Of a stretch of DNA of 64,000 nucleotides, positions 1 through 64,000 are shown one piece after another (positions within the stretch are counted from its first letter, which is position 1; the number at the start of each line of letters is the position of its first letter). The position numbers were made by a program, and so were the translations under genes. The stretch comes from Chaetoderma sp. LZ-2023a (lineage: Eukaryota; Mollusca; Caudofoveata; Chaetodermatida; Chaetodermatidae). The notes under the pieces are model-generated. The model saw only the letters and a program-made list of their open reading frames with translations. It had not been told where the DNA came from and did no database searches. Where the stretch lies: positions 72,787,040 through 72,851,039 of the forward strand of contig CM067366.1 in the NCBI GenBank assembly GCA_034401795.1. Reading direction: 5' to 3'.

Positions 1-1000
1 TCCAAATAATTCATTTAGATGAGGTCTGGTTAATTAGCCTTTATTGCACTTATGTCAAATGATTAAAATTTGTAGACGGCTCATGTTGGAAATAGTGTTG
101 ATTTCTTAGACAGAAGCAGCCTATCAGTATGAAGAATAGTTATCTTGTGAAAAAAAATGAAACTTAGGAAACTGAAATTTAAATAAAAGCTCTGAATATT
201 TTTGGGTGCAATTTGAATACAAGTTTTTCCCAAGTACCAGTAGTGAAAACCCTGAGAGAGTTAGACCTGCCATCAATTGGACCAAAGATTAGAGACCCGA
301 TGTCAAGCAAATAACTACAAAAGCAGGACTAATCTTAGTGTCTATATAAGAAAGTTGTATAACGAATTATACGTTGGCAGAAATTGTTCAGGATTTTCTG
401 ATTTTGTTTGGCTTAGTAACGTGCAATATTGCCATTTTTAATCAAGCTCAGATTGAAAACGTGTGCCTTTTAAATTCCCAAGTTGTATCAAGGTTATCGT
501 CACACAGCATCAGGTGACTTGATCCGATAATAACCACAGACATGTGGCAACATCATCACACAATATCCAGCAATGTCATTGAAGAATTATCCAGTATAAT
601 CACGGAAATTGGCCCATGCTCACCTGATGGCGGTGCTCATCAGAGACAGTGAGTGTCAGTCAGTTCTTAAGTGTTTTACATTCGACATAATTTAATATAC
701 TTGTCTAGCCTCTAGCTCTGAAAATACAGACTTATGTCATAAGCGAATATGATTTGATTGGCTAATATAATTTGCAAATATCTTCTCCATCGGAGTGTGT
801 AGCGTATCTGGTAATGCCGTCCAGAAATGGCACCCGTATAACTGAAACGTATAATTAACTTTCAAATGATTTTCCATGGAAACGTCTCAATCCAAGCCAT
901 CACCGCTGTGACTGCAACCTAAGTATAAGTCGGTCGGTTGGTCGTTCAGTCCGTCGGTAAGCAGTCGATCGGTCATTTTTTAACAATGTTAGCAAAGCTT
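1..1000. other. Unique AT-rich stretch, no gene seen
   Basis: All frames are closed by frequent stops and no repeat family of this window occurs here. A short GGTC/GTCG-rich run lies at about 930-975. Confidence 0.6.
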
Positions 1001-1160
1001 CCTATGTCGCTCATAACGCCACAAATATAGCGCCTCATATTTGTCCCGTGTGCCGTTGTTGACCAATGGGCGCCCCAATAACAATTTCAACACTGGACCG
1101 GTACCGTTGACAAACAGGCGCACCAATATCAATTCAATATTGGCGCGTTACATATATATA
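1001..1160. repeat. Degenerate two-copy tandem repeat
   Basis: Two diverged copies of roughly 65 bp, each with a CCGTTG..GAC..GGGCGC-like start followed by CCAATA..AATT. The block is richer in GC than its surroundings. It is too short and eroded to classify. Confidence 0.4.
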
Positions 1161-1194
1161 TAATCAAGTGGTAAACTTTCTCTTTGACTGCAAA

Positions 1195-1440
1195 CGTGCT
1201 GCCCTGTGGGTGGGGCTTAGAATACACCTTCCGTATCCTCTGCATGTCGTAAGAGGCGACTAAAGGAGGTAAGGGTGAAGTAACCCTGACAGAAACCGTG
1301 AGTGCTGAAGACGGAGGTTCCAGGCCACACGGCACACTCTAATAAACCATGGATCCACGCACTTAACGCTTATGATCATGTCGATAGTCACTTACAGGAC
1401 TGGCGGTATGATCAGCGAACGAAAAGAAGAAGAAGACTGC
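1195..1440 (+). mobile_element. Possible SINE relic of molluscan type
   Basis: Contains GTCGTAAGAGGCGACTAA at about 1246-1263, a motif I recall from abundant gastropod and bivalve short repeats, and ends in a purine-rich GAAAAGAAGAAGAAGA stretch that could be a SINE tail. No clear Pol III A box was found; GGTTCCAGGCC near 1316 is only a loose B-box match. The family assignment rests on memory of one motif. Confidence 0.4.
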
Positions 1441-1653
1441 AAACGTGCAATCACTGAGGAAATTTCTATAGTTTCTTGGCCAGTTTTACCCATTAAAACT
1501 AAGGCGGAAACGCCTTTCAGTCATATTCTTCTCAAAATCTTCAGATTATACAATTAATCCCGATGAATGCTCTAGAAAGATTTCAACTGAATAAGACGAT
1601 ACTGACAATGAAACATTAGCTTCCTCGATCTAGTGCAATTACTAATGTTCACC

Positions 1654-1847
1654 TTAACTGACTGCCCGTTGAATTTCTGCAGACACCATTTTCCATGGGG
1701 TCTGACTGGATATGCTGAATATTTAGAAAACTATTTGACTGAAAGTTGTTGGTGGCTAAGCCACCAACAACATTCAGTCAAATTATTTTCTAAATATTCA
1801 CAGGTCCAGAGTTATTGTCTATAGGCTTGCAGCAGTCAGACAGTCAA
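1654..1847. mobile_element. F2 foldback MITE
   Basis: Starts TTAACTGACTGCCCGTTG and ends near GCAGTCAGACAGTCAA, so the right TTAA has decayed to TCAA. The centre is the palindrome TTGGTGGCTAAGCCACCAA, flanked by arms reading GAATATTTAGAAA and TTTCTAAATATTC. The T-to-A change in 'TATTTTG' to 'TATTTAG' is present in both arms. Confidence 0.85.
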
Positions 1848-2118
1848 TGTCCTCATTAAATACCATCCAACGTTAACCTCATTAAAGATGGTCATTCATC
1901 CCTAAGACAACAGACGAATATAATTAAACATAGCACTAATTATCCTAATATGATTATGCACAACTCTGTAATCAACTTACTGCCTCATTACATCTTTCAG
2001 AACTCCGCTACCGTTTATCTAATGGCATCCATATGAACAACAACGATGCAATGATCAGTATAGAATTATGACTTGTATCTAAATTATTGCTGAGACAATA
2101 TATGTAAATGAGCTATCT

Positions 2119-2356
2119 TTAACCGCTTAACCCTCAAATTTATTCAAGAAAATTTCAATTTTCTCGTAGAAAATGTCCATTTGCCGACCAAGAAGACTAT
2201 TTTTGAAAACTTACCACTGGATTGACTGGCTCGGTTATCGAGCCACTGATTCTAGTGGGAAATCTTCAGAAATGGTCTTCTCTTGGTCTGCAAATGGGCA
2301 TTTCTCAAGACCAGTGCAGAAGCCACTTTAAGCTGATATGAGTGTTATAGGGTTAA
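2119..2356 (-). mobile_element. F1a foldback MITE, full length
   Basis: Type example of F1. It has a TTAA at each end, CCCTCAAATTTATTCAAG on the left, GCTGATATGAGTGTTATAGGGTTAA-type sequence on the right, and long arms that pair from GTCCATTTGC to GCAAATGGGC with the centre CTCGGTTATCGAG. The TTAA target and CCCTTT-like ends fit non-autonomous piggyBac-like elements; this is inferred from ends only, as no transposase is present. If transcribed, it would fold into a hairpin of about 100 bp. Confidence 0.88.
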
Positions 2357-2380
2357 AGAATGCTGTGTATGCAGGCTAAA

Positions 2381-3030
2381 TTGACAGTTGAATCACTCCT
2401 GAGTACAACAAATGAACTTTAACCTTTTAATGGCAGTTGAATCACTTCTGACAAATGAACTTTAACCTTTTAATGGCAGTTGAATCACTTCTGACAAATG
2501 AACTTTAACCTTTTAATGGCAGTTGAATCACTTCTGACAAATGAACTTTAACCTTTCAATGACAGTTGAATCACTTCTGAGTACAACAAATGAACTTTAA
2601 CCTTTTAATGGCAGTTGAATCACTTCTGACAAATGAACTTTAACCTTTCAATGACAGTTGAATCACTTCTGACAAATGAGCGTTAACCTTTCAATGACAG
2701 TTGAATCACTTCTGACAAATGAACGTTAACCTTTTAATGGCAGTTGAATCACTTCTGACAAATGAGCGTTAACCTTTTAATGGCAGTTGAATCACTTCTG
2801 ACAAATGAACGTTAACCTTTCAATGACAGTTGAATCACTTCTGACAAATGAACGTTAACCTTTTAATGGCAGTTGAATCACTTCTGACAAATGAACTTTA
2901 ACCTTTTAATGGCAGTTGAATCACTTCTGACAAATGAACGTTAACCTTTCAATGACAGTTGAATCACTTCTGACAAATGAACTTTAACCTTTCAATGACA
3001 GTTGAATCACTGACAAATGAACTTTAACGG
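2381..3030. repeat. Minisatellite array A, 43-bp unit, about 15 copies
   Basis: Unit contains GCAGTTGAATCACTTCTGAC and TTAACCTTTTAATGG. Two copies carry a few extra bases (GAGTACAAC); the last copy is shortened. Point variants (GGCAG/GACAG, AACTTT/AACGTT) are shuffled among copies. The array sits between two F1 copies, 25 bp from the left one and touching the right one. The TTAACCTTTTAATGG part resembles an F1b terminus. Confidence 0.95.
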
Positions 3031-3273
3031 TTTAATGGTAAAACCAGCCAAAAAAACGCTACTACAGGTGTGTTAAAATTCATACCAATTTAGAGAAGAC
3101 TATTTTTTAATATTTACTGCTAGAATGACTGACCTGATAATCAAGCCAGTCATTCCAGCAGGAAATCTTAAAAAATAGACAATTCTCTTGATCTTCAGAC
3201 AGCGTGGATATTTTCTGTCATTCTATGGCAAAATTGAAATGTTCGTGACCAAATTTGACAATGAATGGATTAA
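3024..3273 (+). mobile_element. F1b foldback MITE
   Basis: Begins TTAACGGTTTAATGGTAAAACC and ends GACAATGAATGGATTAA. Both arms carry CTGCT where the family has CCACT next to GGAATG, so a private change is mirrored across the palindrome. Its left end overlaps the last unit of array A. Confidence 0.8.
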
Positions 3274-4118
3274 TCAAGTCAGCGATACATAGTAATTTGG
3301 AAACGACTGTCATTTATTCGAATTCTGATCCTGAGAATTAGCAATAACTTGGTCTACATTGGTCTCAGCTTTGTAAATCAGATTTTATTGTCTAATAACT
3401 TCTGTACTTTTCCAAAGTCTTTCCAGCTAGAAATGTTTGAATCCACAGCCATCTCTCAAACCCATTTATCTGAAATATTCCCTCAAAGGGCAATCTTAGA
3501 ACTTAATTAAATCAGGGAATGACACTTATAGACCAGCTTTGAGCACAAGAACCAATAAATCACATCGTAATTGTTGTGCAATGTCTTCAGGAAACATTTC
3601 AGAAATACTTTATAGCCTATGTAACAGCTATACAAAGTTTTAATTAAATCAGGATGCCGGTTAGTGAGGTCATGAACTCAGGTACAAATTTCTCCTGTAC
3701 CCATTCCAAACTTAGCGCTCGTATGCGAATTAGAAATTATCCTTCTGAATCAATATGTCACCTGTTCCTCTCATTGCAGCCATTACTTGTCATGCTCTAT
3801 CTTGTCTCCGTGACGATGTAATCGCATTATGTATCATTCCTATGCATGTCAGGGTGCAACTCAGGGTGCAACTCACCGCTGCGGAATCAACACCATCATT
3901 TATTGATAAACAGAGAAATTTTGAGACGCTGGAGGGACAACATCGGTACTTCAGAAAATGCCAACACATCAGTTTGCAGAATCTGTAAATTATTCATAAT
4001 TTTAGCAAAGGGACTACATATTACAACTGAATGATACGCTATAAGAGATTTGAGACAACAGAATATCTTTAAATCATTTGTGAAAACATTCCAAAACATT
4101 TACTTTTAACTCAAGCTA
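3274..4118. other. Unique AT-rich stretch, nothing recognised
   Basis: No family copy, array or credible coding frame. A short direct duplication AGGGTGCAACTC occurs at about 3851-3873. Confidence 0.55.
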
Positions 4119-4232
4119 TTAACCCTTCCAGTGGTAAATTTTCAAAAATAGTCTTCTTTTGACATGTAAATGGATATTCCTCAAGACCCCTGCAGAGCCT
4201 GGTTTTGGCCAGCTTGACCATGAAAGGGTTAA
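4119..4232 (-). mobile_element. F1b half element
   Basis: Only the right arm remains, but a TTAA is present directly before CCCTTCCAGTGG and another after GACCATGAAAGGG. The left arm has been lost with its terminal TTAACCCTT kept. Confidence 0.75.
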
Positions 4233-4790
4233 ACTCAGAAATATACATGATATTTAGAAGACAGTTTGAGTGAAAGTTGATGTCACGGTTGACAGATGTT
4301 ACAGGAACAGAATGAGATATAACGTTTAATGAACTCGTTGATCTTTATTGACAAACCACATATGACAACAACGCTATGATGCACACACATTATCTGTTGA
4401 AGAAAATTTTGAAACTAAGTCGTCTGGAAGATGACTCATAATATAGGCTGTCTTTATGAAGCAGCCACATTGTCCGGTTAAATTAATTTTAAAATGTTCA
4501 ATAGCATATGTGGGTATAGTTATTGTGATATTGTGACACTGAGACTTTACATATATTGTTATGTTTTATAAGTTAGATAGACATAATATGCACATGTCTA
4601 CGTAAAACAGCGCTGAAGCCTTGCACATAAAACAACTTCTCGAAGGTCACAACCAAAATGTCATCAGCATTATCCATACACAGTTTTAATCTCCATCTTT
4701 CCCAGTATCTGCATGACTAGCAAAGAATGGTACCTCAGAGAAACATACGCACTTGTAGAGCCTTCTATTGAACATATCAGGATAATGAGA
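4233..4790. other. Unique AT-rich stretch, nothing recognised
   Basis: No repeat family member and no open frame of interest. Confidence 0.55.
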
Positions 4791-5012
4791 CTAACCCTTT
4801 AACACTCATATCAGCCAAAAACAGTTTCTGTGGTGGTCTTGAGAAATGTCCATTTGCAGACCAAGTTTACCACTGAAATGACTGGTTTGATAACTGAGCC
4901 ACTGCATTCCAGTGGTAATTTTTCAAAAATAGTCTTCTCTTGGTCTGCAAATGGACATTTTCTAAGGGAAAATGGAGATTCTCTTGAACAAATTTGAGAG
5001 TTAAAGGGTTAA
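4791..5012 (+). mobile_element. F1a foldback MITE
   Basis: Left TTAA is mutated to CTAA; right end is GAGAGTTAAAGGGTTAA. The left arm lacks the usual 'gagaagactatttttgaaaa' part, so the hairpin is asymmetric. Confidence 0.85.
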
Positions 5013-5041
5013 ATAAACCTCTAGCCCAAAACAAACAAGTA

Positions 5042-5276
5042 TTAACACTTTAACCATCATATCAGCCAAAAACGGATTCTGCTGTGGTCTTGAGAAATCT
5101 CCATTTTCATATCAAGAAGACTATTTTTTAAATTTTACCACTGAAATGACTGGTTTGATAACCAAGCCACTCAATTCCTGTTAAATTTTCAAAAGGTCTT
5201 CTCTTGGTCTGCAAATGGACATTTTCTATGAGAAAATTGACATTTTCTTGAACAAATTCGATGGTTAAAGGGTTAA
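5042..5276 (+). mobile_element. F1a foldback MITE
   Basis: TTAA at both ends, only 29 bp after the previous copy and in the same orientation. The left arm is diverged (CTCCATTTTCATATC in place of GTCCATTTGCAGACC), while the right arm stays close to consensus. Confidence 0.85.
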
Positions 5277-6013
5277 GCAACTAAGATAACTTCGACTGGG
5301 CTAATATGTTATCTAAAAATTTACTCAGAAAGTTCAACTGTAGCAGATATAGAGCAGGTATTTAATTTTATCTCTGATTTAATATTGAAGTGATCGAGCC
5401 AACGAATCATGCCTCAACTCAATACTGGATTCATTTCATTCTTATGCATTTATGCTAACTTTCTCTTTATTTCAATTCTTAAGTGTCCAAATATGGATGC
5501 ACACATTATTGCACTGATACACAGGCACACATGCAGACACATACCAGCATGCATGCACGTGCACAAACACGCACCCGTACATAAACACACAGGCTACTTA
5601 ATTATTAATTAACTCTACACTTAGCATAAACATTTAAATTCCCCTTCATAATTTTCATATCACAGGCAGATGAAAGCATCTATTTACTGTTTAACTATTA
5701 CATCACATACTGCTTGCTGACTGTTAACTAAATTGAAACTTGAAATTTGAAACTTTTAAATATGTTATGACAGGAGCCACAAGCCACAACACAATATGAT
5801 AATGACAATAAGAGAATGACAATAACAGAAATGTATTACGCAGTCAGTCAGAGTACACCCGACATTCATAGTCTGATGCCAGTATATATTTGTAGATGGA
5901 GATTCTCCAGGGGGGTGTGTGGGTGTGGGTGGGTGAGGGGTTGGGAAGGGGGACAAAATACCATCATTCATAATACTTAGGCGGGGGGGGGGGGTGTTTG
6001 AACATTAGAACTG
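5277..6013. other. Non-coding stretch with CA-rich and G-rich simple sequence
   Basis: Degenerate ACAC/GCAC repeats occur at 5497-5595. A G-rich tract (GGGGGGTGTGTGGGTGTGGG type) lies at 5910-5952, and an uninterrupted G run at about 5983-5994 could form a quadruplex. Confidence 0.6.
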
Positions 6014-6053
6014 CTTAACCCTTTAACACTCATATCAGCCCAAAAAATTTTTT
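6014..6053 (+). mobile_element. F1a left-end fragment
   Basis: TTAACCCTTTAACACTCATATCAGCC is followed by a T-run and then directly by F3 sequence. The rest of the F1 copy is missing. Confidence 0.7.
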
Positions 6054-6206
6054 TTAAACTAATTTGCCATAGGCAGCAACAGCAACCAGTCAAATTAGTT
6101 TCAAAATATTTAACAGCTTACCAACATGAGCGAGGTGTGGGTAGAGCTTAGTTAGAGATGGGGCGGAGCATGGCTAAAACTGGGAAGGCCCATTACACAG
6201 ATATTA
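6054..6206 (+). mobile_element. F3 fragment (core and right flank)
   Basis: AAACTAATTTG joins straight to CCATAGGCAGCAACAGC, so about 17 bp of the left arm is missing. The right arm CAGTCAAATTAGTTTCAAAA and the sub-terminal GAGGTGTGGGTAGAGCTTAG motif are intact. Confidence 0.75.
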
Positions 6207-6446
6207 TTAACCCTTTCATGCTCAAAATTGGTCAGGAGAATTAAAATTCTTGCTAAGTGTATGTTCATTTGCAGGCCAAGAGAAGACAGTTTTTGAAAAT
6301 TTACCACTGGAATGACTGGGTCGACTAATGAGCCAGTTATTCCAGTGGTAAAATTTCAGAAATGGTCTTGTGATGGCCAGCAAATGGACATTTCTCAAGA
6401 CCAGTATAAAGGCCAGTTATGACTGGTTTGACCATTGAATGGGTAA
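6207..6446 (-). mobile_element. F1b foldback MITE
   Basis: Starts TTAACCCTTTCATGCTCAAAA, ends GACCATTGAATGGGTAA. The right TTAA has become GTAA. It directly follows the F3 fragment. Confidence 0.82.
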
Positions 6447-6448
6447 AT

Positions 6449-6960
6449 AAGAATAGCCAATTCACCTTTCCAAAGTACCCACCCATCATATGACGTCACA
6501 ATGAACTGCGTGATGTGTACAATGACATCATAATGAATGATGTCATGAATGATGTCGATAAGTACATCACGAACGCATATTTGAAGATGGTCTATGCGTT
6601 GTTGCACAAATTGTTTGCTTTTACTATTTAATAAATATGCTGTTGAATATTTTGAAACTAATTTGACTGGGCGCAGTTGCTGCCATAGGCAGCAACAGCA
6701 CCCAGTCAAATTAGTTACAAAATATTCAACAACTTCCCTGTATAGTTTTCAGGAAATTGATAGCTAGGGCATTTGGAGATTGATCAATCCCAACACAGCG
6801 AGGTGTGGGTGGAGCTTAGCTAGTGATGGACGGGGTATAGTTAAAAATGGAAAGGTCCATTATAAGAGGTTTTAAAAACTGACGCCACTCAGTGATCTGA
6901 ATGTGGGGGATAATGCAAAGCCAGAGTTACCTCCCCTGGACAGAAATTGGCTATTCCAAT
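6449..6960 (+). mobile_element. F3 foldback element, longest copy
   Basis: Outer ends are GAATAGCCAATT and AATTGGCTATTC, a terminal inverted repeat. The core palindrome is GAATATTTTGAAACTAATTT..GCTGCCATAGGCAGC..AAATTAGTTACAAAATATTC at about 6643-6735. The left flank holds TGACGTCA (6491-6498) and several ATGATGTCAT-like motifs; the right flank holds GAGGTGTGGGTGGAGCTTAG. No TTAA is seen at the ends, so its transposase class is open. Confidence 0.75.
6491..6498. promoter_or_regulatory. Perfect CRE-like palindrome TGACGTCA inside F3
   Basis: Matches the full cAMP-response element bound by CREB/ATF bZIP factors. It lies in a cluster of TGATGTCA-type variants at 6525-6560, and related TGACGTAA motifs occur in the other F3 copies. 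Function is not shown. Confidence 0.35.
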
Positions 6961-7621
6961 AAAAACATAATTAAAATCAAACAAATTCATTAGAACTGTT
7001 AAGAAGCAAGATTGGATGAAATGAGATTTGGAGACATTGAGACCAAAGCATGAAATTGGTCAGATGTGATTGACATCTTCTTGTGAGACGATAAAATGAA
7101 GGTTAATGGGATTCGTGCAAATGTTTCCAATTGTTTCGTAAGAATATGATGACGGTATGCATTGCACAGAAACAATCTTGTGCAAAGAATGCTGGGATGT
7201 CAAAGCACACTATACTACTCCACTTGGGTGGATAGAATTAAATTTTAGCGCCGTTGAGTCGCTCTAAAGCCTGAAGCGTTTCTATTCTGTTATGCATCGA
7301 TCATTGTCAATACTGGCGCTTCTGCTTCGCCACTTGCATTATGTCAACGCAAACTGAGCCAGTCACGATAGCTTTAATTTGATTCTTTGTTTTGCTGAAC
7401 GTGTGAGTGCCGGTGAAGGTCGGAGATTGTAGCGGAATGGAGGAAAGGTTCGTGGAGACATGGCTGGAGAGATACGGAGATGGTGGTAAACTGTGTGACT
7501 TAAAGTTTAATGAAGTCACAGGGAGATAGAACGCATCGGTGATTCCACTACAACAATGGAGAGCTGACGAGCAGTTTAATAACACTTTATTAGTCAAGGC
7601 AGGCAATATTGGCCTTACAGG
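6961..7621. other. Unique stretch with moderately raised GC; short open frame
   Basis: Not repeat-like. An ATG-started 30-codon frame on the + strand at 7437-7529 encodes a charged peptide (MEERFVETWLERYGDGG at the start). The opposite strand is open for 114 codons over 7307-7651 with a low-complexity Ser/Pro/Leu composition. I recognise neither. Confidence 0.4.
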
Positions 7622-7823
7622 GAGTCTCGATAAATGTCTAAATATTTGCAAGCCAAGAGAAGACTATTTTTGAAATTTTATAACTGGAATGGCTGGTTCG
7701 ATAACAGAGCCAGTTATTCCTGAACACGATTTAAAAAAATGCTCTCCTCTTGATCAGCAAATAGATATTAAATAATGAAGAATTTAGATTTTCTGGGTCA
7801 ACTTTGAATATTAAAGGAATTTA
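7622..7823 (+). mobile_element. F1 copy, degenerate
   Basis: Central part CAAGCCAAGAGAAGACTATTTTTG..GGAATGGCTGGTTCGATAACAGAGCC is clear. The ends are eroded: the right end reads CAACTTTGAATATTAAAGGAATTTAA. Left boundary is approximate. Confidence 0.65.
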
Positions 7824-7904
7824 AAACTCCCTTGTGAACTGCCATTTCTGTACTGTTCCACCAGTCACTGGTTTCCATCCTAAAAATGTGTACAACAGCA
7901 ACAT

Positions 7905-8269
7905 TCTAACAATAGATCCTTCTAGATTTAGCTATGCCCCACCCTTCTCTAGCCACACCTCACTCGTGTCGGAATCGATCGATTTCTGAACTCCCTGACT
8001 ATCAACTTCCAGAAGACCGTACAGGTAAACTATTGAAAATTTTGGAACTAATTTGACTGGGCTGCTGTTGCTATGGCAGCAACAGCGTCCAGTCAAATTA
8101 GTTCCAAAATATTCAACAGCATGTTTATTAAATAGTAGACATACAATTCGTACATGTCGGACTATTAAGAGTTAGACAGGCCAAACAGAATCATTTTTGA
8201 TATAATGATTATGACGTAATCCTACACGCGGCTCAGCTGAGTCATAATCTGGAAAGGTGAATTGACACC
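7905..8269 (-). mobile_element. F3 foldback element, reverse orientation
   Basis: Left flank has GCTATGCCCCACCC and CTAGCCACACCTC (reverse of the F3 right flank). The core is TTTTGGAACTAATTTGACTGG..CTGTTGCTATGGCAGCAAC..CCAAAATATTC at about 8030-8118, and the element ends GGAAAGGTGAATTG. The change CAAAA to CCAAA is mirrored on both arms (TTTTGG and CCAAAA). Confidence 0.78.
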
Positions 8270-8275
8270 ATAGCT

Positions 8276-8736
8276 TGTTTTCCCCAGTCTTCTAACGAGA
8301 CCTCAAACACATATCTCCTGCGTGATAACGGTTAAACTTTGGCAACTTTTTTGAAAATAATCAACAATTCTTCATCCATGCGCTGACAGAATCACCTGTT
8401 ACGCTTTATTCTGCTTATCTGGTGTCTTTGTCAGACAATAACGGGCCAATTATTAGCGCATTTTCTGCTAGCCTGGAACTGCATAGCGCCACCTGTCAGT
8501 TGGTGATACATCAAAGAATAGCGGAATGAAGAATTATGATAGATGTGAATAAAGACTGATGACACCATGTGAGAAGAATGGGTGGGGGGGGGGGGGGAGA
8601 GACACATTTAGGCTACAGGACATATATCTGTATAATATGATGTATCATATTATAATATTGCTTATAATTATTTTTCAGTTTGCGAGTTTTCTATATAATG
8701 GCAACAAAATATGCTCATATAATTACCGGTAATACT
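8276..8736. other. Unique stretch with a long G run
   Basis: A G run of about 16 bases (about 8582-8597) follows GAAGAATGGGT. Otherwise no family copy, array or gene is seen. Confidence 0.55.
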
Positions 8737-8770
8737 TTAACCCTTTAACCCTCAAATCTATTACACTGTA
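8737..8770 (-). mobile_element. F1a terminal fragment
   Basis: TTAACCCTTTAACCCTCAAATC only; the arms are missing. Confidence 0.6.
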
Positions 8771-9009
8771 AATAAATTGCCATCTGTGATATTCGGGTTG
8801 AAATGGCTATATACCCGACGTATCCATGTACCACACACAGACAACTATGCGACATAGCAGAAAATCAAAGAAAGAAATCAGATACATGCAGAAAGCATTT
8901 TACATTATTTTTTTTAAATCTAAAATGGGACTCAATTAAAATTTGCTGTAAAGCCTGCATTTTAGGTTAATGAAACATAGAACCTCAATTATCATAGTTT
9001 TAACCCACT

Positions 9010-9244
9010 TTAACCCTTTAACACTCATATCGGCCAAAAACGGCTTCTGCGGTGGTCTTGAAAAATGTCCATTTGCAGACCAAGGGAAGAGTATTTTTGG
9101 AAATTTACCACAGGAATGACTGGCTCGATAACCGAGCCAGTCATTCCAGTGGTAAATCTTCAAAAATAGTTTTCTCTTGGTCTGCAAATGGACATTTTCT
9201 ATGAAAAAATTTATTTTTAATAAAATCGAGGTTTAAATGGTTAA
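9010..9244 (+). mobile_element. F1a foldback MITE, full length
   Basis: TTAA at both ends, close to consensus. The centre CTCGATAACCGAG gives an almost unbroken palindrome between GTCCATTTGC and GCAAATGGAC. Confidence 0.9.
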
Positions 9245-9247
9245 CTC

Positions 9248-9545
9248 TTAAGCCGACCTACCATGATCAGATTGCTTGTAATTTGATTGGTTGCCTATTT
9301 TGAAACTAATTTGGCTGGGAGCTGTTGATGGCTTACCAGCAACTCAACTCAAAAGTGTACACAAAATTTTATATAGACATTATAGCATACTGTATATTTT
9401 ATGCTTAAGCTGAGCTTCCATGATCAGATTTATTGTACAATTGGTTGAGTATTTTGAAACTAATTTGGCTGGGAGCTGTTGATGGCTATACCAGAAACAG
9501 CAGATCCCAGTCAAATTAGTTTCAAAATATTTGCCAGCATACTCT
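9248..9545 (+). mobile_element. F3-type core in two direct copies
   Basis: Copy one (about 9248-9345) and copy two (about 9405-9545) both read TAAGC(C/T)GA..CCATGATCAGATT..TTTTGAAACTAATTTGGCTGGGAGCTGTTGATGGC. Only the second retains the returning arm CAGTCAAATTAGTTTCAAAA. They share the private change GACTGG to GGCTGG, so this is a local duplication of one insertion. Confidence 0.7.
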
Positions 9546-9599
9546 ACAAACAGGATTAAAGAGTTACCTGACTTGACCTCACAGAGTAGGTAGCCAGTT

Positions 9600-10500
9600 T
9601 TTTCTTGGGCATTTCTGTATGTCCAAACTCTCATGAAATCAATGGTATTTTTATTGGATTTAGGATCATCATCAATCTTCAAGAAACCTAGTCCAACCTC
9701 CCTATGAAGTTTCAAAGCAATCCAATAAACGGTAATGGAGTTAATGTCTCAGAGATGAGAGTGGCAACTGAGGAAACACTGAAAACCATTTAAAACTACT
9801 AAACCACCTCCACCCACGCGACGCCCCCCCCCCCCCCACCCCCCCCCCCCCCCCCCTTTGAAAAAGGTTAGTTTTAAAGGTATTTAATCAAAAGCACTTT
9901 TAAAATCCCAATTTTAGCCAAAAAACACTGAAATCAGTGTATCCATTGAAGACTCATGTATGATGTCTGGACACCAATTTCAAGATGGCTACCCGTGGCT
10001 GGTGGCCATCTTGGATTTCAGATTATCATCGATTTCAATAGCTTTCTTCTCCAGACCTTATATATATATAAGTCCAACCACGCTATGGTTTGAAACGATC
10101 CGATAAATGGTAATGGAGCTATCATCAGCAATTTTCGAAATAGCCGTAGGTGGCTGGCAGCCATCTTGGATGTCGCATCAACATCAATTTCGATAGATTT
10201 CTTCCCCAGACCTAGTCCAACCATCCTATGAATAAATGATAGCAGTTATCATCCGGAAACCAATTTTCAGGATGGCCGGCAGTTGCTAGCGGCCAACTTG
10301 TATTTCTGATCATCGTCAATTTCTATAGGTCTCTTCTGCACACCTAGTCCTACCACCCTATGAAGGCCAACCACCATATAAAGTTTCAAAGCGATCCGAT
10401 AAACGGTAATGGAGTTATCATTCGGAAACCACTCTGCTGCCAGCCCGCCTGTCCACCAACCATCACATAATATCCCACCAATTTTTTTGGCAGGGTACAA
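9600..10500. repeat. Degenerate tandem repeat, about 130-180 bp unit
   Basis: Four to five diverged copies of a module with GATCCGATAAACGGTAATGG, CTAGTCCAACCNNCCTATGAA and GGTGGCTGGCNGCCATCTTGG. Clearest joins are near 9970, 10130, 10254 and 10424. This style of repeat is familiar to me from molluscan intergenic DNA. It is interrupted by the poly-C tract and is old. Confidence 0.6.
9826..9857. repeat. Poly-C tract
   Basis: About 30 C bases broken by one A. A possible quadruplex former on the - strand. Confidence 0.9.
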
Positions 10501-11517
10501 AAAAACAAATTGGAGTAAATTTAGTAACTAATACATTAAACCATTGAATTGTTTTAAAATTATACTTAGCATTTTCCTCTTTGGAGTTCCATTAAGATTG
10601 CGTTCCTAGAAGCTCGTTAATTAGCACACATCTCTATAAAAACCCTATTTCCTGGCAAGTTTTGGCTGCTAAAAAATACCAGCTCACAAATATAAATGCT
10701 ACAAAAATCTCAGCCACTTATGTCTTATTGCAAAGAATCTTACTGACTGAGTCACGTTCCTAATATTTCTTGGGAACCTGACATCTACATATATATTTAT
10801 ACTGATTCTACTTTAGTGACCTGATAGCTTTGCCATTTCACACTAACCGATTGGTGCTCAGAGTGACAATTGGCTACTGAGAAAGGAATCTTTTTGGCGG
10901 GAGAAGCTGGAAGCTGACACTGAGAGTCACATACCTTGAAGGGGTTTGGCTAAAACCCTGCAATCCTTACGGTCTACAGTAATGAGCTAGAAATGCTCGA
11001 ATCAAGCACCTCATCTTGGAAAAAATCTTTGAAGACTACATGTTGAGGGGTAAGGGGTGGTGGTGTGACACTTGGCATTAGACATGGGTAGGTAGGTATA
11101 AGTGAGTGAGGGATGGGCGGTGAAATGAGGAGAGTATAAGTGGTATGGGTGGAGATGTTGGAACGATGGAGTGTGGTATCATGAGAATTACAGACGGTAT
11201 GAGATAATACGGTGTGAATAACTGGACTCCTAAACAATAAAAATTAAATCATGTTCGTAAACCCAGACCAGAAATGATAACTTAAAGTTTATGATGGAAG
11301 GAATATTCTGTTGAATATTTTGGAAATAATTTTACTGGTAGCTGTTACTTAATATTCAAATGTTTACTGTGTTGTCTTGTAATCGAGACAGGGATTTCAT
11401 GGCAATTAATGGTAAAATTTTGGTCAATTTTCTCATAAGCCAACTGTACAAGAGAAGACTATTGTTGAAATTTTGAAATAGGTACTCCTTGAATGCTGCC
11501 TGGCTTATATTAATAGT
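10501..11517. other. Non-coding stretch with eroded MITE scraps
   Basis: A GT/GGT-rich purine tract spans 11040-11180. GTTGAATATTTTGGAAATAATTTTACTGG (split here as two motifs, 11311-11327 and 11328-11339) is a core-arm scrap. GTACAAGAGAAGACTATTG near 11445-11465 is an F1 arm scrap. No gene is seen. Confidence 0.5.
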
Positions 11518-11693
11518 TTAACCCTTTCACTGCGGAATTCCACATATTTCATCTTCAACGCTAACATACAGGAAAACTGTTGAATATTTTAAGATTAATT
11601 TGACTTTCAGTCAAATTAATTTCAAAATATTCAAACAGAGTAAGTTTTATATCGCAAAGAATTTTTTCAGGCAATTATCGACAAAAGGTTTAA
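11518..11693 (+). mobile_element. F4 foldback MITE
   Basis: Begins TTAACCCTTTCACTGCGG, ends TTATCGACAAAAGGTTTAA. The core arms GAATATTTTAAGATTAATTTGACT and AGTCAAATTAATTTCAAAATATTC meet with almost no loop, so the inner GCTGCC part is deleted. Confidence 0.8.
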
Positions 11694-12559
11694 ATGTTTA
11701 TCACAATTCAGATCACATCCAAGCAATTAATTCACCCTATAATCATCTCATAACTTCACCCCACTCCCATTCCCTAACCTACTCTATAAAGCCCCACGTC
11801 CCCCAACAAACCACCTCTTATAAAACATAATCCTTAAACTCAATTAAATAATTAATCTTAGAACCCGAAGGGGAATTCCCTCATAGAAAGCAGGTGTTAG
11901 ATTTTATGCTTCAGAGTTGCGTTTTATTGACAATTAAAGTGGATTCTACATAACCCCCTCAATGATCAGCGCCCAGATACAACTAGAGAAGAGTGCAAAG
12001 TGGAAAGTTTTTCTGAGTTTGTACGCATCACTGCAACAACAGAACGCGCATGTGTGCTGATGTTCGTTAATAAAAGTGAGAGTTTTGCATAATTAAAGAC
12101 AAACATCACAGAGGCATGTCTTCAAACATTCACGCCACACGCAGGTTGCGAAGAAATTTACCCAAGAGGTCTAATGTGACTTTAGCATTTGCTTGAAAAG
12201 CGGTTTTTTGTAATTTCTCAATCAAATGAATTGAAACGTAAACATTGCTGAATAATGAAAGTCTCTGGGGTGATATTATTTATGCGGTGGTTCAACTTTA
12301 GGAAAGGAATAAGTCCAAATTTGGGAAGCAAACAAAGAAACTTGTCCTGCTTTTAGAGACTTATGATGCTTGATAGAAAGATATAACATTCAGAGATTGC
12401 AAAACTTTGATCCGATTTCTGATGTTGTTTTTAGCGGGAAAAGCGTGACAAAACAATTTGCCAGGCATTTTGCTCAAAATACAATAACAAATGCTTTCAT
12501 GTTGAAAATGAGTGATGAATCATGGAGGACACACTTCACTCTGTATGCCAAACATAGTA
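11694..12559. other. Unique stretch, nothing recognised
   Basis: An open frame of about 65 codons ends in the following F1 copy (from about 12370). It has no homology that I recognise and no ATG near its start, so I do not call it a gene. Confidence 0.5.
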
Positions 12560-12788
12560 TTAACCCTTTAACACACAAATTTGCTCAAGAAAAGTTCAAG
12601 TTTCTGAGAAAACTTTCATTTGCAGAGCAAGAGATTATTTGTGAAAATTTACCTCTGGAATGACTGCCTCGCTTATCAAGCCAATCAGTCCAGTGTTAAA
12701 TTTTCAAAAATATTCTTCACTGAATATGGACATTCCTCAAGAGCACTGCAGAAGCCATTTCTGGCCGACATGCATGTTAAACAGTTAA
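12560..12788 (-). mobile_element. F1a foldback MITE
   Basis: Begins TTAACCCTTTAACACACAAATTTG and ends ATGTTAAACAGTTAA. The right TTAA is also the left TTAA of the next palindrome (F2-like). Confidence 0.85.
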
Positions 12789-12882
12789 TGACTCAGTACT
12801 TGTGCAAATAATTTGACTAAAATTTTGTACTGCCGAAGGTAACAACTTTCAGTCAAATTGTTATCAAAATAATCAACAACTT
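12785..12882. mobile_element. F2-like hairpin sharing a TTAA with the preceding F1
   Basis: Arms AAATAATTTGACTAAAA and TTTCAGTCAAATTGTTATC with a degraded centre. Outer F2 termini (CTGCCTGCTG) are absent. Confidence 0.6.
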
Positions 12883-13103
12883 TCCAATTTAGTTCACATG
12901 TTTCGAGGGTATCTCGTATAAAATGTGTTAAACAGATTTCGACATTGGCCATTTCAAAATATTATGAAATAAGTGCGTGAATGATTGATAGACTGAATCA
13001 GGCAGATTTTTGTTAAACAAATATTTTTCTTTAATATTGGATCTGTTTTTATTTGATGACAAAACTGCAGTAGTCATGGCAATGTGAATTCATAATGTTA
13101 CTT

Positions 13104-13315
13104 TTAACCCTATCATGGTGAACACGGCCAAAAATGGCCTCTGTAGTAGTCTGAATAAATGTCCAATTGCAGGCTATTTTTGAAAAGTTACCATTGGAAT
13201 GACAGCTTTATAACCGAGCCAGTCAATCTGGAGTTAAATTTTCAAAAATTGTCTTCTCTTGATCTGAAAACGGATATTCAATACAAAATATTTTGATGTT
13301 TTGGACCAAATTTAA
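13104..13315 (+). mobile_element. F1b foldback MITE, right end replaced
   Basis: Begins TTAACCCTATCATGGTGAAC. Its right end stops at GGACCAAATTTAA, where the next copy begins at the same TTAA. About 15 terminal bases are therefore missing. Confidence 0.82.
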
Positions 13316-13496
13316 CCCTTTAATGGTCACGCCAGCCAAAACCGGCCTTGAGGTATGTCCATTTGCAGGCCACGAGAAGACAATTTTTTTTTAATTTATC
13401 ACTGGAATGACTGGCTCCATAACCGAGCCAGTCATTCCAGTGGTAAATTTTCAAAAATTGTCTTCCCGTGGCCTGCATTGACCATTAAAGGGTTAA
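13312..13496 (+). mobile_element. F1b foldback MITE with mirrored arm changes
   Basis: Begins TTAACCCTTTAATGGTCACG, ends TTGACCATTAAAGGGTTAA. Left arm CCACGAGAAGACAA pairs with right arm TTGTCTTCCCGTGG, where consensus has CCAAGAGAAGACTA; both changes are mirrored. The right flank is shortened after GGCCTGCA. Confidence 0.88.
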
Positions 13497-13623
13497 GTGG
13501 GCCATGCAGTATTCTGCCAGATGAATGTAGAACATTTTATTAATGCATTATCATTCACCAGTCAACAATTCAAAACTCTTCATTCACCAGTCAACTTTGC
13601 ATAAACATGGAGCTTATACCGGC

Positions 13624-13850
13624 TTAATAGGCATGCTGACCAAAACTGGAATCTGCAGTGGTCTTGAGGAGTCGATTTGCAACCGAAGTGAAGATAAATT
13701 TCTAAAAGTTTGACTATATAAATGTATTGCTCAAATAACCGAGCGAGCCGGTCTGTCTAGGGGTAGTTTTCCAAAAACAGTCATCTCCTGGGCTGCAAAT
13801 CGAGACAATTGCAGAGGCTGTTTTTGCTGTCTTGACCGTTAAATGGTTAA
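13624..13850 (+). mobile_element. F1b copy with two ends of the same type
   Basis: Left end TTAATAGGCATGCTGACC and right end GCTGTCTTGACCGTTAAATGGTTAA both correspond to the 'CAGCC' end. The usual AAATTTGACC end is absent. Central arms are diverged. Confidence 0.65.
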
Positions 13851-14499
13851 TCCAAACTACAGAAATTATGGTGTCAAATTCAACCATTTCTCATGAATTC
13901 TCTTCCAGGTTGATCCAGCAAAACAACAGCGATAACTAAATACAATAGAAATATATCAATATAACTGTCTATAGAAAACAATTAATTCATTAAGGAAGCA
14001 AAAATGAATGACGGCGACTAATTCCCTCATTAAGATCTCTAATACATTTTGCACACCAGGACTGCCAAACAGAAGACCAAAATGTAGGTCATGCAAATGG
14101 TGGTACAATTAGACCAATTAGACCAATAAACTACTTATATATATTACCGCACTTTTTCCAAACTACTAACAGACAATAATTTGTTCCCCGTTCATCTGTA
14201 CCGCCCAGCCCCACCCCACATCCCTTTCTACCACCACCAAAACCACTCTCCCCTCACTCCCACCTCCAACATGAAAGCCAGACAGCTGCAGTAATTCATG
14301 CACAGTATACTTATTACAAATTTTAAATGTGAAATACTTTGATATACATGCTCGATATTGTAGCGGATATTTGCCTGGTCTGGTTGGGAGAGAGATCTCA
14401 TCCAATGTCCGCTTAACATTATTCAGGCCGTCTCATGCTTGTCTGGGTTGCTGTCCATGTCAGTCTGTGTCGTTCCTGGATCACATGGTGGATCCACTG
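13851..14499. other. Non-coding stretch with a C-rich tract
   Basis: A CCACC/CCCCAC-rich tract spans 14200-14270. Both strands give low-complexity open frames there, which I do not accept as genes. Confidence 0.5.
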
Positions 14500-14787
14500 T
14501 ACCGATCAGGAGTTTCGTGGGTCTTGGATCGACTCGGTGGATTGGCCCAGTAATGATAATGTGGGTTCGGAATCAACTGTGAGGATTGGCCCAGTGATAA
14601 TTACTCTGTGAACTGGCCCAGCGATGACAATGTGGGTTCGGAATTAACTCTGAAGATTGGCCCAGCAATGATCACATGGGTCCAGGATCGACTCCATGGA
14701 TTGGCCCAGCATTGACTATGTGGCTTCCGGATTGAATCCGGGGCTTGGTCTAACGATGATTACATGAGTATGGGAGTGAATCTGCAG
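14500..14787. repeat. Array I, degenerate 44-bp tandem repeat
   Basis: The motif GATTGGCCCAG recurs at 14540, 14584, 14611 (as AACTGGCCCAG), 14655 and 14699, mostly 44 bp apart. GATNANNATGTGGGTTCNGGAT fills the rest of the unit. About six diverged copies. Confidence 0.75.
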
Positions 14788-14875
14788 GTAATAGCACAAC
14801 TAGACATCTAACCACATTCAATAACTATGTTACAATACAGATGATATCCGGTGCATCAGATAATTGAAATCCTTG

Positions 14876-14970
14876 CTATGTTTTCACAAACAAATTGACT
14901 GAACATTGCAGCTTCCTAAGTCAGCACCACGCGCTTCAGTTAAATTCTTTGCAAAATAATCAGCTATTCT
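14876..14970. mobile_element. F2-like hairpin, degenerate
   Basis: Arms CAAACAAATTGACTGAA and TTCAGTTAAATTCTTTGC around CAGCTTCCTAAGTCAGCA. No terminal motif was found. Confidence 0.5.
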
Positions 14971-15489
14971 TTTAAGGGTAAAAAAGTACTATTAGTATGT
15001 GTGTGCAGTCAATCCTCACAGCTTTTCATACACACACCCAATTCCTATCCATGACGCATGTTTCCATGCACACACGTGCACATGCACGCACATGCACAGA
15101 CACACGCCCATGACCCATTCACAGCCCACATGGAAGATGTTTGCTGTGGGTTTTAATAATCAGCTAACACACGCTATTCTATAAAATGTCAGATTTCAAA
15201 TTATCGGAAAAATACGGGTTCCTGTAACAACGAAATGTTTTTAATCTGTTTTTGTCCTTTCTTAATTAACCTGTTAACTGCTGAAAATGGAGACTTCGCA
15301 ATTATTCGGTCACACAGTTGACGGAAATCTTTCAGAACTATGTTGTTAAGAACTGTTGCCATGATAACAACAGCAACAATTATTAAATTTACAATCAATA
15401 GATAGAACAGAGGGATGGGTAGAAATTAACACAGTGGATAATTATTCCGCAGTAAAAGTCCATCATCTAACCATTCACCAGTATCACAG
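14971..15489. other. Non-coding stretch with CA-rich simple sequence
   Basis: ACACACG/GCACATGCAC repeats at about 15028-15112. Nothing else recognised. Confidence 0.55.
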
Positions 15490-15717
15490 TTAACCCACTA
15501 ATCCTCAAGTTTGTTAAAGAAAATTTTAGCTTTTGCATAGCAAATGTCCATTTGCAGACCAAGATTATTTTAGAAAATTTACCACTGGAATGACTGGCTC
15601 AGTTATCGAGCCAGTCATTCTAGTCATAAATTTTCAAAAATAGTTTTCTCTTGGCCTACAAATGGGCCCTTCTCAAGATGACTACACAAGCAGTTTTTAA
15701 GCAGATTGAGATTTAAC
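15490..15717 (-). mobile_element. F1a foldback MITE
   Basis: Begins TTAACCCACTAATCCTCAAG. Arms and centre CTCAGTTATCGAG are clear. The right terminus is eroded to GAGATTTAA. Confidence 0.82.
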
Positions 15718-16653
15718 ATGGCGTGTGTGGGTGCCTGGGTGGGCGTGGGGTGTTAGGAGTATGTACGTCAGTGTTGGGTGGGGTGAGAGTGAGCGTGATG
15801 GAACCCCATTATAACATCACGTGCATCGTTGATAAGAAGTTCACATCACAATCAGACAGGGGAGATAATCCACACAATGCCATTATTATTCTGTCGCCAT
15901 GACTCCTATCCAGGCTTCCTCTAACCCTTGTCAGTGTTAATTTAGGGACGTCTACACTTTTAAGATGAGCTAAATATGAATAGTGCTAAGTATTCTGAAA
16001 ACAATCGTAGCTATAACAGGCGCATTTAAGGTATTCATCAATCAATACCTACAGACTAAATGTTTTACCTGTAACAACAATGGGTATCACAGATTCAGGT
16101 GAAACTTAGCTATCTTGACATGTTGCCTCCTACAATTAATAAGATGACAGCTGTTTTTTGGTAAAAACGTGAGATAAAAGACGTTTCTTTATCGCCAAGA
16201 ATCAGCTAGCTGTCATATTGTATAATTAATTACTGCGCCTTGTATCTCCTCTTCACAGGCATGTGTGGGTGTTGGGGGAGAGAATGTGCCAGAGGGGAAG
16301 ACGGGTGTGTGAAAAGACAATGCCATTGGATGGGGTATAAGAAGAGAGATGGAGAGATGGGGTGACAGGTTGACAGAACTGAAACAACCGCCTGCCATGT
16401 TTTTTCCGTCTTTTTCTTGCGCATAACAAAGCATCTTTAACACTTTTACGGAGAAGTTTTTATACACAAATTCTTTGCCATGATCCTGCCCGCCTTTTCA
16501 CTATCGCATCCTATACCATAAATCTCTTGGAAATAACGAAGAAGAAAACTGTTGTTTTTATGACAGATATTTGTGAGTGACTAGAATTAGGATGTAGAAA
16601 ACACAACACACACTGAACTATCTCGATCTAAGATACTAATCAATTATAACTCA
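15718..16653. other. Non-coding stretch with two G-rich tracts
   Basis: GGGTGGGCGTGGGGTG-type sequence at 15725-15800 and purine-rich GTGTGGGTGTTGGGGGAGAG at 16262-16370. Overlapping open frames opposite the second tract are composition artefacts. Confidence 0.55.
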
Positions 16654-16880
16654 TTAACTCTTTAAACCACAAATTTCTTAAATCTTCTCTAAGAAAATGT
16701 CCATTTGCAGATCAAAAGAAGCATATTTTTGAAAATTTACCACTGGAATGACTGGCTCGGTTATCGACTCAGTCATTCTTGTGGTAAATTTTCAAAAATA
16801 ATCTCTTAATCTGAAAATGGACATTTCTTAAGACAACTTGCAGAGGACGTTTTTGGCTGATATGTGTGTTAAAGTATTAA
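16654..16880 (-). mobile_element. F1a foldback MITE, first of three joined copies
   Basis: Begins TTAACTCTTTAAACCAC, ends GTGTGTTAAAGTATTAA. The final TTAA is also the first TTAA of the next copy. The left arm reads GACCAAAAGAAG..TATT-like and the right arm ATAATCTCTTAATC, so the arms are diverged. Confidence 0.85.
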
Positions 16881-17106
16881 ACACCACATTTGTTCTAGAA
16901 ATTTATATTTTCTCATAGAAAATGTCCGTCTGCAGACCAAGAGAAAACTATTTTTGAATATGTACCACTGGAATGACTGGCTCGGCTATGGACCCAGTCG
17001 TTCAAGTGATAAATTTTCAAAATAGCTCTCTTCTTGGCCTGCAAATGTACATTTTTCAAGACCCGCGCTGAAGCTATTTTGGTCGTCTTGAGTGTTAATG
17101 GGTTAA
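16877..17106 (-). mobile_element. F1a foldback MITE, second of three joined copies
   Basis: Begins at the shared TTAA with ACACCACATTTG; the expected CCCTTTAA is degraded. Ends GAGTGTTAATGGGTTAA, and that TTAA begins a third copy. Confidence 0.85.
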
Positions 17107-17228
17107 TGGGCAGGCTGCCCAAGCATGGCTTTTACAGATCAGTTGTCTTGAGAAATATTTATTTGCAGACAGAGAATATTTTAGAAAATCTACTCCTGAA
17201 ATGACTGGCTGAATAATCGAGTCACGGT
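17103..17228 (+). mobile_element. F1 left half, third of three joined copies
   Basis: TTAATGGGCAGGCTGCCC then GTCTTGAGAAATATTTATTTGCAGAC and a left arm to GACTGGCTGAATAATCGAGTC, where it stops. The orientation is opposite to the two copies before it. Confidence 0.7.
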
Positions 17229-17638
17229 TAACTTAAAAAAGAATAGGTTTCATTTAGCCTTAAATTGGCATACATTAAGCGGAAAGTTAAATGCGCACAT
17301 CTCTCCCACCAATCTGCAAATATAATGTTGAATTTACCTAGACAACTACAGGGGAGTTGTGGGTGGGGGTGTGTTGGTTGGCTATTTAATTATTTAGGCA
17401 AGTTTAGTAACTCTTCACCATCACTTCTACTAACATGCCAAACTTACCTCCCTTAACATGAGATAGGATTATTTATGGCCTTTGAGAGAATGTGGGATAT
17501 TAGAAAATTGAGGTACAATAATTCTAAAGTGAGCTTCACGGCCTATTGACTAAATCCTACAGAAATAATATTGAAGAGAGCATGAGAAATTCAATGTTGC
17601 TGAAAGTTGTTGTTTACTTATATATGGTAACAATGTCT
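17229..17638. other. Unique stretch, nothing recognised
   Basis: No repeat copy or credible frame seen. Confidence 0.5.
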
Positions 17639-17849
17639 TTAACTGTCTCGCTCCTACAAGCCATAAAATATATTTTTCAATAAGTAAATACTCCTGACTT
17701 GTTGAATATTTTGAAAACAATTTCACTGAAAATTGTTGGTGGCTTAGCCACCAATAACTTTCAGTCAAATTATTTAAAAAATATTTAGCCGCTCCAGAGA
17801 TAACCTTTTGAACATGTTGTCTGCTAAAACTCAGCAGTCGGACGGTTAA
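17639..17849. mobile_element. F2 foldback MITE
   Basis: Begins TTAACTGTCTCGCTCC, ends CTCAGCAGTCGGACGGTTAA. The centre TTGGTGGCTTAGCCACCAA is intact. The inner arm reads TTTCACTG on the left and CAGTCAAA on the right. Confidence 0.85.
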
Positions 17850-17949
17850 GCAACAGTTTCCAAAAGTTTCACAGATATAATGATATAAACTTAGTCATCG
17901 CAGTTGTGTAAATATTCCAAATGTGTGCCCAATTTTTCATGTGAACACT

Positions 17950-18169
17950 TTAACCTTTCACTTCTCAAAATTCTTCACGAAAACTTAAATTTTCTCCTAA
18001 ATGTATATGTCCATTTGCAGACCAAGACTATTTTTTTTATTTACCACTGGGATGGCTGGCTTGATGAGTGGTAAATTTTCAAAAATAGACTTCTCTTGGT
18101 CTCCAAATGGACATTACTTAAGCCAAACTACTGAAGCCATTTTGGCCGGCCTGAGTGTTAATGGGTTCA
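17950..18169 (-). mobile_element. F1a foldback MITE, centre deleted
   Basis: Begins TTAACCTTTCACTTCTCAAAA, ends GAGTGTTAATGGGTTCA. About 30 bp is missing at the hairpin tip: GCTGGCTTGATGAGTGGTAAA jumps across the second CCAGTCATTCCA segment. Confidence 0.82.
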
Positions 18170-18599
18170 GTCTCTTCACGGGAGTTGGAAGAACAGATGA
18201 GCCTAATTAACAAATGAAGTTAATGAGAACACGCTTGACTGACTCTGAACAACACTGCATGGAGATGAAGATTTGATAATTACACACGCCCAGACAACTC
18301 CTCACTCCCAGAGGACTATAATTACAGACATCTGGCAAACAGAAAAGGTGGCTATAACCTGCTTAATCTAAATTGAAATTCATAATATGAAATTATTTGA
18401 AAATAAAAGACAACTTGTTTAGATTATTGGTCACTTTGACAATGGTTTGTCCAGTAATCGGTCAAGTGCACCAAGGATGACTACTTGTCTGCTGGACCAG
18501 AGACTGATTACCCGAGATGCAAGAATTATTCTTGTATTTAACCCTCTGTATTCTGAATTATTGAAAACAGACTTAATTTGAGCTAAATATATATGTAAG
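18170..18599. other. Unique stretch, nothing recognised
   Basis: No repeat family member or gene seen. Confidence 0.5.
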
Positions 18600-18690
18600 T
18601 TAATGATTATTTTGAAAACAATTCGACTGAAATATGTTGATATTTATGGTATGAACATCTTTCAGTCAAATTGTTTTAAAAACAATAAAG
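18600..18690. mobile_element. F2-like hairpin
   Basis: TTAATGATTATTTTGAAAACAATTCGACTG pairs with CAGTCAAATTGTTTTAAAAAC (given as flanking arms at 18600-18629 and 18663-18685). Centre and outer termini are not F2 consensus. Confidence 0.6.
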
Positions 18691-19067
18691 TATGTATAGA
18701 CTATAGTAGATGTAGAATGAATCTCATACAGCTTCCTGTATGCTATGGGATAATTAGCATCTGGACACTGGCTATCTGTATAAACTGCTTAATCAATCAT
18801 CTGCCAGTCATCTTACAATCATACAATCATATTGTTCACCTCCTCCCCGCCGACCCCACCCACATGATGATCCTATTAAAGTCAGTATAACATTTCCAAA
18901 TGTCTAAATGTGCCTAATTGTGGAGTCGCTTCATTACAAGTGCAAGATGCATTATGGGTAGGATGGACATTACCATTGTAACTGCAGCATCTCATCACTG
19001 AGATTCAATTACACTAACTCAATCTAAAAGTTATTATACAGAAAATTTTGTGACAATTTTTTTAAAT
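18691..19067. other. Unique stretch, nothing recognised
   Basis: Short CCCCACCC-type run near 18845-18863; otherwise featureless. Confidence 0.5.
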
Positions 19068-19172
19068 AAAATCCTTTAATGGACAAGCTGGACAATGCCA
19101 TACTTTGAAGTGGTTTTGAAGAATGAGATTATTTGAAAATTTTATCACTGAAATGACTGGCTCGTTAAAGTG
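19068..19172 (+). mobile_element. F1b left-half fragment, degenerate
   Basis: CCTTTAATGGACAAGCTGG then GTGGTTTTGAAGAATG, GAGATTATTTGAAAATTTTATCACTG and AATGACTGGCTCG. No right arm. Confidence 0.55.
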
Positions 19173-19518
19173 GACAATCATCAACAAAGATTTGAAATTT
19201 CTTTTACTGCCTAAGGGTGGCAGGCAACGCGAGGCAGAATTGTTGGCCTGCAAATTCTCATATAGATGCTAAGCAAACTGATAAATTTGCACCAAGGCGC
19301 AGCTTAGAACAAGTGCATACATGTACCTGTATATAAGGTAGATTTGGACTGCTAGAGAACTACAAAGCAATCAATAGTACAAGAGTATTATACATCACAG
19401 GTAGAAAGCTGAGTGAGTAGCAGGCATATGTATGTCTGTCATCAGAATCCTTTGAACACCTGTAAATCAGAATTCTTTGAACCCCTGTAAATTCTGAGCT
19501 CTATCAACCACCTGTCCA
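19173..19518. other. Non-coding stretch with a small tandem duplication
   Basis: TCAGAATCCTTTGAACACC and TCAGAATTCTTTGAACCCC follow each other at 19440-19490. Nothing else seen. Confidence 0.5.
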
Positions 19519-19665
19519 TGTAACCCTTTCACTGCGACAAACCACAGGCACCAATTATTACTCATGTTTGTGATTATATTGTGAATTCCCAAAATTTATT
19601 GATGCAGCCCCACGCACCCCTAGCCATAACTTTCAGGCAAATTAATTTTTTTTTTAATGTAACAG
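19519..19665 (+). mobile_element. F4-like remnant
   Basis: GTAACCCTTTCACTGCGAC is an F4 start. CAGGCAAATTAATTTTTTTTTTAATG is a degraded returning arm. The left arm is lost. Confidence 0.45.
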
Positions 19666-19742
19666 ACTTTGGAAAATGTCATAGTGCTAATATTAATGGT
19701 CATAAACTCGGATGTGTGGATGCATTTACAAACTTTACCAAC

Positions 19743-19973
19743 TTAACGCTTTAACACTCATATCAGCCAAGAACGGCTTCTGCAGTGGTCTTGCGAAATG
19801 TCCATTTGCAGACCAAGAAAAGACAATTTTTGAAAATTTACCACTGGAATGGCTGGCTCGGTAACCGAGCCAGTCCTTCCAGTGGTAAATTTTCAAAAAT
19901 AGATTTCTCTTGGTCTGCAAATGGACATTTTCTATGAAAAAAATTTAAGCTTTTTAAAACAAATTTGGGTTAA
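19743..19973 (+). mobile_element. F1a foldback MITE, full length
   Basis: Begins TTAACGCTTTAACACTCATATC and ends ACAAATTTGGGTTAA, slightly shortened on the right. The centre CTCGGTAACCGAG is a perfect palindrome. Confidence 0.9.
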
Positions 19974-20125
19974 GATAGCGGAGAAGTTGGAAGGCATTTT
20001 TCAGGACTTCTCAGTATATCTCATAAACACTAACTCAGATTTTCTTATGTTAAATATCTTAACACCTTATTTAATGATCATATCACACCATAGAGGTTAA
20101 TTAGTAATACACAGCACCTATAGCC

Positions 20126-20364
20126 TTAACCCTTTAACACTCTATCAGCCAAAAATGGCTTCAGAAGTGGTCTTAATAAATGTCCATTTGCAGACTAAGA
20201 GAAGAGTATTTTTGAAAATTTTCCACTGGTACGACTGGCTCGATAACCGAGTCAGTCATTCCAGTGGTAAGTTTTCAAAAATAGTCTTCTCTTGGTCTGC
20301 AAATGGACAACTTTTATGAGAAAATTTAAATTTTCTTGAACAAATTTTAGGGTTAAAGGGTTAA
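20126..20364 (+). mobile_element. F1a foldback MITE, full length
   Basis: TTAA at both ends, TTAGGGTTAAAGGGTTAA on the right. Arms near consensus. Confidence 0.9.
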
Positions 20365-20858
20365 ATAACCGATAACACTGATGCAGCTTGCTAGAATATG
20401 GCGCCATAAATATTATTAAATTCAAATATGCTGATGAGTGATTACAATACACCATGCCTCGGGCGCACCCATACAACCTTAAACAAAGTGCCATGATTAT
20501 AAATGTATTTGAATACCAGTAGCAGAATACATTTCAAATAAAGCATTACATCACTTCCTGTGGTGTGAGGCAAGTGAAGTTTGTTTAGACTAAGGGGGAA
20601 AGTAAGGAAATATTTACTGAGTGATTAGTGACTTTGGTGAAAATTTACACTTTCTTAATTGAGCAGGTGGCAGAGATTAAGGAGAGGAATTCAGAAGAGC
20701 TGACTTCAGACAGTTCTTCAAACATTCAAACAGTTCTTCAAACATTCTGGGCTATTATTTAATGTGTGCTCCTGGTCAGATTAACTCATTACTCTTAACA
20801 AAACAATTACAATAGAACAACATTCTGTTTGGTTTCACTCTGTAATGGTCAAGATCGG
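20365..20858. other. Unique stretch, nothing recognised
   Basis: A short direct duplication CAGTTCTTCAAACATTC occurs at 20710-20743. Confidence 0.5.
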
Positions 20859-21090
20859 TTAACCCTTTAATGGTCAAATTTGGTCAAGAAAATTTAAATA
20901 TCTGCCTATTGAATGTCCATTTACAGGCCAAGAGCGACAATTTTTTTAAATTTATCCCTGGAATGACCGGCTCTGTTTTCAAGCCAAGTCGCTCCAGTGA
21001 TCAATTTTCAAAAATTGTATTTTCTTGGCCTGTAAATGGACACACTATAACAGAGGCCGGTTTTGACCAGCTTGACCATTAAAGGGTTAA
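20859..21090 (-). mobile_element. F1b foldback MITE with mirrored arm changes
   Basis: TTAA at both ends. Left arm CATTTACAGGCCAAG pairs with right arm CTTGGCCTGTAAATG; consensus is TTTGCAGGCC, so the G-to-A change appears in both arms. The tip is diverged. Confidence 0.88.
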
Positions 21091-21254
21091 ACAACTGCAA
21101 CAGTCTTCTTTAGTCAATGTCCATCTGCAGGCCAAGAAGACCATTTTGTGAAATTTCCCACTGGAATGATTGGCTCAAATGGTCTTCTCAGGGCCTGTAC
21201 ATGGACATTGGTCAAGGCCACAGGTCTTGACCCGCTTTATCAATAAAAAGTTAA
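21091..21254 (-). mobile_element. F1b copy lacking the left end
   Basis: Starts at ACAGTCTTCTTTAGTCAATGTCC, one base after the TTAA of the previous copy, and ends ACCCGCTTTATCAATAAAAAGTTAA. The hairpin tip is deleted. Confidence 0.7.
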
Positions 21255-21298
21255 TTAATAGCGTTTAAAAGACATACCCGGATAGTAATGTTTTTCTT

Positions 21299-21520
21299 TG
21301 AGTTAGTGGTCAAGGTTAGTCAAGAGAAATTAAGGTTTTTGGTTGGCTTAATGGCTAAAGAACCAAGAATTTTTGAAAATTTACTGCTGAAATGACTGCC
21401 TCCTTTATCGAGCCAGACATTCCAGTGGTAAAATCTCAAAAATTGTCTTCTGTTGGAACGTTTACAAATGAATATTTCTCACGATTACAGAAATATTTTT
21501 GTCCATTTGGTCCATAACCA
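21299..21520 (-). mobile_element. F1b copy, degenerate
   Basis: GTTAGTGGTCAAGGTTAGTC start, arms AAGAATTTTTGAAAATTTACTGCTG and CCAGTGGTAAAATCTC, eroded right end. Boundaries are approximate. Confidence 0.6.
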
Positions 21521-22439
21521 CATAGATAGCATAACAATAGCTTGACCACTGTCCATCCTGTTCACTGACATCTGAGTGGGCTTAAGGAATATAAGCACAG
21601 ATTCTGCCCACCCATAAATAGCCTTGTAAGTGGGTGGTCTATATTTAGCATTTCATTTAATATTTAGAACTAAATTCAGTTTGTCAACAGATAGGGTTTA
21701 GCAAACAGAGGGTAACTTTCAAGAAAATTTAGTGCTTCAGGCAAGCAAACACATGTACAATAGAACCTAATCTTAATGTCTATTATGTTGGAAAAATGTT
21801 TGACACGGCCAAGATGCAGGGCCAGGATACTGTTTAAATACAGATCAAATATGAGAAAATCAACAATTTAAAAGATCTAGTTCTTAGTTTGCTTTTTAAA
21901 ATGCATTGTAATGGAGACACATCTACACCTCCTCTACAACGGACCACAAGTCAAATCTATTCAGTCATCAATTCACAATCAAGTATACAATTTCACTAAG
22001 CACACCCCTCCCTTGCCACCACCACCACCCAACTCCTAACCCCCCCCCCACCCTACCCTTGAAGAGAGATTTGTAATTGAATATTTGACTCCACCAATAT
22101 AAAATCTTCAAGATAAGTTGCACATTTATTATATATATTAAGAGAATTCTAAGGTACTACATCTTTTTAAAGGATAACTAATCCATCCCCTGACAGCTAT
22201 TTAGGTGATCTAACATGCCGCTCATAAACTATACAGATAATTTTAAGCCTTTTATCATGATGCTAAGGAAAGATATTCAGGGTTTAGTAGTTAAACGTTG
22301 GTACATTTGTACACCCTATGATGACTGTCATGATTTACTTTTCAACCAATCAGAAAAAAGCTAGCGTGTCTGCCTTGGTATATACGCTCAGTCATAGAGG
22401 TGCCCGCTATAGTTTGGCGATGTGGTATAAAAGTAATCC
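21521..22439. other. Non-coding stretch with a C-rich tract
   Basis: CACCACCACC and a run of C at about 22011-22058. No gene seen. GGTATAAAAG at 22424 is a lone TATA-like motif without supporting signals. Confidence 0.5.
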
Positions 22440-22560
22440 TCCATAGGCAGCAACAACTTCCAGTCAAATTAGTTTCAAAATACTCAACAAGATGATTATT
22501 AAATAATAAGGAATGTCATGCATTGGCACTTACATGGCATCACACGCTATAGCTTGAGGA
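22440..22560. mobile_element. F3 right-half fragment
   Basis: CCATAGGCAGCAACAAC, CAGTCAAATTAGTTTCAAAA and a following ATTATTAAATAATAAG..GGCACTTACATGG tail like the F3 flank. Left half missing. Confidence 0.6.
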
Positions 22561-22974
22561 GACAAAGTGGCGGCGATCACTGTTCAACATTTACTCAATA
22601 TTACAAAGCAGACGATTGCGATACAGATCAGGGAATGTGACAGGATATGAATGATATAGAATCTATAAACCATATTCTATTACTACAATACAAGATCTGA
22701 GATGAGATTAGCATCGCTTTAAGAGTAAGTTTATTTATTTTGATGTCAGCTTTCACACATAAATGAGCATCATGAGGCCACCTGATGAGGCATGTTTATA
22801 TTTGAAAGTTCATCAAAATAAATAAAATTACGCTTAAAAAGTATCATAAAGTGACTCCGAGGATCCAGAGAACCCATATTTCTGATATGAACAAGAAAGT
22901 TACTAGATCATACATCGAACACCGTACGTAATTATGCAGACAGGTGATTCCTTTAAAATAATTATTTCTTACTC
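22561..22974. other. Unique stretch, nothing recognised
   Basis: No repeat copy or gene recognised. TTTATTTATTTTGATG near 22729 and CATCAAAATAAATAAA near 22812 form a spaced inverted repeat. Confidence 0.45.
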
Positions 22975-23115
22975 TTAACCATTTCACTGATGAAGTACAG
23001 GTATCTCATTTTCAAGGCAACAGCTTCCAGTCAAATTAATGTAAAAATATTCAATGATTAAATTTTATTTTGCAAAGAATATACTTTTTCAGGGATTAGT
23101 CGGTGAAAGGGTTAA
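22975..23115 (+). mobile_element. F4 copy lacking the left core arm
   Basis: Begins TTAACCATTTCACTGATG, ends GGGATTAGTCGGTGAAAGGGTTAA. Runs from CTCATTTTCAAGGCAACAG directly into CTTCCAGTCAAATTAAT. Confidence 0.82.
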
Positions 23116-23729
23116 AAAACTTTGACTCCTCTTATTAAATTATTAATTAATAATTCAATTAATTAACACACTAACATGGCTAACACGCACAACTTTTATT
23201 CATTATTCAGAAATATATCTAAAGGGGTTTTCGTTGCATACAAGGCATCAACAACTTACTTTTAGTCAAATTATCTTGAAAACCTAAATTGAAACCTGGC
23301 GGTCCAAATGTCATGATCCAATGAGATAGAACAGATAATAGAATTTCGATAAACAAACAACATGGCTCGAAATTTGAACCTTACACAGACACACAATCCC
23401 CAGTCATAATCTCGTCAAATAAAGTATGCATTTTGCGTCTTTCCATGGAATGAAAAACCTGGATTTAATGAAATCCACTATCAAACAACACAGAGCTTAC
23501 CTGCAGAGCTGTCCAAGTCGGAAACAGAGGAATTCCAAAATCTGGTCAAATAAAACTGGACAGAGGGCAGTGGCTGGAGTTCCAGTACAAAGAGATTGGA
23601 TACAATATGCATGGGAAGTCCAGCTGCTGTCCTCTGCAGATATATACCTTGCATGGGTCTATACTAATGTACACAATCACCCCTGAAATGCTAAATAACC
23701 AAAATCACAGATATGACCTGGAATTGAAT
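23116..23729. other. Unique stretch; arm scrap of the shared core
   Basis: CAACTTACTTTTAGTCAAATTATC at about 23252-23275 resembles an F2 right arm. An 86-codon open frame at 23426-23686 has no features I recognise. Confidence 0.45.
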
Positions 23730-23822
23730 GTGCAGAATATTTTGAAAATAGTTAGACTGAAAGTCCTTGCTGCCTAAGGCAGCAATGACTTTCAATGGAA
23801 TTGTTATCAATATTTAGCACAA
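23730..23822. mobile_element. F2/F4-type core hairpin
   Basis: GCAGAATATTTTGAAAATAG..TTGCTGCCTAAGGCAGCAATGAC..AATTGTTATCAATATT. The centre GCTGCCTAAGGCAGC is the F4/F3 kind, while the arm ACTGAAAGTCCTTG is the F2 kind. Confidence 0.65.
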
Positions 23823-24087
23823 TTTTTAATATAGAATATAATACGTATAATTTGTCCTACAGGATGAAGATGGTTAATAGTTAAGTAAACACTGATAACC
23901 ACACACCTCTGTCAAAGTGACTGACCACTCAGATGGACATCAACTTGACCTTTGAAGCTGCACATTAAGGATCTTAAGTGGCCTAATTCTGTTCTCTAGA
24001 CCTTTCAACCCCCACCCCCATCAAGAAGATATTTTTCTGTATTTGATTCATATTCATATCTCAATATTAGTGTTTTTCAGAATTTAG

Positions 24088-25252
24088 CCTTATCACTCAT
24101 TCATCCATGCCTGTTTATTCTGGCCAATATAGATCCACCATTCCTGTTTATTCTGGCCAATATAGACCCACCTTATAAGTCATTCATCCATGCCTGTTTA
24201 TTCTGGCCAATATAGATCCACCTTACAACTCAATCATCAATACCTTTTTATTCTGGCCAATTTAGATCCACCTTATAATGCCTGTTTATTCTGGCCAATA
24301 TAGATCCACTTTATAACTCATTCATCAATATCTGTTTATTCTGGCCAATATAGATCCACCTTATAACTCATTCATTCATACCTGTTTATTCTGGCCAAGT
24401 TAGATCCACCTTATAACTCATTCATCCATACCTGTTTATTCTGTCCAATATAGATCCACCTTATAACTCATTTATCAATACCTGTTTATTCTGGCCAATT
24501 TAGATCCATCTTAATGCCTGTTTATTCTGGCCAATATAGATCAACCATATAACTCATTCATCCATACCTGTTTATTCTGGCCAATATAGATCCACCTTAT
24601 AACTCATTCATCCATACCTGTTTATTCTGACCAATATAGATCCACCTTATAACTCATTCATCAATACCTTTTTAATCTGGCCAATATAGATCCACCTTAT
24701 AATGCCTGTTTATTCTGGCCAATATAGATCCACTTTATAACTCATTCATCAATATCTGTTTATTCTGGCCAATATAGATCCACCTTATAACTCATTCATC
24801 CATACCTGTTTATTCTGGCCAAGTTAGATCCACCTTAACTCATTCATCCATACCTGTTTATTCTGGCCAATATAGATCCACCTTATAACTCATTTATCAA
24901 TACCTGTTTATTCTGGCCAATTTAGATCCATCTTAATGCCTGTTTATTCTGGCCAATATAGATCAACCATATAACTCATTCATCCATACCTGTTTATTCT
25001 GGCCAATATAGATCCACCTTATAACTCATTCATCCATACCTGTTTATTCTGACCAATATAGATCCACCTTATAACTCATTCATCAATACCTTTTTAATCT
25101 GGCCAATATAGATCCACCTTATAATGCCTGTTTATTCCGGCCAATATAGATACACCTTGTAATTCAATCATCCATACCTGTTTATTCTGGCCAATATAGA
25201 TCCACCGTATTATTCAATCATCCATACCTGTTTATTCTGGCCAATATAGATC
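24088..25252. repeat. Minisatellite array B, about 50-bp unit, about 25 copies
   Basis: Unit: CATTCATCCATACCTGTTTA then TTCTGGCCAATATAGATCCA then CCTTATAACT. Some units lack the first 15-20 bp (CTTAATGCCTG joins). A block marked by ATAATGCCTG starts at 24275, 24699 and 25121, giving a higher-order period of about 423 bp. The array ends 20 bp before an F1 copy. Confidence 0.95.
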
Positions 25253-25271
25253 AATCAGAAATTACACATTA

Positions 25272-25510
25272 TTAACCATTTAACCCTCAAATTTATTCAA
25301 GGAAATTTCCCTTTTTTTTATGGAAAATTTTATTTGCGGACCAAGAGAAGACTATTTTTGAAAATTTATCACTGGAATGACTGGCTCGTTTATCGAACCA
25401 GTCATTTCAGTGATAAATTTTCAAAAATAGTCTTCTCTTGGTCTGCAAATGGACATTTCTCAAGCCCACCGCAGAAACTGTTTTTTGCCGTTTTGAGTGT
25501 TAAAGGGTTA
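25272..25510 (-). mobile_element. F1a foldback MITE
   Basis: Begins TTAACCATTTAACCCTCAAATT. Both arms carry ATCACTGG/CAGTGAT where consensus has ACCACTGG. The right TTAA has changed to TTAT. Confidence 0.88.
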
Positions 25511-26104
25511 TGTGACATAATATCTAGGATAGATCAGTCCTAAAAGGGAAAAGTCACAGAAGAATAGAAAATTCATACACACATTAAAATTTGTCTCTTA
25601 TCACCAGCAGAGAAACCATCATCAGAGGCCTACATAACCCATTAAATATTATAGTAAATCTTCTTACCAAATCTAACTCCCAAAACTACGGACATTGACC
25701 AAGGGAGTTTTAAAGAAATATACTTTTTAATAATTTGAATATTAATTTTACTGGAAGACATTGCTGCTTTAGACAGTAATCACCCCTTCCAATTTTAATC
25801 TATTTTCTAATTAAGTCACCAACATTTTGGTATATTTGTTTTAAAAGTGAGATATTGAAATTTCACATATTATATAGGGTTAATGTGTCATACAGTAACA
25901 CATAAATAGAAATGAATTCTTATTTAAGTGCAAAGCTAACTCTCAACTGAGCAGTTAATGTTTATAATAAGATATAGTGTGTCCACTTCACAAGACCATT
26001 GACCACTGACCAGAGGTAGTGGACTTTCTCCAAAGTAAATACATATGACCATCTAACTTCTTACTGACCCTCTTAACAATTCCCATCTCAGACATTAGTA
26101 GCCT
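25511..26104. other. Unique stretch with an F4-like core remnant
   Basis: TTTGAATATTAATTTTACTGGAAG..CATTGCTGCTTTAGACAG at about 25734-25800 is a degraded F4 core. No gene seen. Confidence 0.5.
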
Positions 26105-26341
26105 CTTAAACCTTTAACACTCAGGTTGGTAAAAAAATGCTTCTGCAGTCGTGTTGGGAAATGTCCATTTGCAGACTAAGAGAATAGCATTTTTTACTTT
26201 ATCACTTGAATGACCGGCTCAATAACAGAGCCAGTCATTCCACTGATAAATTTTCAAAAATACTCTTCTTCCGGTCTGCAAATGGACATTTTCTGAAAGA
26301 AAGTTAAGTTTTCTTCAACAAATTTGAGGGTTAACAGGTAA
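26105..26341 (+). mobile_element. F1a foldback MITE
   Basis: Begins TTAAACCTTTAACACTCAGG; ends GAGGGTTAACAGGTAA. Both arms carry TTATCAC/GTGATAA-type changes (TATCACTTG and CACTGATAA). Its last bases (GTAA) also start the following F4-like copy. Confidence 0.85.
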
Positions 26342-26537
26342 CCCTTGGAATCCCACTTACTCAATTTCAAGACATTCATGAAAAATATTGAATACAAATT
26401 TGGAAATAAATTTGACTGGAAACTGGTGTTGCCCTAGGCAGCAAGCAACAGCTCCCAGTCAAATTGGTCTCAAAATATTAAACAGATTATTTCTTACATC
26501 CTAAATCATTTGTAATGTAGTGTGGAGGAAGGGGTTA
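26338..26537 (+). mobile_element. F4/F3 intermediate foldback element
   Basis: Starts GTAACCCTTGGAATCCCAC, ends GGAGGAAGGGGTTAA. Core: AATAAATTTGACTGGAAACTGG, GTTGCCCTAGGCAGC and CTCCCAGTCAAATTGGTCTC. It has F4-like ends with an F3-like centre. Confidence 0.7.
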
Positions 26538-26755
26538 AGTTGCTAGGGCAACACAAAATCCAGATAGTCAGTGGCTCTGGGTACATTATTTTATGTCCAA
26601 TATGCTATAATTTTGACATTTACTTCTAGGTTTCAACAACCTTCATTCAGACAAACAGTTTTTAAAATATTTGCATGATTGTGAATTAGCTATATGAAAA
26701 TAACATCTATATCATCTATGTCTTGTTTATTCTTAGGACAGGTGCTTATAATTAA

Positions 26756-26920
26756 TTAACCCTTTAATGGTCAAGGCACCCAAAACCGGCCAGCGCTTTA
26801 TCTAGCCAGCCATTCGAGTGGTCAATTTCAACCCCTCCCTCAAATGCTTTAATTTTCACTTGCAAATGGCCATCCCCCATGAGGACTGTTTGAAGTGTGT
26901 TTGATAATTAAAAAGCTAAA
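26756..26920 (+). mobile_element. F1b copy, left arm shortened
   Basis: TTAACCCTTTAATGGTCAAGG and ACCGGCC then a jump to CTTTATCTAGCCAGCCATTCG; right end eroded near GATAATTAAAAAGC. About 70 bp of the left arm is missing. Confidence 0.65.
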
Positions 26921-27321
26921 TTACTTTAATTTTAAAGCATACTTGAAAAAAATTCTGAACATCAAAGGCTAAAGAAGAGTACAGCGCCCCTGCCCCCCCC
27001 CCCTCCCCCTCCCCCACCCACCCAAACCTCTCATACCCAGGCTGCACTAATCTAACACAAATTATTTGTTCAAATGAGTTAGCCCAATGTGTAAAGTTTA
27101 TTCTAGCCAGTATTCATTGAAGAAAAGCCAGGTGAGAGTGAAAGGTGTTTGTGAGTGAATGAGATAAGGCCATGTGGTGTTAATTGCCCAGTTCCCTTGG
27201 ACAATGTCCAGCAGAGTGGACACAATTCCTTTATGTTCACAGATAATTGCTAGACAGTGTTGATCTGAGGGACCATTCTTAGTACCCATTTCATTCTATA
27301 TCACTACATAACATAGATCCT
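26921..27321. other. Non-coding stretch with a C-rich tract
   Basis: CCCCTGCCCCCCCCCCTCCCC at about 26988-27018. A 63-codon frame on the - strand at 27098-27289 was inspected and not recognised. Confidence 0.5.
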
Positions 27322-27409
27322 GCCGATTATTCTGAAAATAGTTTGACTGAAAGTCGTTGCTTCCTAGGGCGGAAATCACTTTCAATCAAAATGTTTAATA
27401 TTTAGCTAA
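27322..27409. mobile_element. F2-type core hairpin
   Basis: GATTATTCTGAAAATAG and ACTGAAAGTCGTTGCTTCC pair with a returning arm GAAATCACTTTCAATC. No F2 termini. Confidence 0.6.
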
Positions 27410-27449
27410 ATTTTGGGCATATGCCTGAGAACAAACCCAGAACTGAGTG

Positions 27450-27654
27450 TTAACTGGCTGACAGCTTTAAGCCACCCAACTATAATTTCCATGGTGTCTA
27501 ACTCTGGATATGCTTAATATTTTGAAAACAATTTGGCTGACAACTGTTGACCACCAACAACTTTCAGTCAAATTGTCTTCAAAATATTCAGCATATCCAG
27601 AGTTAGACCCCCTGGAAAATGTAGTCTGCAGAAATTCAGCAAGCAGAGAGTTAA
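27450..27654. mobile_element. F2 foldback MITE
   Basis: Begins TTAACTGGCTGACAGC, ends GAAATTCAGCAAGCAGAGAGTTAA. The flanks GTCTAACTCTGGATATGC and GCATATCCAGAGTTAGAC are perfect inverted repeats. The centre is shortened to TTGACCACCAACAAC. Confidence 0.9.
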
Positions 27655-28062
27655 AGTTTCATTCAGTTCACAATTTCCAACCCATTTCCTATGAATGACT
27701 TGAAGTCAATGGAGAGAATAGATTCTTCACAGATTATAATCTGGCTGAAATAACAATCACATTCCATTGACAATAGTTCAAAGACCTCAGAAATACTACA
27801 GGACAAAGTGATCAACGATTGGTGTGAAAACTATCATAAGAGAGCTAAAGACTTTGCTAAATAAGTGCTCCAAATCTCCAGTTCAGTAATTATATACCTG
27901 GCCTTTGATGATCCAAGCAAATTACAGGTGAATTAATACCTGGCCTAGATGAATATAACTAATAACAGGTTTATGTATAATAACCGAAGCTATACAAAAT
28001 CTGATCGTTCTGTAATCAGTGACGGTACCCTAATGAACTACAAATACCTCCTAGCAATCTAC
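27655..28062. other. Unique stretch, nothing recognised
   Basis: No repeat copy or gene recognised. Confidence 0.5.
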
Positions 28063-28265
28063 AAATTACTCACATCAATTAGTATAAATATGGTATTGTG
28101 TTTATAAACTTAGATGTAATCTGTTAACGGTCAACAATGGTCAAGAATATTTACACTTGTTTAGTCAATGTCCACATACAGGCTGGAAGACTATTTTGGA
28201 AAATTACTCACATCAATTAGTATAAATATGGTAGTGTGTATATAAACTTAGATTTAATCTGTTAA
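28063..28265. repeat. 65-bp direct duplication bracketing an F1 left arm
   Basis: Copy one at 28063-28127 and copy two at 28201-28265 both read AAATTACTCACATCAATTAG..AAACTTAGAT.TAATCTGTTAAC with few differences. Between them lies an F1b left half (about 28123-28204) that stops in GGAAAATT, where the second copy begins with AAATTAC. Confidence 0.9.
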
Positions 28266-28490
28266 CCATTAAGAATGGTCAAGCCGGTCAAAACATGTCT
28301 CTGCAATGGTCTTGGGGAATGTCCATTTGCAGGCTAAGATAAGACAATTTTTTATAACTTACCACTGGAATGACTGGTCCGATAATCGAGCCAGTTATTC
28401 CAGTGGTAAATTTTTTTAAATTATCTTATCTTGCCTTGCAAATGGACATTCAAAAAACTAAAATTAAAATTTTCGGCTAAACGTCAAGAT
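28262..28490 (+). mobile_element. F1b foldback MITE
   Basis: Begins TTAACCATTAAGAATGGTC. Left arm GCTAAGATAAGACAA is mirrored by TTATCTTATCTTGCC on the right (AGATAAG/CTTATCT in place of AGAGAAG/CTTCTCT). The right terminus merges with the next copy without a clear TTAA. Confidence 0.8.
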
Positions 28491-28718
28491 TGGTCAATAA
28501 TATTTACATTTGTTTAGTCAATGTCCACTTACAGACCGGAAGACATTTTTAAATATTTACCACTGGAATGACAGGCTAGGTTATTGAGTCAGTCATTCTT
28601 GTGGTAAAATTGTTAAAAAAAAGATCTTGACCTGTAAATAGATGTCACTCAAGACTATAACAGGATGTTGGTTTTCTCCGGAGTGATGACTAAAGCTGGG
28701 TTAACCCTGAAGGATTAA
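28484..28718 (-). mobile_element. F1b foldback MITE
   Basis: CGTCAAGATTGGTCAATAAT start; left arm CACTTACAGACC and right arm GACCTGTAAATAG share the GCA-to-ACA change. Ends GGGTTAACCCTGAAGGATTAA. Confidence 0.75.
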
Positions 28719-28783
28719 ACATGTTGTGTATTTTGTAAGTCATTTGACTGCAGATTATTGTTCCATATCTACAACTATGACCT

Positions 28784-28992
28784 TTAACCCTTACCACTCT
28801 GATGTCAATATTCCATCTTTTATTGTGTCAATATCACAGAAACTGGTGTACATTGTTAAACAACTTTGCTGGAATATGTTGCTGTCTACGACATCACCAT
28901 CTCCTACCAAATTTGTTGAAAAATGAACACCAGTTCATCTTTTAATTTATTTTGAAAATTTAAAGTTTTGACACCAGAGTGGTAAAGGTTAA
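28784..28992. mobile_element. F5 TTAA element with 20-bp terminal inverted repeats
   Basis: Left end TTAACCCTTACCACTCTGAT, right end CCAGAGTGGTAAAGGTTAA. Inside, ACTGGTGTACATTGTT pairs with a later AAAATGAACACCAGT. Size 209 bp. Its ends are CCCTT-like as in F1 and F4, but the interior is unrelated. Only one copy in the window. Confidence 0.75.
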
Positions 28993-29296
28993 ACTTGATC
29001 CTTGGCATGGCTGCCACGCTCACACACACATGACAAGATCTTAACTCGCAGGTATCCAATGTTTCTCCTAGAATACATGTAGAACAATTCCTCGCTATGA
29101 ACAATACATAAGAACAAAGTGTGGTACACATGGCTCGGAAGAGCATATAGTCTATCCCAGAGATCAATAGTTGATTAGCGGTAATGGATGCACTCTCCAA
29201 TCAAAGCATCGCACAGAACTGCTTCCCACTAACAGCTTACAGGATAACTTAATAAGTGAACCGTAGAATGGAAGTACAGAAATATATGTAACTCAG
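28993..29296. other. Unique stretch, nothing recognised
   Basis: No repeat copy or gene recognised. Confidence 0.5.
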
Positions 29297-29574
29297 ACAG
29301 GGCCCTGGTACTCAGAAACAAAACAGAGACAGGGTCCTGGTACCCAGAAACTAAACATAGAGCCAGAGTCTAGGTACACAGAAACAAAACACACAGAGGG
29401 TCCTGATACTCAGAAACAAAATGCAGAGAAAGGGTCCTGGTAAACATACAGACAGGGTCCTGGTACTCAGAAAGAAAACATAGACAGGACAGAGTCCTAG
29501 TCCTCAAAAATAAAATGCAGACAGGGTCCCGGTACCCAAAAACAAAACACAGAGACAGGGTCCAGGTACTTAAG
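29297..29574. repeat. Minisatellite array C, about 30-36-bp unit, about 9 copies
   Basis: Unit core: ACAGGGTCCTGGTACTCAGA then AACAAAACA. Units vary in length and sequence, so the array looks old compared with D and G. Confidence 0.85.
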
Positions 29575-29701
29575 ATTGGGACACAAATATTTCATAGTGA
29601 ATAAATGTCTTAAATGATTACAATGCAAGCGACAGCAATCAGAGACTGCAGACCCTCCTCATCCTCACGTTTTTATCAACTTGTCAGAAGTTTTTTTGAT
29701 T

Positions 29702-29717
29702 GGGGGGGGGGGGGGGG
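29702..29717. repeat. Poly-G tract
   Basis: About 16 G bases following TTTTTTTGATT; it precedes an older dispersed repeat. Confidence 0.9.
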
Positions 29718-29718
29718 A

Positions 29719-30345
29719 TTTTCCGGATTTCTTTGGACCACACCACAAGTTGTGGGATCCTAGTGAATGGTCGCACCATTTCCTGTGTTAAAATTTGAGC
29801 AAAATCAGACAAATAGTTTCCGAGATATCCATAGATCCAGTATTTGATCTGCTCCGGATTCTTCTATCCTGATCCTGAACATCTGGAAATACTCTTGCAC
29901 TCCAAGTTGCTTCCTTGTGTTAAAATCTGAGGTAAGTCGGATCAGAAGTTTTTGAGATACAGGTTAGGAGGGACGAACAGACACACACACAAACATCCGG
30001 ATCACAATAACCTCCACCCCATACAGATTGCTGGTGCTAGTTATCCCGCTTTTATCACATTAAACGTTTAGGATTTTCCATATAGTTTTGGATTTTTCGG
30101 ATTTTTTGGGATTATGGCAAAAGAAAGTTGTGGAATGCTAGTGTATGGTCTCACTCATCCTTGTGTTGAGCCAAATCGGACCATAGTTTCCGAGATATCA
30201 ATATATCCAGAAGTTGATCCGATCCCGATGCAGTCTTTTAGCCGGATCACGGACAAAGTCTGGAAATCCTCTTGCACGGCAAGATTCTTCCTTGTGTTAA
30301 TGTTTGAGCCAAATCGGATCAGCAGTTTTCAAGATACAGGCAGAC
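29719..30345 (+). repeat. Dispersed repeat in two direct copies, about 265 bp each
   Basis: Copies at 29719-29985 and 30083-30345. Shared segments include TTTCCGAGATATC, TCTGGAAAT.CTCTTGCAC and TTCCTTGTGTTAA. Each copy is itself a dimer of a 'GAGCCAAATCGGATCA' module. The spacer (29986-30082) holds ACACACACAC and CACAATAACCTCCACCCC, a common ending for this repeat type in molluscs as I recall it. Confidence 0.75.
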
Positions 30346-30682
30346 AGGCAGAGGCAGGCGGGCAGGCAGACGGACTAAATTGATATGGCCTTATGTACAC
30401 ATACACAGATACTTGTACATGCAGTCCATCGAAAGCATTGCCTATAAGGTGACGGATGGTCCCCTTACCCCTATTCATCAGCACATATAGCCATATACAG
30501 GTGTATAATTTGTTACCCTTACTAAGTGGAAGAGGGTATTCAAAATCTCTCAAACTATAAGGTGATGGACCCCTTACTTCATCAGTAAATGGTTAATAGC
30601 TTAAAAATCAGAGTACAACAATTAGCATAAGAATCCATGAGACTCAAATGAATGCTAATCAGAAATACTACTTAGTAATAAG
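30346..30682. other. Non-coding stretch with a GGCA-rich start
   Basis: CAGGCAGACAGGCAGAGGCAG-type sequence ends the preceding repeat. GGTGACGGATGGTCCCCTTACC and GGTGATGGACCCCTTAC (30450, 30561) form a short duplication. Confidence 0.5.
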
Positions 30683-30769
30683 TCATCCTTTGCTTGCATT
30701 CCTACAGCTGTTGTTTTAAGGCAGATAATCCCGTGAAACAACAGCTGTATGAATGCCAGCAAAGGATGG
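30683..30769. ncRNA. Isolated imperfect hairpin, miRNA-precursor-like
   Basis: Arm 30683-30716 (TCATCCTTTGCTTGCATTCC..) pairs with 30736-30769 (..GAATGCCAGCAAAGGATGG) over about 34 bp with three mismatches and a loop of about 19 nt. It is unrelated to families F1-F5 and occurs once. Size and mismatched stem fit an animal pre-miRNA, but a small one-off MITE fits equally well. I know of no miRNA with this sequence. Both arms contain CAGCTG. Confidence 0.4.
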
Positions 30770-30856
30770 TTCTATCATTACAGTGTGTCCTCTGATATTA
30801 TCCAACTTCGATATATCCTTGGCTTTTGTACACATGGCCAGATCCAGATCTAATCC

Positions 30857-31072
30857 TTAACCCTTTAACTCTCATATCAGCCAAAATAGCTCCTGCAGTG
30901 GTCTTGAGAAATGCCCATTTGCAGACAAATAGAAGACTATTTTTGAAAATTTACTACCAGAATGACATTCCAGTGGTAAATTTTCAAAAATAGTTTTCTC
31001 TTGGTCTGCAAATTGACATTTTCTATGAGAAAATTTAAATTTCTTGAATAAATTTGATGGTTAAAGTGTTAA
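30857..31072 (+). mobile_element. F1a foldback MITE, tip deleted
   Basis: TTAA at both ends. The left arm goes ACTACCAGAATGACATTCCAG, skipping the CTGGCTCGATAACCGAGCCAG tip, so the hairpin is about 30 bp shorter. Confidence 0.88.
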
Positions 31073-31739
31073 ACAATAATCCAATGTCAGCTGAATACTC
31101 TCTCAGAGAGAAGGGCTTTAATCATGGGCTCAAATCAAAGGTGTGTGTGTGTGCATTTGTGTTGTTTACACACCTGCCTTATTCTCAGTTTACCTGTCAC
31201 AACTAACCACAGACTGACCAATCAAGCAGTATTTGCTTTGAGTTGACTGACTTAACCTTGTCTACTGTAATCAATAATCACCTGGATTCTGGAACCAATT
31301 TCGGTTCCTTAATCACCAGCTAAACTTCAGATTCATAAATTTGAAATGATAAACAAGCTTGATTACTTTAACTGTGTTACTGTAAGGTGTTGCTGTCTAT
31401 GACAGATGAGATCAAATACCTTTTAACAACAAACTTTGTTTACGTCCATTGCTTTTCAAAATTGACTCGGCAACAATTACCGCTTTGACAACATGCAAGA
31501 TTATTTATTTTCATAAATAATGGGAGTTTGTTTAATAGACGTTAACAGCAAGAGTACCAAGGTGTCTGCAGCATGCAAACAGTGGCACTGGAAGGAAATT
31601 TTGGTTGGAGGGGACACATTGGGGGGGGGGGGGAGGGGCTATGGAAATTGAGTGGTCTGGCCATTCTTTCCTGCAAAATTTTGAAATCTGAATGCTCTCA
31701 GATGGCTTCTCCTGCATTTCTGTAGGTGAATATGAATTA
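31073..31739. other. Non-coding stretch with poly-G run
   Basis: GTGTGTGTGTG at 31141-31153 and a G run of about 13 at 31621-31633. No gene seen. Confidence 0.5.
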
Positions 31740-32071
31740 AATCACATACAGATGTCATTTTGTAGACCAAGACAAGACTATTTTTGATGATTTACAACCG
31801 GAATGTCTGGCGTTGTTATTGAGACTAAATATTGGAGGTGCTGGTGGTGAATTTTAGTATACGCATACCCCCTCATGATTGAGACTGGCGTGGCCCTCAC
31901 CCCCTACACCCCCCTTTTAAATATTTACCACTGGAACGACTGGCTCGGTTATCGAGCCAGTTATTCCAGTGGAAAATTAAAAAAATATTGTATTTTCTTC
32001 GCCTGGAAATGGACATTCAACAAGACCATAGCAGAGGCCACTTTTGGCTGGCTTGACCATTAAAGAGTTAA
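31740..32071 (-). mobile_element. F1b copy interrupted by unrelated sequence
   Basis: Left arm remnant GTAGACCAAGACAAGACTATTTTTG to TTGTTATTGAGAC (31762-31825). About 85 bp of other sequence with a C-rich end follows, then TTTACCACTGGAACGACTGG and a full right half ending GACCATTAAAGAGTTAA. It may be one copy with an insertion or two fragments. Confidence 0.65.
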
Positions 32072-32634
32072 GCTTTTTGGAACAACTGGTGGTGGTTTCT
32101 TAAGACCAGTGGTTTTACAACCACCTGTATGAACCACCATCATTTTTACACAAAGAACAGTTGTCCATTATTGACATGTCAGTCTGTAGTTCTGATTGCC
32201 ATTCTCCCATTCCTTTGTCACATTTCAGCAATGGTCAAGAAGCTATAGGGCAAAGTAAACCTAGCTGGGCACTGAGCAGATGGGAGGAATGATTGGAGAG
32301 GGAGGTGGAGGTGAGGGTGTTAGCATGTGTTGGACAGGGAGAGATGGAGAAGTGTGTGTCTAGAAAGGAGAGGTGGAGAAGAGTGGGGGAGATGGGTTCT
32401 AGGCAGAACATTATGATAAACAAGTATTACATAACCATTATACAGATGAGTCAATATATGTTATTCAATATGACAGAATGTAAATGTTTGCTGAATTATA
32501 ATGAGATCAACAATTATAGGTCATGGCATATGTCTCGATTTTATGGTAACAATGGCTTATTTGACCTCTGTACATTGAGCAGAGGTCAATTGAGAGAGGT
32601 TGCAAGAAATGCATGTAATTTTACCCCTATAGAT
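32072..32634. other. Non-coding stretch with a G/A-rich tract
   Basis: GGAGAGGGAGGTGGAGGTGAGG-type purine tract at 32280-32400. The 126-codon frame over it starts in low-complexity sequence and is not recognised. Confidence 0.5.
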
Positions 32635-32838
32635 TATCATATCCTTATTCTTACACCTCACGAAAATTGGTAACCCGAGTTTATTTGTTATTTAATTTTA
32701 CCGCTTTCTTTGTAGCACAAAAAAGCATCATAGAAGTATAGCATTACTTATTAAAATGTTGTAGATATTGAAAACTTAATAGAGCATTTTTTAAAAGCCC
32801 ATAGTACATCTATGGGAGAGGGTAGAATCAAGATATAA
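32635..32838 (+). repeat. Dispersed unclassified repeat, copy 1
   Basis: Matches 34357-34590 in the same orientation: ATCCTTATTCTTAC, GCATCATAGA, ACTTATTAAAATGTTGTAG, CTATGGGAG..GGTAGAATCAAGATATA. Origin unknown. Confidence 0.75.
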
Positions 32839-33183
32839 GGTTTTCCTGAAAACTTAATGCATTGCTGTTTGTCCTGATGTAAACTGATGTGTCAGTTGAG
32901 TCGGGATGCTGAAGTGCTGTTTGTATGCTTTTTTGCTACACCAAATGTACCTAGTTGTCTGTGTACTTATACCATGTGGTACCTTTCTGTACCCGTTTGG
33001 ACATGTTCTATATACCCATGTTCTATATACCCGATTGTGGGGGTATGATTGATTGTTTGCCATCGTTGTATACATTGTTGGATGTATAGATATTCTAGAT
33101 GTACCCTGATGAGTGTGTTCATACACCTGGCTGTAGGCACCCATTTTATATGTAGGTCTGGTTTGCAGTGTCAATTAATTGGT
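32839..33183. other. Unique stretch with short internal repeats
   Basis: TGTTCTATATACCC occurs twice at 33005-33033. No gene seen; the 106-codon frame on the - strand is tyrosine/threonine-rich and unrecognised. Confidence 0.5.
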
Positions 33184-33414
33184 TTAACCCTTTAAACCTT
33201 AAATTTGTTAAAGAAAATTTAAATTTTCTCTCCATTTACAGACCAAGAAAAGACTGGGTTTTTTTTAATTTACCGATGGAATGACTGGCTCGGTTATCGA
33301 GGCAGGCATTCCAGTGGTAAATTTTCAAAAATAGTCTTCATATGGTCTGCAAATGGAGATTTCTCAATCCCACTGTAGAAGATGTTTTGGCCGATATGAG
33401 TGTTAAAGGGTTAA
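33184..33414 (-). mobile_element. F1a foldback MITE, full length
   Basis: Begins TTAACCCTTTAAACCTTAAATT and ends GAGTGTTAAAGGGTTAA. The left arm has a T-run where consensus has ATTTTTGAAA. Confidence 0.88.
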
Positions 33415-34356
33415 AAGACATATTTATTATTAAAGATGGCGGCGTGCCTATGTATATTTTACATAATGTCATCTTTATGTGTGTTGTTGATAAAAGGAGT
33501 GTGTCAGTAATAGTTCCGTTTTCTTTCTGTGAACTGTCCATTTTGTGATCCAGACTAATAATAATCATCTTTGTTTTTATAATTCTATAGCCGACTAGCG
33601 TTTCATGCCAAAGTTATGGCTATACTCATCACAGGACTGATACATTCTGTTACGAATGTGTCATGGAGACCCGCTATCATGAGTTGTGTAAATGCTATGA
33701 TAAGGTGATATCATGTGACTTCATGTATCAATGAAATTAGGTTTTCTTAATGCGTTAGTTGGATTCCAGTTTCTGACCTTTCGAAGTTTTCTAAAAAAAC
33801 ATCAGAGAATCTGGTCCTGAATCCTCTTCTCCCCATTCATTGGTTGGGATCGATCCATGTAGTTTAATGGAAGTACTTTGAATGCGGCTGCTTGTTGGTT
33901 GGGCGACATTGGTGTAGATGACGTTGGTGTAGATGACATCATACGTAGTGTGACGTAATTGTATGCATGGCATAATTTAGATTGTGTCACAACCATCACC
34001 ACAGGTAGCGAGGGTAGGTAACTCAGTTATCAATCATAAAGTTTTACTATCTCAGTAGTTAAATGGTTACTGATTATCCCGATTGGATACATACAGTGAA
34101 GTTGGTGAATCCAGAATTTGTCATGATCCTTGCAGGGTGTGGCTTCTGCACTATTATGATCATGGTGGAGTACTAATCTATGATCCTGTAATTTAAGGAG
34201 CTATGGTTTGGAAGATTAAATTGAATAGCGACTGGTGAGTCTTTTTCATTCTTAGAATCATGATATAGCCTATCATACTAATTATTTATATGAAATTTTA
34301 TGTTCACAAACAGAGCATCCTCTCCTGACTCTGTATTAAACAATTAAGATTTTAGG
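33415..34356. other. Unique stretch, nothing recognised
   Basis: GACGTTGGTGTAGATGA-like duplication at 33908-33938. No gene or family copy seen. Confidence 0.5.
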
Positions 34357-34590
34357 CTATTATCCTTATTCTTACTCTTCATGAAAAGTGGTAACGTTTA
34401 TTTCTTTTATTTAATTTTACTGCTTTCTTCATATGGTGGTAAAAGCATCATAGACGTATTGACATACTTATTAAAATGTTGTAGGCATTAAACACATTAT
34501 AGATAATTTTATTTATAGTGTTTTAACCAGATTTCGTGGCAATCCAAAATTCGATAGTAAACCTATGGGAGGGGTTAGAATCAAGATATA
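34357..34590 (+). repeat. Dispersed unclassified repeat, copy 2
   Basis: Longer than copy 1 by about 35 bp in the middle (TTTTAACCAGATTTCGTGGC region, 34521-34545). It ends just before the next F1 insertion. Confidence 0.75.
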
Positions 34591-34598
34591 GCTGGATT

Positions 34599-34741
34599 TT
34601 AACCCTTTAATAAAAAAATTTGGGCAAGAAAATCCAATCATCTACTTATTGACTTTGTGAAGTTACCACTGGAATGCCTGTCTTTATTATTGATACAGGC
34701 AATTCCAGTGGTACATTTGCAAAAATAATCTCTTCTCTAAG
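34599..34741 (-). mobile_element. F1b copy lacking its right end
   Basis: Begins TTAACCCTTTAATAAAAAAATT; arms CCACTGGAATGCCTG..CAGGCAATTCCAGTGG share the change ACTGG to GCCTG/CAGGC. Stops at TCTCTTCTCTAAG where another copy starts. Confidence 0.75.
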
Positions 34742-34982
34742 CCTTAAATTTATTCAAGAAAAGTTTAATTTTTTCAAACAAAATGTCAATTTACAGATCA
34801 AATTTTTTTTTTTAATTTTACCATTGGGATGACTGGCTCGGTTATCGAGCCAGTCATTTCAGTCGTAAATTTTCAAAAATAGTCTCTTGGTCTGCAAATG
34901 GGCATTTCTCAAGACCACTGTAGAAGCTGTTTTGGGCTGATATGAGTGAACAACTTGTTAATATGAGCCTGATAAGGGTTAA
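34741..34982 (-). mobile_element. F1a foldback MITE joined to the previous copy
   Basis: Starts CCTTAAATTTATTCAAG with the outer TTAACCC lost. The tip CTCGGTTATCGAGCCAG is clear. The right end reads TGAGTGAACAACTTGTTAATATG..GATAAGGGTTAA, an expanded terminus. Confidence 0.78.
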
Positions 34983-35705
34983 AATACCTACCTTTCTCCA
35001 TGCTCATGTATTAACCGCAATAGAATTGAATATTCACGAGTATGCTTCACTGTCCAGAAAAACAGTTTCAAATTTTTCTTTGAGGTGTACAGGTATTTTT
35101 GGAGATCAAATCACAAACACCTTTTTCTTATTAATGAACACATCCAGAGAAACAAAACTGTATAATATTGTTGTTCCATTATAATGATTAAGCTGTTGAA
35201 ACACTGGTCAGTTGACTATCTCTCAGAATGACTGACAGCTGACCGCTCACCTCAGCTGGCTAGTTAGTATTCCAAGCACACTTTGACCAGTACCAGTTAT
35301 TCTGGTCAATCAGTCAGGCGGTCAGTTAGTTAGTTTTCTTCCTTACACTTGACTACTGGTCACTATAGGATCTAAGCACTCACTATAACAACACTATTGC
35401 TGGTCAAGTGAAAATGGCCATTGTATCTGGAAGCAACTGGACAGAGGTGCTGCTGGCTGAATGAGTTTGGCACACTCCTGAGCCACTGGTCATCTTCACT
35501 GATTGGTCAGCCAGTCACATTGTGCACCAATCATGTACAAGATCTGTCAAAGAAAACAGAGAGAAGAGGATGTGAGATTGAGAGCACAGGTGTAAATGAT
35601 TAACAAACACTTTGATCTTCACACCTGCTCTGACAAAATCTTCTCATACAGATACAATCATTAAGACATCAAAATGGGAGATAAATAATTATTTGGACAA
35701 ATATA
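34983..35705. other. Unique stretch enriched in CTGGTCA/TGACCAG motifs
   Basis: Between 35200 and 35530, ACTGGTCA, TGACCAG and TGGTCAAT-type motifs recur on both strands at irregular spacing. No regular array and no gene. Confidence 0.45.
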
Positions 35706-35879
35706 TTAACTCTTTCACTAATGAAGATATCTCATTTTCAAGGCAACCATACAAAAGACTTTTGAATATTTTGAAATTAATTTGCTGTTGCTTCCAGTCA
35801 AATTAATTTCAAAATATTCAACAGAATGACTTTTATATCATAAAGAATTGTTTTCAGGCTTTGACAGTGAAAGGGTTAG
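35706..35879 (+). mobile_element. F4 foldback MITE
   Basis: Begins TTAACTCTTTCACTAATGAAG, ends TTGACAGTGAAAGGGTTAG (TTAA to TTAG). Core arms GAATATTTTGAAATTAATTTG and AAATTAATTTCAAAATATTC meet around CTGTTGCTTCCAG. Confidence 0.88.
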
Positions 35880-36098
35880 AATCAGTCTCCAGCTGAGCGA
35901 GTGTGATTGAAAGGTTAATTCTGAAAATGATGTATTTGATATCTCTAATTATACATATTTGGTCTTAAATCTATAATTTAGGGTTGTATAAATTTTTACT
36001 TCAAATATTTTCACTGAATATTAGCTCCGAGTTTCTTTTTTATTTATTATAAATTAGCCATGTTCATTCTGTATATTACACAGCTTACAGTTTGCTTC

Positions 36099-36352
36099 TT
36101 AGCCCTTTAACCTATTTGTTCAAGAAAATTTCAATTTTGTCATAGAAAATGTCCATTTGCAGACAATGAGAAGACTATTTTTGAAAATTTACCACTGGAA
36201 TGACTGGCTCAATAACTCAGCCAGTCATTCCAGCGGTAAATTTTCACAAATAGTCTTCTCTTTGTCTGCAAATGGACATTTCTCAAACCCGCTACACTCA
36301 CTCACTCACTCACACACTCAGTGAAGCCGCTTTTTGATGATATGAGTGTTTA
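36099..36352 (-). mobile_element. F1a foldback MITE with microsatellite insert
   Basis: Begins TTAGCCCTTTAACCTATTTG; arms near consensus. In the right flank a CACTCACTCACTCACT run (36297-36322) interrupts CCCGCTAC..GAAGCC. The right terminus is lost after GAGTGTTTA. Confidence 0.85.
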
Positions 36353-36799
36353 TTTTGACAAACCATGTCTAAAACTTATGGTGTTACTTCAGGCAGCAAC
36401 AGCTTTCACACAAATTGTTTACAAATATCCGGTGGATTTTTGTTTATAAATAAGTTTTGGTGACTTCCCCATTCACAAGTGTTTCTAGCATACATGGTCA
36501 GATGTATGCTGACTTGAAGGCTTTAGGAGAATCTTACCTTACAAAGTGAAGCCTTGTCAATAGTCCTGAGGACAGGTGGATTAGTAAGTAGAGTGTTAAA
36601 ATACCAATAACATGGTGGTGGTCACGGTTTGGGGTGGGGCGGGTGATGGCTACACTACCAGGTCAATGCAATTCACAGCATAATATAACTATCAATCACT
36701 CAACACAAACTGAACTTCTGTAGGCAGAACTGCAGGCAGGCACCTAATTGTCTTTACTGATACAGGTGCATCACACAATTTACCAAGCTGTCCATCTGG
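36353..36799. other. Non-coding stretch with a core-arm scrap
   Basis: CAGGCAGCAACAGCTTTCACAC near 36391 resembles an F3/F4 returning arm. Otherwise nothing recognised. Confidence 0.45.
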
Positions 36800-37140
36800 A
36801 TCACCATCCACTCGCCCTATGCCATACCATTGCATGATTACAGAGGTCAAAGTTCCGTGAAGACCCAATCCCACAATCATCTAAAGTGATTAGTCAAACC
36901 ACAGACACTTTGGTCCAGATGGAGGCTCTGAGAGACAGAAAATGACCAGGACCAATTTTTTTCTAACATAGACATCAACAATTTTATATATCTGTAGGTT
37001 ATACAATTTAGTGTACCTATAGACACTTGCTGCAGTTAAGCTCAGGTTGATTATTTTGAAACAATTTGACTGAAAATTGTTGATGTCTATGTTAGCCAAA
37101 AATTGGTCCTGGTCCTGGCATAGGGCGAGTGGATGGTGAT
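36800..37140. repeat. Foldback with a split left arm
   Basis: The right arm, 37076-37140, is continuous. Its reverse complement matches the left in two pieces: 36800-36824 (25/25 identical, ATCACCATCCACTCGCC..) and about 36945-36984 (near identical, ACCAGGACCAATTTTT..), with 120 bp between them. GATTATTTTGAAACAATTTG at 37049 is an F2 core arm inside the loop. Confidence 0.85.
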
Positions 37141-37677
37141 ATATAGTAGAAATGAAAGCATCTAAGCTCCAGGTGCCTTGATTTACCAAGATTATTGGAT
37201 TTCACACACACACACAGATATACATACACATGCACACACTCACAGACACACGTGTCAAGCTGACAACCAGCCCTGATTGAACCAAACAGTTAGAATCGAA
37301 CCATGCCACACAGAGTCTAATTACGCCGCTTTACTTCATCGGGGAGTTTTTTTACTTTTTTACGTGACTTCGATCACTGATGAAGGCTGAATATTTGTTC
37401 ATCATAAATGTGACTGTGTATCTGATTATCAGAAATGGAATAATTAATAGATGTCCTTGCTAGAATTACACTAACATATTTCACGGTGAATTACTCACCC
37501 TCCCAGCATAACACTATGTTTCAAAACATAGGTACATAGATATATCCTGACTTTAATCAATAATACAGATATATATGAATGAATAATTTTAAGACTTCTT
37601 CAATTCGGGTGCAATATTTTCAAAATTACTAAACATGACATGAGTATAATTATTACACTGTCTTGAATGGCTTTCAT
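37141..37677. other. Non-coding stretch with CA-rich simple sequence
   Basis: ACACACACACAGATATACATACAC-type repeat at 37203-37250. Nothing else recognised. Confidence 0.5.
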
Positions 37678-37906
37678 TGAACCCTTTAACCAACAAATTT
37701 GGTCAAGAAATTATCTTTTAGAAAATGTCTACATGCAAACCAAGATTATTTTTGAAAATTTCCCACTGGATTGACTCAGGCTCGGTTATCGAGCTATGGA
37801 TCCTAGTGGTAAATTTTCAAAAATCATCTCATGTTCTTCTGCAAATGGACATTTCTCAAGAGCATTGCTGAAGCTGTTTTTGACAGACCTGAGTGTTAAA
37901 TGGTTA
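37678..37906 (-). mobile_element. F1 foldback MITE
   Basis: Begins TTGAACCCTTTAACCAACAAATTTGG, ends GAGTGTTAAATGGTTAT; both TTAAs have decayed. The tip reads GGCTCGGTTATCGAGC. Confidence 0.82.
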
Positions 37907-38023
37907 TTTCATGCAATTCTGGAGGGTTTATTTAGTTTATTTAATCAGGAGCCTGGAAAACAAATCATCGTGTTGCTCATTAATTATTCAAGCTAAATGT
38001 AATGGAAATGTAAACATTCAACA

Positions 38024-38250
38024 CTAACCATTTTAATGGGTAAATCTGTCTAAGAAATTTAATTATTCTTAAAGAAAATGGCCATTTGCAGGCCAAGAGA
38101 AACCTATTTTTGAAAATTAACCTCTAGAATGACTGGCTTGATTATCGAGCCAGTCATTCTAATGGTTAATTTTTTTAAATTAGCTTCTCTTGGCCTAAAA
38201 TGGACATTCCACAGGACCACTATGTACAGAAGCCAGTCAAACCAGCTAAA
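38024..38250 (-). mobile_element. F1b foldback MITE, first of three joined copies
   Basis: CTAACCATTTTAATGGG start. AACCTCTAGAATG on the left and CATTCTAATGGTT on the right share the GG-to-AG change. Ends in CCAGTCAAACCAGC, where a reverse-oriented copy begins. Confidence 0.78.
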
Positions 38251-38413
38251 CAAAGACGGAACCAGTCTGTAGTGGTCTTGAGAAATTGCCACTTACAGGC
38301 CAAGAGGAGTGCTTTTTGAAATCTTACCACTGGAATGACTGGGCTCGATAATCAATCCAGTCTCGATAACCGAGCCGGTCGTTCCAGTGGTAAATTATCA
38401 AAAATAGGGTTAA
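38246..38413 (+). mobile_element. F1b copy, second of three joined copies, right part missing
   Basis: Starts CAGCTAAACAAAGACGG; arms around CTCGATAATCAATCCAGTCTCGATAACCGAG, a tip with an internal duplication. The right arm stops at AAAAATAGGGTTAA. Confidence 0.72.
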
Positions 38414-38593
38414 ATGATAACAATTGGTCAAGAAAATTTAAATTTTCAAGAAGACTATTTTTGAAAATTTATCACTAGAATGACTGGCATGGTTATTGTT
38501 TCTAAAATGGTTTTCTCTTGGTCTACAAATGGACAGTTCTGAAGACAACTGCAAAGGCCAGCTTTTGGCCAGCTTGTTGAGTTAAAAAGTTAA
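38410..38593 (-). mobile_element. F1b copy, third of three joined copies
   Basis: Starts at the shared TTAA with ATGATAACAATTGGTCAAG. The left arm lacks GTCCATTTGCAG; the tip is shortened. Ends TTGTTGAGTTAAAAAGTTAA. Confidence 0.72.
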
Positions 38594-38708
38594 TAACAGA
38601 CTGACTGACTCTCCTGGTTTTTGACAAATGAGTTTGTTTGTGATTAATCACCCCACCTGCCAACAGAGTGTCAGGTGTGGATGATCCGGAGCGCCCTCAT
38701 ATTCCTTA

Positions 38709-38972
38709 TTAACCCCTTGGCACTCAATATGGCAAAAAACCCAAAAAAAACCCAAAAAACCCCATCTTTTGCAATGGTATTGAGAAATGGTGATTCGGGA
38801 CATTTGCAGAATAAGTAAGCTTTTAAAAAAAAAATTTACTACTGGAATGACTGGCTGGATAACTGAGCCAGTCATTCCAGTGGTAAATTAAAAAAAAATC
38901 GTCTTCTTTTGGTCTGCAAATGGACACTTTTATGGCAAACTTCTTGAAGAAATTTGAGAGTCAAAGGGTTAG
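38709..38972 (+). mobile_element. F1a foldback MITE with A/C-rich expansion
   Basis: Begins TTAACCCCTTGGCACTCAATATGGC, then an inserted ACCCAAAAAAAACCCAAAA run, then near-consensus arms. Ends GAGAGTCAAAGGGTTAG. Confidence 0.85.
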
Positions 38973-39357
38973 GAATATTGAGTAAATATATGTGTTACTT
39001 GAAATATAATGAGCTAAATGAGAGATAAATGTAAAATATTACGCCCAGTGTGTATATAAAGTCAGAGATTCATGCAATAACGACATACATACATACACTC
39101 AACACGGAGAGACGGACCCAATATAACCACAGTAATGGCATGTGTACGTGTGCGAATGCATGCATGTTCCTGAACTTTACACACACTTGTAAGGGAAGCA
39201 AATTAAATTAGTTGGCAGGGTTATGCCCCTTTACTATGCAGAGTATGCCTTTCACAGGGGTAATTTTTATTCAGTTACTGTTAGTTTTGTGGGTGGGTGG
39301 GAGGGCGGGCAGGTGTGGGTGTGTGGCTAGGTGTGTGGCTGGGTCAGTAGGGGAGGG
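38973..39357. other. Non-coding stretch with simple sequence
   Basis: ACATACATACATACAC at 39082-39098 and GGGTGGGTGGGAGGGCGGGC at 39289-39310. Confidence 0.5.
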
Positions 39358-39418
39358 ATTTCAAAACTAGTCTTCTCCTGGTCTGCAACTGGATATTTCT
39401 CAAGACAACTACAGAAGT
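39358..39418 (-). mobile_element. F1 right-arm fragment copied from 41756-41816
   Basis: ATTTCAAAACTAGTCTTCTC through ACTACAGAAGT matches 41756-41816 with one difference over 61 bp, including variants seen in no other copy (ACTAGTC, CAACTGGATATTT). It is embedded in G-rich simple sequence with no other F1 parts. Confidence 0.85.
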
Positions 39419-39580
39419 GCGTGCGTGCGTGGGTGGGTGGATGGCTAGAGGATGGAAGGATGGAGGGGACTGGTTTGGTGAGTGATCGAGCGGGTGGGTG
39501 GGGATAGAGGGCATTGGATGGGTGAGTGAGTCACTGGGTGGGTGAGCGATCTAGTGAGTGAGCGAGTGAGTGAGTCAAAT
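39417..39580. repeat. GTGA/GGGTG-rich simple repeat
   Basis: GTGCGTGCGTGCGTGGGTGG, then GGTGAGTGAG and GAGTGAGCGAGTGAGTGAG. Open frames opposite are artefacts of the short repeat. Confidence 0.85.
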
Positions 39581-40041
39581 TTGAATATGTCTGCAATACT
39601 TATTTTAACATAGTGTTGCAGAGACAACAACAGTATTCTTTAAATCTACACCAAACCTCATTCCAGTGTACACAATGAGATGGTGCCAAAATCCTGATTA
39701 TATAGCAAAGACATGCCAGATATATGGAACAATGTGCAGATAAACACAACAAATATTCATAACACAAAAAATATGTTCTGCTTGTGCACGGGCAATTACT
39801 TTCTACATTCCATAAGCAATTACTTTGGGGCAAAGAAAACAGAGCTTTATAAATGGGGCTGAACTAATGGCCATCAGTGTATCTTGGAATCCTCCAGGAA
39901 TCTGTTGAAGATTTCACCAAACATATGCCTGAATCAATCATTATCAGGACGAATCTTTGATCATTCTGTTCCAGGTAAAATGAAAGGTGACATATTCTTA
40001 GATATTCTGAATTCTTCTGAATTCTAGCATATATGTCATTG
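39581..40041. other. Unique stretch, nothing recognised
   Basis: No repeat copy or gene recognised. Confidence 0.5.
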
Positions 40042-40284
40042 TTAAGCGCTTATTGGTCAAGATTAGTGAAGAACATAAAACCAATTGATTATTGAATGTC
40101 CATTTGCAGGCCAAGAGAATATTATCTTTTTAATTTTCCCAGCGCAATGACTGGCTCCTTCATCAAGCAAGTTATTCCAGCTTAAAACTTAAAACAATAG
40201 CCATCTCTTGTTCTGCAAATGGACATTTCTGAAGACCACTGCAGAGGCTGCTTTGGGCTAACTTGAGTGTTAATTTAGGGTTCA
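40042..40284 (-). mobile_element. F1b foldback MITE
   Basis: Begins TTAAGCGCTTATTGGTCAAG, ends GAGTGTTAATTTAGGGTTCA. Arms diverged: CCCAGCGCAATGACTGG against TTATTCCAGCTTAAA. Confidence 0.78.
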
Positions 40285-40378
40285 AGTAAATTCTTCGGAA
40301 GCCAGAATTTGTCTTAAATATCTCAATAGATTACTCTGAAATCCGCCCACCTCCCCCCTCCCACCCGTGAGGTCTTAT

Positions 40379-40494
40379 TTAACCCTTTAATGGTCAAGCC
40401 AGCCCAAACTGGCCTCTGTAGAGGTCTTGAGGAATGTCCATTTGCAGGCAAATATTTAGATTTTCTCCACCAAATCTGACCATTAAATGGTTAA
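40379..40494 (+). mobile_element. F1b copy with the whole hairpin core deleted
   Basis: Keeps TTAACCCTTTAATGGTCAAG, ATTTGCAGGC and then AAATCTGACCATTAAATGGTTAA. Both ends are good but the inner arms and tip are missing. Confidence 0.85.
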
Positions 40495-41608
40495 TGAAGT
40501 TTTGATGTAGCAAATTTTAAGCAGGTCCATGTCTAGCTAACTTGATGCAAATGCTTGAATTGGAAACAGATCTTATGTCAATCAGATGTTGAGGGGGGGG
40601 GGGGGGTGTTACAAATAATCTTGGACCATGGGGTGTTATCATATCACTTCTCCAATCCGTTCTCCCCACGAATTCTCTGTCTCAGTTCTAACCCTGGCCT
40701 AATTTTCATCGTTGTTTATTATCTTCTAGGGCTGTTACCTGAAGCAATGACTAAATACAAATAAATAATCATGAAGAGCGCCTGCGTATTGTTTAAAGTA
40801 GCAGAGACATTAGTTTACGTGGATATTAATGGTGTGATATTCCGTCAGTAAATCCAGACTCCAGGTTTACATGTGGAATAACGGTGTTGTTGTGGTAGAT
40901 GGTATATTGGAAGCAGACACGAGTCACACTGGCTTTCTTATGTGTGTATGAAGCTTAATATCGTACTTAACCTATTTGGTATTGTTTACTATAATATTCC
41001 AATATACCAATGTCCATGGGGTACATTTACATTTGAGGGGCTGATGTAGTACATTGTCTCTAAATAACTATCGGTATACCATATATCCTGAGGGGGGGGA
41101 TAACTACATTATCGGTATACCATATATCCTGAGGGGGGGGGGGGGGGGGAGAGGGGATAACTCCATTAGCTTTGCTGAGCTGCAGTGGCACAGTTTTTGC
41201 GTGAATGGTGATTTTTACCCTGCTAGGTTGATCCATATTGGTTCCATGGTGTGGAGCTGGGTGGATCCAGTGGCTTTCTTTTTGTCTCCTCCATTTGGTG
41301 GATTCTGAATCCTCTGGGCCAGAAGACAATACTTGTATTATACGAAAGCTCATTTTATTCCTGGTGTGATGACATTTGTTCAAATGTCTAGAGACTGGTG
41401 TGTCATAACTCTCCTTTTTTTAAAGGTTTGTGATGGATCGAAGGTGCTCCTGGATTCTAATTTTGAAAGAGTGTATGGTTTCTCCGACTGACTGTTTCTT
41501 GCCATACATATATCGTGGTTTTCTTAGTAATAACATCAGAATATCTTCAAGCTCTAAAATACCAGTGATTGACAGCTGCAGTGTTGCTATATAAAGTTAG
41601 AGAATTCC
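40495..41608. other. Non-coding stretch with G runs
   Basis: G runs at 40592-40606, 41091-41098 and 41133-41149. CGGTATACCATATATCCTGA occurs twice (41072, 41113), each followed by a G run. No gene accepted; both-strand frames at 41054-41383 read through the G runs. Confidence 0.5.
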
Positions 41609-41849
41609 TTAACTCCTTAACCCTAAAATTTGTTCAAGAGAATTTAAATTTTCTCACAGAAAATGTCCATTTCCAGACCAAGAGAAGACTATTCTTGAAA
41701 TTTTACCACTGGAATGACTGGCTCGGTTAACCGAGCCAGTCATTCAAGTGGTACAATTTCAAAACTAGTCTTCTCCTGGTCTGCAACTGGATATTTCTCA
41801 AGACGACTACAGAAGTCATCTTTGGTTGATATTAGGGTTAAAGGGTTAA
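41609..41849 (-). mobile_element. F1a foldback MITE, full length
   Basis: Begins TTAACTCCTTAACCCTAAAATT, ends TTAGGGTTAAAGGGTTAA. The tip CTCGGTTAACCGAG is a perfect palindrome. Carries the private right-arm variants also found at 39358. Confidence 0.9.
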
Positions 41850-42053
41850 TTAACTATTTAATGGTCAAGTCGGCCAAAACTGACCTCTGCAGCAGTCATG
41901 ATAAATGATCATTTGTGAGGCCAAAAGGAAACTTTGTTGGAGGATTTATCATTGGAATGATTGGTGTGGTAAATTTTCCAAAATAGTGTTGACCTGCAAA
42001 TGGACAGTAGAGATTTGGATTTTCTAGACCAATCTTGACATTTAAAGGGTTAA
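41850..42053 (+). mobile_element. F1b foldback MITE abutting the previous copy
   Basis: Begins TTAACTATTTAATGGTCAAG directly after the previous element's TTAA (TTAATTAA). Ends CTTGACATTTAAAGGGTTAA. The tip is reduced (ATGATTGGTGTGGTAAA). Confidence 0.85.
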
Positions 42054-42494
42054 AACATAATTATGCTATTCTCCTTCATTATGGCTAAAACAGAAAAAAT
42101 GTATTTGTTTTAAGCAAACAATAATCATAATAATATTGTCAATATTTAACACAAATAATTAAAACATTATCCTAAATCAGGAAACAGACAGCTTGACTGT
42201 GTCTGCACTATCTGCTGATAGACACGCTGATTGAAGCCTATCAGTGAGGGAAGTGAGTACCAGTGTTAATGGCACCCACGGGAACAATAAGATAATCACG
42301 GGATTACTAAAAATAATGGCACAAATGTCTATTAGTATCAGCGAATACTCTGTTGTATATCAGGAAATATTCCTTTATGGAATCCACATTACGAATGTCA
42401 ACACTTCCACATCCCACCCCAGCGACATCAACAGCACCCACCACCACCACCCCACACCACCACCCCACACCATCACCACCCTTACCATCTCTCT
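42054..42494. other. Non-coding stretch with a CCA-rich tract
   Basis: CACCCACCACCACCACCCC-type sequence at 42435-42482, which gives threonine/histidine/proline-rich frames that I reject. Confidence 0.5.
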
Positions 42495-42685
42495 ATAACC
42501 TTTTCACTCTCAGTTTCACTTCAAGACAACTAGATACAAGAAAGCGGCTGAATATTTTGAAACTAAATCGACATTAATAAGCAGCAACAGCTCTCAGTGA
42601 AATTACTTTCAAAATATATCCAGCAAACTATTGCGTACATTGTAAAGAATTGATTGTTTCTGGTGTGTCATTGTTAGAGGGTTAA
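42495..42685 (+). mobile_element. F4/F3-like foldback MITE
   Basis: ATAACCTTTTCACTCTCAG start, TCATTGTTAGAGGGTTAA end. Core GAATATTTTGAAACTAAATCG and GTGAAATTACTTTCAAAATAT; centre only AAGCAGCAACAGC. Ends 3 bp before array D. Confidence 0.78.
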
Positions 42686-42687
42686 CC

Positions 42688-44696
42688 CTCAAAAGCTCAG
42701 AAACCAAACCCAGTTATGAACACAGGACTTTCTCAAGATATTATCATCAAAGCCTAGAACCCAGACCCAGTTATGAACACAGGACTTTCTCAAGATATTA
42801 TCATCAAAGCCTAGAACCCAGACCTAGTTATGAACACAGGACTTTCTCAAGATATTATCATCAAAGCCTAGAACCCAGACCCAGTTATAAACACAGGACT
42901 TTCTCAAGATATTATCATCAAAGCCTAGAACCCAGACCTAGTTATAAACACAGGACTTTCTCAAGATATTATCATCAAAGCCTAGAACCCAGACCCAGTT
43001 ATGAACACAGGACTTTCTCAAGATATTATCATCAAAGCCTAGAACCCAGACCCAGTTATGAACACAGGACTTTCTCAAGATATTATCATCAAAGCCTAGA
43101 ACCCAGACCCAGTTATAAACACAGGACTTTCTCAAGATATTATCATCAAAGCCTAGAACCCAGACCCAGTTATGAACACAGGACATTCTCAAGATATTAT
43201 CATCAAAGCCTAGAACCCAGACCCAGTTATGAACACAGGACTTTCTCAAGATATTATCATCAAAGCCTAGAACCCAGACCCAGTTATGAACACAGGACTT
43301 TCTCAAGATATTATCATCAAAGCCTAGAACCCAGACCCAGTTATGAACACAGGACTTTCTCAAGATATTATCATCAAAGCCTAGAACCCAGACCCAGTTA
43401 TGAACACAGGACTTTCTCAAGATATTATCATCAAAGCCTAGAACCCAGACCCAGTTATGAACACAGGACCTTTTCAAGATATTATCATCAAAGCCTAGAA
43501 CCCAGTCCCAGTTATAAACACAGGACTTTCTCAAGATATTATCATCAAAGCCTAGAACCCAGACCCAGTTATGAACACAGGACTTTCTCAAGATATTATC
43601 ATCAAAGCCTAGAACCCAGACCTAGTTATGAACACAGGACTTTCTCAAGATATTATCATCAAAGCCTAGAACCCAGACCCAGTTATGAACACAGGACTTT
43701 CTCAAGATATTATCATCAAAGCCTAGAACCCAGACCCAGTTATGAACACAGGACTTTCTCAAGATATTATCATCAAAGCCTAGAACCCAGACCCAGTTAT
43801 AAACACAGGACTTTCTCAAGATATTATCATCAAAGCCTAGAACCCAGACCCAGTTATGAACACAGGACTTTCTCAAGATATTATCATCAAAGCCTAGAAC
43901 CCAGACCTAGTTATGAACACAGGACTTTCTCAAGATATTATCATCAAAGCCTAGAACCCAGACCCAGTTATGAACACAGGACTTTCTCAAGATATTATCA
44001 TCAAAGCCTAGAACCCAGACCCAGTTATGAACACAGGACTTTCTCAAGATATTATCATCAAAGCCTAGAACCCAGACCTAGTTATGAACACAGGACTTTC
44101 TCAAGATATTATCATCAAAGCCTAGAACCCAGATCCAGTTATAAACACAGGACTTTCTCAAGATATTATCATCAAAGCCTAGAACCCAGACCCAGTTATG
44201 AACACAGGACTTTCTCAAGATATTATCATCAAAGCCTAGAACCCAGACCCAGTTATGAACACAGGACCTTTTCAAGATATTATCATCAAAGCCTAGAACC
44301 CAGTCCCAGTTATAAACACAGGACTTTCTCAAGATATTATCATCAAAGCCTAGAACCCAGTCCCTGGGTTATAAACACAGGACTTTCTCAAGATATTATC
44401 ATCAAAGCCTAGAACCCAGATCCAGTTATAAACACAGGACATTCTCAAGATATTATCATCAAAGCCTAGAACCCAGACCCAGTTATAAACACAGGACTTT
44501 CTCAAGATATTATCATCAAAGCCTAGAACCCAGATCCAGTTATAAACACAGGACTTTCTCAAGATATTATCATCAAAGCCTAGAACCCAGTCCCAGTTAT
44601 AAACACAGGACTTTCTCAAGATATTATCATCAAAGCCTAGAACCCAGACCCAGTTATAAACACAGGACTTTCTCAAGATATTATCATCAAAGCGCT
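42688..44696. repeat. Minisatellite array D, 57-bp unit, about 35 copies
   Basis: Unit: CATCAAAGCCTAGAACCCAG, ACCCAGTTATGAACACAGGA, CTTTCTCAAGATATTAT. Copies differ at a few fixed positions (GAACAC/AAACAC, ACCCAG/ACCTAG/ATCCAG). The pair of variants ACAGGACCTTTTC then CAGTCCCAG occurs at 43465 and 44263, 798 bp (14 units) apart, so a 14-unit block was duplicated. The unit length divides by 3, so the - strand stays open for up to 217 codons of a 19-residue repeat; I judge this an artefact. The array fits exactly between the TTAA of an F4-like copy and that of an F1 copy. Confidence 0.98.
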
Positions 44697-44924
44697 TTAA
44701 CTCTCTAAACAACACCTAGGTCAGCCAAAAACAACTTCTGCAGTTGTCGTGAGAAATGTCCATTTGCAGACCAAGAGATTATTTTTGAAAATTTATCACT
44801 GGAATAACTGGCTCGAGTCATTCCAGTGATAAATTTTCAAAGATAATCATCCTGTTGTCTGCAAATTGGCATGTTGCATAAGAAAATTCAGTTTTCTTGA
44901 ATAAATTTTATACTTAAATGGTTA
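44697..44924 (+). mobile_element. F1a foldback MITE
   Basis: Begins TTAACTCTCTAAACAACACC and ends ATACTTAAATGGTTACA. ATCACTGG and CCAGTGAT share the C-to-T change in both arms; the tip is reduced to GGCTCGAGTC. Confidence 0.85.
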
Positions 44925-45329
44925 CACCTCATCATTGCATCCACCCATTCAATGTGATATGACCCTTGGGAGTAATTGTACATTCCCAATTTACTATCAC
45001 ATGAGCTACTGTAGAGCAGTAAATCCATTTACTCATACAGACCAGGGGAGATAACTTATATTATCATCTAGAAATATATATAGTGTCAATATTAGGAATC
45101 TGAAAGATGTATGGTTGAATTATATACACTAATCTTTCTTTAACTAAGGTCAGACATTTTCAAAATATCCCATTAAATTTTGTGTTCCAACTAACAACTA
45201 ATATAAGTCCATCCATCCATCTGCCAAATTTCTTACATTTGTGACAAAGCTGCGGAAATCTTAACGACAGCATGTCACACATGTTTTTCAATGAAGCCAA
45301 GATACTGGATGCGTTCATAGTCAAGACTG
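44925..45329. other. Unique stretch, nothing recognised
   Basis: CCATCCATCCATC at 45210-45222. No gene or family copy. Confidence 0.5.
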
Positions 45330-45440
45330 CTCTATCATTCCATTGATCAATTTTCAGAAATATTCTTTTCTTGGGCTGCAAATGGACATTGTCCAAGACC
45401 ACTGCAAAAGCCATTTTTCGGGCGACGAGTGTTAAAGGGT
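45330..45440 (-). mobile_element. F1a right half
   Basis: CATTCCATTGATCAATTTTC, TTGGGCTGCAAATGGACATTG and GACGAGTGTTAAAGGGTTA. No left arm. Array E begins about 20 bp later. Confidence 0.75.
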
Positions 45441-45459
45441 TACAGTGATTCCTATAGGT

Positions 45460-46050
45460 GTATGAAAGTGGATGGAGCTTAGCTAGAAATGGGTGGAGCT
45501 TAGCTAGAAATGGGTGGAGCTTAGCTAGAAATGGGTGGAGCTTAGCTAGAAATGGGTGGGCCATAGTTAGAAATGGTGGGGCATAGTTACAAATGGTGGG
45601 CCATAGTTAGAAATGGTGGGGCAGTTAGAAATGGGTGGGGCATAGTTAGAAATGGGTGGGCATAGTTACACAAATGGGTGGGGTATAGTTAAAAATGGGT
45701 GGGCAGTTAGAAATGGGTGGGGCATAGTTAGAAATGGGCGGGGCAGTTAGAAATGGGTGAGGCATTGTTAGAAATGGGTGGGCATAGTTAGAAATGGGTG
45801 GGCATAGTTACAAATGGGTGGGGCACAGGTAGAAATGGGTGGGAATAGTTACAAATGGGTGGGGCTTAGCTAGAAATGGGTGGGGCTTAGCTAGAATTGG
45901 GTGTGGCATAGTTAGAAATGGGTTGGGGTTAGCTAACAATGGGTATAGAAATGGGTGGAACTTAGCTAGAAATGGGTGGAGCCTAGCCAGAGATCAGTGA
46001 AGCTGAGCTAGACATGGGCGGGGCTTAGCTAGAAATGGGCGGAGCATTGT
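45460..46050. repeat. Minisatellite array E, about 21-bp unit, about 27 copies
   Basis: Unit TAGAAATGGGTGGGGCATAGT with edge variants GGGTGGAGCTTAGCTAGAAA. The edge variants match the F3 flank GGGTGGAGCTTAGCTAG (6807). The sequence after the array, GTGGATCCTTGCACTC, matches the F3 copy at 48360-48380 in reverse. The array therefore appears to have grown inside an F3 copy. Confidence 0.92.
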
Positions 46051-46823
46051 TACAAGTGGATCCTTGCACTCATGTGTTGTATTGATTTCTCATATTCCAT
46101 GGATCGCTTTGTACCATAAATGCTCATCTACAATCTTATCAGTACTCATAGAATGACAAAGCACTTACAAGCTTTTTAAAAACCATCAGCTTCCTGTTAA
46201 TCATTAAGCCCCTTGGCACCGATAACCCGATTCTCAAATGTGACTAACAAAAATGTAGCACTTACAGTAATTGCCTAAAGAGCGTGTTGGCGGGATGATA
46301 TCAGTAGAAACACTGATGGCACAACAATTAATATCAAAGTTATATTTTATTTCTGTGTCAATCTTTGACTATAGAAAACGTTTCAGATTTTAACTACCTG
46401 GTTAAGGCGCCTGTTTGTGACATTCAGCGTGACAACGGTCAAAATGCAATCAGTGTCATATCAGTATACAGCCTCTAGTTATCCTTAATCCTCTTCGCAG
46501 AGTTTGAATTGTCCGGTCTGTGAATATACATACACACACCCACTAAGTACATATTGTATGGAGTTTGAATTGTCCAGTCACTGGACACTACATATTCACA
46601 TATTAAGTGTATCGTCCATTTCTGTCTTCAAACAGCAATGCCCACTTATAGTTATTCCCCTGCATGATCCAAAAATAATGACCACTATAAGTTCAAATAC
46701 ATTTTTCTCTCTCGATTGATTATAATAAATACAGAGAATTTGTGCCTATTATCAGGCAAGTAAAGGACAGCTTAGCCACGGCGTGATGTGGTGCGCGGAG
46801 GTGCTCTGGCTGTAGCTAAAATC
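46051..46823. other. Unique stretch, nothing recognised
   Basis: GAGTTTGAATTGTCC occurs twice (46500, 46560). No gene seen. Confidence 0.5.
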
Positions 46824-47036
46824 TTAACCGCCTGCCTGCTGAATTTCTGCAGACTAGATTTTCCATGGGCCTTAACGCTGGATATGCTGTATGTTTTGAA
46901 AACAATTTGACTGAGAGTTGTTGGTGGCTAAGCCACCAACAACTCTCAGTCAAACTGTTTTAAAAGTATTCAGCGGGTCCAGAGTTTTTGCCCAGTGAAA
47001 TTATTATCATGTGTTTTGCAGTGGTCAGACAGTTAA
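46824..47036. mobile_element. F2 foldback MITE, full length
   Basis: Best F2 copy. TTAACCGCCTGCCTGCTG start, GCAGTGGTCAGACAGTTAA end, TGAGAGTTGTTGGTGGC and GCCACCAACAACTCTCA arms. The GAGAG/CTCTC change relative to other F2 copies (GAAAG/CTTTC) is mirrored. Confidence 0.92.
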
Positions 47037-47470
47037 CAATTATACACTGGGATAAAGAAAAATGTCTAATTTAATTGTATTCAAAGTGAATCCTGATGAA
47101 TGACTGACCATAAAAGGTTTAGTCTCACATTTTTCTAACAGCTGTAATACGGGTAATGACAAATGAAGCTTGTGGGTGATTGTGAATAAGGACAATAATT
47201 TTGTTATCGATTCCTTTGGCTAAAGCCATGATATATGCATGAATGTATTTACTCTGTATCAAGGATGACAGAATTTGATACAGGAATAAAAGGAACAAAA
47301 TGCTGACCAATTGAGAGAGAAATCTAGTAGTGAGAGAGCGAGACGTAGTCGACAAACATCTGCAGATGTGCCATTCAAGCCACGGTGTGAAAAATGAGAG
47401 GTTAATTGTATGTAGCTCGGTAATATTATATTATTCATGTTGAAATATTGAAAATGCGGTTTCAAAGTAT
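47037..47470. other. Unique stretch, nothing recognised
   Basis: No repeat copy or gene recognised. Confidence 0.5.
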
Positions 47471-47561
47471 TTAAATATGAAAATTATTTTGAAAACAATT
47501 TGACTGAAAATTATAGCAGCAAAGACTTTCTTCCGTCAAACTGTTTTCAAAATAATCAACA
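47471..47561. mobile_element. F2-type core hairpin
   Basis: AAATTATTTTGAAAACAATT and ACTGTTTTCAAAATAAT with a reduced centre TATAGCAGC. No F2 termini. Confidence 0.65.
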
Positions 47562-47608
47562 TGGTTGAGCTATAGCATGAGTACTTAAGCAATCGTTAAT
47601 GAACTGAA

Positions 47609-47971
47609 TTAACCCTTTAATGACCAATGTTTATTTTGGTAAATAATTGGTTTGACTCTGCCCGGTTCAATAACCCTGAGCCAGTCATTCTCGTCATAAA
47701 TTTTGAGAAATAATCTTTTTGTGACATTAAAAAAAAAAACCCCACTTATTTTCTCGACCAATTTTGAAAATTGGCTGCCCATCTGCTGAATTTCCCTGCG
47801 GTGCAAAATAAATCTGGATATTTTGAAAACAATTTGACTGACAGTTGTTGGTGGCTAAGCCACCAACAACTTTCAGTAAAATTGTTTTCAAAATATTCAG
47901 CCTGTCCAGAGTTATTGTCAAATGAAATCATTGTCTGATGGCTTCCAGCAGACAGACAGTTAAAGGGTTTA
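47609..47971 (+). mobile_element. F1b copy carrying a nested F2 insertion
   Basis: Begins TTAACCCTTTAATGACCAATG. The arms are reduced, and the right part TTTTCTCGACCAATTTTGAAAA is interrupted at its internal TTAA site by an F2 element. After the F2 the F1 end resumes as TTAAAGGGTTTA. F2 is thus younger than this F1. Confidence 0.8.
47771..47963. mobile_element. F2 foldback MITE nested in F1
   Basis: Starts TTGGCTGCCCATCTGCTG (TTAA decayed to TTGG), ends CAGCAGACAGACAGTTAA. The centre TTGGTGGCTAAGCCACCAA is intact and the arms are near perfect, with only GACAG against CTTTC out of pair. Confidence 0.88.
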
Positions 47972-48299
47972 TTCAGTTTTAAGTGTGTGAAGATTATTCC
48001 TGGTCATGTGACAATCATTGACACTGTCACAGTGATACAGCCATAACTATTTAAATTGGACTTTAATTGACAGAATCATCTTTGTTCAATAATGTTAAAT
48101 TAATAATATCTGTGGGTGTCAGGTGATAAAATCACCATTAAAGCCACACCAGGAGACCCTTTGTGCTGATGACTTCCACACATGAGCAGGTGACGCTATT
48201 GTACACGCAGGACAAATAGAGGCAGAACAGTTGAATGAATTTGCGGAGAAATATGGATATGCAAAATTCACAGAGTAGAGGTGAAATGGAGAAATCAAG
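47972..48299. other. Unique stretch, nothing recognised
   Basis: No repeat copy or gene recognised. Confidence 0.5.
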
Positions 48300-48665
48300 T
48301 TTTAGTTATTCCCCGCCCATCTCTAGCTACGATCCACCCATGCTTTGCCCATTTCGGGATCAATTGATCCCTGCACTCTGAATCTCAATGTTCAGGAAAC
48401 TATACAGGTAAGCTGTTAAATATTTTGAAACTAATTTGACTATGAGCTGTTGCTGCAAAAGCGGCAGGTCAAATTAGTTTCAAAATATTCAACAGAATGT
48501 TTACTAAATAGCAGACATACAATTCATACAACTTGACAGACTATTGAGCATTTGTGACTGACTAAATCACTTCATTCATGACGTAACTGATTATGATGTC
48601 AGTCTACATGTGATGCAGTTCATTATGATGTCATGATTGATTGATGAACTGGATTCATCAGTGTC
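48300..48665 (-). mobile_element. F3 foldback element
   Basis: Left flank CCCGCCCATCTCTAGCTACG and GATCCCTGCACTC; core TATTTTGAAACTAATTTGAC..AAATTAGTTTCAAAATATTC at 48420-48495. The right flank has TGACGTAA and repeated ATGATGTCA. Outer ends are not clear. Confidence 0.75.
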
Positions 48666-48754
48666 TGTATGGGTTTTTTTAAGTTTACCACCCTCGCCAC
48701 CTTCCACATAAACTTGGGTTACAATCTGTCAAAAAGTTAATGAGGAGAAGTACT

Positions 48755-49001
48755 TTAACCCTTTAATGGTAAAATTTGTCAAGAAAATCCAAATATTTGC
48801 TTATTAAATGTTCATTTGCAGGCCAAGAGAAGACTATTTTTGAAAATTTACCACTGGAATTACTGGCTCAGTTATCGCGCCAGTCATTGCAGTGGTAAGT
48901 TTTCTTTACCACTTCTCTAGTCTTCTCTTGGCCTGCAAATGGACATTCTTCGAGACCTTCGCAGCGGGCGGTTTTGGCCAGCTTGACCAGTAAAGGGTTA
49001 A
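48755..49001 (-). mobile_element. F1b foldback MITE, full length
   Basis: Begins TTAACCCTTTAATGGTAAAATT and ends GACCAGTAAAGGGTTAA. GGCCAAGAGAAGAC and GTCTTCTCTTGGCC pair perfectly. Its last TTAA also opens the following F2. Confidence 0.9.
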
Positions 49002-49146
49002 CTGTCTCGCTGCTGCAAGCTACCAAACTAGAATTGGCTTAGCCGCCAACAACTTTCAGTCAAATAGTTTTGAAAATATTCTGCAGATCCAGAATTAAAC
49101 ACCATTGAAAATCTTGTCTTCAGAAATTCAGCAGGCAGACAGTTAA
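48998..49146. mobile_element. F2 copy sharing a TTAA with the preceding F1
   Basis: TTAACTGTCTCGCTGCTGC start and GAAATTCAGCAGGCAGACAGTTAA end. The left core arm is deleted: CTAGAATTGGCTTAGCCGCC joins the start directly to the centre. Confidence 0.85.
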
Positions 49147-49681
49147 AGCAAGTGGATGACATACAGCAGAGAACAGTATGAGGTAAGGTAAACATATGTG
49201 GCCTTTCAGGCCAGATGAGCTAACAATGCCTACAAGGGGTAACTTAACTTCTACAGCGGTTAGCTACTGGTACTCTATATTCCCTGTGGTGCTTGAAGTA
49301 CACTCAGGTGAAAACATCAATAACTCAGTGTTCACCAGGTAATGACCTCACCTCTCTCCCACCACCAAACAATCGCTTAAGTCACCATCAGGTAATGAAC
49401 ACGCTTCTGACCAAGCTTTTCTTCCACCGGGTGCCGACCATCCCTTCAGACACGATCAGGTGCTCGTAAGTGTGGATTGTTTATACCGTGCCAACGTACA
49501 TTTGTAAACTTAATATTCCCGATTATCTCTCGAAACATTCCAGTCTAGAGAATTTATTGTAGCATTGGAAAGAGTTATGATTGGAGTCTACTGGCCTATT
49601 CTTGTCAGGGAATGATAAATGAGCGGGTGGTGTAAAAAATGATAATCTATATATATATATACATAATAGTGAAGCTCTGTG
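49147..49681. other. Unique stretch with scattered CAGGTAA motifs
   Basis: TTCACCAGGTAATGACC, CATCAGGTAATGAAC and GATCAGGTGCTC recur at about 60-bp spacing (49330-49465), possibly an old repeat. ATATATATATAT at 49651-49661. Confidence 0.45.
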
Positions 49682-49806
49682 TTAACCTGTTAACACTGAA
49701 ATGTCTTCAAGACAATTTCAATTTTCTCATAGAAAATGTCCATTAGCAGACCAAGAGAAGATTATTTCAAAAGTTTATCAATGGAATGCCTGGCTCATAA
49801 TCAACT
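49682..49806 (-). mobile_element. F1a left half
   Basis: TTAACCTGTTAACACTGAAATG through the left arm to GCCTGGCTCATAATC, where it stops. No right arm. Confidence 0.75.
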
Positions 49807-49875
49807 ATGTCACATGTAGGCTGATGTTATAATCAATTACGTCATAAATGACGCAATTTAGTGCGTCATTGATTC

Positions 49876-50113
49876 TTAACCCTTTAGCACTCATATCAGC
49901 CAAAAACGGCTTCTGCAGTGCTCTTAAGAAATATTCATTTGCAGACCAAGAAGTCTATTTTTTTTAATTTACCACTGGAATGACTGGCTCGATAACCGAG
50001 CCAGTCATTCCAGTGGTAAATTTTCAAAAACAGTCTTCTCTTGGTCTGCAAGTGGACATTTTTTATGCGGAAATTTAATTTTTCTCGGACAAATTCGAGA
50101 GTTAAAGGGTTAA
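49876..50113 (+). mobile_element. F1a foldback MITE, full length
   Basis: TTAACCCTTTAGCACTCATATC start, GAGAGTTAAAGGGTTAA end. The tip CTCGATAACCGAG is intact. Confidence 0.9.
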
Positions 50114-50116
50114 TAG

Positions 50117-50325
50117 TCAGACAAGTTGTATGAATTGTTATATGTCTTTACCATTTAATAAACATTATGTTGAATATTTTGAAACTTATTTGATTGGGCG
50201 CTGTTGTTGCCATAGGCAGAAACAGCACCCAGTCAAATTAGTTTCAAAATATTTAACAGCTTACCTGTATACTTTTCTGGAAATTGAGATAGGCAGGGCA
50301 TAGCTAATACTGGATTCCTCCATTG
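50117..50325 (+). mobile_element. F3 copy with short flanks
   Basis: Core GAATATTTTGAAACTTATTTG, GTTGTTGCCATAGGCAG and AAATTAGTTTCAAAATATTT. It directly follows F1 and has only one GCAGGGCATAGCTAA flank motif. Confidence 0.75.
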
Positions 50326-50404
50326 TATTGCATAGTATACAGTATGGCTCATAGATAAGGTAAAATGTTTCAACAGAAACATGTCAGTTAGTACAATTTT
50401 CAAC

Positions 50405-50600
50405 ACAATCCTAGAAATGTACTGTTGAATATTTTGAACATAATTGGATTGGTAGACCTTGCTTAAGTAGCACTGTCTTCCAATCCAAGTTAATGTTAAA
50501 AATATTCAACGGTACATTTTAATTTGTTTTGGAAACATGTAAAGTTATTTCTGAGCTGTACTGTATCTTGATCAGCCCACCAATTACTTCAGAGAACTAT
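50405..50600. mobile_element. F4-like copy, degenerate
   Basis: GTTGAATATTTTGAACATAATTGG and a returning TTAATGTTAAAAATATTCAAC around TGCTTAAGTAGCA. TATAGTGAAAGGAATG near 50598 may be the eroded right end. Confidence 0.55.
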
Positions 50601-51920
50601 AGTGAAAGGAATGCGATTTGAAAACTTTAACTAAGATAGTTAAAAAAAAAAATCGAGTATGGCTGTACCAAAATTGGTGGCGCATAGAAATAACAAATTA
50701 GAAAGATATTCTGATATTCTCAAACTTTAAAACTTGGGAGCCCGTTCAAAAAGGGAAAATTTTGTAGAGCGATCTGCAAAATTCACAAAGCAGAGAAAAG
50801 CCGTACATTTTGCTAGAGCTCTCTGCAGTTTCGTAAAACATGTTTGTAGGTGACTCTTGCAAAAAACCCATTGTTTTTAATTTGAGACGTAATTGCATGT
50901 GAAGCAACGCGATACGTCATAAAGGCATACATTACGTCATAAGTGCTTCGCCCAAATGCTAGCAGAAAGGGCTTTTTTAAAACATTTTTGATCAAAAGAG
51001 CAACCTTGCAACTATTTTTTGCACCTCCTCTGAACTCAGGGATGTACCATCACAATTAGGTGTACATATCACAAAGGGTAGAAATGCATCTCAAATGCAA
51101 ACAGTAATCTTTTAGGGGTGCTAAACTCCCACTAAGTTTGGATGATTGAACTCGGATAATGGTTTCTCTATATAGATACATGTAGGATATCTGAATAGCA
51201 TGCCAGCTCTGTGCCATAGAGAACTGTCAGGTTCACTTACACTGACCATCTCCCGGGAAATTAAGCAAATTGCTTTTACTCTGATGGTCAATTAGCCATT
51301 CTCACCGTTCTATGGGCGCTTCTGTGAATGATAAACATGCTTGCAATAGAGATATGCAGATGATATTTAGAATGAAAACAGAGCCACGTATTGCATCGAG
51401 AGTGCATAAACACCATCAGAATGCACGCGTGTGACGGTACATTTCTTAAGAAAACACGCCATAAAGACTGCTTTATTGAACAAAGTCAGATTAAAACATA
51501 ATCCTTGCATAGTCTCATTATTCTCTTATTTAGCGGAATAAGACTCTGTTTTGTATCTAAACACAAGACATTCAAGTAAAGTTATTTCAAAGCAGGGCAT
51601 CCCTTTTACTATAAACAATGCCGTGACGATGGAAATACACAAGACATTCATATAATTTTAGATCAGCACAGAATTTGTAACTCCTGAGTACTTAATTAAT
51701 GCTAATGGAAAGATATTTTTAATTTAAACTTTAAAATAAAGCATATAATATACATATAATGTCTGATATTTACAGAGATTTGCTAATAATATCATGAAAT
51801 GTCATATTGTCCCTGTTTTGCATGATGTATAAAGGATTTATAGGTTAAGATTACCATATTTCTATTTACATTGTTGTTTTTTGTGTCTTTTTCTGTTATT
51901 GTCATGTTTATATGTAATTA
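50601..51920. other. Longest stretch without repeat copies; no gene seen
   Basis: AT-rich, stops in all frames. TACGTCATAA occurs twice (50912, 50934). A 60-codon frame on the - strand at 50813-50995 is not recognised. Confidence 0.5.
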
Positions 51921-52056
51921 TCTATCACTTTATATCCATTGTCTTGGCTGGACCACCTGTATTGTTCATCACTTTATATCCATTGTCTTGGCTGAACCAT
52001 CTGTATTGTCTATCACTTTATCTGCATTGTCTTTACTAGGCCAACTGTATTGTCCA
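51921..52056. repeat. Array J, 44-bp unit, three copies
   Basis: TATCCATTGTCTTGGCTG recurs at 51933 and 51977, and a diverged third copy starts near 52020. Unit also contains CTGTATTGTTCATCACTTTA. Confidence 0.85.
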
Positions 52057-52079
52057 TCTATCTGTACATGAAATAACTA

Positions 52080-52380
52080 ATATTGCACTTGCAATTGAGG
52101 CAGGTCTTGCATATAAATGCCTCAGGCCACCAAAACAGGTCAACCGGTAAAATGCTTGACCAGGCCGCCAAACCCCCCAAAAATTCCAAATGGGGGAACC
52201 GCCAATCTGGTTCTTTTCTGCCCATATATAGTCAAGATCGACTCAATCCACAGGCTCGCCCAGGAAGGGTATAAAAGGGAAGAAAATTCCAGTCCAAATC
52301 ATTCAGACTTTTGGTCCCACATCGAGACCAAGCGTCAGGCTTAACAACCTTCGACGAGTAGCTCATATAACTAACTATGT
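52080..52380 (+). promoter_or_regulatory. Core-promoter-like segment with TATA box and Inr
   Basis: TATAAAAG at 52270-52277 lies 31 bp upstream of TCATTC (52299-52304), which fits the arthropod-type initiator TCAKTY with A at 52301 as +1. AGACC at 52325-52329 resembles a downstream promoter element but sits three bases too close. Two small inverted repeats lie upstream (GGTCAA..TTGACC at 52138-52161; CCCCCA..TGGGGG near 52176-52198). The segment is richer in GC than its neighbours. No gene follows; array F starts 165 bp downstream. A promoter from an old mobile element is as likely as a host one. Confidence 0.4.
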
Positions 52381-52465
52381 CGTTATCATCTGCATATAAA
52401 TGTATGTACAGTCAAACTGATCTACAATATGTATAAAGCAAACTGATATAATGGTCACTTATAAT

Positions 52466-55022
52466 TATCTACTTACAACCCGAGTTACCTGTCAAACTTA
52501 TCTAACTACAGTCTGAGTTACCTGGCAAACTTATCTAACTACAGCCTGAGTTACCTGGCAAACTTATCTAACTACATCCTGAGTTACCTGGCAAACTTAT
52601 CTAACCACATCCTGAGTTACCAGGCAAACTTATCTAACTACAAACTGAGTTACCTGGCAAACTTATCTAACTACAGCCCGAGTTACCTGGCAAACTTATC
52701 TAACTACAGCCCGAGTTACCTGGCAAACTTATCTAACTACATCCTGAGTTACCTGGCAAACTTATGAAACACAGCCTGAGTTACCTGGCAAACTTATCTA
52801 ACTACATCCTGAGTTACCTGGCAAACTTATCTAACTACAAACTGAGTTACCTGGCAAACTTATCTAACTTCATCCTGAGTAACCTGCCAAACTTATCTAA
52901 CTACAGCCCGAGTTACCTGGCAAACTTATCTAACTACAGCCCGAGTTACCTGGCAAACTTATCTAACTACATCCTGCGTTACCTGGCAAACTTATCTAAC
53001 TACAAACTGAGTTACCTGGCAAACTTATCTAACTACAGCCTGAGTTACCTGGCAAACTTATCTATCTACATCCTGAGTTACCTGGCAAACCTATCTAACT
53101 ACAACCTGAGTTACCTGACATACTTATCAAACTACAACTTGAGATACCTCAGATACCTGGCAAACTTATCTAACTACAACCTGAGTTACCAGGCAAACCT
53201 ATCTAACTACATCCTGAGATACCTGGCAAACTTATCTAACTACAACTTCAGTTACCTATCAAAGTTATCTAAATACAACCTGAGTTACCTGGAAAACTTA
53301 TCTAACAACAACCTGAGTTACAGGGGCAAACTTATCTAACTACAACCTGAGTTACCTGGCAAACTTATCTAACTACAACCTGAGTTACGTGGAAAACTTA
53401 TCTAACAACAACCTGAGTTACAGGGGCAAACTTATCTAAATACAACCTGAGCTACCTGGCAAACTTATCTAACTACAACCTGAGTTACCTGGCAAACTTA
53501 TCTAACTACAAACTGAGTTACCTGGCAAACTTATCTAATGACAACCTGAGTTACCTGGCAAACTTATCTCGATTACAACCCGAGTTACCTGTCAAACTTA
53601 TCTAACCACAACCCGAGTTACCTGTTAAACTTATCTAATGACAACCTGAGTTACCTGTCAACCTTATCTAACGCCAACCTGAGTTACCTGGCAAACTTAT
53701 CTCAATTACAACATGAGTTACCTGTCAAACTTATCTCAATTACAACCCGAGTTACCTGGCAAACCTATCTAACTACAACCTGAGTTACCTGGCAAACGTA
53801 TCTAACTACAACCTGAGTTACCTGGCAAACTTATCTAACTACAAACTGAGTTACCTGGCAAACTGATCTAACTACAGCCTGAGTTACCTGGCAAACTTAT
53901 CTAACTACATCCTGAGTTACCTGGCAAACTTATCTAACTACAACCTGAGTTACCTGGCATACTTATCAAACTACATCCTGAGATACCTGGCAAACTTATC
54001 TAACTACAACCTGAGTTACCAGGCAAACTTATCTAACTACATCCTGAGATACCTGGCAAACTTATCTAACTACAACTTCAGTTACCTATCAAAGTTATCT
54101 AAATACAACCCGAGTTACCTGGCAAACTTATCTAACAACAACCTGAGTTACAGGGGCAAACTTATCTAACTACAACCTGAGTTACCTGGCAAACTTATCT
54201 AACTACAAACTGAGTTACCTGGCAAACTTATCTAATGACAACCTGAGTTACCTGGCAAACTTATCTCAATTACAACCCAAGTTACCTGTCAAACTTATCT
54301 AATAACAACCTGAGTTACCTGTCAAACTTATCTAATGACAACCCGAGTTACCTGGCAAACTTATCTAATGCCAACCTGAGTTACCTGGCAAACTTATCTC
54401 AATTACAACCTGAGTTACCTGTTAAACTTATCTCAATTAAAACCCGAGTTACCTGTCAAACTTATCTCAATTACAACCTGAGTTACCTGTCAAACTTATC
54501 TCAATTACAACCTGAGTTACCTGTCAAACTTATCTCAATTACAACCCGAGTTACCTGTCAAACTTATCTAACGACAACCTGAGTAACCTGACAAACTTAT
54601 CTCAATTACAACCCGAGTTACCTGTCAAACTTATCTCAATTACAACCTGAGTTACCTGTCAAACTTATCTCAATTACAACCTGAGTTACCTGTCAAACTT
54701 ATCTCAATTACAACCTGAGTTACCTGTCAAACTTATCTAACCACAACCTGAGTTACCTGGCAAACTTATCTCAATTATAACCTGAGTTACCTGTCAAACT
54801 TATCTAACCACAACCTGAGTTACCTGTCAAACTTATCTAATGACAACCTGAGTTACCTGTCAAACTTATCTAACAACAACCTGAGTTACCTGGCAAACTT
54901 ATCTCAATTACAACCTGAGTTACATGTCAAACTTATCTCAATTACAACCCGAGTTACCTGTCAAACTTATCTCAATTACAACCTGAGTTACCTGTCAAAC
55001 TTATCTCAACTGCAACCTGCGT
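52466..55022. repeat. Minisatellite array F, 33-bp unit, about 77 copies
   Basis: Unit: CTACAACCTGAGTTACCTGG then CAAACTTATCTAA. In the 3' half many units are 34 bp (TCTCAATTACAACC type) with CTGTCAAAC in place of CTGGCAAAC, so two subtypes sit in separate blocks. A variant unit ACTTCAGTTACCTATCAAAG recurs at 53245 and 54075, 830 bp apart, marking a higher-order duplication. The 33-bp phase leaves the + strand open over 52764-53339 as an 11-residue repeat (YNLSYLANLSN type), which I treat as an artefact. Confidence 0.98.
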
Positions 55023-55258
55023 TAGCGTGCCGAAAAATTATATGATTTATTAGAAACCAGAGCTAAACACCATACGCTTCACAGGTAAACATATTATGGC
55101 GCAGATAAAAATAGAGGAAAATTTAAACACTATGGAAAACAGAACATATTATTTATAGCGTCTAAGTGGACCAGAGAGAAAAAATAGAAGCCAAAATTTT
55201 TTCCAATTATATTAAAACATGTGTGTTGTTGAACACGATCTAAAACAGCTTTCCATGC

Positions 55259-55452
55259 TTAACCCTTCAACGTTCATATTTGTTCAAGAATTTTTAATTT
55301 TCCCATAAAAAATGTCAATTTTCAAGAATATTTCTTTTAAATATTCCAGTGGTAAATTAAAAAAAATTGTGTTCTCTTGGTCTGCCAATGTACATTTCTC
55401 AAGACAAGTGCACAAGCCATTCTTGATGGGCTTGTGTGTTTAAAGGCCTTAT
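55259..55452 (-). mobile_element. F1a copy, left arm shortened
   Basis: Begins TTAACCCTTCAACGTTCATATT. The left arm jumps from ATTTCTTTTAAA to TATTCCAGTGG, losing the tip. The right end is eroded (GTGTTTAAAGGCCTTA). Confidence 0.75.
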
Positions 55453-55759
55453 GTAGCTACCGTTGATAAACTGCTAGAGGAACTCATATAACATAGAAGT
55501 TGCTGAGTTTCCTGATGAGAATAAATCATACATGAATGACTTAGGTATTGGCTGCAGATGGTAGATCTGAGTCTCAGAAATGTGTGTTTAATGCATGAGA
55601 AACCGTGTTATACACGTGATGATTGACAGGTTATTACAGTAGCAGTAGTAGTAGTAGTAGTAGTAGTGAATACTTTATACGTAAATGCTCTAGTATCGTA
55701 ATGTCATGTACAGGTATCCTGCTGAATATTTTGAGGCATTCTCTGTGAGCACTTAAGTT
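55453..55759. other. Unique stretch with AGT microsatellite
   Basis: AGT repeat at 55638-55667. Nothing else recognised; TGCTGAATATTTTGAGGC near 55720 is a core-arm scrap. Confidence 0.6.
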
Positions 55760-56006
55760 ATCTACCCTTTTAATGGTCAAGTCGTGTAAAATGGCCTCTG
55801 CATTGCCGGACTCAATGAATGTACATTTGTGGGCCAAGCAGTGTATATTTTTGAAAATTTATAACTGTTATCCATTGCTCAATATCAGAACTAGTTATTC
55901 AAGTTATAAAGTATAAAAGATATTGTTCACTTGGCCTGAAAATGGACATCCACTCTAAGGCAAAAATGTAGACTTTCTGGACCAGTCCTGACCATTAAAG
56001 GATTGA
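55760..56006 (+). mobile_element. F1b foldback MITE, diverged
   Basis: TCTACCCTTTTAATGGTCAAG start and GACCATTAAAGGATTGA end. TTATAACTG and CAAGTTATAA share the change from TACCACTGG to TATAACT in both arms. The tip is degraded. Array G begins at its end. Confidence 0.75.
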
Positions 56007-58547
56007 TAAACAAAGCTTTTGCTTGGATCAAAAGAAACATGTATCAGATAAACAAAGCTTTTCATGCATCATAAGAAACACATATCAGATAAACAAAGCT
56101 TTTCTTGCATCATAAGAAACATGTATCAGATAAACAAAGCTTTTCTTGCATCATAAGAAACACATATCAGATAAACAGAGCTTTTCTTGCATCATAAGAA
56201 ACATGTATCAGATAAACAGAGCTTTTCTTGCATCATAAGAAATATGTATCAGACAAACAAAGCTTTTCTTGCATCATAAGAAACATGTATCAGATAAACA
56301 AAGCTTTTCTTGCATCATAAGAAACATGTATCAGATAAACAAAGCTTTTCTTGCATCATAAGAAACATGTATCAGATAAACAGAGCTTTTCTTGCATCAT
56401 AAGAAACATGTATCAGATAAACAAAGCTTTTCTTGCATCATAAGAAACATGTATCAGATAAACAAAGCTTTTCTTGCATCATAAGAAACACATATCAGAT
56501 AAACAGAGCTTTTCTTGCATCATAAGAAACATGTATCAGATAAACAGAGCTTTTCTTGCATCATAAGAAATATGTATCAGACAAACAAAGCTTTTCTTGC
56601 ATCATAAGAAACATGTATCAGATAAACAAAGCTTTTCTTGCATCATAAGAAACATGTATCAGATAAACAAAGCTTTTCTTGCATCATAAGAAACATGTAT
56701 CAGATAAACAGAGCTTTTCTTGCATCATAAGAAACATGTATCAGATAAACAAAGCTTTTCTTGCATCATAAGAAACATGTATCAGATAAACAGAGCTTTT
56801 CTTGCATCATAAGAAACATGCATCAGATAAACAAAGCTTTTCATGCATCATAAGAAACACATACCAGATAAACAAAGCTTTTCTTGCATCATAAGAAACA
56901 CATATCAGATAAACAAAGCTTTTCTTGCATCATAAGAAACATGCATCAGATAAACAAAGCTTTTCTTGCATCATAAGAAACATGTATCAGATAAACAGAG
57001 CTTTTCTTGCATCATAAGAAATATGTATCAGATAAACAAAGCTTTTCTTGCATCATAAGAAACACATATCAGATAAACAGAGCTTTTCTTGCATCATAAG
57101 AAACACATATCAGATAAACAAAGCTTTTCTTGCATCATAAGAAACACATATCAGATAAACAGAGCTTTTCTTGCATCATAAGAAACACATATCAGATAAA
57201 CAAAGCTTTTCTTGCATCATAAGAAACATGCATCAGATAAACAAAGCTTTTCTTGCATCATAAGAAACATGTATCAGATAAACAGAGCTTTTCTTGCATC
57301 ATAAGAAATATGTATCAGATAAACAAAGCTTTCCTTGCATCATAAGAAACACATATCAGATAAACAAAGCTTTTCTTGCATCATAAGAAACACATATCAG
57401 ATAAACAAAGCTTTTCTTGCATCATAAGAAACATGCATCAGATAAACAAAGCTTTTCTTGCATCATAAGAAATATGTATCAGATAAACAAAGCTTTTCTT
57501 GCATCATAAGAAACATGTATCAGATAAACAAAGCTTTTCTTGCATCATAAGAAACACATATCAGATAAACAAAGCTTTTCTTGCATCATAAGAAACACAT
57601 ATCAGATAAACAAAGCTTTTCTTGCATCATAAGAAATATGTATCAGATAAACAAAGCTTTTCTTGCATCATAAGAAATATGTATCCGATAAACAAAGCTT
57701 TTCTTGCATCATAAGAAACATGTATCAGATAAACAAAGCTTTTCTTGCATCATAAGAAACATGTATCAGATAAACAGAGCTTTTCTTGCATCATAAGAAA
57801 CATGTATCAGATAAACAGAGCTTTTCTTGCATCATAAGAAATATGTATCAGATAAACAAAGCTTTCCTTGCATCATAAGAAACACATATCAGATAAACAA
57901 AGCTTTTCTTGCATCATAAGAAACACATATCAGACAAACAAAGCTTTTCTTGCATCATAAGAAATATGTATCAGATAAACAAAGCTTTTCTTGCATCATA
58001 AGAAATATGTATCCGATAAACAAAGCTTTTCTTGCATCATAAGAAACATGTATCAGATAAACAAAGCTTTTCTTGCATCATAAGAAATATGTATCAGATA
58101 AACAAAGCTTTCCTTGCATCATAAGAAACACATATCAGATAAACATAGCTTTTCTTGCATCATAAGAAACATGTATCAGATAAACAAAGCTTTTCTTGCA
58201 TCATAAGAAACACATATCAGATAAACAAAGTTTTTCTTGCATCATAAGAAACACATATCAGATAAACAGAGCTTTTCTTGCATCATAAGAAATATGTATC
58301 AGATAAACAAAGCTTTTCTTGCATCATAAGAAATATGTATCAGATAAACAAAGCTTTTCTTGCATCATAAGAAACATGTATCAGATAAACAAAGCTTTTC
58401 TTGCATCATAAGAAACACATATCAGATAAACAGAGCTTTTCTTGCATCATAAGAAACATGTATCAGATAAACAAAGCTTTTCTTGCATCATAAGAAACAT
58501 GTATCAGATAAACAAAGCTTTTCTTGCATCATAAGAAACATGTATCA
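56005..58547. repeat. Minisatellite array G, 41-bp unit, about 62 copies
   Basis: Unit: AAACATGTATCAGATAAACA then AAGCTTTTCTTGCATCATAAG. All copies keep the 41-bp phase. Variants fall at few sites (ACATGTAT/ACACATAT/ATATGTAT; AAAGCTT/AGAGCTT). Rare variants recur at exact multiples: CAGACAAAC at 56250 and 56578 (328 bp = 8 units); GTATCCGATA at 57681 and 58009 (328 bp); TTTCCTTGC at 57330, 57863 and 58109 (13 and 6 units). This points to block-wise unequal exchange and recent growth. Confidence 0.98.
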
Positions 58548-59486
58548 TTCGGTTTGCAAGTTTGAAATACATGTGTATATAAGCTATAATGGTCATGGAT
58601 ACACTAAGTCATTATAAGTGTGGCAATTGTTGAAAAGTAAATTCTTCATTACTCACTGTACACTCTTACATGTTTGGACGAGATTCTTACTGCGTTATCT
58701 GTTTTAGTTACAGGAATGATTGATTACAAAACAAGCTAAGAGCGCAAGTCACTTCTAACAAGGCTTTAGGTATATATTGACAAATGTAAAGCACTGAAGA
58801 TGATCTGATATCGTGTGATTCATACACCTCGTGATAGATATGTCTCATGCACATAGTCCTCATCATCATTATCACATATCTTGTCTTTGTCATCATTGAC
58901 ATGAATCAGTCATGATTTCAGTGAATATATACAGGCTTGAGGTCAACTCCATGTAACTTGACTGCTCTCTGGAGCATCACATGAACCTCATCTGCACGAC
59001 GGGATTGCTGCAGTGATAACTATGTCATTGTTGGTAATTCTGGTTTTTGGGGGGTTTCTCTTTGCGACATTCAAAGTGATCCAATATCCACTTATGGTAA
59101 TTACCTTAGCACCAAGGTCATGTTTCTAAAGTCCTTTGTTTTGAAGGCATGTCTAAATTGTTGTAACCCATTTTTAGCTTGGGCAGAGACTATACAAATA
59201 TTTCACATGAAACCTCTTCATCTCCCATGAATTCCTTCATGTGGAGGACTTCTGTACATAAATGTCATAAATGGTTAGGCAAAATAAAATGTTCCACCTA
59301 ATACAAATTTGCCTAATCCAAAAATGAGTTACAGACATTTGGAATTTGGATATGCGTGTTTTGGCATTTTTGCTTGATGTATAATGGTATCAGCCAGCTG
59401 ATAAACCTTAACTGATCATATTTTATGATCAAAATGTATGCGTGGTTGGAGTTTAAATACAACAATTCTGCGGAATTAAATGTCTC
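58548..59486. other. Unique stretch, start is copy 1 of a dispersed segment S
   Basis: 58561-58765 resembles 61765-61960 (ACATGTTTGG..CTTACTG, GAATGATTGATTACA.AACA.GCTAA) and, in part, 63190-63240. The remainder shows nothing recognised. Confidence 0.5.
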
Positions 59487-59675
59487 GCCTGTCCCCTGTT
59501 TGTCACAGTTACCTTGACCTTTGACCTTCTGCCCTCAATGTTATCATGCTGCTTCCTAACATTATAGGTAACCAGGTTTCCAAGTTGTAATAACCTTAAC
59601 CAATGCTGATATATAAGCGGAAAAGTTTTGCTAAACTCGAAAACCTAATGTTGAAATAGCAGAGTTCTATATCAA

Positions 59676-59702
59676 GGTCAAAGTGACCTTGACCTTTGAC
59701 CT
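59676..59702. promoter_or_regulatory. Nuclear-receptor-like sites in array H (copy 2)
   Basis: AGGTCAAAGTGACCT is an inverted repeat of AGGTCA spaced by 3, the layout of an oestrogen response element. It is followed by TGACCTTTGACC, a direct repeat spaced by 1 (DR1), as bound by HNF4/RXR-type receptors. Sequence match only. Confidence 0.35.
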
Positions 59703-60215
59703 TGTGATCCCAACATCATCATGTTGCATCCTATCATTATAGGTAACCATGTATTCAAGTTTAGATGCAATAGGCGTAACCAATCCTGAAAGATAAGCCG
59801 AGACGTTTTGCTAAACGCAAAAACTTAATGTTGAAAAAGCAGAGTTCTGTATCAAAGTCACAGTGATATTGATCTTTGACCTTCTGACACCAACATCATC
59901 ATGCTGCTTCCTAACATTATAGGTAACCATGTATCCAAGTTTAGTTGCAATAGTCTTAACCAATCTGCAATATAAGCTGAAAAGCCTTGCTAAATGCAAA
60001 AACTTAATGTTGAAATAACAGAGTTCTGTATCAATGTCACATTGACCTTGACCTTTGACCTTGTGATGCCAACATCATCACACTGCTTCCAATCATTATA
60101 GGTAACCATGTATCCAAGTGTAGTTGCAATAGGCTTAACCAGTCCTGAAATATAAGCTGAGAAGTTTTTCTAAACGCAAAAACTTAATGTTGAAATAGCA
60201 CAGAGATATATATCA

Positions 60216-60240
60216 AGGTCACAGTGACCTTGACCTTTGA
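60216..60240. promoter_or_regulatory. Consensus ERE-type palindrome in array H (copy 5)
   Basis: AGGTCACAGTGACCT matches the vertebrate consensus oestrogen response element, including the CAG spacer of the classic vitellogenin site. An adjacent TGACCTTTGACT is a near DR1. Other DR1 matches (TGACCTTTGACC) lie at 59515, 60049, 60411 and 60565. Confidence 0.35.
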
Positions 60241-61577
60241 CTTTGTGATCCAAATATCTTCCTGCTGCATCCTATCATTATAGGTAACCATGTATCCAAG
60301 TTTACTTGCAATAGGCTTAACCAATCCTGAAATAAAAGCCGAGAGGGTTTGCTAAACGCAAAAACTTAATGTTGAAAAAGGAGAGTTCTGTATCAAGGTT
60401 ACAGTGATATTGACCTTTGACCTTCTGACCCCAACATCATCATGTTGCATCCTATCATTATAGGTAACCGTGTATCCAATTGGATCAGGCATTGCTGAGA
60501 TATAAGACAATAACTTTTATTTAGCGCAAAAACTTAACGTAAAATATTAACAAAGATTATACTGTGACCTTTGACCCCATAACCTTGACATCATGACCGC
60601 TTTATCAGTGGGCTGCTTCCTTTCGATGTATATCTCCATGTATCCAAGTTTGGTTCCCATTGAATTAGGCATTGCTGAGATATAAGACAATAACTTTTGT
60701 TTAACGCAAAAACTTAACGTAAAATATTAACAAAGATTATACTGTGACCTTTAACCCCATAACCTTGACCGCATGATGTCTGCATCAGCGTGCTGCTTCC
60801 TTTCGATGTATATCTCCATGTATCCAAGTTTGGTTCCCATTGAATTAGGCATTGCTGAGATATAAGACAATAACTTTTGTTTAACGCAAAAACTTAACGT
60901 AAAATATTAACAAAGATTATACCGTGACCTTTTACCCCATAACCTTGACCGCATGATGTCTGCATCAGCGTGCTGCTTCCTTTCGATGTATATCTCCATG
61001 TATCCAAGTTTGGTTCCCATTGAATTAGGCATTGCTGAGATATAAGACAATAACTTTTGTTTAACGCAAAAACTTAACGTAAAATATTAACAAAGATTAT
61101 ACTGTGACCTTTAACCCCATAACCTTGACGTCATGACTGCTTTATCGGTGGGCTGCTTCCATTCAATGTATATCATCATGAACCCAAGTTTGGTTCCAAT
61201 TGGATCAGGCATTGCTGAGATATAAGGAAATAACTTTTGTTTAACGCAAAAACTTAACGTAAAATATTAGCAAAGATTATACCGTGACCTTTGACCCACA
61301 CAACCTTGACCGCATGATGTCTGCATCAGTATGCTGCTTCCTTTTGATGTATATCACCATGTAACCAAGTTTGGTTCCAATTGGATCAGGCATTGCTGAG
61401 ATATAAGGCAATAACTTTTGTTTAACGTAAAATATTAACAAAGATTATGTAACCTTTGACCCCTGTAACCTTGACCTCATGGCCTTTTCATCAGCGGGCT
61501 GCTTCCTTTTGATGTATATTACCATGCACCCAAGTTTGGTTCCAATTGGATCAGGCATTGCTGAGATATAAACTTAA

Positions 61578-62055
61578 CTTAAAAGTTTACGCCGCCGCCG
61601 GAAAAGTGATACCTATGTCTCGATCCTGCTTCCATCATCACTTCAGCAGACAGACATTTAAAAATTGCAACAGCTTCCAAGCAAATACATTGTAAGATGT
61701 TTACAAAAGGATTACATGATAAACAACATAACTCATATATAGCATCGTGTCTGTGAGGCTAAAAGGTGTATATAGACTTGAATGACTGGATCTACCGGCA
61801 CTCAATATTATAAGCATCTTGGTAACAGTTGAAGAGCATTCTGTCTCACTCAGCACAACATGTTTGGGTTAGACACTTACTGGCTTTCCTTTAAAGAAAT
61901 GATTGATTACATAACAGGCTAAAGGCTCGTGCTTCTGTCTTACCCTGTCTGCAGAACAAAGCCTAACTTCTCTGACACAGTTTCAGTTCTGACCCGTTTT
62001 CAGGAATATTAGCAAATGGGTAATTAAAACGGCTACCCTATTTTGCAAGACACAG
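61578..62055. repeat. Array H tail and segment S copy 2, first part
   Basis: GCCGCCGCCGGAAAAGTGAT closes array H at about 61590-61609. From 61765, sequence matching 58561-58765 and 63185-63313 begins (AAAGAAATGATTGATTA, TTCTGACCCNTTTTCA.GAATATT). No gene seen. Confidence 0.6.
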
Positions 62056-62157
62056 TTAACACTTTCATGGGCCTACATATTCTCTTGGCCTGTAACTGGA
62101 CATTCAATAAGAAAATAATTAAATTTTCTTGAACAAATTTGACCAGTAAAGGGTTAA
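62056..62157 (+). mobile_element. F1b copy with the whole hairpin core deleted
   Basis: TTAACACTTTCATGGGCC, then ATTCTCTTGGCCTGTAACTGG and TTTGACCAGTAAAGGGTTAA. The left arm and tip are missing. It is absent from the paralogous segment near 63313. Confidence 0.8.
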
Positions 62158-62531
62158 TGAGTCAGTTGATAAGGGAAATTGGTGTCCACGTTTAAGTTGC
62201 TTTGTGGAACTTGTTCAAAGTGACCAATGTTATACATATTGACAATTTTATTTGTAAGCAATGATTCAATACACCTAACGTTCTAAAGGTTGTAGGATTC
62301 TGAGAAGGAGTGTTTACCGCCAGGTCAATGCCAGGTTACTTACTGACTAGAGTTGCGCATAATGAGATCATTACTTCTTCAAAGATGTGTTAATTACAGG
62401 TAAATATAACGTCATCAGGTAACTTATTGACGTGTGTTGCTGGAACATGGATAAACAACATTGATGCCAACATTAAGATGACTTATGCCAACTACATCAC
62501 TGATCAGCATCCAGTATGTGTAGATGGGTTA
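62158..62531. repeat. Segment S copy 2, second part
   Basis: TTCAAAGATGTGTTA, CAGGTAA and ATAAACAACATTGATGCCAA match 63552-63665 (CTTCAAAGATGTGTTA, ATAAACAATATTCATGCCAA). Diverged old duplication; origin unknown. Confidence 0.6.
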
Positions 62532-62766
62532 TTAACTCTTAACCCTTCAAATTTATGAAAATTTCAATTTTTTTCATGGAAAATGTTGATTTGCAAAGCA
62601 AGGAGAATATTTTTGAAGATTTACCACTGGAATGACTGGCTCAGTTATCGAGCCAGTCATTCCAATCGTAAATTTTCAAAAATAGTCTTCTCTTGGTCTT
62701 CAAATGGACATTTCTCAAGGTCACTGCAGAAGAATTTTTGGCTCATATGAGTGTTAAGAGGCTTAA
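62532..62766 (-). mobile_element. F1a foldback MITE, first of three chained elements
   Basis: TTAACTCTTAACCCTTCAAATTT start, GAGTGTTAAGAGGCTTAA end. The tip CTCAGTTATCGAG is intact. The final TTAA opens the next copy. Confidence 0.87.
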
Positions 62767-62960
62767 CCATTTAAAAGGCACAGGCCAAAATTCATTCTGC
62801 AGTCGCCTTGGGTCCATTTGCAGACCAAGAGAATATTTTTGAAAATTTACTGATGAAATGACTCGAGCCAGTCATTCTCCTCAGTAAGTTCACTTAATCT
62901 GCAAATGGACATTTTCTTTGAGAAAATTGAAATTTTCTTGAAGAAATTGAAAGGTTTTAA
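62763..62960 (+). mobile_element. F1a foldback MITE, second of three chained elements
   Basis: TTAACCATTTAAAAGGCACAGG start. TTTACTGATGAAATGAC pairs with GTCATTCTCCTCAGTAAG; the tip is shortened to CTCGAGCCA. Right end TTGAAAGGTTTTAA. Confidence 0.8.
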
Positions 62961-62966
62961 ATGTCT

Positions 62967-63181
62967 TTAAAACGCTTTCACCGACAAATCCCTGAAGTTT
63001 ATTTTTTACTTTAAAAAACTTATTTTGTTGACAATTTTGAAATTAAGTAAAGTTGACTGGAAGACAATGCTACCTAAGGCAGCAATGGCTTCCAGTCCAA
63101 TTAATTTCAAAATATTTAAACGTTTTTCTGTATGGTTGCATTGAAAATGAGATATAAGGAATTCGTCGGTGAAAAGGTTAA
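62967..63181 (-). mobile_element. F4 foldback MITE, third of three chained elements
   Basis: Begins TTAAAACGCTTTCACCGAC, ends TTCGTCGGTGAAAAGGTTAA. The termini GCTTTCACCGACAAATCC and GGAATTCGTCGGTGAAAAG form the best F4 inverted repeat here. Centre ACCTAAGGCAGCAATGGC. Confidence 0.88.
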
Positions 63182-63692
63182 TGTACAATTGTTTTTCTTT
63201 AAAGAAATGATTGATTATATAAGAGGGTAAGGGCATGCTTCAGTCAGACAGAATAACACGTAACTTAAATTCTGACCCCATTTCATGAATATTGGCAAAT
63301 ACAAACCGCTATCACAGATGGTAAAAACATTCTTAGTTTACGTTAGAAATTGAAAAAAGAGAAAATCACGCATACCTGTCTTAAAGATTATCGTCTCAAA
63401 TTACCATTTTGCCATTTGTTCATAAATATTTCTAAGTTCCAAACACTCATTCACTTCATACAGGCATGAGAGAACCTTTTGCCCTCATTTTTTTTGTGAC
63501 CCAATACCAGGTTCTCACCTATTATCGTCATCTAGATAATGAGGTAATCAATGCTTCAAAGATGTGTTACTTAGCCTACTGGTAATTGTTGTGTCACCCT
63601 GTAAGTAACCTTTCAGAGCTTGTTTAGACTGGAACCTGCATAAACAATATTCATGCCAATATCATCAGACTTATGCTAATAGATTAGAAACT
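63182..63692. repeat. Segment S copy 3
   Basis: TTCTTTAAAGAAATGATTGATTA (63194-63216), AATTCTGACCCCATTTCATG and ATAAACAATATTCATGCCAA parallel 61890-62480. It lacks the F1 copy present in copy 2. No coding frame. Confidence 0.6.
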
Positions 63693-63870
63693 TTCAACCA
63701 TTTCACTGATAATGTCAATCTCAGGGCAAACACACATGAAAGCTTTTGAATATTTGAAATTAAGAAGGCAGCAATGTTTTCCAGTCATATTAATTTGAAA
63801 ATATTTAACAGAATATGATATAAATCATAAAGAATTTACTTTTTCAGGGATTTATCGGTGAAAGGATTAT
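63693..63870 (+). mobile_element. F4 foldback MITE
   Basis: TTCAACCATTTCACTGATAATG start, GGGATTTATCGGTGAAAGGATTAT end. The left arm is reduced (TTGAATATTTGAAATTAAG), the right arm is CAGTCATATTAATTTG. Confidence 0.82.
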
Positions 63871-64000
63871 GTTAAACTTTTCATCACTAAAATCTGAGCA
63901 TACAAATATGGACTACTATGCAATGGCCAACATCATATTGGAAACCATGGCACTTACCATTTCACTGTAGATTATAGGATGACAACTAAATAAACCAGCA

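Follow-up and report, generated by a model that had tools for sequence, protein, structure and literature searches.

Palindromic elements of the window

The window, meaning the whole stretch of DNA analysed, comprises 64,000 nt from Chaetoderma sp. LZ-2023a (GCA_034401795.1, CM067366.1:72,787,040-72,851,039, forward strand). It carries copies of the families F1-F5, a set that would represent non-autonomous DNA transposons (MITEs). F2, F3, and F4 have a palindromic core of ~90 bp in common and differ in their outer ends. The following copies are referred to below:

1654..1847, plus strand: F2 copy, TTAACTG left end, core at 1717-1799
17639..17849, minus strand: F2 copy, TTAA at both ends
27450..27654, minus strand: F2 copy, TTAA at both ends
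46824..47036, plus strand: F2 copy, TTAA at both ends, centre GGTGGCTAAGCCACC
47774..47963, plus strand: F2 copy, core 47814-47900 folding as a single hairpin
6459..6861, plus strand: F3 copy, full length
7911..8261, minus strand: F3 copy
48286..48654, minus strand: F3 copy
49773..50299, plus strand: F3 copy (matches 49773-49883 and 50105-50299), interrupted by F1 at its TTAA
49877..50104, minus strand: F1 element within the preceding F3 copy, flanked by TTAA on both sides
62971..63180, plus strand: F4 copy, full length
35707..35878, minus strand: F4 copy, core shortened
11519..11691, minus strand: F4 copy
63696..63868, minus strand: F4 copy
26338..26537, minus strand: member of subfamily F8, TTAACCCTYGGAATCC end, aligning with L014:9773
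23730..23822, plus strand: old core copy, centre GTC..TTGCTGCC, wings without class
28783..28993, minus strand: F5 element and diverged relative of the core, with an TTAACCCTTA end matching a resident piggyBac transposon
50396..50516, minus strand: core copy of wing class F9
2128..2355, plus strand: F1 element, one of 55 F1 matches in the window, TTAACCCT ends and its own palindromic core

The core arm GAATATTTTGAAA occurs 33 times in the window with at most one mismatch, compared with a mean of 0.48 and a maximum of 3 in shuffled sequence. Throughout the 2.44-Gb genome, the arm pattern GAATATTTTGAAAN{1,12}AATTTGACTG has 128,574 exact matches (63,984 forward and 64,590 reverse, where one palindromic element may score on both strands) and its reversed control 0. 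The two centres are found 3,440 times (TTTGACTGN{4,10}GTTGGTGGCTAAGCCACC) and 21,378 times (TTTGACTGN{2,12}GCTGCCNTAGGCAGC). F1-F5 cover 13.5% of 200 kb taken at 20 fixed sample positions and 25.8% of the window; hence, they make up a large share of the genome. Searching the window against Rfam at gathering scores gave 0 matches to known RNA families.

Architecture of the families

The consensus of F2 is 213 bp long (TTAACTGTCTG..CAGACAGTTAA, 35 copies), that of F3 396 bp (CAATGGACCTTTCCAGTTT..AAACTGGAAAGGTCCATTG, 34 copies), and that of F4 211 bp (TTAACCCTTTCAC..GTGAAAGGGTTAA, 15 copies). These consensuses, together with the arm counts, bear out the preliminary description in that the three families share an inner arm while their ends differ. 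The longest reading frame measures 57 aa in the F2 consensus and 18 aa in that of F4, with no transposase coding in either. In the same or a diverged form, the core was found with ten wing types, the classes F7-F15 each being based on one to three copies.

In addition to the palindrome, F3 and F4 share an asymmetric inner wing of ~40-50 bp; by shuffling, the likeness is clear on the right side (0/1000) and not on the left side alone (149/1000). The two wings of F2 are mutually inverted copies (score 42; 0/1000 shuffles) and show no significant likeness to the wings of other families. In this test, 2 of 16 left-versus-right controls, excluding that of F2 itself, also fell below 2% (1 and 17 per 1000). 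F1 and F5 are palindromic across much of their length. A relation of the F1 core to that of F2-F4 was considered and not established (23-68/1000 shuffles against F2, F3, F4, and F11); against the two halves of F5, the F1 core gave 10/1000 and 230/1000. The core is less divergent than the wings, which is partly an effect of ascertainment: F4 copies found by their wings have a divergence of 0.128 in the wings and 0.132 in the core.

Terminal sequences and target sites

F1, F2, F4, and F5 look like piggyBac-type MITEs ending in TTAA. With TTAA excluded from the query, double hits removed, and a background of 0.0078, the ends with exact TTAA number 33 of 64 in F2, 28 of 45 in F4, and 76 of 135 in F1; allowing one mismatch adds a further 20, 9, and 37, respectively. 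F3 lacks such flanks, with exact TTAA at 2 of 66 ends and 4 more with one mismatch. The corresponding exact counts in unselected sequence alone are 14/22 for F2, 7/20 for F4, 66/117 for F1, and 1/39 for F3. For F5, TTAA flanks were seen in its two copies only. The outer ends of F3 are CAATGGACC, without TTAA, and no target duplication was found in 11 copies with both ends. Empty insertion sites for 62 full-length F2, F3, and F4 copies were not present in the sequence examined. The insertion of F1 into F3 in the window lies at the TTAA of F3, with F3 sequence on either side; at locus L045, a different F3 copy has an F4 element next to this same TTAA, with one side visible.

A CC[C/T]T terminal motif is present in F1, F4, and F5 (TTAACCCT) and absent from F2 (TTAACTGTCTG). 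The ends of F4 had been described as like those of F1. This holds for TTAA plus six bases (TTAACCCTTT) and does not extend to a shared module—the likeness is that of a piggyBac-type terminal motif.

The genome contains 119 matches to the transposase family PF13843, 19 of which were read for ends. An autonomous piggyBac element of 3.4 kb with a 611-codon frame lies at C16:105042005-105045416 (loci L094 and L108) and carries TTAACCCTTAGCACTC at each end. F5 copies are identical to its ends at 22 of 24 and 21 of 22 bp. Among the 19 loci, no autonomous partner was found for the ends of F1, F2, or F4, and the shared core was not found inside the autonomous elements read; in L090 and L091, core matches fall outside the transposase element. 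Some of the piggyBac elements read have palindromes of their own, unrelated to the shared core. F1, F2, and F4 are most likely mobilised by resident piggyBac transposases.

Joint inheritance of core and ends in the copies examined

The preliminary description proposed, as one possibility, a transfer of the hairpin core from element to element through recombination. Among the copies analysed, middle and ends were passed on as a unit, and free exchange of cores is not supported. The core tree comprises 94 copies with seven wing labels; 36 of 130 cores were omitted (no wing class, or F8, F11, F12), and the wing tree has two fewer because of wing length. On the core tree, the wing labels need 6 changes, which is the minimum; on the wing tree, the core types need 3 changes, the minimum being 2. 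Agreement between separate core and end trees had been named beforehand as the outcome that would refute exchange, and this outcome was obtained. Wing class equals core type in 81 of 81 typed F2, F3, and F4 copies, with zero off-class (typing against three references only, F6 being counted with the nearest). In unselected sequence (264 kb), 58 copies were found by their wings; 42 could be typed, all on class, and the other 16 were too weak.

Genome-wide, mixed combinations of arm and centre number 614 versus 21,378 and 219 versus 3,440; the first stem letters of the other family appear in 9 and 0 among 100 matches listed for each. Patterns with a gap of 4-8 have counts of 64, 3, 0, and 267, in the same direction, and represent length variants only because the usual gap is 9.

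Two copies had been taken as intermediates. The one at 26338-26537, described as F4-like ends with an F3-like centre, belongs to the separate subfamily F8: starting at its TAACCC end, it aligns with L014:9773. The one at 23730-23822, described as an F2 arm with an F4 centre, is an old and ambiguous copy whose hybrid status is not demonstrated. Its best relatives (~82%) are the cores of L036, which has F2 wings, of L084, which has F4 wings, and of W 27321, whose wings have no assigned class; at E<=1e-3 its best 22 matches listed span the core and at most about ten bases beside it.

That the core is an exchangeable module, passed between elements through recombination or gene conversion, is thus very unlikely given the zero off-class pairs in both sets of typed copies and the minimal changes on the core tree. 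Several observations do point toward it, namely the ten wing types, the F2-like first stem letters beside another centre in the 9 of 100 matches listed, and copy L010:4877, which joins an F3 left wing to an F8-like right inner wing and so holds two classes. In addition, the F4-winged L062 and L084 have cores closest to the F6 query, which has F2-like arms, and the two halves differ in best type in 9 of 103 callable cores (7 F3/F4, 2 F2/F4).

Pair-keeping change in the palindrome

What separates the core families is two-sided, pair-keeping change, which supports the earlier suggestion that the core is conserved for its fold, i.e. kept as a pairing structure. Among 14 copies, one per class, 23 pairs are changed on both sides compared with 10.6 after shuffling (0/500), and 20 copies gave the same outcome; the F2-F4 rows used were chosen for intactness, a bias toward pairing. 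Between consensuses, the ratio of two-sided to other changed pairs is 8:1 for F2/F3, 8:1 for F2/F4, and 3:2 for F3/F4. Inside families, there is no excess of double changes (10 versus 8.9, 13 versus 12.8, and 9 versus 6.4). Among those present, complementary ones are slightly more frequent than after shuffling, with 9 versus 4.9 in F2 (46/1000), 7 versus 5.6 in F3 (310/1000), and 5 versus 3.1 in F4 (157/1000). Correction of one arm by the other after insertion was considered as well: the number of double changes gives it no support, yet 9 of 10 in F2 are complementary.

The core could also be neutral baggage of one old family whose ends drifted apart, the palindrome persisting through the youth of its copies. 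The agreement of wing tree and core tree and the lack of a within-family excess fit this reading; it is nevertheless unlikely, since arms drifting independently would not yield two-sided, pair-keeping changes between families and since the conserved part should then be the ends, which transposition requires. Rather doubtful, too, is a rebuilding of the palindrome at the founding of subfamilies by template switching or inverted duplication, whereby two-sided change would be mechanical and not selected. The mutually inverted wings of F2, the extended palindromes of F1 and F5, and the complementary double changes of F2 speak for it. The inner right wings of F3 and F4, however, are homologous across families and unlike the left wings, which means that neither palindrome was rebuilt from a single half plus its flank.

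Origin of F3

F3 is probably a composite, in which a TTAA-type element became embedded in other mobile DNA and multiplied with it. The homologous right wings of F3 and F4 point to this origin, as does the F3-like L010:4877, whose F8-like half reaches a degraded TTA-ACC end (by inspection, no significance test). An empty F3 site was not found and one coreless copy was seen: L009:4961-5230 was rejected as an empty site and reads as an internal deletion. The coreless-F3 pattern has 0 matches genome-wide, which is uninformative because its right half itself has no exact match in the sequence examined.

A model of the element set

Returning to pairing kept by conservation, the reading that probably accounts for the whole is that of mollusc MITEs from one palindromic ancestor, with core and ends co-inherited, the core kept pairable, and F3 composite. 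Herein, F1, F2, F4, and F5 would insert at TTAA through resident piggyBac transposases, and F2, F3, F4, and the minor classes would derive from the single ancestor. A new subfamily would arise when a copy acquires new outer sequence, each probably suited to another transposase, after which core and ends would be passed on jointly. In amplifying lineages, the palindrome would be kept pairable, so that the two arms would have changed in step. A role in transposition is the likely cause, for instance as an extruded hairpin or as a palindrome bound by a protein.

As a tentative extension, possible though speculative, the palindromic core and not the ends may be the unit on which selection acts over the long term—a hairpin or palindromic binding site that acts in cis, is required for amplification, and is preserved through pair-keeping change, while its carriers trade ends specific to particular transposases and, in the case of F3, target specificity as well. 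In that event, a lineage of transposons could switch its mobilising enzyme and yet retain an enzyme-independent amplification module. This raises the questions of whether the palindrome boosts transposition and whether several transposases accept it.

Comparison with known systems

The closest counterpart is the CMITE set of corals (Wang et al. 2010, PMC2872659). It contradicts the earlier statement that no set arranged in this way had been described. CMITEs are ~100 bp long with an interior of 75 bases and number an estimated ~1,600 copies. Their families differ in TIRs but have a conserved interior in common; they show TTAA duplications and are linked to a piggyBac-like transposon. The interior type correlates with the end type with one exception, and tandem arrays as well as a composite derivative, CMITE-IN, occur. 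F2-F4 likewise pair a conserved interior with different ends, and their core type follows the wing class as the CMITE interior follows the TIR family. They differ in length (211-396 bp), in copy number (tens of thousands), in F3 being without TTAA, and in an interior formed by a ~90-bp palindrome that shows pair-keeping change. CMITE-IN resembles the proposed F3 as a TTAA-type MITE within a larger mobile unit; its ends carry TTAA (PMC2872659), whereas those of F3 are CAATGGACC with no clear duplication.

Piggybac-related TTAA MITEs in general are likewise short, of high copy number, and TTAA-flanked; F1, F4, and F5 have the CCC-type ends, and F5 has an autonomous partner. MITE interiors are usually much more dissimilar between families (PMC2872659; examples in PMC3212995); here, in contrast, the interior is the shared part. 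Among the literature matches listed, none reports such a set in molluscs. Why a MITE interior outlasts its ends was left unanswered for corals (PMC2872659); the question becomes testable here, given copies in the tens of thousands, numerous subfamilies, and the pair-keeping changes. New relative to CMITEs are the palindromic nature of the core, the scale, and a derivative whose ends and target have changed.

Core copies and element classes

The middle of the F2, F3 and F4 elements is formed by a palindrome of about 90 bp, the core, which consists of arms and a centre, whereas the outer sequence, the wings, sets the classes apart. The common arm, both centres and all three end sets reported in the preliminary description are genuine and far above chance, as judged by pattern counts in the window and in the genome (2.44 Gb, 2,753 contigs; window placed at C8:72787040-72851039). 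The haemocyanin beta-sandwich family PF14830, which is typical of molluscs, has 44 matches in this genome and none in control genomes, indicating a molluscan source. Core copies were drawn from 20 stretches of 10 kb taken without selection, five 3-kb loci, 60 pieces chosen by pattern matches and the window itself; requiring at least 75% of the core to be present gave 130 copies. Clustering of their wings yields F2, F3 and F4 as large classes, and F5 and F7–F12 as smaller ones, to which F13–F15 were added from single copies; each smaller class is based on one to three copies only.

Association of core and wings

Both wings are present in 92 copies. In these, F3 wings flank F3 cores 34 times, F2 wings F2 cores 34 times and F4 wings F4 cores 13 times, and F7, F9 and F10 wings occur with F4-like cores three, three and two times; the untypable cores are one with F4 wings and two with F5 wings. 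On the core tree (94 copies), the seven wing labels require six changes, which is the minimum (shuffled mean 46.7), and on the wing tree, the core types require three, the minimum being two. Both trees have few columns and mostly open forks, and are informative on grouping, not order; F4 alone is not a single clade of the core tree. Since many copies had been picked by core letters, a wing-first search of 264 kb of unselected sequence was added. Herein, 42 of 58 copies are typable and all 42 agree on class, the remaining 16 being too weak.

Mixed cores occur genome-wide as 614 F2-type arm bases with a GCTGCC centre (versus 21,378 GCTGCC centres) and 219 F3/F4-type arm bases with a GGTGGC centre (versus 3,440). 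The first stem letters are also those of the other family in 9 of the 100 listed from the GCTGCC set and in none of the 100 listed from the GGTGGC set. Against co-descent speak one odd wing pair (L010:4877, in a piece outside the window; grouped with F3 in the counts), two F4-winged copies with cores resembling F6, a core query with F2-like arms, and mixed halves in 9 of 103 cores. Within the sample, core and ends travel together. The proposed exchange of cores between elements by recombination is not supported, as core and wing types agree in the sample and the trees lie at or near the minimum number of changes.

Conservation of the palindrome

A set of 14 copies in which each class is represented once has 23 pairs altered on both sides, compared with 10.6 after shuffling (0/500), and a covariation score of 0.207, compared with 0.106 (0/500); sliding the partner gives 0.033–0.067. 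The pair-change test on 20 copies has the same outcome. Because the F2–F4 rows were picked for being intact, their share of paired changes is inflated; comparison of the consensuses is unaffected by this selection and gives ratios of paired to other changes of 8:1 for F2/F3, 8:1 for F2/F4 and 3:2 for F3/F4. Within families, double changes are close to the expectation under independence (10 versus 8.9, 13 versus 12.8 and 9 versus 6.4), though in F2, 9 of them are complementary, above the shuffled value of 4.9 (46/1000). Two-sided changes between families without an excess within them suggest that the palindrome is important in amplifying lineages and of little importance in dead copies. Three single copies each fold into one hairpin (z −13.2 to −19.5 versus shuffles). 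Conservation of the core for its fold, the other explanation offered initially, is supported by the two-sided changes between classes and by the consensus comparisons.

Target sites and relation to piggyBac

Copy alignment places both termini of F2 and F4 at TTAA, where flank similarity ends. With TTAA removed from the query, exact TTAA is found at 33/64 ends of F2, 28/45 of F4 and 76/135 of F1, but at only 2/66 of F3 (background 0.0078); the unselected sequence alone gives 14/22, 7/20, 66/117 and 1/39, respectively. One F3 copy in the window is interrupted at its TTAA by an F1, and in L045, another outside piece, an F4 adjoins the same TTAA of another F3, with one side seen. F1, a palindromic TTAA element, occupies 55 places and 16.3% of the window, compared with 5.5% of the 20 sampled loci. 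Close F1 pairs, a few bases apart, lie at window 41618-42039, 62543-62955 and 16671-17105, two of the three in opposite orientation; they are perhaps self-insertions, or arrays as described for the coral MITE set (CMITEs).

The piggyBac transposase family has 119 matches in the genome. One element with a 611-codon frame has TTAACCCTTAGCACTC at each of its termini; copies of F5 agree with these termini at 22/24 and 21/22 bases, which ties F5 to a transposase lineage. F1, F2 and F4 are tied to piggyBac only through the target, and F1 and F4 also by a CCCT end. Ends resembling TTAACACGTTGACTGCCA characterize a resident piggyBac family (L089-L092) that contains, close to one end, an internal palindrome of about 144 bp based on CTACGAGTTAACTCGTAG; similar ends are present in L097, L098 and L100-L102, and the inner motif in L105. 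An unrelated 147-bp palindrome, 83% self-complementary (L093:2674-2820), follows another piggyBac-like gene (662-codon frame).

Wing homology, F3 and tandem arrays

On the right side, the inner wings of F3, F4, F8 and F12 share homology, as do those of F7 and F10 with some of them; in the same comparison, F2 right inner wings bear no significant likeness to those of other classes. Hence, F3 has an F4/F8-like interior and a different outer sequence. In one F3-like copy, the F8-like half extends to a degraded TTAA end. An empty F3 site was not found in the sequence examined. From these sequence comparisons, F3 is read as a probable composite in the manner of CMITE-IN, the composite elements of the coral set. 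Two F10 copies (L018:8330-8422 and L065:182-253) are alike well past their presumed ends and may lie inside a larger repeat.

The window also holds a tandem array of the 21-bp unit GAAATGGGTGGGGCATAGTTA at 45464-46045. It resembles two such units in the right wing of F3 (38-bp alignment), and an F3 copy may be its origin. Long tandem arrays are the following:

Window 42692-44693, unit of 57 bp
Window 52465-55024, unit of 33 bp
Window 56005-58547, unit of 41 bp
Window 59502-61571, unit of 180 bp

Comparison with coral CMITEs

The set consists of genuine, very abundant MITEs with a conserved palindromic core. In the coral study (PMC2872659), the terminal inverted repeats (TIRs) of CMITEs differ between families and the interior is more conserved than the TIRs; interiors correlate with TIR family, with one exception, and TTAA duplications and a piggyBac link are described. 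In its arrangement, the present set works like CMITEs. This kind of arrangement has thus already been described, and the elements reported here are a new variant of it.
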